NCBI GenBank assembly: GCA_016842045.1
Contig: JAEVEY010000186.1
Span: 1-39,173, forward strand
From: Candidatus Thermoflexus sinensis
GTDB lineage: Bacteria > Chloroflexota > Anaerolineae > Thermoflexales > Thermoflexaceae
DNA: 39,173 nt
Direction of reading: 5' to 3'
In this document: one piece after another, positions 1-39,173 of the stretch
How positions within the stretch are numbered: position 1 is the stretch's first letter
Layout of the letters: every line of letters starts with the position of its first letter
Made by a program: the position numbers and the translations under genes
Notes under the pieces: generated by a model
What the model saw: the letters and a program-made list of their open reading frames with translations, nothing else
Told to the model about the DNA's origin: nothing
The model's database searches: none

Positions 1-131
1 AAGGGCATTAGCCATTCGTGTATTCGTGCTCCATTCGTGGACGGCACTTCTCCCCGGACAAATTTTCTGACATTCTTTAAGGCTTTCCCTACCCTCCTCC
101 ATGTCCGCCCGCAAAGCGGATCGCCTATCGC

Positions 132-1079
132 TCAATCCGGATCCTCTTCGTCCCACCCTTCCCGCAGCATCGGATGACGGCCAGCCAGCCGAAGGAGGAG
201 CGGCAGGGAAAGAGCCAGAAGAGGAAACCAGGCGGGCAGAAGCGGGGACGCGGAGAAGCGATCCAGGTTCCACAGGATGAGCACCAGCGAGAGCCACGCA
301 ACGGCGAAATTCGGCCATGGATCCACGCTCCGCATCCATCTCAGGCCGGGGATCCGATGACGGGTGAACGGCCAGAAGAGGTTGCTCCCCATCCATCCCA
401 GCTGATCTTCAAGGACATGTAACGCATATCCAAGCCCCACGATCCATCCGATCCGTGCGCCACCCAGAAGCCCGGCTGCGAGTCCCAGCAAAGCCGCCAG
501 AACCAGCGAGTGGCTCCACGCACGATGCCAGGGCAGGAACAGGATCCGCACCGCCCTGTTCTCTGGCATGAAGGCGATGGATGGACCTGAGAAAACGTCC
601 ACGACAATCGTGGGATCATAATCGTAGTGGATCGGGATGCTCAGGGGAAGGCGAAGCGGTGGACAGGAAGGATCCGTTCCGGGCATCGGGCGCCCCCCCG
701 TGTTCACCACCGGGCCGATCTCCACCTCAACCGCCGGCCCTTCCGGATCGAAGCGCACGAGGTAACGCCGCCAGGCATCTGGCCCCAGGCGCAGGGTGTG
801 TAGGATGAGACGGGTGGGGCGTCTCTGTTCCCAGGCCTGCTCCGCAGCTTCCTTCACGGCCTGCGCGATCTCCTCCGGATCCGGTGGATCCTCTTGAGGA
901 TCCACTGCCCGATCGGGCTGTTCCAGCCAGCGGGCGAAGCGGAAATCCAGCACATCCGGCAACATCGCGGCAATTCCCCCCAGCGCCGGTCCGATCGCGC
1001 CATGGGCGGCATCCCGCACGATCTCCGGGAAGAACGTCGCCAGCGCAACGCCCGAGATAAAGTGAGCGAAGCCTTTCAT
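132..1079 (-). CDS. Membrane-bound metal-dependent hydrolase, YdjM-like
   Basis: Starts MKGFAHFISGVALATFFPEIV; hydrophobic helices and the HRAWSHSLVLAALLG / HVLEDQLGWMGSNLFWPF motifs typical of YdjM-like proteins. The ORF extends upstream to 1235, but 1079 is the better start. Confidence 0.7.
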   Translation of the reverse strand: MKGFAHFISGVALATFFPEIVRDAAHGAIGPALGGIAAMLPDVLDFRFARWLEQPDRAVDPQEDPPDPEEIAQAVKEAAEQAWEQRRPTRLILHTLRLGPDAWRRYLVRFDPEGPAVEVEIGPVVNTGGRPMPGTDPSCPPLRLPLSIPIHYDYDPTIVVDVFSGPSIAFMPENRAVRILFLPWHRAWSHSLVLAALLGLAAGLLGGARIGWIVGLGYALHVLEDQLGWMGSNLFWPFTRHRIPGLRWMRSVDPWPNFAVAWLSLVLILWNLDRFSASPLLPAWFPLLALSLPLLLRLAGRHPMLREGWDEEDPD

Positions 1080-1150
1080 GATGCTCTCCGCGCCCCAGGG
1101 GTTACAGAGAGGGGCCTTCCCGCCCAGCCGAAATCCTCGCCGACACTTCC

Positions 1151-2392
1151 CTAAAGATGATAGGCATTTTGCGGGGCATGCCCCAGGATCTCGGCTCGAT
1201 AGAGGGCTTCCAGGGGCGCAAGGGTTTGCTCCCAATCATAACGGGCCACGGCGAGGCGGCGCGCGGCTTCCCCCAGAGCCTTCCGACGGGTCGGATCCTG
1301 CGCCAGGGCGATCATGGCAGCGGCGAATGCCTCTCCATCGGCCAGCCACACATGCGCTCCATCCACCACAGCAAGCCCATCGCAACCCATGGGAGTACTG
1401 ACGATCGCCTTTCCCATGGCCATCGCCTCGAGGATCTTCAGACGGGTTCCGCCGCCCGCCCGCAGGGGCGCCACATACACCGTAGCGCCGGCCAGATAGG
1501 GACGCACATCGGGGACCTCGCCCACCACATGGATGCCTGGAATTTCCTGAAGCCGCCGCACCGCAGGGGATGGCCGGCGGCCGACCAGGTAAAGCCGGGC
1601 CTCCGGGAGAACAGAGCGCACCACGGGCCAGACCGCCTGGGCCAGCCAGCGGACCGCATCGATGTTCGGGCGGTAATCCATGGATCCGGTGAATACGAAA
1701 GCGGGCTCGCCAAGAGGAAACGGCTCCACCGCCTCCGGATGGAAGAACGCCGTGTCAACGCCATTCGGGGCCACCACCGGCGGACGGGCGGTTCCCAGCG
1801 CCTCCAGGTCTCGGGCGTCCGGTTCCGAGACCGCGATCACCCGATCCACCCGGCGCACGATCCGGGCTTCGTAACGCCGCAACCGGCGGGCCTGGATCCC
1901 GGAGTAGAGCGCGCCGGGCCAGCGTCGGGGGTCCTCCCGATCCGCCTGGAACAACCGCTCCTGCAGGCGATACTCCGCGTTCAGTTCGTCCAGAACGAGG
2001 ATCGGCCGGGCACCCGGGGGATGATCCAGCAGGTCTTCCACGGCCCAGGCCATTTCCAGGCCCTCAATGTGGATCGCGCGGATGGAACGCTGCGCGAGCA
2101 GACGCTTCAATGCATCGGCCAGATCGGGAACCCGGTAACGAAAAGCGAGATCCGGGTGAGAGGAAAGCAACATCTGGCGAAGACGGGTCCAGAGGGACCG
2201 CGGGCGCCATGGGAAGAGGAACACCTCCTGGGCCAGGGATCGCCAGACCGCCGGGGGCTCCACGGCCCGTTCCGCCAGGGCCAGCACCCCAACGGGCGCC
2301 AGCCGGGCCAGGCGCCGCAGCACATGGAAAGCCCGGATGGATCCGCCTTTGTTAGGCGGATCCGGAAGCTCGGGGGTCAGAAAGAGGATCAT
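1151..2392 (-). CDS. Glycosyltransferase family 4 (GT-B), sugar transferase
   Basis: LTPELPDPPNKGGSIRAFHVLRRLA N-terminus; C-terminal VAPLRAGGGTRLKILEAMAMGKAIVSTPMGCDGL donor-binding motif. Confidence 0.85.
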   Translation of the reverse strand: MILFLTPELPDPPNKGGSIRAFHVLRRLARLAPVGVLALAERAVEPPAVWRSLAQEVFLFPWRPRSLWTRLRQMLLSSHPDLAFRYRVPDLADALKRLLAQRSIRAIHIEGLEMAWAVEDLLDHPPGARPILVLDELNAEYRLQERLFQADREDPRRWPGALYSGIQARRLRRYEARIVRRVDRVIAVSEPDARDLEALGTARPPVVAPNGVDTAFFHPEAVEPFPLGEPAFVFTGSMDYRPNIDAVRWLAQAVWPVVRSVLPEARLYLVGRRPSPAVRRLQEIPGIHVVGEVPDVRPYLAGATVYVAPLRAGGGTRLKILEAMAMGKAIVSTPMGCDGLAVVDGAHVWLADGEAFAAAMIALAQDPTRRKALGEAARRLAVARYDWEQTLAPLEALYRAEILGHAPQNAYHL

Positions 2393-2482
2393 CGCTGCAT
2401 CCTTGTGCGCCCGAAATGAAGCAGATCATGCTGTCGAGGGCATGCCCTCGGCGCGCCCTTCGCGCCTCAAAATTCCCCGGAT

Positions 2483-3601
2483 TTACCGACCCAGAACCCG
2501 CCGGTAGATCTCCCAGGTTTCCGCCGCTGCGCGATCCCAGGAGAAGGCGGCGGCCCGTTCCAGGCCTTTCCGGCGCATCCGCTCGCGGGCCTCGGGATCC
2601 TCCAGGAGCGCTTCCATCGCTTCTGTCCAGCGGGACTCGTCCTCCGCCGGGAGGATCATCCCGGCCTCGCCCACGACTTCAGGCAGGGCACCCTGATCGC
2701 TGACGATCACCGGCGTGCCACAGGCCATCGCCTCCACCGCGGGGAGGCCGAAGCCCTCGTAGAGCGAGGGGAACGCCAGGAAGACTGCCCCATTGTATAG
2801 AGCCGCAAGGGTCTGGTCATCCGGGCCCTCGATCCAGCGCAGACGATCCGCGATGTGAAGGCGATGAGGCCACTCCAGGATCTCCTGGTAGAGCCAGCCC
2901 CGACGCCCGGCCAGGACCAGCGGCGGGGCCTCCGGGCGGCGGTCCAGCAGCCGGGCGTAGGCCCGCAGCAACATTGGAAGGTTCTTCCGCGGCTCCCAGG
3001 TTCCCACAAACAGGATATATCCCGGCTCCAGGCCCAGGTGATCCAGCGCTGCACGTATAGCCTCTGGAGGAAGCGGCCGGTAGACGGCGCTGGCCGCTTC
3101 GTAGACCACTGAGATACGCTCAGGGGGCAAGCCAAAGTAAGCCACGAGATCCGCCCGCGTCGTTTGCGAGACCGCGATGATATGATCAGCCACCCGGACT
3201 GCCTGTTCGATCTGCCCGGCGTAGTAACGCCGGCTCTCCACGGTCATGAAATCCGGATATTTCAGGAAGTGCAGATCGTGGATGGTGATCACCCGGCGGA
3301 AAGAGCCGGCGAACGGAGGGATGAAATCGGGGCTGTGGAGCAGCGAGACCCGCCGGAGGGCGATCTCCAGCGGCCATATCCGCTGTTCCCAGCGGTGATG
3401 TGGAGGCGTCCAGACATAGGCGGTCTGCACCCGGGGGCCTGAGATTCGGGTGTGGAGATCCCTCCGGCTTTGAAAGATCACCAGGCGGATCTCCGGATCA
3501 TCCATGACATAGGGGAGGCGAGTGGCCAGTTCCAGGATATATCGGGCGATGCCCTCCCGCCGATATGCCAGCAACCGGGCATCCAGTCCAATCCGTATCA
3601 T
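2483..3601 (-). CDS. Glycosyltransferase family 4 (GT-B)
   Basis: MIRIGLDARLL start; YILFVGTWEPRKNLPMLLRAYARL; FPSLYEGFGLPAVEAMACGTPVIVSDQGALPEVVGEAG. Upstream ORF extension runs into an intergenic hairpin. Confidence 0.9.
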   Translation of the reverse strand: MIRIGLDARLLAYRREGIARYILELATRLPYVMDDPEIRLVIFQSRRDLHTRISGPRVQTAYVWTPPHHRWEQRIWPLEIALRRVSLLHSPDFIPPFAGSFRRVITIHDLHFLKYPDFMTVESRRYYAGQIEQAVRVADHIIAVSQTTRADLVAYFGLPPERISVVYEAASAVYRPLPPEAIRAALDHLGLEPGYILFVGTWEPRKNLPMLLRAYARLLDRRPEAPPLVLAGRRGWLYQEILEWPHRLHIADRLRWIEGPDDQTLAALYNGAVFLAFPSLYEGFGLPAVEAMACGTPVIVSDQGALPEVVGEAGMILPAEDESRWTEAMEALLEDPEARERMRRKGLERAAAFSWDRAAAETWEIYRRVLGR

Positions 3602-3643
3602 CGGATGCTCTACCCTCCTGAGAGGGGGAATCTTGAATTTGGG

Positions 3644-3680
3644 GGCCTGGGGGGCGCGCCTTCGACGCGCCCCCCAGGCC
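3644..3680. terminator. Hairpin between 7TM sensor gene and glycosyltransferase
   Basis: ggcctggggggcgcgcc-ttc-gacgcgccccccaggcc: 17+3+17 with one mismatch beside the loop. Confidence 0.55.
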
Positions 3681-3706
3681 ACATGCGAATTCCTGTATCG
3701 TGCAGC

Positions 3707-3738
3707 GAGCAGGACAACTGCGAGCAGTTGTCCTACTC
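3707..3738. repeat. Palindrome overlapping the stop codon of the 7TM sensor gene
   Basis: gagcaggacaactgc-ga-gcagttgtcctactc (14/15 pairs). Related to the palindrome at 10009-10046. Confidence 0.75.
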
Positions 3739-5601
3739 CATGGGTTTCGGAGGATGGCCTTCCTCAGCCGGAGCGCGCGCCGCCCGTCGCTCCATCTCGG
3801 CGAGAACCATGGCCACCGCTTCGATGGCCGCCCGTTGCTTGCGGTAAAGATCCGATTCGCTGAGCGCCAGGCGCTGGGCGATCTCCCGAACCTTACGGCC
3901 CTGAATGAAACGCATCTCCAGCAGATTGTAAAGCAGCCACTCCGGGGCGGTCAGCTTCCGCTCCCCATCCGGCCGCAGCTGTTCGATCGCTTCCGTCAGC
4001 ACAGCCCGCAACGCGCGGATCGGATTGCCATCATGAATCTCCATCGCCTGCTGAACGATTCGGAGTTGCAGCAGGGGGCTCTGAAGCAGGCGCGGGCCAC
4101 CCCAATAATGCGCCAGGGCCTCTTTCACCCAGTGGGTGAACTCTGGATGCTCCACCAGGGGCATCGCGGAGGGCCCCTGCTCCGGTTGGCGCAGGCGGCT
4201 GACTTCCTCCGCGACCTGCTCCAGCGCGCTCAGCGCTCGCTCCTGGAGCATCCGATCCTCCAGGGCCGCCGCCGCGCGGGCCACCCATCCTCGAATCGTG
4301 TCCTGGAGGAGCTCCAGCGTCACCTCCCCGGCCGGCTGGGCGACCGCGATCGCGCCCAGGAGAACCGGATCGCCCCGGCTCCGCAACGGCCAGATCCAGA
4401 AGCCATCGGCCACAATAGGGCCATCGGTGGATCCCTCAACAACCGAAAGCGTTTCCTCAATGGATGCCCGCTCGATCGGTCCGAAGGCGGCCACCGGCTC
4501 AATCCCATTCGGCGTGATCCGCACGACAAACCCGGTGGGGGAACGAAGGGCTTCGCACATCAGGGCCAGGATCCCCTCCAGGAATTGCCGGAGATCCCGG
4601 GCCGTGATCATCGCATCGCTCAGGCGACGCATGCGGACAAGCTCGGAGACATCCCGTCGAAGGAAGAGCCATTCAAAGAAGGGGCGAATCCAATCGCTGA
4701 AGACCTCATAGCTCACGATGGCCCCTGCCGCGACCAGGGGCAGCAGAAGAGCCAGCGGCAGGCCGAGGGTATGGCTTAGCCGGCTCAGCCCAAACATCAC
4801 CAGCACCACAAAGGTCGCCAGGACCGGCCCCCGAAGCAGATAATCGATCCAGCGTTGCTTGATCACCCGATCCGGGACCAGCACGTCCAGGTAGGCGACC
4901 GCATAGACCATGCCGAACAGCATCGTCCCGATGATCAGGTTGCTGATGCCGACCAGGCCCCAGAAGACGGCGGGGAAGGAGGGAAGGGTGCGCCCAACCA
5001 GGAGCAGATAAGGGAAGACTCCGATGGCGGGGGCGACCATCGTCACCGCCAGGTAGGTCATCCGCCGCCGGTGGGTGGAGATGAGCATCCGCCGGCGCGC
5101 CCGCCAGACGTTGATCACCCCCCATGCAACCCCACCGAGGAAGTAAACCAGGAACAGGGGGAAAAGAGGACCAGCCCACAGGTGGAAGGCCCGTCCATCC
5201 GCTGCCCCGTCATGGACCAGCAGGTCTGTCCAGAGAGCGAGCAGGAACCAGATCGCCCCCAGACCGTAAGCACCGCGCACCGCCCATCGTCGCCAGGAGG
5301 AGAACGAGCCTGTTCGCTCTAACAGGGCATCCGTGAGATGGGCATAAGCAGCGGGGGTGATGGCGATGCCCAGCCATTGCAGCCGCAGCCATCGCTCCGC
5401 GGAACGGGGGTCGCTGACGAAGAAGAGGACCAGATCGCCCAGGTAGACCACAAACACCGAGACCAGCAGCCAGGCCGCCCCACGCGCGCTCCGGCTTCGG
5501 AAATAATAGGCCAGCAGATAGACCAGGAGGGAGAACGACGCGATCAGCAGGGCGGCGACGATAACGAAATTAATTTGAATCAATAGGTCCAGCGGGTCCA
5601 T
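3733..5601 (-). CDS. 7TM sensor (histidine-kinase N-terminal 7TM-like) with GAF-like middle and C-terminal HTH
   Basis: N-terminal multi-helix region typical of 7TM-HisK sensors; C-terminal LYNLLEMRFIQGRKVREIAQRLALSESDLYRKQRAAIEAV HTH-like; no HisKA/HATPase motifs. Confidence 0.6.
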   Translation of the reverse strand: MDPLDLLIQINFVIVAALLIASFSLLVYLLAYYFRSRSARGAAWLLVSVFVVYLGDLVLFFVSDPRSAERWLRLQWLGIAITPAAYAHLTDALLERTGSFSSWRRWAVRGAYGLGAIWFLLALWTDLLVHDGAADGRAFHLWAGPLFPLFLVYFLGGVAWGVINVWRARRRMLISTHRRRMTYLAVTMVAPAIGVFPYLLLVGRTLPSFPAVFWGLVGISNLIIGTMLFGMVYAVAYLDVLVPDRVIKQRWIDYLLRGPVLATFVVLVMFGLSRLSHTLGLPLALLLPLVAAGAIVSYEVFSDWIRPFFEWLFLRRDVSELVRMRRLSDAMITARDLRQFLEGILALMCEALRSPTGFVVRITPNGIEPVAAFGPIERASIEETLSVVEGSTDGPIVADGFWIWPLRSRGDPVLLGAIAVAQPAGEVTLELLQDTIRGWVARAAAALEDRMLQERALSALEQVAEEVSRLRQPEQGPSAMPLVEHPEFTHWVKEALAHYWGGPRLLQSPLLQLRIVQQAMEIHDGNPIRALRAVLTEAIEQLRPDGERKLTAPEWLLYNLLEMRFIQGRKVREIAQRLALSESDLYRKQRAAIEAVAMVLAEMERRAARAPAEEGHPPKPME

Positions 5602-5608
5602 CGGCTCG

Positions 5609-6337
5609 TCACGATCGACAAATGGTCTCCAGCCAGCGCTGGATACGCTGGATCATCACCCGACGGCGCCCGGTGTAGCGGTGATCCCCCCCATCGATGA
5701 GGGCGAGATCGGTGTTCAACCCCGCCCGGTGATGGAGCGCCAGGCTCTGGCGATGATGCACCACCGGGTCCGCTGTCCCATGCACGATGAGCAGCGGCCG
5801 TGGGGATAGCTGATCCGCCACATCCACCGGTTGCGGCCTCTCGGCCTGAGTCTTCAGTTCCTCTTGCAAAGTCTCTACGGTCATCCCGTTCATAAAGCGG
5901 ACCCAGTCCGCAAGCATGGCGTCATGCGGCGTCCAGGCCCGCAAATCGCTGACGGTGGAAAGGGTGATCAGGGCGTAAACCCGGGGGTCCTGAACGGCCG
6001 CCAGCACAGCGGCCCATCCGCCCATGCTATAGCCCAGCAGGACCAGGCGATGGGGATCGACCATCGGTTGCGCCAGCGCCCACTCGATCGCCGCCCGCAC
6101 ATCCTCCACCAGGGTAGCGATCCGATAAGGACCTTCGCTACCCCAGCAACCCCGATAGTGGAAGCTCAGCACATTCCACCCGGCATCCCGCAGGGCATCC
6201 GCCAGGTCCAGGTTGAGCTCCACGCCGGCGATCCCGTGGGCCATGACCAGGGTCGGATGGGGTCCCGGCCCATCCGCCTGATAGAAACGGCCCAGCAATC
6301 GATAGTCATCGCTTTCAAAAACCACACCGATGAGCAT
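5609..6337 (-). CDS. Alpha/beta hydrolase
   Basis: VMAHGIAGVELNLDLADAL; nucleophile elbow LLGYSMGGWAAV; LLIVHGTADPVV; GGDHRY. Confidence 0.9.
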   Translation of the reverse strand: MLIGVVFESDDYRLLGRFYQADGPGPHPTLVMAHGIAGVELNLDLADALRDAGWNVLSFHYRGCWGSEGPYRIATLVEDVRAAIEWALAQPMVDPHRLVLLGYSMGGWAAVLAAVQDPRVYALITLSTVSDLRAWTPHDAMLADWVRFMNGMTVETLQEELKTQAERPQPVDVADQLSPRPLLIVHGTADPVVHHRQSLALHHRAGLNTDLALIDGGDHRYTGRRRVMIQRIQRWLETICRS

Positions 6338-6437
6338 CGTTAGAACGCCACCTCAAGGGATTCCCCCAGCGCCCGGCTCTGACCGGGAGAGCAAGCCTGT
6401 AGGCATGGACGCACCCTACCACAGAAGGAAATGCTCC

Positions 6438-6690
6438 TGTTCATAGTAGAGCACGGAACGCCCGTTACAAGCGTTCCCAGAAAGGACGGGCACTCACATG
6501 CCCTACTACGAACAGGAAAAGCCCTTTGTTCGTAGTCGGGCACGAAGCGAAGCGGAGTGCCCGTTACAAGCGCTCACAAAAAGAACGGGCACTTACGTGC
6601 CCTACTACGAACAGGAAAAAGCCCTTTGTTCGTAGTCGGGCACGAAGCGAAGCGGAGTGCCCGTTACAGGCGTTCCCAAAAAGAACAGGC
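6438..6690. repeat. Tandem array of palindromic elements, 2 complete plus 1 truncated
   Basis: Units start TGTTC[A/G]TAGT at 6438, 6527 and 6627; complete ones end CTACTACGAACA at 6514 and 6613. gccctttgttcgtagtcgggcac recurs exactly 100 bp apart (6521 and 6621). Confidence 0.85.
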
Positions 6691-6704
6691 CACGATATTT
6701 TTTC

Positions 6705-6745
6705 TCTCCTCTCCCTGCGGCCCAAAAGGCCGCAGGGAGAGGAGA
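6705..6745. terminator. Hairpin downstream of the repeat array
   Basis: tctcctctccctgcggcc / ggccgcagggagaggaga inverted repeat. Confidence 0.5.
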
Positions 6746-6859
6746 AACCTTATCAGGGAGTGGGGAAGGTCGCTCCAGGCAGCTCCGCCACTCCCAAAAT
6801 CCCATCATTCCAGAGATCAGCCGGTTTGCCCGGAACCCGGTCCGAAAGGAGCCCCAGCG

Positions 6860-8563
6860 CTAGTCGATCACCGTCTGGCTCTGCTCCCGCAGATACTGGA
6901 TCAGGTAGTAAGGTCCGCCGGAGCCCCGGCCGGTGGAGCCGCTGGCCTTCCAGCCACCGAAGGGCTGGTAGCCCGGCCACGCGCCGGTGGTCGCCCCCGC
7001 CGCCCGGTTCACATAGGTCACACCCGCCTCAATGTGATCGAAGAACCACTGGATCTCCTCCGGGTCATTGCTGTAAAAGCCGGCGGTCAGACCGTAATCC
7101 ACGGCGTTGGCGTAGCGCATGGCCTCTTCCAGGGAATCCACCGTCACAATGCAGGTGATCGGCAGGAACATCTCCTCCTTGAGGAGCGGGTGATCCGGTG
7201 GGAGGCCATCGACCACCGTGGGTTCCACGAAGTATCCCTTGGCGAATTCGCCGTCGGTCAGGACATTGCCACCGAAAAGCACCACCCCATCGCGGCGGAG
7301 GATCTCCATGTATCGCTGGAACTTCTCATAAGCGGTGCGATTGATCACTGGCCCCAGGAAGACGTCCCGCCGGGTCGGGTCGCCGATCTGGATCTTGCTG
7401 GTGAGATCCAGGAACTTCTCCAGGAACGCATCCCGCACCGGCCGCTCGACATAGATCCGCGAGGCGGCCGAGCACTTCTGGCCCTGGAGGCCGAAGGCAG
7501 AGCGCATGCAGCCCAGCGCCGCCCGATCCAGGTCGGCGTGGCGGCTGATGATCACGGGGTTCTTGCCGCCCATCTCCAGAATGATGGGCTTGGGATATTT
7601 CGTGGAGGCCGCCACTTTCCGGTAGATGGACATCCCCACTTCATAGCTGCCGGTGAAGGTGATGCCGGCCACATCGGGATGAAGAACCAGAGGATCGCCG
7701 ACTTCGCTTCCCCCGCCCGTGATGTAGTTGAAGACACCATCCGGAACTCCTGCGTCCCGGAAGATCTCATAGAGCTTGTAACCCACATAAGGGGTATCCG
7801 AAGCTGGCTTGAAGACCACGGTGTTCCCCGCCAGCAACGCAGCCCCGGAGGGGCCGCCGGCCAGGGCCAGCGGGAAATTGAAGGGGGAGATCACCGCCCA
7901 CACCCCGTAGGGCTTGAGCACGCTGCGGTTGTGGTGCTTGGGGGATTCCTGCTTCATGGGCTTAACATAGCCATCGTTGGCTTCCATCTGGTCGCAGTAA
8001 TAGCGGATCAGATCAGCGGTTTCCTCCACATCCCCCAGGGCTTCCAGACGGTTCTTGCCCACCTCCAGGCTCATCAGGGCGGCGATCTCAAAGGCCCGCT
8101 CGCTGATCAGATCCGCTGCCCGCCGCAGGATCTTCACCCGCTCCGTCCAGGGCAGGCGGCTCCAGGCGGGGAAGGCTGCCTTCGCCGCCGCGACCGCATC
8201 GTTCACATCCTGGGGGGTCCCCCGCTGGAAAACCCCAAGGAGCCAGTCCGTGTTGATCGGGGAGCGGTCTTCAAAAGTTCGCTCCGTATAACGGGGCTGA
8301 CCCCCAATGATCATCGGCAGCGTCCCGCCCAGGCTCTCCCGAACCTTGCCCAGGGCGACCTCGTATCGGATGTGAAGTTCTTCACTGGGGACAGCGAGGG
8401 TTGCATAGGTGATCTTGAAAGGTTGAGCGGGCGCTTCAACTGTCAGGGCAGCCTTTCGACGCGGGGCCGCTCGCGCAGGCGCCTTGCGGGTCGTGGCGCG
8501 GGCCGCCTTCTTGGGGGCCGCTTTTTTCGCCGCCTTCTTCACCGTCTTCTTTTTCGCTGGCAT
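6860..8563 (-). CDS. L-glutamate gamma-semialdehyde (1-pyrroline-5-carboxylate) dehydrogenase with Lys/Ala-rich N-terminal tail
   Basis: ALDH motifs VISPFNFPLAL, EMGGKNPVI, GQKCSAASRIYV; RocA/PruA-like. Start MPAKKKTVKKAAKKAAPKK preceded by AGGAGG (gcttcaggaggtttgacATG). Confidence 0.93.
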   Translation of the reverse strand: MPAKKKTVKKAAKKAAPKKAARATTRKAPARAAPRRKAALTVEAPAQPFKITYATLAVPSEELHIRYEVALGKVRESLGGTLPMIIGGQPRYTERTFEDRSPINTDWLLGVFQRGTPQDVNDAVAAAKAAFPAWSRLPWTERVKILRRAADLISERAFEIAALMSLEVGKNRLEALGDVEETADLIRYYCDQMEANDGYVKPMKQESPKHHNRSVLKPYGVWAVISPFNFPLALAGGPSGAALLAGNTVVFKPASDTPYVGYKLYEIFRDAGVPDGVFNYITGGGSEVGDPLVLHPDVAGITFTGSYEVGMSIYRKVAASTKYPKPIILEMGGKNPVIISRHADLDRAALGCMRSAFGLQGQKCSAASRIYVERPVRDAFLEKFLDLTSKIQIGDPTRRDVFLGPVINRTAYEKFQRYMEILRRDGVVLFGGNVLTDGEFAKGYFVEPTVVDGLPPDHPLLKEEMFLPITCIVTVDSLEEAMRYANAVDYGLTAGFYSNDPEEIQWFFDHIEAGVTYVNRAAGATTGAWPGYQPFGGWKASGSTGRGSGGPYYLIQYLREQSQTVID

Positions 8564-8716
8564 GTCAAACCTCCTGAAGCGTCTGAGCATCCAGGATGGT
8601 GCGGGGCCATGCCCGCTCTACAGGATATGCGCGAGGAAGGGATCCGACAGATTTGCGGATCGGCTCCTGGGCCTATCCCCACGCTCAAACCCCTATGGGA
8701 ATGAACCGCAAAGGCG

Positions 8717-9031
8717 TTACTCCCCAAAATAGGGGATCCGCAGACCACCGGTCAGGGTTTCCCGCTTGAGGGGGAGGGTCAGCCCCTGGAGCGCTTCCTC
8801 CGGGACCTTCACCCGCTTCCCTTCCAGGGCCTGCAAGCGCTCACGGGTAAGCACAGGATCTTCCACCCCTGGTGGAATCTGAACCTCCAGCAGTGTCACC
8901 AGGCGGCAGAATACCCGTCGCATCACGGGATCCTCTTCCTCTACCACAGCCCGGAACCGCGCCGCCACACGAGGCCCCTGGATCGATCGCCAGGAAAATT
9001 GCAGCTCGACGATCCGCTCGGGAGTTTCCAT
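8717..9031 (-). CDS. Hypothetical protein (104 aa)
   Basis: Intact ORF METPERIVELQFSWRSIQGPRV... in the gap between P5CDH and the carotenoid protein; no family recognised. Confidence 0.55.
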   Translation of the reverse strand: METPERIVELQFSWRSIQGPRVAARFRAVVEEEDPVMRRVFCRLVTLLEVQIPPGVEDPVLTRERLQALEGKRVKVPEEALQGLTLPLKRETLTGGLRIPYFGE

Positions 9032-9194
9032 TGTCAGATCCTCTGGGAATGGGCCAGGGGCCGAAGCCTGAAACCCCTTGCATTGTGATTATAACCCACC
9101 TCCAGGGCAGATAGCTCCCCTCCTCCGGCAGCCTGAGGAGCCACCGGAGGGGCGGCCTCTGGCATCCCCACCTGCCTCAGAATCCCCCGCGCGT

Positions 9195-9974
9195 TCAGCC
9201 ATCTCTGGCGCGCAAGATGGCGATCAGAACGGGCGGCCCCATGGTGAAGAAGGCGATCAGGCCAAGAGCCTGAGCCATCGGATCCGCCCGGGGGTTCAGG
9301 AGCGGATGCAGGACAAAGGCGGCCCCGGCGATCGCATAAGCCAGAACGGCCTCCAGCGGCGGCGCCTCCGGCCGGGAAGAAATAGGGGCTGTCCAGCGGC
9401 TGGAAAGCCAGAGATAGGCCCCATAGATCAGCAGCATCGTGAGCATCCAGCCCACGAAATTCTGGAGTGGGACACCGAAGTAAGGCCCTTTGGTCTTCCA
9501 TACCCAGAAGCCCAGGCGGGTCATCGCCGGATCCATCGCTAAGTCCCAGGCGGTCATCCACATCGCGGCCAGAAGGGCCACCCCCCACGGGCGTCGGGGC
9601 GCTACCGGTGATTCGCCCAGAACCTGACACGTCAGGATCAGAGCCGGATAGGCCATCATGAACCATGCGAAGGGGATCAGCACGGGAACACCCAGTAGAA
9701 TAGGCCCCAGGCGCCCGGTGTAAACATAGGGACCATAGATCCATCCCGTGGCCACTCCAAGGGCCTCCATCCCCAGGCTGATACCGAAGGTCAGGCCCAG
9801 GAGAAGCAGCGCGCGGGATCGCCCCAGGGTCGGAAGCGCATGGGCCAGCGCAAATCCCCACTGGAGCAATGTATTCAACGGCATCAACCAGACGGGATTG
9901 GGCCATCCCCAGGCCACCGCCATCACGTGATAAAGCGTTACGCCACCGAAAGCCGCCAGCAAAGCCCGTCGCAT
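9195..9974 (-). CDS. Carotenoid biosynthesis protein, CruF/DUF422-like membrane protein
   Basis: LGMEALGVATGWIYGPYVYTGRLGP; MTAWDLAMDPAMTRLGFWVWKTKGPYFGVPLQNFVGWML motifs. Confidence 0.8.
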   Translation of the reverse strand: MRRALLAAFGGVTLYHVMAVAWGWPNPVWLMPLNTLLQWGFALAHALPTLGRSRALLLLGLTFGISLGMEALGVATGWIYGPYVYTGRLGPILLGVPVLIPFAWFMMAYPALILTCQVLGESPVAPRRPWGVALLAAMWMTAWDLAMDPAMTRLGFWVWKTKGPYFGVPLQNFVGWMLTMLLIYGAYLWLSSRWTAPISSRPEAPPLEAVLAYAIAGAAFVLHPLLNPRADPMAQALGLIAFFTMGPPVLIAILRARDG

Positions 9975-10008
9975 CCGCCTTTCTCCTCCCGATAGGCTCT
10001 TGCTTCTC

Positions 10009-10046
10009 GGGGAGTAGGGCAACTGCAAGCAGTTGCCCTACTCCCC
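10009..10046. repeat. Perfect 18-bp palindrome containing the rdgB stop codon
   Basis: ggggagtagggcaactgc-aa-gcagttgccctactcccc. Confidence 0.85.
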
Positions 10047-10679
10047 GGCCAGCCATCGCTTCAGGATCTCCCGGGCCTTCCGGGCCGCGCGAGCCCGGTG
10101 GCTGATCTGGTTCTTCATGGCTGGAGGAAGCTCGGCCATCGTTTTCCCGAGCTCCGGGATGTAGAAGATCGGATCGTAACCGAACCCATAGGTCCCTCGA
10201 GGCTCGAAGGCGATATAGCCCTCGATGCGCCCCTCCACCAGCACCGGAGGCTCCCCGGGCCGGGCCAGGGCGATCACACAGCGAAACCGCGCCGTCCGCT
10301 GGGGCCAGGGGACGTCGGCCATGAGCTCAAGGACCTTACGGATGCGAACCAGGTCGTCCGCATCGGGTCCAGCGAACCGGGCGGAGTGAACACCAGGGGC
10401 GCCCCCCAGCGCATCGATCTCCAGCCCCGAGTCATCCGCCAGGGTCCACAGCCCGGTGCGTTCCGCATAGCGCATCGCCTTCCAACGGGCGTTGTCCTCC
10501 AGGCGTTCATAAGGCTCCACAATGGCCTCGGAGATCCCAACGTCGAGAAGATCGACCAGCTTCACCGGGAGATCGGAGAGGAGGGCAGTCAGCTCCCGGC
10601 GTTTTCCGGGATTGTGGGTAGCGATCAGAAGCAACCGTTCAGGCTTCGGGGGAAGAGGGGGGGTTGTCCGCGCGCTCAT
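10038..10679 (-). CDS. rdgB: XTP/dITP diphosphatase (RdgB/HAM1)
   Basis: LLIATHNPGKRRELTALL; TLADDSGLEIDALGGAPGVHSARFAG; GYGFGYDPIFYIPE-like GTYGFGYDPIFYIPELGKTMAEL. Confidence 0.95.
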   Translation of the reverse strand: MSARTTPPLPPKPERLLLIATHNPGKRRELTALLSDLPVKLVDLLDVGISEAIVEPYERLEDNARWKAMRYAERTGLWTLADDSGLEIDALGGAPGVHSARFAGPDADDLVRIRKVLELMADVPWPQRTARFRCVIALARPGEPPVLVEGRIEGYIAFEPRGTYGFGYDPIFYIPELGKTMAELPPAMKNQISHRARAARKAREILKRWLAGE

Positions 10680-11115
10680 TCTGGAGCTTCTCGATCCCAT
10701 TTCGGATAACCTGAAGGAGGCGCGAAAGGGTTTCCTCCAGTTCCAGAAGCCGGGTCAGCGCGTAGTCATCCGCGTCCGCCTTCAGGCGTTCCGCTTCCCG
10801 CTGCGCCCGCTCGATAATCACTGAGGCTCGCTGCTCAGCCGCCTGAACCACCTGGTGCTGGGCGATGAGCTCGCTGGCCTGCTCCTGGGCCAGCGCGACG
10901 ATACGCTCGGCCTCCTCTTTCGCCTGGGCGATGATCCGCTCCCGCTCCTGAGTGATCCGTCGGGCCTGTTTGATCTCCTGGGGGATGGTCACCCGCATCT
11001 GATCGATCAGGTCCAGAAGCCGCCGCTCTTCAATCACCACCCATCTCAGGAAGGGAAGAGGACGGCTGCGAAGAACCAGCTGCTCCAGCTGATCGATCAG
11101 ATGCAGGATGTCCAT
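10639..11115 (-). CDS. Coiled-coil protein, DivIVA/ATP-synthase-b-like
   Basis: RRITQERERIIAQAKEEAERIVALAQEQASELIAQHQVVQAAEQRA heptad-rich; overlaps the rdgB start. Confidence 0.65.
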   Translation of the reverse strand: MDILHLIDQLEQLVLRSRPLPFLRWVVIEERRLLDLIDQMRVTIPQEIKQARRITQERERIIAQAKEEAERIVALAQEQASELIAQHQVVQAAEQRASVIIERAQREAERLKADADDYALTRLLELEETLSRLLQVIRNGIEKLQNERADNPPSSPEA

Positions 11116-11225
11116 CCTGACCTCCTCTGGACGTGAGCAGCGAAAGGGAACTTCAAGGTGGGGCGAGCCCCCTCAGCGGCCCGCCCCACCCTGAACTCCC
11201 AGGATGATGCTTCAACAGAGGCCGA

Positions 11226-11744
11226 TCACTCGCGGATCGAGATGATCGGGACTGTCTCCCCAGCGCGTTCGGCGGCCTTTGCGGCCAGGGCGCGGGCGAC
11301 GTGGGGCGGGACCATCGCCGAAACATCTCCGCCCAGCAGGGCGATCTCGCGGACGATGCTGGAGCTGATGAAGGCATAGTCCCGGCTGGTCATCAGACAT
11401 ACCACCTCGATCTCCGGGGCCAATTGCTTGTTGGTCAGAGCCATCTGAAGCTCCAGCTCGAAATCCGAAATCACCCGAAGCCCCCGCACGATAACCCGCG
11501 CTCCGATTCGCCGGGCGAAATCGACCGTAAGGCCGCTGTAAGCGGTGACCGTGACGTTCGGGAGATGTTGCAGGGCTTCCCGCACCAGGGCCAGCCTCTC
11601 CTCCAGGGAGAAGAGCAGACTCTTGCTGGGGCGATCGTAGACGCCCACCACCAGCTCATCAAAGATCGCCGCCGCCCGGGTGGCGATATCGATGTGCCCA
11701 TAGTGGATCGGATCGAAAGACGCCGGATACAATGCTCGGGTCAT
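11226..11744 (-). CDS. coaD: Phosphopantetheine adenylyltransferase
   Basis: ALYPASFDPIHYGHIDIATRAAAIFDELVVGVYDRPSKSLLFSLEERL; ISSSIVREIALLGGDVSAMVPP. Confidence 0.97.
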   Translation of the reverse strand: MTRALYPASFDPIHYGHIDIATRAAAIFDELVVGVYDRPSKSLLFSLEERLALVREALQHLPNVTVTAYSGLTVDFARRIGARVIVRGLRVISDFELELQMALTNKQLAPEIEVVCLMTSRDYAFISSSIVREIALLGGDVSAMVPPHVARALAAKAAERAGETVPIISIRE

Positions 11745-11907
11745 CTCCTGGCTCCCGGAGGGAATTCGGCGGAATTTACCCCGATGGCCTCCACACCCAG
11801 GTCAATCGGAGGCCTCTCCCCCTTCCTCAGGCTGGGCTGGCGCTTCTGGCAACCGGCCCAGCCCGAAAAACCCGGAGGGAAGGTCGACGACGTAACCCCC
11901 ATTCGGC

Positions 11908-14454
11908 TTAACTGGGCTCCACAGGGCCCTGCCAGAAGCGAGACACGGCTTCCGCGAGATGGCGGTGCTCCGGAGCCTGGAGGTCGGGATCGCGCTCGGC
12001 CAGGCGCTCTGCGGCCTCGCGGGCGATCTCCAGAAGACGCAGATCGGTGAGATCCGCCAGACGCATCTCCGGGAACCCGCTCTGGCGTGTGCCCAGGAAA
12101 TCGCCAGGCCCCCGCATCTCGAGATCCTTCTGGGCCAGCTGGAAGCCGTCATAGATCGTTTCGATGGCCCGGAGGCGTTCAATGGCGCTCTCGGAAGGGG
12201 ATTCCGCCAGCAGAAGACAATACGATTGATAGCTGCTCCGCCCAACCCGGCCCCGGAACTGATGGAGCTGGGCCAGCCCGAACCGATCCGCGCCCTCAAT
12301 GAGGATCACGGTGGCGTTGGGCACATCCACGCCCACTTCCACCACCGGCGTCGCCACGAGGATCTGGATCTCCCCCCGGGCGAAGGCGCTCATGATCGCC
12401 TCTTTCTCTTCGGACTTCATCCGCCCGTGGATCAGGCCCAGCCGGAGGTCGGGGAAGACCTCCCGCTGCAACCGCTCGTATTCTTCCACTGCGGCCTTCG
12501 CCTCGATTTTATCGGAGCCCTCCACCAGGGGACAAATGATATATGCCTGGCGGCCTTGCTCGACCTGTCGGCGGATGAAGGTATAGGCCCGCTCCCGCTC
12601 CTCCGGCATCAACCAGCGGGTCAGCACCGGCCGCCGGCCCGGCGGCATTTCGTCCAGGACCGATAGGTCCAGGTCGCCGTAAAGGGTGAGGGCCAGGGTG
12701 CGGGGGATGGGGGTGGCGGTCATCACCAGCACGTGCGGGTTGTAGCCCTTGCCCCGCAGGGCCGCCCGCTGCAGCACCCCGAAGCGTTGCTGTTCATCGA
12801 TCACCACAAATGCCAGATCCTGGAATGCCACCTCCTCCTGGATCAGAGCATGGGTCCCCACCACGAGGTGACACGTCCCTTCAGCCAGCTCTCCATAAAT
12901 CTGAGCCCGCTCTGCTCCGCTTACCCCCGAAGTCAACAAACGGATGGTTGGAGTGGGCAGGCCGGCGCCCGCCCAGCGCTCCGCCAGGGCAATCAGGGTC
13001 CGGTAATGCTGTTCCGCCAGGATCTCTGTGGGAGCCATGATCGCGCTCTGGGCGCCCGCCAGGAACACCGCGTAAGCGGCCAGGGCCGCTACCACTGTCT
13101 TCCCGGAACCCACCTCGCCCTGAAGCAGGCGATTCATTGGCACTCCCGAGCGTATGTCGGTCAGGATCTGATCCAGGGCCCGATACTGGGCACCCGTGAG
13201 GGAAAAGGGGAGGGCTTCGATCGCCCGCTGAAGGGCCGTTTCATCGAAGGCAAGCGCCCTCCCCGGGACGCTGCGCCATCGCCGGCGGACTTCCAGCAGG
13301 CCGATTTGCAGGTAGAACACTTCATCAAAGGCCAGCCGCCGGCGCGCCTTCTCCAGCGGCTCCCAGTCCTCCGGGAAATGAACCTGCTTCAAGGCGGTGG
13401 GAAGATCCGGGAAGCCATAAGCCTCCCGGATCCAGGCGGGGATCGGATCCTCCACCCGATCCGCCCAATAATCCACCACCCGTTTGAGGATCGACCGCAT
13501 CAGGCGCTGGGTGAGGCCTTCCGTCAGCGGATAGATGGGGACGATGCGGGCAGTGTGCAACAGCTCCCGGTCGGCCGGCTCCCACTCCGGGGAACGAAAC
13601 ACCGGGCGGCCGAGGAACTCATCCACCCGCCCGCTCACCACGATGAACTGGCCCGGCTTGATGCGATCCAGCAGATAGGGCTGGTTGAACCAGGTGCACT
13701 CGATGACCCCGGAACCATCCGTGAGCAACGCCTTGATGACGGTGAGGCCGTTCCCTGTCTGCTTGCTCCCGATATCCATCACCTCGCCGATCACGGTCAC
13801 CTCTTCCCCAATCCGGAGGCGATGGATGGGTTTCAGGGCCCGGAAATCCACATACCGTCGGGGAAGCAGAACCAGCAGATCCCGAATGGTCTGCACTCCA
13901 AGGCGTGCCAGGCGTTGCGCCCGCTCGCGGCCCACCCCGTGGATCAGATGCACAGGGGCATCCAGCCCCAGGGCCTCCACCTTCGCCGCTAATTTCGGGG
14001 GAACCGGAGGGGCTCCCCGGGAGCGCGCGCGGCCAGGCACCGTTCGCTCCGGCCGCGGGGACGGCGCAGGCATCGAAGGTTCCTCCCGAGGTTTCTCCAC
14101 AGGAGGAGTGGGTGGAGCCGGCGCTGGTTCTGAGGGCGGAGGCGTCACCGCTGGCGCTGGCCGGGAGGCTCGAAGCTCCCGCTCGCGCTGCAAGGCTTCC
14201 TGGATTCGAGTCTCGATCCCCTCGATCAACCGCCGACGTTCCTCGATGTCCGCTGCTTCATAGCGCCGAAGATCCGCATAGATCGCCTCCAGAATGAGGA
14301 GGATCTCCGGATCATGCTCCTTCAAGGCAGCGCGAGCCTGACGATACCAGTGATCCGCAAACCGGCCGATCCCTCCGATCACAATCCGGTTTCGGTAGCC
14401 GTCCTGGATCTCGTGTTTCAGGATCTTCTGCAGCTGTGTAAAGGGCGAAGCCAT
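11908..14454 (-). CDS. recG: ATP-dependent DNA helicase RecG
   Basis: LLQGEVGSGKTVVAALAAY, VIDEQQRFGVLQRAALRGKG, TATPIPRTLALTLYGDLDLSVLDEMPPGR, QLHQFRGRVGRSSYQSYCLL. Confidence 0.97.
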   Translation of the reverse strand: MASPFTQLQKILKHEIQDGYRNRIVIGGIGRFADHWYRQARAALKEHDPEILLILEAIYADLRRYEAADIEERRRLIEGIETRIQEALQRERELRASRPAPAVTPPPSEPAPAPPTPPVEKPREEPSMPAPSPRPERTVPGRARSRGAPPVPPKLAAKVEALGLDAPVHLIHGVGRERAQRLARLGVQTIRDLLVLLPRRYVDFRALKPIHRLRIGEEVTVIGEVMDIGSKQTGNGLTVIKALLTDGSGVIECTWFNQPYLLDRIKPGQFIVVSGRVDEFLGRPVFRSPEWEPADRELLHTARIVPIYPLTEGLTQRLMRSILKRVVDYWADRVEDPIPAWIREAYGFPDLPTALKQVHFPEDWEPLEKARRRLAFDEVFYLQIGLLEVRRRWRSVPGRALAFDETALQRAIEALPFSLTGAQYRALDQILTDIRSGVPMNRLLQGEVGSGKTVVAALAAYAVFLAGAQSAIMAPTEILAEQHYRTLIALAERWAGAGLPTPTIRLLTSGVSGAERAQIYGELAEGTCHLVVGTHALIQEEVAFQDLAFVVIDEQQRFGVLQRAALRGKGYNPHVLVMTATPIPRTLALTLYGDLDLSVLDEMPPGRRPVLTRWLMPEERERAYTFIRRQVEQGRQAYIICPLVEGSDKIEAKAAVEEYERLQREVFPDLRLGLIHGRMKSEEKEAIMSAFARGEIQILVATPVVEVGVDVPNATVILIEGADRFGLAQLHQFRGRVGRSSYQSYCLLLAESPSESAIERLRAIETIYDGFQLAQKDLEMRGPGDFLGTRQSGFPEMRLADLTDLRLLEIAREAAERLAERDPDLQAPEHRHLAEAVSRFWQGPVEPS

Positions 14455-14544
14455 TGCCTTTCCTCTCTGCCCCTGAGTCTAACTGGAATCTTAGGGATCA
14501 GTCCCGGCACCCTGAAATCCAATGGCTCCGGGGAAGCTCGTCTT

Positions 14545-14901
14545 TCACGACCGCAGCCACACCCGCACCGGCAAGCGGGGGGTGCCCTCATACCAGTGGC
14601 GAACGGTTCCCGCCCCGTATTTCTCACGAAACCAGTCGGTCACCGTGGGAAGCCATTCCGGCGGCAACGGTTCCGCCACCCCCTCCCAGCGCCCTTCCCC
14701 CGCCTCAATCATGACGCGGGGGTCTGCGCGCAGATTTTGATACCAGTCCGTCCCTCGCCCATGGGCTCGGGCGTGGGCCATCAGGTAAACTGCCCCATCC
14801 CGATAAACAAACCACAACTCCACCCGATGGGGCCGCCCGGTATGGCGACCCCGTGTGATCAGATCGAGCACCTCCGCTTCCTCCAGGGGATGTCGGACCA
14901 T
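14545..14901 (-). CDS. Deazaflavin-dependent / nitroreductase-family flavin-binding protein
   Basis: LDLITRGRHTGRPHRVELWFVYRDGAVYLMA..GTDWYQNLRADPRVMIE pattern. Start set at MVRHPL; the upstream extension is not convincing. Confidence 0.7.
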   Translation of the reverse strand: MVRHPLEEAEVLDLITRGRHTGRPHRVELWFVYRDGAVYLMAHARAHGRGTDWYQNLRADPRVMIEAGEGRWEGVAEPLPPEWLPTVTDWFREKYGAGTVRHWYEGTPRLPVRVWLRS

Positions 14902-15142
14902 AGGCGCCTCAGGCTCGAAGGATCGCCCTGCTGAATCGGATGGACACGGCGGGCCTTTGCCAGGACAAGCCTCTCCCTGTGGACGATGGCTCGCGGGGAG
15001 AGGGCAAAGGCACCACTCAAAACAGAAGAGAGGCTCATTGACCCTCCGGATAAAGGCCAGCTGCGCGAGTCCTAATCCAGTATAATGCAAACCCGGGTTG
15101 CGCCTTCAACGCGCTGCCCCACGCGCAGAATGTCAAAATGTT

Positions 15143-15282
15143 TAGGACTTACGCAGTTCGTTTCCCATGGGGGCTTTGGGGGCGGAGCGGGGTGCCTTCG
15201 GCGCCCCGCTCCGCCCCCAAAAAGGATTTTGGGGTGGGGCCATTCCGTTCCACCTTTAGAGCTTTCAACTGCGTAACTCCTA
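15143..15282. mobile_element. MITE-like element, family A copy 1
   Basis: TIR taggacttacgcagtt ... aactgcgtaactccta; flanked by direct repeat atgtt / atgtt; contains hairpin 15175-15221 (22+3+22). Confidence 0.8.
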
Positions 15283-15296
15283 ATGTTTTGAGGCTT

Positions 15297-15376
15297 GCCC
15301 TGTTGCGATCCTGGCGGTGCCCGCCCGGGTTCGGCGTTTGCCCCACCCCCCGAAGGCCCCCAGCTTGCAACAGAGC
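15297..15376. mobile_element. MITE-like element, family B copy 1 (short form)
   Basis: gccctgttgcgatcctggcggtgccc ... cccccagcttgcaacagagc; near-repeat tttgaggct / tttgagact in the flanks. Confidence 0.65.
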
Positions 15377-15573
15377 GTTTGAGACTCATGGTAGCATCAG
15401 ACAGCGCATGACTTGATTTCTTTCTTTTCATCCTCCTCCCTACGGGTCTTCAGGCCAGGGGAAAGAGGATGAAAAATCTCTCTTCACCCTCGTCGCGCAA
15501 CGGGTCTTTTTTGCACGGCTTGCAGGATGAAAGGACGGCAGAACAGGTGGAGCTCAAGGATGGAGGCTGATTC

Positions 15574-16764
15574 ATGACCGAACGGCTCTACTGGCTGGAT
15601 CCCTACCTGCAACAATTCACCGCCACAGTTGTATCGCTCACCGAGCACAACAGTCAACCCGCTGTCATCCTGGATCGGACGGCGTTTTATCCGACCGGCG
15701 GCGGACAGCCTCATGATCGGGGAACCCTGAACGGGATCCCGGTGGTGGAGGTGATCGAGCGGGAAAGCGATGGGGCCATCCTTCACGTCCTGGCTCGCCC
15801 GCTGGAGGCGCGGGAGGTGGAGGGCCGCATTGATTGGGAACGCCGCTTCGATCATATGCAGCAGCACACCGGCCAGCACATCCTCTCCCAGGCGTTCCTG
15901 CGGATCACTGGGGCGCAAACGGTGTCCTTCCACCTGGGGGAAGAAGTGGTCACCATCGATCTGGATCAGGTCGGATTCCCACCCACGGCCGTCGAAGCGG
16001 TGGAAGAGCTGGCCAATCGGGTGGTCCTGGAGAACCGGGAGGTGTGGGCCCGGTTCGTGGAAGCGGAGGAGGCGGAAGGCCTGAGCTTACGTCGCCCGCC
16101 GAAGGTGGAAGGCCGAATCCGGATTGTCGAAGTGGCGGATTTCGATCGGAGCGCGTGCGGAGGGACCCATGTGCGACGCACAGGGGAGGTGGGGCCCATC
16201 AAGATCGTGAAGCTGGAACGGCGAGGCAATGAAACCCGGGTGAGTTTCCTCTGCGGCTGGCGAGCGCTCCGGGATTACGGGAGGAAGCATCGCCTCCTTC
16301 TGGAATCCGCAGGATCCCTCAGCGTGGGTGAGGCGATGTTGCCCGAGGCCATCCGGGCGCTGCAGGCCGATCTGAAAGAAGCCCGGAAGGCGCTGATGGC
16401 CCTCCAGGAGCTCTATCTGGATCTCGTTCTCCCCTACCTCGAGCAAAGGGTTCAGCCCGCTTCCTTTGGAGAGGTCCTCACCTACGTGTGGCCTCAGCTA
16501 CCTTCCGGCCTCCTGCCCCGACTGGCCCGACGGCTGAGCGAGGGACGTCCCCGTCTGGTCCTCCTGGCCGCTGGGGGCGCGGATGGCCTCCTCATTGTCG
16601 CCTGCGGCCCGGGGGTCCCTGTGGATGCCCGGGAGGTCCTGAGGCGTATCCTCGGGCGGCTGGGCCTGGAGGGAGGGGGCGGCCGCCCGGATTACGCTCA
16701 GGCCCCTGTTCCCCGTGTGGATCTGCAAGCGCTTCAACGAGCCCTGAGCGAAGCGATCGGGTGA
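15574..16764 (+). CDS. Alanyl-tRNA editing protein (AlaX-type, with DHHA1-like C-terminus)
   Basis: RTAFYPTGGGQPHDRGTL; HMQQHTGQHILSQAF; FDRSACGGTHVRRTGEVGPIKI. Confidence 0.93.
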   Translation: MTERLYWLDPYLQQFTATVVSLTEHNSQPAVILDRTAFYPTGGGQPHDRGTLNGIPVVEVIERESDGAILHVLARPLEAREVEGRIDWERRFDHMQQHTGQHILSQAFLRITGAQTVSFHLGEEVVTIDLDQVGFPPTAVEAVEELANRVVLENREVWARFVEAEEAEGLSLRRPPKVEGRIRIVEVADFDRSACGGTHVRRTGEVGPIKIVKLERRGNETRVSFLCGWRALRDYGRKHRLLLESAGSLSVGEAMLPEAIRALQADLKEARKALMALQELYLDLVLPYLEQRVQPASFGEVLTYVWPQLPSGLLPRLARRLSEGRPRLVLLAAGGADGLLIVACGPGVPVDAREVLRRILGRLGLEGGGGRPDYAQAPVPRVDLQALQRALSEAIG

Positions 16765-16777
16765 GCTCGATTGTTCA

Positions 16778-16810
16778 GATGGGGCGGACGGCGAAGCCAT
16801 CCGCCCCATC
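16778..16810. terminator. Bidirectional hairpin between convergent alaX and aminotransferase genes
   Basis: gatggggcggacggc-gaa-gccatccgccccatc (14/15 pairs). Confidence 0.65.
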
Positions 16811-16814
16811 CACT

Positions 16815-17972
16815 TTATGTCCTCAACCGCCGAAGGCGGGCCACCGCCTCGCGGAGGGTCTCCTCTCGTTTGCAAAAGGCAAACCGAACCTGCGTGCGCC
16901 CGCGATCCGGATGGGCGTAGAAACTGGAGCCGGGCACCACCGCCACCCCGATCTCCCGGACCAGGCGCATCGCGAAGGCCATGTCATCCTCCGTTCCGAG
17001 GGCCCGGAAATCGGTCATCACATAATATGCTCCCTGGGGCCACCACACCTCGAACCCCAGCTCCTCCAGCGCCTCCACCAGCAGATGCCGGCGTCGATCG
17101 TAATCCGCCCGCAGCTGCTCATAGTAAGCCATAGGGAACTGCAGCGCCACGGCGCTGGCTTCCTGGAGCGGGGCGGGGGCACCCACCGTGAGGAAATCAT
17201 GGACTTTCCGGATCGCGTCGGTGAGATCCTCAGGGGCAATGCACCATCCGATGCGCCATCCGGTCACCGCATAAGACTTCGACATCCCGCTGATGGTGAC
17301 CGTTCGCTCCCACATCCCGGGCAATGTGACGATGGGAATATGGCGATGTCCATCGTAAACAATGTGCTCGTAGATCTCATCGGTGATGGCGTAAACATTG
17401 TAACGCTGGCACAGCTCGGCGATCCAGCGCAGCTCCTCCTCTGAGAACACATGGCCTGTCGGGTTATGGGGCGTGTTGAGGATGATCGCCCGGGTCCGGC
17501 GGGAGAAGGCGCGGCGCAGCTCGTCGGGATCGAAGGTCCATGATGGTGGACGCAGGGGGACATAGATCGGCTTCGCCCCGCTGATCCAGGTATCGGGGCC
17601 GTAGTTCTCGTAGAAGGGCTCGAAGATGATGACCTCGTCCCCAGGGTTCAGCAGAGCCAGCAGGGTGGCGATCATGCATTCGGTGGCTCCGCAACACACG
17701 GTGATATGACGTTCCGGATCAAGGGCCATCCCGTAAAAACGACGATATTTCTCGGCGATCGCTGCTCGCAGTCGGGGGCTCCCCCAGGTAATGGCATACT
17801 GGTTATAGTCCTCCAGGATCGCCCGCGCGGCTGCCTCTTTCAGGGCTTCGGGGGCCGGGAAATCCGGGAACCCCTGAGCCAGGTTGATGGCCCCGTATTG
17901 ATGCGCCCACCGGGTCATCTCCCGGATCACGGATTCCGTGAAATGCTGCACCCGTTCGGCCACACGAGACAT
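16815..17972 (-). CDS. Pyridoxal-phosphate aminotransferase class I/II
   Basis: GAINLAQGFPDFPAPE; NTPHNPTGHVFS; TISGMSKSYAVTGWRIGW (PLP Lys); RFAFCKREETL. Confidence 0.95.
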   Translation of the reverse strand: MSRVAERVQHFTESVIREMTRWAHQYGAINLAQGFPDFPAPEALKEAAARAILEDYNQYAITWGSPRLRAAIAEKYRRFYGMALDPERHITVCCGATECMIATLLALLNPGDEVIIFEPFYENYGPDTWISGAKPIYVPLRPPSWTFDPDELRRAFSRRTRAIILNTPHNPTGHVFSEEELRWIAELCQRYNVYAITDEIYEHIVYDGHRHIPIVTLPGMWERTVTISGMSKSYAVTGWRIGWCIAPEDLTDAIRKVHDFLTVGAPAPLQEASAVALQFPMAYYEQLRADYDRRRHLLVEALEELGFEVWWPQGAYYVMTDFRALGTEDDMAFAMRLVREIGVAVVPGSSFYAHPDRGRTQVRFAFCKREETLREAVARLRRLRT

Positions 17973-18127
17973 CCTGGCCCCTCCGGATAGGGATCTGGGA
18001 TGGCATGGACGCACACCGATCCTCGCCGGCGACCTCCATCGTCCTTCTCTTCCTGCCGCGCCGCAGCAGGAAGAGGCCCACGAAAAGTGAGGGTGGTGGG
18101 GCCGCTTTGCTGCTTGCCCCACCACCC

Positions 18128-18237
18128 TAATGCTCCCTCCAGATTTGATTTTTGGTTTTGGTCCCCTGGGGGTTTGGGGTGGGGCCATTGGCCCACACCC
18201 TCTTATATCCTCAAAACAAATCTGGATGAAGCACTAA
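18128..18237. mobile_element. MITE-like element, family D
   Basis: taatgctccctccagatttgatttt ... aaaacaaatctggatgaagcacta inverted ends; flanks accaccc / accacca. Confidence 0.65.
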
Positions 18238-18354
18238 CCACCAGGTTTACCCCGATGCCCAATAAGGTGCTGAGTCGATCTTCCCACTCGGGTTTTGGGC
18301 GCCGAATCGGCCACCGAAGGCACCTGGCCCTGCCTCCGAAAACGGCCCATCCCG

Positions 18355-19794
18355 CTAACGGGAAGGCGGGATCGGCCACTCGGGCAGGATGTAGGGAATC
18401 GACTCCGGAGGGGGGACCGGAGTCAGAAGATAGACATCCACCCAGCGATACCAGAGCACCAGATCCTCATCGTTATACCCCAGATCGATCCGGCGGCCGA
18501 TAATCCCACCGCCGGTATCGGCGGCCAGCCCCACCCCATAACCGGGCACATAAACCTTCCACCCCAGCCGGATCACCCGCGGGTCCACGGCCACAATCCC
18601 TCGCTGCATCGGCAACCCGGTCCGGGTGCGACCGAAATACGAAGCGGAGGGGTGAACCCCTGCTGTGGAAGGACTGTAGGAGGTGGCCAGCATGCGGATC
18701 CGTCGCCAGTATTCGATCGGCCCATCCGACGTTTCCAGCGTGCGCACCACGATCTTCGTCCCATAGACCCATACCCGGGGCTCTGGAGGCCGGATCAAGG
18801 TTTCATCGACGACCTCCCGTGCGACTTCCTGCCCGTTCTCATAGCGCACCCGGATCCGCCGTTGAAGCACGCCGTTTCGGCCGGGGGATCTCTGCACCCA
18901 GGTGTCCAGCTCCAGGTTAGGATCCGGCTCCCATACCGTCTGAAAGGGGACGGAAGTTTCCTCGATCTCAAAGCCTTCCGCCACGCGGATGACCCGCACG
19001 GTCTCTCCGCCCTGGAGCCGGCTTTCCTCGCCCGGGACCACCCGATCCTGGCCATGCAACGAGATCCCCAGCTCCCACAATAACTCTCGGACCGTGCGGG
19101 CGGTGGTGGAGATCACCTGGATGCGCCCATCCGCTTCCACCGTGATGGGACGAGCCCGGAACAGTGAGACCTGCATGCCACCGTCCAGCGGCGTTTCGGG
19201 TCCAGGCAACAATCGATCCGCCGGGCCCAGAAGCACACCGGCCTCGCGCAGCGCCGCTCCCACCGTGGGCGCGGTCGACCAGATCACGCGTCGCGCTCCG
19301 TTTTCCAGACGCACCACCAGTGGAGCGGACCGCACGATCCGGATCTCCTGGGGAGGCCGCTCGCCATCGAGCGCTGGAGGTCCATCCTCTCTCCGCCGGC
19401 CATCCACCCACAGGACATCCCCGGGTCCCATGGCGATCCCGGCTTCCGCCAGGATCGCCTGGGGATCGGAATGAAGGGTATAAACCTGGACCTGGCGTGA
19501 AGGCTCTACGCCACGGCCCTCAATCAGGATTCGAACCGGTCTGGCCCGTCGGACCCGGATCGTCATCGGAGACTGGATCGTGTGCGTCAGGGGCGGGGAA
19601 ACGGCATCCTCGAGACGGAGCATCAGGCCAGCCTCCCGGAGCACGTCCCCCACTGTTCGTTGATGAGTTCTAATGAAGAGAACCTGATCATCGAGGAGGA
19701 TGGTTACGGTCTGCTGGGAACGCCAGTAACCCCACAGGCAGAAAGCGCCCAGCCCGATCCAGGCGATCCATTTGAGAAGCGCCCATCGGTTCAT
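18355..19794 (-). CDS. Secreted/anchored DUF348-G5-3D domain protein
   Basis: Repeated RTVGDVLREAGLML.. / PTVGAALREAGVLLGPADRL.. / RTVRELLWELGISLHGQDRV DUF348-like units; G5-like region; 3D domain ATSYSPSTAG..GIVAVDPRVIRLGWKVYVPGYG..AADTGGGIIGRRIDLGY. Confidence 0.9.
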   Translation of the reverse strand: MNRWALLKWIAWIGLGAFCLWGYWRSQQTVTILLDDQVLFIRTHQRTVGDVLREAGLMLRLEDAVSPPLTHTIQSPMTIRVRRARPVRILIEGRGVEPSRQVQVYTLHSDPQAILAEAGIAMGPGDVLWVDGRRREDGPPALDGERPPQEIRIVRSAPLVVRLENGARRVIWSTAPTVGAALREAGVLLGPADRLLPGPETPLDGGMQVSLFRARPITVEADGRIQVISTTARTVRELLWELGISLHGQDRVVPGEESRLQGGETVRVIRVAEGFEIEETSVPFQTVWEPDPNLELDTWVQRSPGRNGVLQRRIRVRYENGQEVAREVVDETLIRPPEPRVWVYGTKIVVRTLETSDGPIEYWRRIRMLATSYSPSTAGVHPSASYFGRTRTGLPMQRGIVAVDPRVIRLGWKVYVPGYGVGLAADTGGGIIGRRIDLGYNDEDLVLWYRWVDVYLLTPVPPPESIPYILPEWPIPPSR

Positions 19795-19942
19795 TGCAGC
19801 ATGTGCGGAACCTGAAAGCCTCCGGCGCTTCCCTCCTGCAGGCCTCTGGGCCTTCGGGAAGGGAAAGCGCTTTTCAAGCCAGCGAGCTCTCGAAGAGGAC
19901 CCATCCTGATCGAAAACCCGCAACTCAAAAGAGCACACAAGG

Positions 19943-20078
19943 TAGGAGTTATGCAGTTCAGGGTCTTGCGAGAAGAGGTAGAATGGCCCGCCCCCTTTAG
20001 ATTTTGAGGGAGGAGTTTCGCGCCGAAGGAGCGCGACTCCCCCCAACCCCCAGGAGAAAACCAACTGCGTAACCCTTA
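19943..20078. mobile_element. MITE-like element, family A copy 3 (diverged, inverted)
   Basis: taggagttatgcagtt ... aactgcgtaaccctta; flanks caagg / taagg; interior agaatggcccgcccc matches the reverse complement of the copy 1 right arm. Confidence 0.7.
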
Positions 20079-20154
20079 TAAGGAAAACAGCGGCCGTGCG
20101 CCCCTTGTCGAGCCCGCCTCTCCCCACCGGCAATCCCTCGAACGGCTCCAGCCC

Positions 20155-20250
20155 GGCGCCCCTGCGGCGCGCGAACCGGGACGGCTTACCGTTGCTCCCT
20201 TCCGGGCCTGGCGGGGTTCACCGGGGTCCGCCGCGCAGGACCGGACTTTC
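20155..20250 (-). ncRNA. ffs: Signal recognition particle RNA (4.5S-type); boundaries approximate
   Basis: Minus strand contains ggtgaaccccgccaggcccggaagggagcaacggtaagcc, the SRP RNA helix-8 signature with GGAA tetraloop. Confidence 0.9.
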
Positions 20251-20819
20251 ATCACCGGGAAGGATCACCTGGGGGGGCCGCGCTAACCCTCGAAGGGGAT
20301 GTCAGCCCCGCGTCTGGCGGATTTCGGGTTCAGGGAACCGCCACCTCCCCGCCTGAGCACGGCCGCCAGCTTTAGCGTATCGGATTCCCCACCCGGTGTC
20401 AAGCCGAAGGTTTGAACCGTCCCAGCTAATGCCCCTAAGGCTCCTCCAGTGGCGACTGAGTGCAGGCTAAAGAAGGTCATCTTCCACCACCCGCCTCCCA
20501 GGAATCCAGGGGATCGGGATAAAATGCCCGCAGGAAAGAGCATCCCGATACATGCGATGGAGGATCCGCACACGGGGAGTAACGATCCCGACTGGCCCCA
20601 TTCGGTTCAGAGCCCTTGCGAAGAGGGGAAAGAGTCCTATCCCCCTCCTCACGGCCTCCAGGCCGTGGGGAAAAATGGAAAAAATATTTTTGGGGCCGAG
20701 CCACGCCCCCCTGGCGCGCGGCTCGGCCCCAAAAGCCCTCCGTAGAAAACCCGTGTGAGAGGCTCCTATCCGTATCGCGTTGCGTGAGAATGGCTGAACC
20801 GTTACCACGGAGGGATGAA

Positions 20820-21284
20820 ATGGGAACCGAAGAAGCACGCCTGCGCCCGGCGCGACCGGAGGATCAGGCGGTTATCCGTCGCCTGGTCCACCAGGCCCGG
20901 TTGAATCCCTTCGACCTGCACTGGTCCCGTTTCTGGGTCGTGGAGATCGCCGGGCAGGTCGTGGGAGCAGGCCAGATCCGACGTCACCGGGATGGCTCTC
21001 GAGAGCTGGCCTCCCTGGTGGTGGATCCCGCGTGGCAGGGCCGGGGCCTTGGGACCATGCTGGTGCAAGCTCTGATGGCTCAGGAACCCGGCCCCCTTTA
21101 TCTCGTGTGTCGGGCGGAACTGGAAGGCTTCTACCGGCGCTTCGGCTTTCGGAGGCTCTCGCGTCAGGAGATGCCCCCCTTCTTCCGGTGGATCGATCGA
21201 ATCGCCAAGCTGTTCCAGCGATCATGGATGGTGATGGGCTGGGGACCAGGGATCACCGTCAGGGATCAGCCGACCGAGGGGTGA
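20820..21284 (+). CDS. GNAT-family N-acetyltransferase
   Basis: LRPARPEDQAVIRRLVHQA; ELASLVVDPAWQGRGLGTMLVQALM acetyl-CoA-binding motif; SD cggaggg upstream of ATG 20820. Confidence 0.88.
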   Translation: MGTEEARLRPARPEDQAVIRRLVHQARLNPFDLHWSRFWVVEIAGQVVGAGQIRRHRDGSRELASLVVDPAWQGRGLGTMLVQALMAQEPGPLYLVCRAELEGFYRRFGFRRLSRQEMPPFFRWIDRIAKLFQRSWMVMGWGPGITVRDQPTEG

Positions 21285-21285
21285 A

Positions 21286-22047
21286 ATGAAAAGGACAGAG
21301 GAAATTCAACGCGAGTTTCTCTATGGGCGCCATGCCGTGCATGAGGCCCTGCGGGCCGGGCGACGTCGGATCTACCGGCTGCTGATTGCGGAAGGCCTTC
21401 AGCCCCGGCCGATCCTGGAGGAGATCCGCGCCATAGCGGTGGATCGCGGGATCCCGATCCTGTATGTGCCCCGGGCCCGCCTCGACGCCCTCACAGATAG
21501 CCATCAAGGAGTAATAGCGGAGGCTGATCCTTATCCCTATGTGGACCTGGAGCAGGCGTGGACGGAAAGCGCGGGCCGACCCGATCCACCCTTCTGGCTG
21601 GCCCTGGATTGCCTCCAGGATCCCCAGAATTTCGGCACGTTGTTGCGGACCGCGGAGGCCGTTGGGGTGCATGCAGTTCTGTTTCCCGAGCATCGCAGCG
21701 CCCGGGTGACGCCCGCTGTGGTGAACGCCTCCGCCGGTGCCGTGGAGCACCTCCGCGTGGTCCAGGTGACCAACCTGGCGCGGGCGCTGGAGCGATTGAA
21801 AGAGTGGGGGATATGGATCGTGGGTCTCCAGCAGGATCCCCGTGCGATCCGTTATGACCAGGCGGACCTCAGCGGCCCGATCGCTCTCGTGGTGGGCAAC
21901 GAGGAATCCGGCATTCGTCCGCTGATTCGGCGTGTCTGCGATTTCCTGATCTATCTTCCGATGCGTGGCCGGGTCGCCTCGCTGAATGCTGCCGCCGCCG
22001 GTGCCGTGGCCCTGTATGAAATCGCCCGGCGCAGGGATTTCCAATAG
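21286..22047 (+). CDS. rlmB: TrmH/SpoU-family RNA 2'-O-methyltransferase, RlmB-like
   Basis: FLYGRHAVHEALRAGRRRIYRLLIAEG; ALDCLQDPQNFGTLLRTAEAVGVHAVLFPEHRSA; VVGNEESGIRPLIRRVCDFLIYLPMRGRVASLNAAAAGAVALYE. Confidence 0.93.
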   Translation: MKRTEEIQREFLYGRHAVHEALRAGRRRIYRLLIAEGLQPRPILEEIRAIAVDRGIPILYVPRARLDALTDSHQGVIAEADPYPYVDLEQAWTESAGRPDPPFWLALDCLQDPQNFGTLLRTAEAVGVHAVLFPEHRSARVTPAVVNASAGAVEHLRVVQVTNLARALERLKEWGIWIVGLQQDPRAIRYDQADLSGPIALVVGNEESGIRPLIRRVCDFLIYLPMRGRVASLNAAAAGAVALYEIARRRDFQ

Positions 22048-22268
22048 CCGGGTTCCCGCCTATCCCTTGAAGGGCGCCGGCGGTGATTCGGTCGGGAGGC
22101 TGGTCTTCCGTCCCGGGTTGGCTTCAGGATCCGGGCGGTTGGGGCCGGCCGGACACCAGGAATTGTCCATTCAGCCTCAGAACTCATTCGGACCTCGGGG
22201 GATTTACGCGGTCAGGGATGATCAGCTCGCGCTCTTCGATCGACGATCCCGATTCTCCCATCGAACAC

Positions 22269-22297
22269 TTGTGAACTGAGAAGTTTGCTGATATAAT
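22269..22297 (+). promoter_or_regulatory. Sigma-70-type promoter of the bpsA-speD gene
   Basis: TTGTGA (22269-22274) - 17 nt - TATAAT (22292-22297). Confidence 0.75.
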
Positions 22298-22541
22298 ATG
22301 CGTTTGCGGTCGGGCTTTTCGCATTGATTATGCAATTTGCCCCTTTCCCTCCGGGGATTTTCGGGGTGGCGGGGCACCTCTGGCGGCTTCGCTCACCCCA
22401 AACCGGACAACATCCCTGCGCTGGAAAGCGGCGCGGGAGGGGGCAGGAATCCTGAGGGTGGGGCAGCCCGAATCGGATACCGCTGCCCTCCAGAGACTCA
22501 CTTCCGACCCTACTCGCAGGCGGCCATCCCAGAGCCGCCAG

Positions 22542-22637
22542 ACTTGCAAACCAAATAGGCAGCCGTTCCGGCTTTTGGCATACGTCGGGTGCCTCCGATG
22601 ATGCCGGGTGCGGAACCCGTGCTGCCTATTTGCTTTG
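22542..22637 (+). promoter_or_regulatory. Long structured hairpin in the 5' leader of bpsA-speD
   Basis: caaaccaaataggcagc ... gctgcctatttgctttg pair 16/17, with inner gttccg/cggaac and ggcat/atgcc pairings. Confidence 0.6.
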
Positions 22638-22716
22638 TAGGGGACGGTGCGTGCGGAGCCGTTTCCCTTCCGGCGCCGGAGGGCGCCGACTACATTCCGG
22701 GGAAAGGAGGTGAACG

Positions 22717-24240
22717 ATGGCGGGGGAGATCCTGACCCTGGGGCGCTCGGAGCTGGCCCGGCTCCTGCGCGCGATCCTGCGGGAGGGGGATCCCTGGCAG
22801 GCGGCTGGCACCGCCGGGCTTCCCTTTCCACGAGTGGTCGAAGGGATCAAGCAGCTGCTGGATGCCGGAGCCCTTGCCTTTGATGGGAACCGCCTGTATC
22901 TGACCGAGCGGGGCCGGATCCTGGCCCGAGATCTGGGCGTTGCGGTGGCTCCGGACATCCGGTGTCTCGCCTGTCAGGGGACCGGGATCGACCTGGGCTT
23001 TCTCCAGGAGGTGACCCGGCGCTATGAAGAACTGGTCAGGGGACGTCCCGAACCCCTGGCGGCTTACGACCAGGGCTATCAGACCATCGAGTCGGTGATG
23101 CGTCGGGTGGCCCTGATGGTCGCCCAGGGGGACGTGGAGGGCAAGGATGTGGTGGTGCTGGGGGATGACGACCTGGCCAGTCTCGCCCTGGCCCTGACCG
23201 GGTTACCCCGCTCGGTCGTGGTCATTGAGATCGACCAGCGCCTGTGCGCCTTCATCGAGCAGGCCGCCCGTCGCGCGGGCCTGAACATCACAGTCTATTG
23301 TCACAGTCTGACGGACCGCCTTCCCCCCGAGCTCCTGGGACGGTTTGACACCTTCCTGACCGATCCGACCGAGACGGAACATGGCCTCCTGCTGTTCCTG
23401 GAGAAAGGGTTCATGTGCCTGAAGAAGGGGGAGGGCCGTGCGGGCTACTTCGGTATCACCCGCATTGAGTCGAACATCAGCAAGTGGCATGTCTGGCAGC
23501 GGGAGCTCCTGAACCGGCACGCCATCACGTTCACCCATATCCTGCCAGACTTCAGCCTTTACGCCAACTGGGAGGAGCCCGGAGAGCAGCCCATCCCGGA
23601 TCTTCCGCCCTTCGCCCGTCCCTCGCCGGTGCCCTGGTATCGCTCGACATTCTTCCGGGTGGAGACCCTGCCCGAATTCCAGCCGCCGGAGGATTATGTG
23701 ATCGAAGGAGGGCGGGAGCTTTACGAGGATGAGGATGCGATCGATAAAGTGTGGCGCAGCCCGGATGTGGACACCGCGATCACGTCTTCAGTGATGACGC
23801 CGGCTCCAACCCCCTTCCCCACCCAGCTGACTCTGGGGCGGCACGTGATCGCAGAGTTCTGGAAGTGCCAGAACCGGGAGCCCCTGCGGAACCTCAAGCA
23901 GGTTCTGGAGCTCGCCGTGCGCAGGGCCGGCGCCACGCTGCTGAACATGAAGATCCACCGCTTTGTCCCGGACGGATTCTCGGCCCTGGTGCTGCTCGCG
24001 GAGTCTCACATCTCCCTGCACGCCTGGCCGGAATACGCTTACGTGGCGGTCGATGTGTTCACCTGCGGGGAGGCGGATCCGGAGGTGATCATCGAGGTGC
24101 TCAAGGACTACCTGCAGCCCGCCGAGTCCGCTCAGATCACCCTGGAGCGCGGCCTGGGACCTCTGATGGTCCTTCCGGCCCTGCGCCCCGAAACCGAGGC
24201 GGCTTCCCTGGGCTCTTCCTCGATTCCCCTGGGGATTTAA
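22717..24240 (+). CDS. BpsA-like branched-chain polyamine synthase fused to S-adenosylmethionine decarboxylase (SpeD)
   Basis: N-terminal winged-helix-like region and Rossmann-like VLGDDDLASLALALTG, FLTDPTETEHGLLLFLEKG; C-terminal LLAESHISLHAWPEYAYVAVDVFTCG (SpeD pyruvoyl-Ser and Cys motifs). SD ggaaaggaggtgaacg before ATG. Confidence 0.9.
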   Translation: MAGEILTLGRSELARLLRAILREGDPWQAAGTAGLPFPRVVEGIKQLLDAGALAFDGNRLYLTERGRILARDLGVAVAPDIRCLACQGTGIDLGFLQEVTRRYEELVRGRPEPLAAYDQGYQTIESVMRRVALMVAQGDVEGKDVVVLGDDDLASLALALTGLPRSVVVIEIDQRLCAFIEQAARRAGLNITVYCHSLTDRLPPELLGRFDTFLTDPTETEHGLLLFLEKGFMCLKKGEGRAGYFGITRIESNISKWHVWQRELLNRHAITFTHILPDFSLYANWEEPGEQPIPDLPPFARPSPVPWYRSTFFRVETLPEFQPPEDYVIEGGRELYEDEDAIDKVWRSPDVDTAITSSVMTPAPTPFPTQLTLGRHVIAEFWKCQNREPLRNLKQVLELAVRRAGATLLNMKIHRFVPDGFSALVLLAESHISLHAWPEYAYVAVDVFTCGEADPEVIIEVLKDYLQPAESAQITLERGLGPLMVLPALRPETEAASLGSSSIPLGI

Positions 24241-24317
24241 AGGAACAATCTGATCCCCTGAGGCCTTCAGGTTCTGGGAAGGATCCGTGCGAAGGCCTTC
24301 CCCAGGGGGAGAGCTTC

Positions 24318-24356
24318 TTCCCCTCCCTGCAGCCCAAAGGGCTGCAGGGAGGGGAA
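24318..24356. terminator. Perfect hairpin between convergent bpsA-speD and pseudokinase genes
   Basis: ttcccctccctgcagccc-aaa-gggctgcagggaggggaa, 18+3+18. Confidence 0.7.
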
Positions 24357-24410
24357 AATCCCCTGGCCCATGAAGATCCGCTTGTCCGGGAGCGACAGGG
24401 CGTCTTCATG

Positions 24411-25349
24411 TTATTCGATGTTCTCTTCCCTCAGCCGCTGAGAAGGCAGGCGCTCCAGCGCCTGGCTTAACAGAGAGATCTGATCTTCAATGCCCAGGGG
24501 GCGCGCTGGAAGGAGCACGCTGAGTGTCGTCCCCTGTTCCCCTTCACTGCGAATGAACAGATCCCCGCCCAGCGCCTGTGCGGCGCGCTTTGCGATGATC
24601 AGACCCAGCGCTGCAGGATTGACATGAGGTCGGGCATGCTGGGGATAAAGGCCTTCCATCGCCCCCTCGTTCAGCCAGGCCAGGATCTCCTGGGAGAGGC
24701 TCAGATTGGGGTCTATAATCTCGACCAGCAGAACGGGCTCTTTCACCTGCCCTCGGATCTCGATCCCCTCACCCTCCGGGTGGATGGCGAGCAGGAAATC
24801 CAGCAGGGTGCGCAAAATGTAAGAGCCATAGGGCCCATCCACCGCGGTTTGGGCAGCCTCCGGGGACAGATGAACGCGAAGCCCGGCGTTTTTTCCGGAC
24901 ATCGCCGGCTCGTGAGCCCGGGTGAGATCCTGGATCAGCTCTTCAAGAGGAAGGGGTTCCACGAAGGCAACAGGTTGACGATGGAGCTCAGCAAAGGCGG
25001 CCAGAGGAGCAATGTAATCCAGCAGTCGATACGCCCCCCGCAAAGCTGCCTGGAGCATCCTCGCAGACTCCGGGTCGCCTCGGGCCTTCAGATGCCCCAG
25101 AGCAGCCTCCAGGAAGCCGATCACCAAACCCAGCGGCTGGCGGAGCTCTGCGCCCGCCCGGGCAATAAAGGAGGTCTTCAACTCGTCCAGGTCCCTTAAC
25201 CGCCGATAGGCATGTTCCAGCTCCTCTCGTCTGGCCCGCTCCTGCTCGTAGAGCCCCCGGAGCTCCCGGAACGCAGAAAGAACTTGATGCTCCAGGCGAG
25301 AGAGCCATTCGTCCGGTGTCAGATGAGGATGGCTCATCCGTCGCTCCAA
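24411..25349 (-). CDS. Histidine-kinase-like protein with degenerate catalytic motifs
   Basis: LDELKTSFIARAGAELRQPLGLVIGFLEAAL aligns to the H-box but lacks His; ALGLIIAKRAAQALGGDLFIRSEGEQGTTLSVLLP resembles the HATPase G2 region. Confidence 0.8.
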   Translation of the reverse strand: MERRMSHPHLTPDEWLSRLEHQVLSAFRELRGLYEQERARREELEHAYRRLRDLDELKTSFIARAGAELRQPLGLVIGFLEAALGHLKARGDPESARMLQAALRGAYRLLDYIAPLAAFAELHRQPVAFVEPLPLEELIQDLTRAHEPAMSGKNAGLRVHLSPEAAQTAVDGPYGSYILRTLLDFLLAIHPEGEGIEIRGQVKEPVLLVEIIDPNLSLSQEILAWLNEGAMEGLYPQHARPHVNPAALGLIIAKRAAQALGGDLFIRSEGEQGTTLSVLLPARPLGIEDQISLLSQALERLPSQRLREENIE

Positions 25350-25799
25350 CTCAAGAAAGATCTCATCTCTATTTTAGCCTCTTTTTGGAAAGAAACAACC
25401 AAAACCCCGAATGGATGCCACGGGAGATCGTCTCTCGGCTCGTGGAGATCAGCAGTTCATAGGACCTGCGGGTTCGCCCTTCCAGGATCTCGGAAGGGGA
25501 TCCATGGAGCCGCCGAAGGCAGTGGAGACGAATAGACAGCGAATTGGATCATGCGTCAAAATTGCTCTGTTGCAAACCGGAGATGCAGGATATCGCGGTG
25601 GGCCGCTTTGCCCTACCGGCTTCCACCCTATTCGCAGCTCTTCCGATCACGGAGCAGAAGGGAGAAGAGGGGGGCTCCTCCCATCCAGCCCGGGAGAAGC
25701 CTTCAAGGCGCCAGGGAATCTGGCTGGAAACCCTCAGAGGGGGACGGTCCGGATAAGCCGGAGAAGGAGCATGGCATCTCCAAGGGGAAGCGAGAAGGG

Positions 25800-27398
25800 A
25801 TGAACGGTCAGGAGCGATTTCAAAGGCTGATCCGACGGATCTCCCCCTGGGAGATCGAAACGCTCCATCTGGCCCGCGATGCCACGATCATCGCCGCGGG
25901 CAATATCACCAGCCGTCTCATTGGATTGCTTCGAGAGACGGCCAAAAGCGAGCTGTTTGGATCCAGCGGACCGTTAAGCGCCTTCGAGGCCGCGGCGGTG
26001 GTCCCCATCCAGCTTTACGACCTCCTGGTCGGCGGGATGGTGAGTTCGGCCCTGGTTCCGGTGTTCCGGGAATATGCCGATCGGCTTCCAGAGCTCCGGC
26101 GCCTTGTCGGCGCTGTGCTACTCTGGATCTGGCTGATGATGGGGATTGTGGTCCTCCTCGTTGGGTTCGCCGCGCGGCCGGTGGCCTGGCTGCTCGCAGG
26201 GGGTCTGGACCCCGAGCTGCTGGATCTCACGGCATCGCTGCTTCGCTGGACGATCCTGGCGGTCTGGTGGATCGCGACCGCGGGGGTGATCAGCGGGCTC
26301 CTTCAGGCGTTCCAGCGGTTTACCCTTCCTGCATTTACCGCGGCGGTTTTCAACGCCGCGATGGTCGCCGCCGCCCTTTTGCTGGGGGGACGGCTGGGCG
26401 TCACCGCCCTGGCCCTGGGCATGGTGGCCGGATCCGTCTTCCAGGTCCTGTTACAGCTCCCTGCCCTTTATGGCCTCTGGCCTCAGCTGTCATGGTATCA
26501 CCCGGCCCTGTTGCGCATTCTTCAACTTTATTCCCCCGTGGTTTTCGGCCTGGCCGTCAACCAGATCGCGATCCTGCTGAGCTATCATCTGGCCTCACGC
26601 ACCGGCCCGAACAGCATCGCCTGGATGCGCTACGCGACCACCCTGATCCAGTTCCCACTGGGTCTGGTTGTGACGGCCATCTCGGTCGCCATCCTCCCTC
26701 GCCTCGCCCGTCTGAGCGTAGAGGCCCGCCAGGGAAAGGAGAGCCTGGAGCCCTTTCGCGCCACCCTGGCCGCCGGGTTGCGTATGGTGATCGTCCTGAT
26801 CGTCCCGGCTGCCTTCGGTCTGTATGTGCTGGCGGATCCGGTGATCGATTTCCTTTTCCAGCACGGCCGCTTTACAGCGGCGGATACCGCTGTGGTGGCT
26901 GGGGTGCTGCGCGGGTATCTTCCCGGCCTGATCTTCGCCGCCATCGATCAGCCGCTGGTCTTCGCCTTCTACGCCCGGCAGGATACCCTCACTCCCGCCG
27001 TGGTGGGTTTGATCTGCAATGTGGGGATCTACCTGGCTGCCGCCCTGGCCCCTGCCCTCTTCCGCCCGCTCCAGGTGACGGATCTGGCGGTGGCCAACTC
27101 GGTGCAGTGGGCTGCACATGCGTTGCTGATGAGCATACTGCTGATCCGTCAGGTGGGGCCTATGCGCTCTTACGGCCTGGGCCGATGGATGCTGCGCGTC
27201 CTGATCGCCTCGCTGATCATGGCCCTGGGGATCACGTTCGCCTGGCCCCGGATGTTTCCCCCTGTTCCGCCATCCACGCATCTGGAGGAAGCGATGCGCC
27301 TGCTTATAGCCGGTAGTGTCGGTTTGCTGATCTACAGCTTAGCCCTGGGGGGGTTAACCTGGTTCTCCGCTTTCCGGTGGTTATGGATCCGTCCATAG
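25800..27398 (+). CDS. murJ: Lipid II flippase MurJ/MviN
   Basis: ATIIAAGNITSRLIGLLRETAKSELFG; SSALVPVFREYAD; multi-TM MATE/MVF fold; DFLFQHGRFTAADT. Confidence 0.94.
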   Translation: MNGQERFQRLIRRISPWEIETLHLARDATIIAAGNITSRLIGLLRETAKSELFGSSGPLSAFEAAAVVPIQLYDLLVGGMVSSALVPVFREYADRLPELRRLVGAVLLWIWLMMGIVVLLVGFAARPVAWLLAGGLDPELLDLTASLLRWTILAVWWIATAGVISGLLQAFQRFTLPAFTAAVFNAAMVAAALLLGGRLGVTALALGMVAGSVFQVLLQLPALYGLWPQLSWYHPALLRILQLYSPVVFGLAVNQIAILLSYHLASRTGPNSIAWMRYATTLIQFPLGLVVTAISVAILPRLARLSVEARQGKESLEPFRATLAAGLRMVIVLIVPAAFGLYVLADPVIDFLFQHGRFTAADTAVVAGVLRGYLPGLIFAAIDQPLVFAFYARQDTLTPAVVGLICNVGIYLAAALAPALFRPLQVTDLAVANSVQWAAHALLMSILLIRQVGPMRSYGLGRWMLRVLIASLIMALGITFAWPRMFPPVPPSTHLEEAMRLLIAGSVGLLIYSLALGGLTWFSAFRWLWIRP

Positions 27399-27579
27399 CG
27401 CTTTGCCTGGTTTGGCGCCCGGCCCCGCTCCTGGAAAGCTCCAAAAGGGTGGCCCCAGCTTCCGAAATGCCCCCTCCCATGCCCGGCGGGCGCCGTTCAG
27501 GAGATCCCCCGGCCGGATGACATCCCGCCGATCTGTTCATCCGCTGGAACCCCTGATCCGTGCTGGACGTCTTCTTAAG

Positions 27580-27694
27580 TAGAAGTCGCGCAGTTGGCCT
27601 TCGCCCTCCTCGCGGCCCCTACAGGCCACAAAAGGGGATAGTGAGGACAGGCTCTCCTGACTCCACCCGGACAGAGATCAACGGCGTAATTCCG
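27580..27694. mobile_element. Possible degraded family A MITE-like element
   Basis: tagaagtcgcgcagtt ... aacggcgtaattccga resemble the family A ends with several mismatches. Confidence 0.4.
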
Positions 27695-27711
27695 ATTTCC
27701 GGGAGGTAGCT

Positions 27712-28482
27712 ATGAAAGGCTCACATCGGCTCCTCGCGTTGGGAGGGATCATCGGATTGTTGCTGATCAGTGCGTGTCGTCCCGCCTCCACGCCTTCCGG
27801 CGTGGGAGCCCCCATGGCCCCCGATGCTCGCGCCGTCGCCTTCACGGCCTCAGAGGGGACACCCACAGGGCTCACGGTGATCGGTGTCGGCACGGTGCGG
27901 GCACGGCCGGATCAGGCGGTGGTGACGCTGGGGGTAGAAACGGAAGGCGAGGCGCTGGCCACGGCCATGAGTGAGAACAACCGTCGTGCATCGGCTGTGC
28001 TGGCCGCGTTGAAAGAACGGGGAGTCGCAGAGGCGGACATCCAGACGGCCTCTTTCCAGATCCAGATTGAGGAGCCCCGCGATCCGCAGACGGGCCGACG
28101 GACCGGCCCTCCGGTCTATCACGTGATCCACAGGTATACGGTCATCTTTCGGGATCTGGATCGCGTAGGCGAGGGGGTGGATGCCGCCGTCGCCGCAGGG
28201 GCCAACCGGGTCGATGCCATCGCCTTCCAGATCGGGAATCCGGACCGCCTGGCGGCGGAGGCGCGGCGGCTGGCGGCGGAGGACGCGAAAGCGCGAGCGC
28301 AGACCCTGGCCAGCGCCCTGGGGACCCAGCTGGGCCGCATCCTGAGCATCACAGAAACCACACTTCCGCAGCCGGTCCCCATGGCCCGTGTCGCCGCCCT
28401 CTCTGCGGCTGAAGCTGTCCCGGTGGCCGCTGGGGAGCTGGAGATCACGGTTCAAATCCAGGCGACCTGGGAGTTGCGATAA
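27712..28482 (+). CDS. SIMPL-domain (DUF541) lipoprotein
   Basis: Lipobox LLLISAC; GVGTVRARPDQAVVTLGVETEGEALATAMSENNRRASAVLAALKERGVAEADIQT typical of SIMPL proteins. Confidence 0.9.
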   Translation: MKGSHRLLALGGIIGLLLISACRPASTPSGVGAPMAPDARAVAFTASEGTPTGLTVIGVGTVRARPDQAVVTLGVETEGEALATAMSENNRRASAVLAALKERGVAEADIQTASFQIQIEEPRDPQTGRRTGPPVYHVIHRYTVIFRDLDRVGEGVDAAVAAGANRVDAIAFQIGNPDRLAAEARRLAAEDAKARAQTLASALGTQLGRILSITETTLPQPVPMARVAALSAAEAVPVAAGELEITVQIQATWELR

Positions 28483-28733
28483 CGCCACGGGATCCCAGGA
28501 CATGCCGAAAGGAAAAGCCCTTCCCTCGATCTCTCCCCAGCCCTGAGGGTCCAGGAGACGGGGAGTGAAATCCCTTTCGGGGTGGGTGGATCCGCCCAGA
28601 ACGGACCACCTGCCCTGCATCCCCTGGATCAGGGGATCGGCCGTTTGCCCGGAGTCCGGTCCCCTTTTCAGAACCCCTCGGCTTCTCCGCCAATCCTGCT
28701 TCCCCGCACCTTCCGGCTCCGGGAAGGGAGCAT

Positions 28734-29189
28734 CTATGAGGAGGTCTCCGACAGGAGGCGGCGCACGATCTCCTGGACCTCCCGACCATCCGCCCGGCCG
28801 CGGACCCTGGGCATCAATCGCTTCATCACCTCGCCCAGCTGGGCCGGAGAAGTGGCGCCGATCTCCGCGATTACCTCCCGCGCCATCGCCTCGATCTCCT
28901 CCCGGGTCAGCGGCTGTGGGAGGTAAGCGAGCAGGACCTCCAGTTCCGCCCGCTCCGATGCGAGCCGATCCGGCCGATTGGCCTTTTCCAGCTCCTCCAG
29001 TGTCTCGCGACGCCGCTTGACCTCATTCTGAAGCACCCGCAGGATCTCATCCTCGCTCAGCGGGCGTGCGGCTTCCACCTCCGCCATGCGAATCGCCAGC
29101 AACGCCATCCGGATGGCCGTCTTGCGGGGCTCATCCCCCGCACGCATCGCTGCCTTCAGGTCCTCCTGGAGCTGTTCCTTTAAACCCAT
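28734..29189 (-). CDS. yqeY: GatB/YqeY-domain protein
   Basis: LKEQLQEDLKAAMRAGDEPRKTAIRMALLAI; LLAYLPQPLTREEIEAMAREVIAEIGA; GEVMKRLMPRVRGRADGREVQEIVRRLL. Confidence 0.95.
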   Translation of the reverse strand: MGLKEQLQEDLKAAMRAGDEPRKTAIRMALLAIRMAEVEAARPLSEDEILRVLQNEVKRRRETLEELEKANRPDRLASERAELEVLLAYLPQPLTREEIEAMAREVIAEIGATSPAQLGEVMKRLMPRVRGRADGREVQEIVRRLLSETSS

Positions 29190-29439
29190 CGATTCTCGCC
29201 TCCTCGAGGATATTCCGCCTGATCTCAGCTCATCGAAGTGGAGGGGTCGGTTCGACCTCGATGATGACGATCCTTACCGGTAGAGCAGAGCGTGGGAGAT
29301 AATGGGCATGGTGATCATGCTGGCCACGCTCATTATCTTTTTCCTGAGCGCTCTGAGCAAGTGCGGAAAGATTTCTCGGAACGTGCGTGGTGCCCTTTCA
29401 TATCTCTCTCAGATCGAGGCCAATGGCGTAAGTCTTAAC

Positions 29440-29557
29440 GAGTGTCTGAGAATTTGGGTAGTGTTCACATGGTCTGTGGTCCGCTTTTATGCCCCTCCCC
29501 ACGGCCCTTCGGGCCGTGGGGAGGAGGCTTGAACCCAATGCGAATTTTCGGACACTC
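29440..29557. mobile_element. MITE-like element, family C
   Basis: gagtgtctgagaatt ... aattttcggacactc inverted ends; flanks tcttaac / tcttaca; carries a perfect hairpin at 29494-29524. Confidence 0.65.
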
Positions 29558-29594
29558 TCTTACATTCAGATGGAGTCTTCATGAAAGGAGTGCG

Positions 29595-30398
29595 ATGACC
29601 TGGGATCCGGTGGAAGTGTTTCGAATAGTGGAGAGGATCTCATGGATCCGGGATCTCCACCTCTATGAAGAGGTGGGTTCTACCAATGACATCGCCCGGG
29701 ATCTCGGGGAAATGGGAGCGCCGGAGGGCGTGGTGGTGCTGGCCGATGCTCAGCGGGCCGGGCGAGGGCGGGCCGGGCGTTCCTGGTGGACCCCGCCCGG
29801 GGTAGCGCTGGCTGTTTCGATCCTGGTGCGCCCACGCCGCCCGCTCGAGGACTGGCCTCAGCTGACGATGATCGCCGGGCTGGCCGCGGTGGAAAGCATT
29901 GAGGCCATTGGCTGCCCCGCGGGTCTGAAATGGCCCAACGACATCATGATCCCTCCGGGTCCGAGCCGGGAAGCGCCGGCGACGGCCTGGCGGAAAGCCG
30001 GCGGGATCCTGGTGGAGTCCGTTCCCCCCGCCTTCGCTGTGGTGGGGATTGGGATGAATGTGAACACCCCCCTCGAGGCGGCACCCCCTGAACTCGCGGA
30101 GACCCTGGGTAGCATCCACCAGACCCTGGGGCGCACCGTCGCCCGGCTCACCGTGCTGGAGAGCTTGCTGGAGGCCTTCGCTCGCCTGTATATCGAGTGG
30201 AGCGAGGGCGCCAGTGTGTTAGAACGCTGGGCGGCCCGCCTGATCATGCTGGGCCAGCCGGTCCGAATTTATGCCTCCGGGGAAGTCTGGGAAGGCATCG
30301 CGGAATCCGTGAGCGCGGATGGCGGGCTCTGGTTGCGCCTTCCGGATGGACGCCGGAAATATTTCCTGGCGGGCGATGTCTCCCTGCGCTGGTCATAA
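29595..30398 (+). CDS. birA: Biotin--[acetyl-CoA-carboxylase] ligase
   Basis: LYEEVGSTNDIARDL; VLADAQRAGRGRAGRSWWTPPGVALAVSILV; LKWPNDIMI; GILVES; VGIGMNVN. Lacks the N-terminal HTH of E. coli BirA. Confidence 0.95.
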   Translation: MTWDPVEVFRIVERISWIRDLHLYEEVGSTNDIARDLGEMGAPEGVVVLADAQRAGRGRAGRSWWTPPGVALAVSILVRPRRPLEDWPQLTMIAGLAAVESIEAIGCPAGLKWPNDIMIPPGPSREAPATAWRKAGGILVESVPPAFAVVGIGMNVNTPLEAAPPELAETLGSIHQTLGRTVARLTVLESLLEAFARLYIEWSEGASVLERWAARLIMLGQPVRIYASGEVWEGIAESVSADGGLWLRLPDGRRKYFLAGDVSLRWS

Positions 30399-30678
30399 GG
30401 AGACCGGGGGCCACCGAAAAGTTCTGCGGGGAGCTCCGATCATTGGGGGGCACCCTCGCCAATCCTGCTCCCCTGGCAGGAGCCGGAGACGGAAAGGGCT
30501 CTGGCGGAAGTCCATCCTGACAAACCCGGGACCCGCCCGTCACGCCTCATAACCGCCACCTTTGCCGAATCTCACCTAACTGACTATAATTGGGGAAAGC
30601 TATTCGCCGAAGATCCGAGCGGCGCTGAACGCCAACACATCGCCGAAAGAACCGAATCTGCTCTCAGGAGTATCCAGA

Positions 30679-31884
30679 ATGAATGAAGAGACCCGGCAGG
30701 ATCGCCCCGAAAACGCCAGCGCGATGACCGAGATGGGCGAATGGCTGGAGATGTCCCCCTCTTCGCTTCGGCGGGGAGACATCGTGCGGGGAACGATCGT
30801 CCGGATCACCCCGACGGAGATCCTGGTGGATATCGGAATGAAGGCGGAAGGGGTGATCACGGGCCGTGAGCTGGAACGGATGCCCCGGGAGATCCGCGAG
30901 GTCCTGCAAGAGGGGGATGTGATCCAGGTTCAGGTCGTGAGCCCCGAGGATCGCAGCGGGAACATCCTGCTTTCCCTCCAGCGAGCGCTCATGGAGGAAG
31001 ACTGGCAGCAGGCCCGCCGGTTGATGCAGGACGGGGAGATCCTGGAGCTCACCGTCAATGGTTATAACAAAGGCGGACTGGTGGTGAAAGTTGGTCGGCT
31101 TCGCGGGTTCATCCCCGCCTCCCATGTGGTTCCCCAGGAGGCCGGGGAGGAAAAGCTACCCGTGGAGCAACGACTGAAGCGTCGGGTGGGTCAGAAGATT
31201 TACGCCCGGATCATCGAGGCGGATCCGGAGGCCAACCGGCTGATCCTCTCCGAACGAGCAGCGCAGCAGGAGCTTCGGCGTCGTCAAAAGGAAGAACTGC
31301 TCGCCCGTCTCGAGCCGGGGATGCGTGTGAAGGGGCGCGTGATCAGCCTGGCGGACTTTGGGGCCTTCGTTGATCTGGGCGGCGCGGATGGCCTGATCCA
31401 CATCAGCGAGCTCTCCTGGCGTCGGGTGAGCCACCCCCGCGAGGTCCTCTCGGTCGGCCAGGAGATCGAGGTGGAAGTCATCAGCGTGGATCGGGAACGG
31501 AGGCGGATCGCCCTGAGCCGTAAACGGGTGGAGCCGGATCCCTGGCAGCAGGCGATAACCCAGTTGCGGGAAGGGCAACTGGTTGAGGCTGTGATCACCC
31601 GCCTGACCAACTTCGGGGCCTTCGCGGCGCTGAAAGAATTCCCGGGGGTGGAGGGCCTGATTCATATCTCCGAGCTGGCCGAACACCGGGTTCATCATCC
31701 GAAAGAGGTAGTTCGGGAAGGGGAAGAGCTGGTGGTGCGCCTGATCCGCATCGACCGGGAGAACCGGCGGCTGGCCCTCAGCCTGCGCCGGGTCGCTTCC
31801 CCGGAATACGCGATGCTGGATTGGGAGATGGCCCAGGCTCGCCTCCGAGCCAGCGAGGAGAGGGGCCCAGAGGAAGCCTCCTGA
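30679..31884 (+). CDS. rpsA: 30S ribosomal protein S1-like, four S1 domains
   Basis: Four S1 repeats, e.g. GMRVKGRVISLADFGAFVDLGGADGLIHISELSW and GQLVEAVITRLTNFGAFAALKEFPGVEGLIHISEL. Confidence 0.92.
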   Translation: MNEETRQDRPENASAMTEMGEWLEMSPSSLRRGDIVRGTIVRITPTEILVDIGMKAEGVITGRELERMPREIREVLQEGDVIQVQVVSPEDRSGNILLSLQRALMEEDWQQARRLMQDGEILELTVNGYNKGGLVVKVGRLRGFIPASHVVPQEAGEEKLPVEQRLKRRVGQKIYARIIEADPEANRLILSERAAQQELRRRQKEELLARLEPGMRVKGRVISLADFGAFVDLGGADGLIHISELSWRRVSHPREVLSVGQEIEVEVISVDRERRRIALSRKRVEPDPWQQAITQLREGQLVEAVITRLTNFGAFAALKEFPGVEGLIHISELAEHRVHHPKEVVREGEELVVRLIRIDRENRRLALSLRRVASPEYAMLDWEMAQARLRASEERGPEEAS

Positions 31885-32164
31885 GCATCCTTCCAACCGG
31901 ACCTCAGGCGAACTCGCAGGTAGTTCCTTCAAAGCCTTATCATGAGGGCATGGCCCGGGGCAGGAATTCTCCCTCCCCTTGCGGCAAAACTGCAACGGGA
32001 GGGGAGAACGGTTGTGCGGCCTGTTTGTCCAGAGCTCTGATCTCAACCTTCGCTGCCGAACGCAGGAGGGCGGGGCGCCTTCAGCGCCCCGCTTTCTGTA
32101 TCTCATCCGAGCGGGAAATGCTGTGCGTGTGGGGGCTGGGGCCCCCTTTAGATAGAGCCTCGAC

Positions 32165-32270
32165 GTTGCTCTGCCACAAACTGGGGGCTGGATTGATCCC
32201 CTCCCCACGCCGCTTCGCAGCGTGGGGAGGGGGCAAACGCTGAACGCAAGCGGGCACCGCCAAGATCAGC
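32165..32270. mobile_element. MITE-like element, family B copy 3 (inverted relative to copies 1 and 2)
   Basis: gttgctctgccacaaactgggggct ... caaacgctgaacgcaagcgggcaccgccaagatc matches the reverse complement of copies 1 and 2; 9-bp direct repeat agcctcgac at both edges (32156-32164 and 32271-32279). Confidence 0.7.
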
Positions 32271-32483
32271 AGCCTCGACTTCTTTAAATGGGGAATTGCA
32301 CCATTATCCTTCTCCTATGATTTTTCGGGCCAGGTGCTTTCAGCCCCCAGAAAATCCAGCAACAAAGCCATCAACAGCGCAACGCCGAAACTAACTGAAA
32401 AAGGGGCGGCGTGTTATACTAAGATCAGAACCGGCTGCGCGTTCGCCCCTGGAAATCCTGCAGTCGGTTTGAAGGAGGACGCT

Positions 32484-34952
32484 GTGTCCAGCAAGCTGGA
32501 TCGGTTTACCCAGCGGGCCAGGCGGGTGCTGGCGTTGGCTCAGGAGGAAGCCGAACGCCTGAACCATACCTACATCGGCACCGAACACCTGCTCCTGGGC
32601 CTGGTCAAAGAAGAGAACGGAATCGCCGGCCAGGTGCTCCGACGCCTGGGGGTGACCCCCCAGAAGGTGGAGGAGATGGTCCTTCGGATGTCGGGGCCCG
32701 GCCGCCGCACCCCCCACAGCAAGCCCGATCTGACGCCCCGGATCCGGCGGGTGATCGAGCTGGCCGTCGATGAGGCCCGACGGATGGGGCATCATTATAT
32801 CGGCACGGAACACCTCCTCCTCGGGCTGGTCCGCCTGGGCGATGGGATGGCCGTGGATATCCTCAAGAGCCTGGGCCTGTCCCTGGAGCAGATCCGGCGG
32901 GAAACCAATCGAGCGATCCAGGAGACGACCGCAGCCGCCCGGCCACGGCGGGAGCGCCCGAAGACGCCCCTGCTCGACCAGCTGGCCATCGATCTGACCG
33001 CGCTGGCCGAGGAAGGGAAGCTGGATCCGGTGATCGGGCGGGAGCAGGAGATCGAGCGGGTGATCCAGATCCTCTCCCGTCGGACCAAGAACAACCCCGC
33101 GCTGATCGGGGAGCCCGGAGTGGGCAAGACCGCCATCGTGGAGGGGCTGGCGCAACGTATCGTGGCCGGCGAGGTCCCCGAGCCGCTCCTCAGCAAGCGG
33201 GTCCTGCAACTGGACGTGGCCTCCCTGGTGGCAGGGACGATGTATCGAGGCCAGTTTGAGGAGCGCCTGAAACGGGTGCTGGAGGAATTGAAGAGCGCCG
33301 ACTGCATCCTGTTCATTGACGAGATGCACATGCTGGTCGGCGCAGGGGCGGCCGGCAGCGCGGTGGACGCCGCCAATATCCTGAAGCCGGCCCTCGCCCG
33401 GGGGGAGATCCAGTGCATCGGGGCCACAACCTTCGATGAGTATCGCAAGTATATCGAGAGCGATGCGGCGCTGGAGCGCCGGTTCCAGCCGGTAGTGGTG
33501 GAGGAGCCCACGATTGAAGAGACCATCGAGATCCTGCGGGGCATCCGCCATCGTTACGAGGAGCATCACAAGCTGACCATCACGGATGAAGCCATCGAGG
33601 CCGCAGCGCGGCTCTCGGCCCGCTATATCCCCGAGCGCTATCTTCCTGATAAGGCCATTGACCTGATCGATGAGGCGGCAGCCCGGGTGCGGATGTATAA
33701 GGCCTCCCGCTGGCCGAGCCTCCAGAAGGTCTACACGGAGCTACGAACCGTGCAGCGCGAGCGGGAGGAGGCCCTGGCGGAGCGCCGCTATGAGGATGTG
33801 GCGGATCTGAAGGTCCGGGAGGAGGAGCTCCAGGCGCAGCTCCAGCAGCTGCGCATGCGCAGCGAGATCGACGAGGGGCCGAAGGTCACCGCCGAGGACA
33901 TCGCGGAGGTCGTCTCCATGTGGACGGGCATCCCGGTGAGCCGCATCGCCGGGGATGAATCCCAACGCCTGCTCCAGATGGAGGAGGAGCTCAAGAAGCG
34001 CATCGTGGGGCAGGACGAGGCCATCAGCGTGATCTCCCGGGCGGTGCGGCGGGCCCGCGCCGGCCTGAAGGATCCCCGCCGGCCCATCGGCTCTTTCATC
34101 TTCCTGGGGCCCACCGGGGTGGGCAAGACCGAGCTCACAAAGGCCCTGGCGGAGTTCCTCTTTGGCTCCGAGGACGCCCTGCTCCAGCTGGATATGTCCG
34201 AATTCATGGAACGGCATAACGTCTCCCGTCTGGTCGGGGCGCCCCCGGGCTACGTCGGCTATGAGGACGCGGGACAGCTCACCGAGTATGTCCGCCGTCG
34301 GCCTTACTGCATCATCGTTTTCGACGAGATCGAGAAGGCCCACCCCGATGTCTTTAATATGCTCCTCCAGATCATGGAGGAAGGCCGGCTGACGGACGCC
34401 CGGGGCCGCAAGGTGGACTTCCGCAACACGATTATCATCATGACCTCGAACATCGGCGCCGAGACCATCCGAAAGGCCCATCTGGGGTTCCCGACCCAGA
34501 AGCAGGAGGAGGTGGACCTCGAGCGGCGCTATCGGGAGATGCGGGAGAAGCTCCTGAACGAGCTGCGCAAGGTCTTCCGACCGGAGTTCCTCAACCGGGT
34601 GGATCAGGTGGTGGTCTTCCGGCCGCTGAGCCGGGAGGATATCCTGAAGATCGTGGATCTGGAGCTGGGCAAGGTGGCGGCCCGCTTGAAGGAGCACCGC
34701 CTGAGCATTGAGGCCACACCGGCCGCCAAGGCCTTCCTGGCCGATAAGGGATATGACCCCGAATACGGGGCGCGACCGCTACGCCGGGTGATCCAGAACC
34801 TGGTGGAAGACGCACTCTCCGAGGGGATGCTGGCCGGGAAATTCAAGCCGGGGGATACGGTGGTGATCGATCTGGAGGGGGATCAGCTGGTCTTCCATCC
34901 AAAAGGGATCGAGGAGCTTACCCCACCTCCCGCGCTGATTGTCGAGGGATGA
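32484..34952 (+). CDS. clpC: ATP-dependent Clp protease ATP-binding subunit ClpC
   Basis: Double Clp N domain, Walker [16 protein letters not shown] and [18 protein letters not shown], ClpB D2-type C-terminus. GTG start 32484 with SD gaaggagga. Confidence 0.96.
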
Positions 34953-34962
34953 TCTTGCTTCC

Positions 34963-35005
34963 AATGCGGAGGGCGGGGCGCTGAAAGCGCCCCGCCCTCC
35001 GCATT
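34963..35005. terminator. Bidirectional perfect hairpin between convergent clpC and ubiD
   Basis: aatgcggagggcggggcgct-gaa-agcgccccgccctccgcatt, 20+3+20 perfect. Confidence 0.8.
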
Positions 35006-36471
35006 CACTCCAGCCCATACTCCTTCCACCGCCGATCCACCAGCGCCCGGATCTCGGGGCTCATTTCGATCCGCTCCGGCCAGCCCCGCGGATGTCCCTC
35101 CTCAGGCCCCTTGGCCGTGGCGTCAATGCCGATTTTCCCCCCATACGCCCGCAGGGGCGCGACGTGATCCAGATGATCCACGGGCCCTTCCACAATCACC
35201 ACATCCCGCTTCCAGTCCACATTCCCCAGCACCTGCCACGCCACCTCCGATAAGTTGTGGACGTCCACCCAGCCATCCACGACCACAATGCATTTGGCCA
35301 GGCTCAGCAATCCCAGGCCCCACAGGCCGAAGATCACCTTACGGGCGTGGCCCGGGAAACGCTTGCGGATGCTGACGATCACCAGGTTGTGGAAAACCCC
35401 TTCGGCGGGCATGTTGTAATCCACCACCTCGGGGAGGAACAGGCGGATCAGCGGGAGGAACAGCCGTTCGGTGGCCTTGCCCATCCAGTAATCCTCCATC
35501 GGCGGGCGGCCGACAATCGTGGTGGGATAGATGGGATCCCGCCGATGGGTGATCGCTGTGACGTGCATCACCGGGAAGGGCTCCGGCGGCGTGTAATAGC
35601 CGGTGTGATCGCCGAAGGGGCCCTCCATGCGTTGTTCCCGGGGATCGATGTAGCCCTCGATAACGATTTCCGCGTGGGCCGGAACATCGAGCGGTTGGGT
35701 GACACAGGGAACCATCTCCACGGGCCGCCCCCGAAGCCATCCGGCGAGCAGATATTCATCGATGTCCGGGGGAAGCGGCGCGCTTGCTGCCCAGATACAG
35801 GCGGGATCTCCCCCCAGCGCCACGGCGATCGGGATCCGTTCCACCCCCATCTCCCGGGCGGCCCGTTCATGCTCCGCGCCGCCCTTGTGGATCTGCCAGT
35901 GGACCCCCAGCGTGCGCTCGTCGTGAACCTGGAGGCGATACAACCCGACGTTGCGCTTGCCGGTGCGTGGATCACGGGTGATCACCTGGCCCAGCGTGAT
36001 GTAGCGGCCGGCATCCTTCGGCCAGCACTTCAGGATCGGCAGACGTTCCAGCGAGGGGCGCTCCGTCTCCACCACCTCCTGACAGGGTGCCCGGGAAACC
36101 CGTCGAGGACCGAGCCCGATGCTCCGCAGGGTTCCCAGCACCTGCCCCAGCCTTTCGAAGGCTTCGCCCAGGCCCTGGGGGAGTTCCGGGCGCAACAACG
36201 CCTCCAGCCGCTGTCGGAGCTCCTCCAGGTCTTCAACCCCCAGCGCCCAGGCCATGCGCCGATGGGTGCCGAACAGGTTAATGACAACGGGTATCCCTTT
36301 GCCATCGACGTTTTCGAACAGAAGCGCCCTGTTGCGGGCGGGCGGGCCTTTCATCACCCGGTCGGCGATCTCTGTGATCTCGAGCTCGGCGGAGACCGGG
36401 ACGCGGATACGGACCAGCTCTCCAGCTTGCTCCAGCCGGTTGAGGAAATCCCGAAGATCCCGATACGCCAT
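35005..36471 (-). CDS. ubiD: UbiD-family decarboxylase
   Basis: YRDLRDFLNRLEQAGELVRI; GPFGDHTGYYTPPEPFPVMHVTAITHRRDPIYPTTIVGRPPMED; CIVVVDGWVDVHN. Confidence 0.96.
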   Translation of the reverse strand: MAYRDLRDFLNRLEQAGELVRIRVPVSAELEITEIADRVMKGPPARNRALLFENVDGKGIPVVINLFGTHRRMAWALGVEDLEELRQRLEALLRPELPQGLGEAFERLGQVLGTLRSIGLGPRRVSRAPCQEVVETERPSLERLPILKCWPKDAGRYITLGQVITRDPRTGKRNVGLYRLQVHDERTLGVHWQIHKGGAEHERAAREMGVERIPIAVALGGDPACIWAASAPLPPDIDEYLLAGWLRGRPVEMVPCVTQPLDVPAHAEIVIEGYIDPREQRMEGPFGDHTGYYTPPEPFPVMHVTAITHRRDPIYPTTIVGRPPMEDYWMGKATERLFLPLIRLFLPEVVDYNMPAEGVFHNLVIVSIRKRFPGHARKVIFGLWGLGLLSLAKCIVVVDGWVDVHNLSEVAWQVLGNVDWKRDVVIVEGPVDHLDHVAPLRAYGGKIGIDATAKGPEEGHPRGWPERIEMSPEIRALVDRRWKEYGLE

Positions 36472-36517
36472 CCGATCGCCTCCTCTGAGTCGCTGTTCCT
36501 GATTGTGACCTGGGTTT

Positions 36518-36627
36518 GCCCTGTTGCGATCCTGGCCGTGCCCCCTTGAGTTCAGAGTTTTCTCCTCCTCACGCCGCTTCGCGGCGTGAGGAGGAGCGTA
36601 GATCGAGCCCCCAGTTTACAACAGGGC
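36518..36627. mobile_element. MITE-like element, family B copy 2
   Basis: gccctgttgcgatcctggccgtgccc ... cccccagtttacaacagggc; internal perfect hairpin 36562-36596 (16+3+16). Confidence 0.75.
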
Positions 36628-36939
36628 AAGCCGGGTTAATCATAACGCAATTTGCCCTCCATCCCTCCGGAGACTTTCAGCCCGGGAAGATGATCTGAGG
36701 GGTCCCTCCATTTCCTGGACTCTGGACCAGGCGTGCTGGTCGGCTGGCCGTCTGGATCTTCCCCAGAGGGGAGGGGTTCCCCTCCCCTCTCTCCGTGACC
36801 CAATGGGCTGCGGGGAGAGGGGGAATGGACACGTTCTGGGACAGGCGGGACCGCCCGGGGTGGCCCCGCCTGCGTTGGCTCTTTAGAATGGGCCAATGCC
36901 GTTATAATGGAAGTAACCCGGAATACCGAGGAGGTCAGG

Positions 36940-37368
36940 ATGCCCATTGTGCGCAAAGTTCAGGGGGTGCTGTATCGGGTGCAGGATCTGCCACGGGCCA
37001 AAGCCTTCTACGGGGAAACCCTGGGCCTGCCGGTGCGTGGGGAGGACCCCGAGGGGCGATGGGTGGAGTTTGGCCCGCCGCGTGGGCCGCGGATCCTGCT
37101 GCATCAGAGCCCAGAGGGAGCGGTGGGAAATGCTGGGGGTGGCGCCCTTTTTGAGGTGCGCAACGCCCGGCGCGTCCTCAACCGCCTGAAGCGCCAGGGG
37201 GTTCGAGTGGGAGATCTCGTCGAGATCCCGGGCGTGATGGTACTGGGGACGTTCTACGACCCGGATGGGAATCCCCTGCACGTGGTTCAGTCGTTGCTCC
37301 CGAAAGCTCCTCGACGTCGGAAGGCCCCGGAGGAAGGGGAAACAGGGCCTGTTGAGGGAAGCGCTTAG
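36940..37368 (+). CDS. VOC-family (glyoxalase/bleomycin resistance) protein
   Basis: VLYRVQDLPRAKAFYGETLGLPVRGEDPEGRWVEFG; FYDPDGNPLHVVQ; SD gaggaggtcagg before ATG 36940. Confidence 0.9.
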   Translation: MPIVRKVQGVLYRVQDLPRAKAFYGETLGLPVRGEDPEGRWVEFGPPRGPRILLHQSPEGAVGNAGGGALFEVRNARRVLNRLKRQGVRVGDLVEIPGVMVLGTFYDPDGNPLHVVQSLLPKAPRRRKAPEEGETGPVEGSA

Positions 37369-37398
37369 AGCCACTGACAGTCCCCTTCAGCAAGAGCT

Positions 37399-37429
37399 TC
37401 GGGGCAGGCAGCGGAGCCGCCTGCCCCGA
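37399..37429 (+). terminator. Intrinsic terminator after VOC gene
   Basis: tcggggcaggcagc-gga-gccgcctgccccga followed by gttgttttt. Confidence 0.7.
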
Positions 37430-37521
37430 GTTGTTTTTCTCCTTGTTCATCGTGGAGGGTGGGGCCGCTTTGGCGGCCCCATCCTCCACTCTTCCCCCAT
37501 CGTAAAGCAGCTTAAAATTAG

Positions 37522-37663
37522 TAGGACTCACGCAGTTCGTTTCCCATGGGGGCAAGGATTTTTCTCCCCCCTCCCCACGGCCCAAAGGGCCGTGGGGAGG
37601 GGGGAGAAAGGGGGGTGGGGCCATTCCGTTCCACCTTTAGAGCTTTCAACTGCGTAACTCCTA
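37522..37663. mobile_element. MITE-like element, family A copy 2
   Basis: taggactcacgcagtt ... aactgcgtaactccta; flanked by attag / attag; contains a perfect 23+3+23 hairpin at 37561-37609. Confidence 0.85.
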
Positions 37664-37824
37664 ATTAGAATGTGTCCCAGGGGTAGCCCACCCGCCTTTC
37701 AGGAACGCCCGAAAATGAGGTGGTCTCCTCTTTGAGGGTTGCGAAAAGCGAATAGGAGCCGGCTGCCTGATCCGCATCTCATAATCCGTTCGCCAGATCG
37801 TCCAGGGGAGGAACATCCATCACC

Positions 37825-38532
37825 ATGGGACGACCGCTGCGAATCGCTATCGATGGGCCGGCGGCCTCAGGGAAGAGCACGCTGGCCCAGCGCCTGGCGG
37901 CTCATCTGGGGTATGCCTATATTGATACCGGGGTGATGTATCGGGCGGTCACATGGGCAGCTCTCCAGAGGGGCATCCCGGTGACGGACGAAAACGCCCT
38001 GACCCGCCTGGCGGAGACCCTGGATCTGGACATCCTGCCTCCTACCGTGGCCGATGGCCGTCCGTATACCGTACTGGTGGAGAGTGTGGATATCACCTGG
38101 GCGCTTCGGAGCCCGGAGGTGGACGCTGCCGTCTCCCAGGTATCGACCTATCCGGGCGTCCGTCGCGCCCTCACCCAGCGCCAGCGCCAGCTCGGGCTGC
38201 GCGGTCGGGTGGTGATGGTGGGGCGGGATATCGGCACGGTGGTTCTCCCGGAGGCGGATCTGAAGCTCTATCTGGACGCCGATCTGGAAACCCGGGCGTG
38301 GCGCCGTTATCGGGAGCTTCAGGAGCGGGGGGAAACGGTCTCTTTCGAGGAGGTTTTAGAGACCATGCGGCAACGAGACGCCCTGGATCGAGGGCGGGAG
38401 GTCGCGCCGTTGCGCCCGGCTCCCGACGCCATCGTCCTGGACACCACGGCGATGGATATCGAGGAGGTGTTCCAGCGGGTGCTGGCGCTCATCGAAGCCC
38501 GATGCCAGGAGACGCCGCATGTGGCGGGTTGA
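37825..38532 (+). CDS. cmk: Cytidylate kinase
   Basis: IAIDGPAASGKSTLAQRLAAHLGYAYIDTGVMYRAVTWAA; VVMVGRDIGTVVLPEADLKLYLDAD; RDALDRGREVAPLRPAPDAIVLDTT. Confidence 0.97.
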   Translation: MGRPLRIAIDGPAASGKSTLAQRLAAHLGYAYIDTGVMYRAVTWAALQRGIPVTDENALTRLAETLDLDILPPTVADGRPYTVLVESVDITWALRSPEVDAAVSQVSTYPGVRRALTQRQRQLGLRGRVVMVGRDIGTVVLPEADLKLYLDADLETRAWRRYRELQERGETVSFEEVLETMRQRDALDRGREVAPLRPAPDAIVLDTTAMDIEEVFQRVLALIEARCQETPHVAG

Positions 38533-39172
38533 GCTACACGCCCATACGGTCTACTCCCCCGACAGCCTGGTTTCCCTGGAGGATTTCCTCACCGCCTGCC
38601 GCCGGAAAGGCCTGGACCGCGTGGCGGTGACCGATCACAACACAATCGAGGGGGCGTTGCGGCTGAAGGAGCGGGCCCCTGACCTCATCATCGTGGGCGA
38701 GGAGATCCGTGCCCGGGAAGGGGAGGTGCTCGCCTACTTCATTGAGCGAGGGATCCCAAAAGGCCTTCCCCTGGAGGAAACGATCGGTCGGATCCGGGAG
38801 CAGGGCGGGGTGGTGGCCCTTCCCCATCCCTGCGACCGGGCGCGGGGCTCTGCAGTGGGTCGGGAGATCGCCGAGGCCGTGCTCCCCCTGGTGGATGCGG
38901 TGGAGATCTTCAACGCGCGCTGTGTGTTCCCGGGCGACAACGCCTGCGCCGCGGCGCTGGCCACCCGGTTCGGCAAGCCCGGATTCTCGGGCAGCGATGC
39001 CCACACGCTCTGGGAGCTGGGCCGGGCGTGGACGGCCCTTCCACCCTTTGAGGACGCGGCGGGTTTCCTGCAAGCCCTGCGCCAGGCTCGCCCCACCCGC
39101 CGCCTGAGCCCCTTCTGGGTGCATCTGCTTTCCACGTGGGCGAAATGGCGCCGCGCCCGCGGGGGTATTTGA
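38519..39172 (+). CDS. PHP-domain metal-dependent phosphoesterase
   Basis: VELHAHTVYSPDSLVSLEDFL; VAVTDHNTIEGALRL; ALPHPCDRARG; GFSGSDAHTLWELG; overlaps the cmk stop by 14 nt. Confidence 0.92.
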   Translation: MWRVELHAHTVYSPDSLVSLEDFLTACRRKGLDRVAVTDHNTIEGALRLKERAPDLIIVGEEIRAREGEVLAYFIERGIPKGLPLEETIGRIREQGGVVALPHPCDRARGSAVGREIAEAVLPLVDAVEIFNARCVFPGDNACAAALATRFGKPGFSGSDAHTLWELGRAWTALPPFEDAAGFLQALRQARPTRRLSPFWVHLLSTWAKWRRARGGI

Positions 39173-39173
39173 A

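Follow-up and report, generated by a model that had tools for sequence, protein, structure and literature searches.

Bacterial MITEs derived from insertion sequences, e.g., MITEAba12, are short, non-coding and high in copy number, carry the TIRs of a full-length IS and show a target duplication of fixed length (PMC6382973). REP/REPIN sequences, which go with RAYT transposases, form many short GC-rich palindromes between genes (PMC3733652). Bacterial triplex motifs such as TM-ECO consist of a pyrimidine arm, a purine arm and a mirrored G-rich third strand with T/A opposite A, are linked to deletion and instability and were reported without association to mobile elements (PMC4666352). Loop inversion through interstrand template switching also has precedent, with the reverse complement taking the position of the loop and with paired changes in the arms (PMC8794818).

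The window analyzed here, a 39,173-nucleotide stretch of a Thermoflexus genome, holds two copies of a MITE family (family A) that shares most of the features just listed with each of these systems but departs from all of them. Compared to MITEAba12-type elements (PMC6382973), its conserved core consists of two long perfect hairpins, occurs in four loss states and is common to several TIR families. Unlike in the REP/REPIN-RAYT system (PMC3733652), no Y1 transposase was detected in this genome and no GTAG/CGTC tag was seen, and the hairpins are internal to elements that have TIRs and target duplications. The triplex motif has a longer stem than TM-ECO and a different sequence, and it sits inside MITEs (PMC4666352), while the loop inversions differ from those in PMC8794818 in that they seem to be very frequent, within multicopy mobile elements of a single bacterium. 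In the literature searched, we found no IS701-type MITE and no described Thermoflexus MITE.

Copies 1 (15143-15282) and 2 (37522-37663) are members of a single MITE family. Both have TIRs of 16 bp and target duplications of 5 bp, and the central hairpin differs between them; their right arms (54 nt) are identical and their left arms (40 nt) 90% identical. In copy 1, the left TIR (TAGGACTTACGCAGTT, 15143-15158, plus strand) is followed by hairpin 1 (HP1), TTTGGGGGCGGAGCGGGGTGCC-TTC-GGCGCCCCGCTCCGCCCCCAAA (15175-15221, plus strand), whose 22-bp arms contain one mismatch (T.G) and whose loop reads TTC or GAA in other copies. Downstream lie the spacer AAGGATTTT (15222-15230, plus strand), which hairpin 2 (HP2) follows in two-hairpin copies but not here, then GGGGTGGGGCC (15231-15241, plus strand), a remnant of the third strand that adjoins HP2 on its 3' side in complete copies, and the right TIR (15267-15282, minus strand). 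Copy 2 begins with the left TIR TAGGACTCACGCAGTT (37522-37537, plus strand) and lacks HP1 directly upstream of the spacer AAGGATT (37554-37560, plus strand), giving the junction GGGGGC^AAGG. Its full spacer AAGGATTTT (37554-37562) shares two T with the hairpin that follows, HP2, TTTCTCCCCCCTCCCCACGGCCC-AAA-GGGCCGTGGGGAGGGGGGAGAAA (37561-37609, plus strand), which has perfect 23-bp arms; the right TIR is at 37648-37663 (minus strand). The folding z values of the hairpins were -8.9 and -10.1. The earlier note on this DNA had given the coordinates of both copies, the likeness of the arms and the differing centers, all of which held when positions and sequences were rechecked. Its view that the copies form a single MITE family whose two central hairpins are unrelated held as well.

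Absent from that note were the perfect 5-bp duplications flanking both copies, namely, atgtt at 15138-15142 and 15283-15287 for copy 1 and attag at 37517-37521 and 37664-37668 for copy 2. Three congeners lack both copies at the syntenic positions, which suggests that the insertions are recent. The window also contains a decayed family B MITE with a TIR of the family A type and HP1 only (19943-20078, minus strand) and a family D element with another TIR, of the TAGTGCTTC..CAGATTTG type, and the hairpin-free sequence CCTGGGGG-TTTGGGGTGGGGCC (18128-18239, plus strand, a regex match whose ends may be 1-3 off). Families were defined anew here; the "family B" and "family C" of the earlier note came without coordinates. 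The sole match to a known RNA family in the window was an SRP RNA at 20094-20362, and the MITEs had none.

The genome of this hot-spring bacterium carries hundreds of these tiny non-coding transposons, well beyond what chance would yield. BLAST with copy 2 gave 91 matches, about 40 of them full length, and the pattern TAGGA[CG]TYACGCAGTT, covering the TIRs at both ends, matched 409 times, compared to 0 for a reversed-pattern control. Target duplications were most commonly 5 bp long (50 cases), with 6 to 7 bp in 27 elements and none detected in 59. Among 100 genomes searched, strong matches were confined to the genus Thermoflexus, and weak, hairpin-level matches (E about 1e-4) appeared in two genomes of the same class; in a scan of genome contigs for the HP2 pattern, all of the matches listed came from Thermoflexus or from MAGs assigned to Chloroflexota, and viral contigs gave no exact HP2 match. 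The genomes rich in such elements are draft MAGs; in the single-contig congener G005, these hairpins were nearly absent (4 in 400 kb).

Another congener (G001) harbors an intact 1107-bp IS (L142:1300-2406), both ends of which carry a TIR identical to that of the MITE. Its transposase scored 377.5 bits against NF049921 (IS701; cut-off, 250) and 47.7 bits against PF13546 (cut-off, 27). No target duplication flanked this single intact copy; TnpB-bearing elements with the same TIRs had 5-bp duplications in three of four cases. No full-length IS or transposase gene with these TIRs was found in the window's own assembly. Judging from the shared termini, family A is likely mobilized by an IS701-family transposase acting in trans. 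The earlier note had named a Y1/REP-type enzyme as a candidate, but a PF01797 search of the genome, in which the positive controls were detected, gave no match, and mobilization by a Y1 (RAYT-type) transposase was rejected on that basis. Nor was there a GTAG/CGTC tag beside the palindromes, the hairpin flanks being GGGGGC, AAGGATTTT and GGGGGG.

Within one genome, family A occurs in all four states: with both hairpins (188 to 189 nt), with the first only, with the second only and with none. In a sample of about 1 Mb (the counts rest on about 1.14 Mb of 3.44 Mb, weighted to element-rich contigs), we counted 9 copies with both, 44 HP2-only, 3 HP1-only and 5 empty copies, the 9 including one (L268:18385) that is truly a 142-nt HP2-only copy; a stricter filter gave 8, 45, 4 and 5, respectively. 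Family B showed 18 copies with both, 7 HP1-only, 1 HP2-only and 8 empty copies in the same sample. Family C has the hairpin order of family A, all but one of the 6 copies of family G (TIR CTTTGGACAAAC) carry both hairpins, family D includes two-hairpin, one-hairpin and empty copies, and the congener SKYG36 has several two-hairpin copies. Related hairpins thus occur in MITEs with other TIRs, as the earlier note had claimed, and the order HP1, AT-rich spacer, HP2, GGGGGG[T/A]GGGG is constant across several families with unrelated TIRs and in the congener (~88% identical).

Hairpin-poor copies often bear half-stem scars joined at short G-runs. These include GGGGGAGAAAGGGGGG at L256:6958, one half of HP1 joined at GGAG to one half of HP2 (L282:10668), CTTTGG|ATTTTT (L282:3643) and GGGGGCT|GATTTTT (L289:15581), with further scars at L070:14276 and L073:16465, and there are at least four different HP1-loss junctions. 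Because the hairpin order is common to several families and to the congener, and because of the half-stem scars at G-runs, the two-hairpin form is probably ancestral, with copies losing hairpins by deletion. The two junctions seen most often, GGGGGC^AAGG (HP1 loss) and TTTT^GGGG (HP2 loss), are scarless and lack clear microhomology; taken alone, they fit insertion and deletion equally, and the direction of change at them is one that we infer. Orthologous sites differing in hairpin state between strains were not found, all 8 family A pairs being HP2-only. As for the two window copies, each has most likely lost the other's hairpin, rather than having received a separate one.

We consider it likely as a whole that family A consists of non-autonomous MITEs, with TIRs of the IS701 type, 5-bp target duplications and an ancestral two-hairpin core from which hairpins were lost by replication skipping. 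An IS701-family transposase would move them in trans, and the ancestral core would read TIR - CATGGGGGC - HP1 - AAGGATTTT - HP2 - GGGGGGTGGGGCC - TIR, with HP2 and its G-rich flank as an intrastrand-triplex-forming motif. The palindromes would fold on single-stranded DNA, probably of the lagging strand, and the polymerase could skip one or both of them, at the hairpin base or between G-runs, leaving one-hairpin and hairpin-free copies. Some of these would have kept transposing, the commonest being the HP2-only form, and template switching between arms would flip loops and copy mutations from arm to arm.

HP2 and its flank constitute a class II intrastrand-triplex motif (class as in PMC4666352) made of a pyrimidine arm, a purine arm and a mirrored purine-motif third strand; in copy 2, the mirror test places purine arm and third strand, GGGGAGGGGGGA-GAA-AGGGGGGTGGGG, at 37594-37620 (plus strand). 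At least 10 triplets were found in 71 of 254 HP2 hairpins and in 0 of 1270 flank-shuffled controls; HP1 offers only about 5 by inspection. The HP2 strand may be predicted, from its sequence, to fold as a triplex. Neither hairpin was called as an intrinsic terminator: there is no T-tract, and the stems have the order T..A instead of A..T.

The one-hairpin and empty forms could instead stem mainly from exchange between MITE copies of the same genome, by recombination or gene conversion, with shared junctions spreading between lineages. One HP1-loss junction does recur on different backgrounds, e.g., in a CTGG/GGAAG sublineage, and there are chimeras, L075:1-160 joining a family A core to a family D end and L073:7166-7330 joining family A to another family. 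Such exchange still requires each hairpin to have been lost originally at least once; it is compatible with such a loss and overlaps in part with the deletion model, and the scars with unique junctions represent single deletions; as the main source, we regard it as rather doubtful.

Of 8 insertion sites common to two related strains, with flanks mostly 92 to 100% identical, 6 had the 3-nt loop in opposite orientations, and genome-wide, HP2 loops read AAA in 22 cases and TTT in 22, those of HP1 being split 5:6. Symmetric arm changes numbered 3, 1, 11 and 9 in four hairpin sets, compared to 0.05 to 0.6 expected. The loop pattern is what template switching would give, with an artefact of draft assembly as a possible, if less probable, source of the inversions (though not of the hairpin losses), the assembler taking a random path through a repeated palindrome. 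The exact 22:22 ratio, the high copy number, the many contigs ending in these elements and the only about 3x coverage of the second genome (from its contig name) point that way; however, variable sites on either side of the loop are mostly kept (7 of the 8 pairs for a T/C site), orientation relative to the flank is already set by k-mers about 27 nt long, and the symmetric substitutions in the arms provide a signal of their own.

The proposal of the earlier note, that a parental MITE without hairpins received independently mobile hairpin cassettes at two sites, can point to a 93-nt empty copy with exactly the predicted junctions and parental sequence (L061:4587-4679, CATGGGGGCAAGGATTTTGGGGTGGGGCC), to like hairpins under different TIRs, to both loop orientations and to two clean main junctions, but it is very improbable given two-hairpin copies of constant position and order in family A, the other TIR families and the congener, the half-stem scars, an HP2 insert (TCTCC..AGAAAGG into TTTT^GGGG) that would differ from the palindrome itself, the lack of duplications flanking the hairpins, the failure to detect a Y1 transposase in the genome, and hairpin sequences that differ from family to family like inherited parts, close to the gradual divergence that the note itself had set against insertion. 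At four sites where hairpins outside recognized MITEs were compared to congeners, no clean bare-hairpin insertion was seen, the intergenic regions aligning poorly. Of the suggested hairpin exchange, a few clear two-family chimeras stand; independent movement is unsupported, and that claim should either be abandoned or be put to a new test.

Carriage of an intrastrand-triplex motif by a mobile element offers a simple route for the motif to spread, of a kind that the earlier Escherichia coli study did not find. Tentatively, the double-hairpin/triplex core might even be a module of its own that has acquired at least four unrelated TIR sets in Thermoflexus, with palindromes that flip and are homogenized within strain divergence times. 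Here nature supplies a long palindrome in many nearly identical copies, in which events of loss, loop inversion and arm correction can be counted; such processes are mostly examined in engineered constructs. If the core is such a module, it would report in vivo on template switching during replication in a thermophile.

Both family A MITE copies described in the earlier note, copy 1 (15143-15282) and copy 2 (37522-37663), were confirmed, each ending in 16-bp inverted repeats (TIRs), TAGGA[C/G]TYACGCAGTT, lying between perfect 5-bp direct repeats (atgtt and attag, respectively) and carrying a different hairpin. Copy 1 has hairpin HP1 followed by the spacer AAGGATTTT, and copy 2 has this spacer followed by the unrelated hairpin HP2. 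Compared with shuffled sequences, HP1 and HP2 gave folding z scores of -8.9 and -10.1; neither was terminator-like, and a terminator role was rejected. Rfam held no family matching the elements, and both copies were absent from the syntenic places in the congeners G001, G002, and G008. Allowing at most one mismatch, we found 409 TIR matches in the genome under study, G000 (3.44 Mb, 212 contigs), and 318 in G002; the remaining seven congeners had 2 to 34 each, and the reversed-pattern controls had none. The elements have expanded in G000 and G002.

In about 1 Mb of G000, both hairpins were counted in 9 family A copies, HP2 only in 44, HP1 only in 3, and neither in 5, a tally in which L268:18385 (142 nt, HP2 only) was miscounted as having both; a stricter filter gave 8, 45, 4, and 5. 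Family B, with the same TIRs and other arms, comprised 18 copies with both, 7 with HP1 only, 1 with HP2 only, and 8 with neither. Since two presence/absence characters occur in all four combinations, recombination or recurrence is required beyond single events, and probably both operate among the copies. One HP1 junction was found on different sequence backgrounds, and chimeric copies occurred, such as L075:1-160 (core from family A, end from family D) and L073:7166-7330 (right half of family A fused to another family).

The loops occurred mainly in two forms, which are reverse complements of each other (22 AAA versus 22 TTT for HP2, 5 TTC versus 6 GAA for HP1, and 10 versus 14 for HP1 of family B). 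In 6 of the 8 insertions that G000 shares with G002 (flank identity, 87 to 100%), the loop was inverted, with little other change. Symmetric pairs of arm changes numbered 3 in HP2 and 1 in HP1 of family A (0.08 and 0.05 expected) and 11 in HP1 and 9 in HP2 of family B (0.6 expected for each), the expectation assuming a uniform rate and copies with one common ancestral change entering more than once. In their inverted loops and mirrored arm changes, the MITE hairpins show the signature reported for interstrand template switching (PMC8794818). These are draft assemblies, and the inversions might instead, though less probably, stem from an assembler taking an arbitrary path through a repeated palindrome.

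Other features lie elsewhere in the window. A different hairpin of 40 nt is located between two genes (10008-10047; GGGCAACTGC..GCAGTTGCCC); its G002 copy differs in the loop and by a mirrored change in the arms, and it is absent in G001. Another MITE-like family, with TTTGC[C/T]CTGTTGC ends (36514-36630, 32166-32271, and 15292-15390), has an HP2-like hairpin in some copies and apparently none in one; its 32166-32271 copy is missing in every congener compared. A decayed element with GTAAC..GTTAC ends and HP2-like and HP1-like hairpins (20580-20815) represents one more TIR family built on the two-hairpin core; the bacterial large SRP RNA gene (Rfam match) lies at 20094-20362 on the minus strand. 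Tandem repeat units of about 100 bp, up to 95% identical (6454-6690), adjoin a hairpin at 6705-6745, and related sequence occurs many times in G002.

The earlier note had proposed that separate hairpin cassettes were inserted at two sites of one hairpin-free parental MITE, and a 93-nt hairpin-free copy (L061:4587-4679) indeed has exactly the predicted junctions. A reading by loss is weak at the two most frequent junctions, GGGGGC^AAGG and TTTT^GGGG, which are clean and would fit insertion as well. Insertion is nevertheless unlikely, since three lines of evidence favor hairpin loss rather than gain. First, families A, B, and C have a common order, HP1, AT-rich spacer, HP2, and GGGGGG[T/A]GGGG, which recurs in elements with unrelated TIRs, namely, family G (both hairpins in 5 of 6 copies) and family D (empty, HP1, and HP2 copies, and both hairpins in one contig-edge copy), and the congener SKYG36 (about 88% identical) has several two-hairpin copies. 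Second, many hairpin-poor copies are scars, retaining the HP2 base (L256:6958; GGGGGAGAAAGGGGGG), half of HP1 joined to half of HP2 at GGAG (L282:10668), TTTGG of HP1 (L282:3643), or the junctions GGGGGCT|GATTTTT (L289:15581) and, in family B, GGGGG|ATAAAGGGGGG (L070:14276); HP1 loss shows at least four different junctions. Third, hairpin sequences are family specific and diverge as inherited parts do. No orthologous site with differing hairpin state was found, which also weakens the case for loss.

As to the likely mobilizing enzyme, a 1107-bp IS in G001 (L142:1300-2406) has the family A TIR at both ends and encodes a 308-aa IS701 family transposase (NF049921, 377.5 bits; cut-off, 250); no target duplication was found at this IS. 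No copy was detected in G000, where it may have been lost or may fall in a gap of the assembly. REP/RAYT mobilization, the candidate previously suggested, is unsupported, as a search of G000 found no Y1 transposase. In the congener G005, three elements of 1302 to 1304 bp (L313:299-1600, L314:322-1625, and L315:316-1619) have IS701-type TIRs as in family A and a TnpB/Cas12f1-like open reading frame (PF07282, 49.5 bits) in place of a DDE transposase; TIR pairs of this size numbered about eleven. Five-base-pair target duplications were present in all three elements, and this TnpB gene is carried by a DDE-type non-autonomous transposon. A family B MITE of G000 (L149:1224-2396) apparently has its core interrupted by another IS, which has TTGCACAATA ends and an open frame of 322 aa (PF01609); related copies occur in G002.

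The purine arm of HP2 and its right flank form a mirror repeat, GGGGAGGGGGGA-GAA-AGGGGGGTGGGG (37594-37620), with T opposite A, and A opposite A in other families. At least 10 such triplets occurred in 71 of 254 hairpins of the sampled genome versus 0 of 1270 flank-shuffled controls, the copies not being independent. By sequence, HP2 with this flank matches the class II purine-motif intrastrand triplex motif (PMC4666352), and we infer that it folds as a triplex. Motifs of this type are deletion prone in Escherichia coli, slippage being a proposed cause (PMC4666352); the E. coli motif was reported as unconnected with mobile elements, whereas that of Thermoflexus is carried by MITEs. The best account is that of a two-hairpin MITE that would lose its hairpins through replication error, with exchange among MITE copies assisting the loss.
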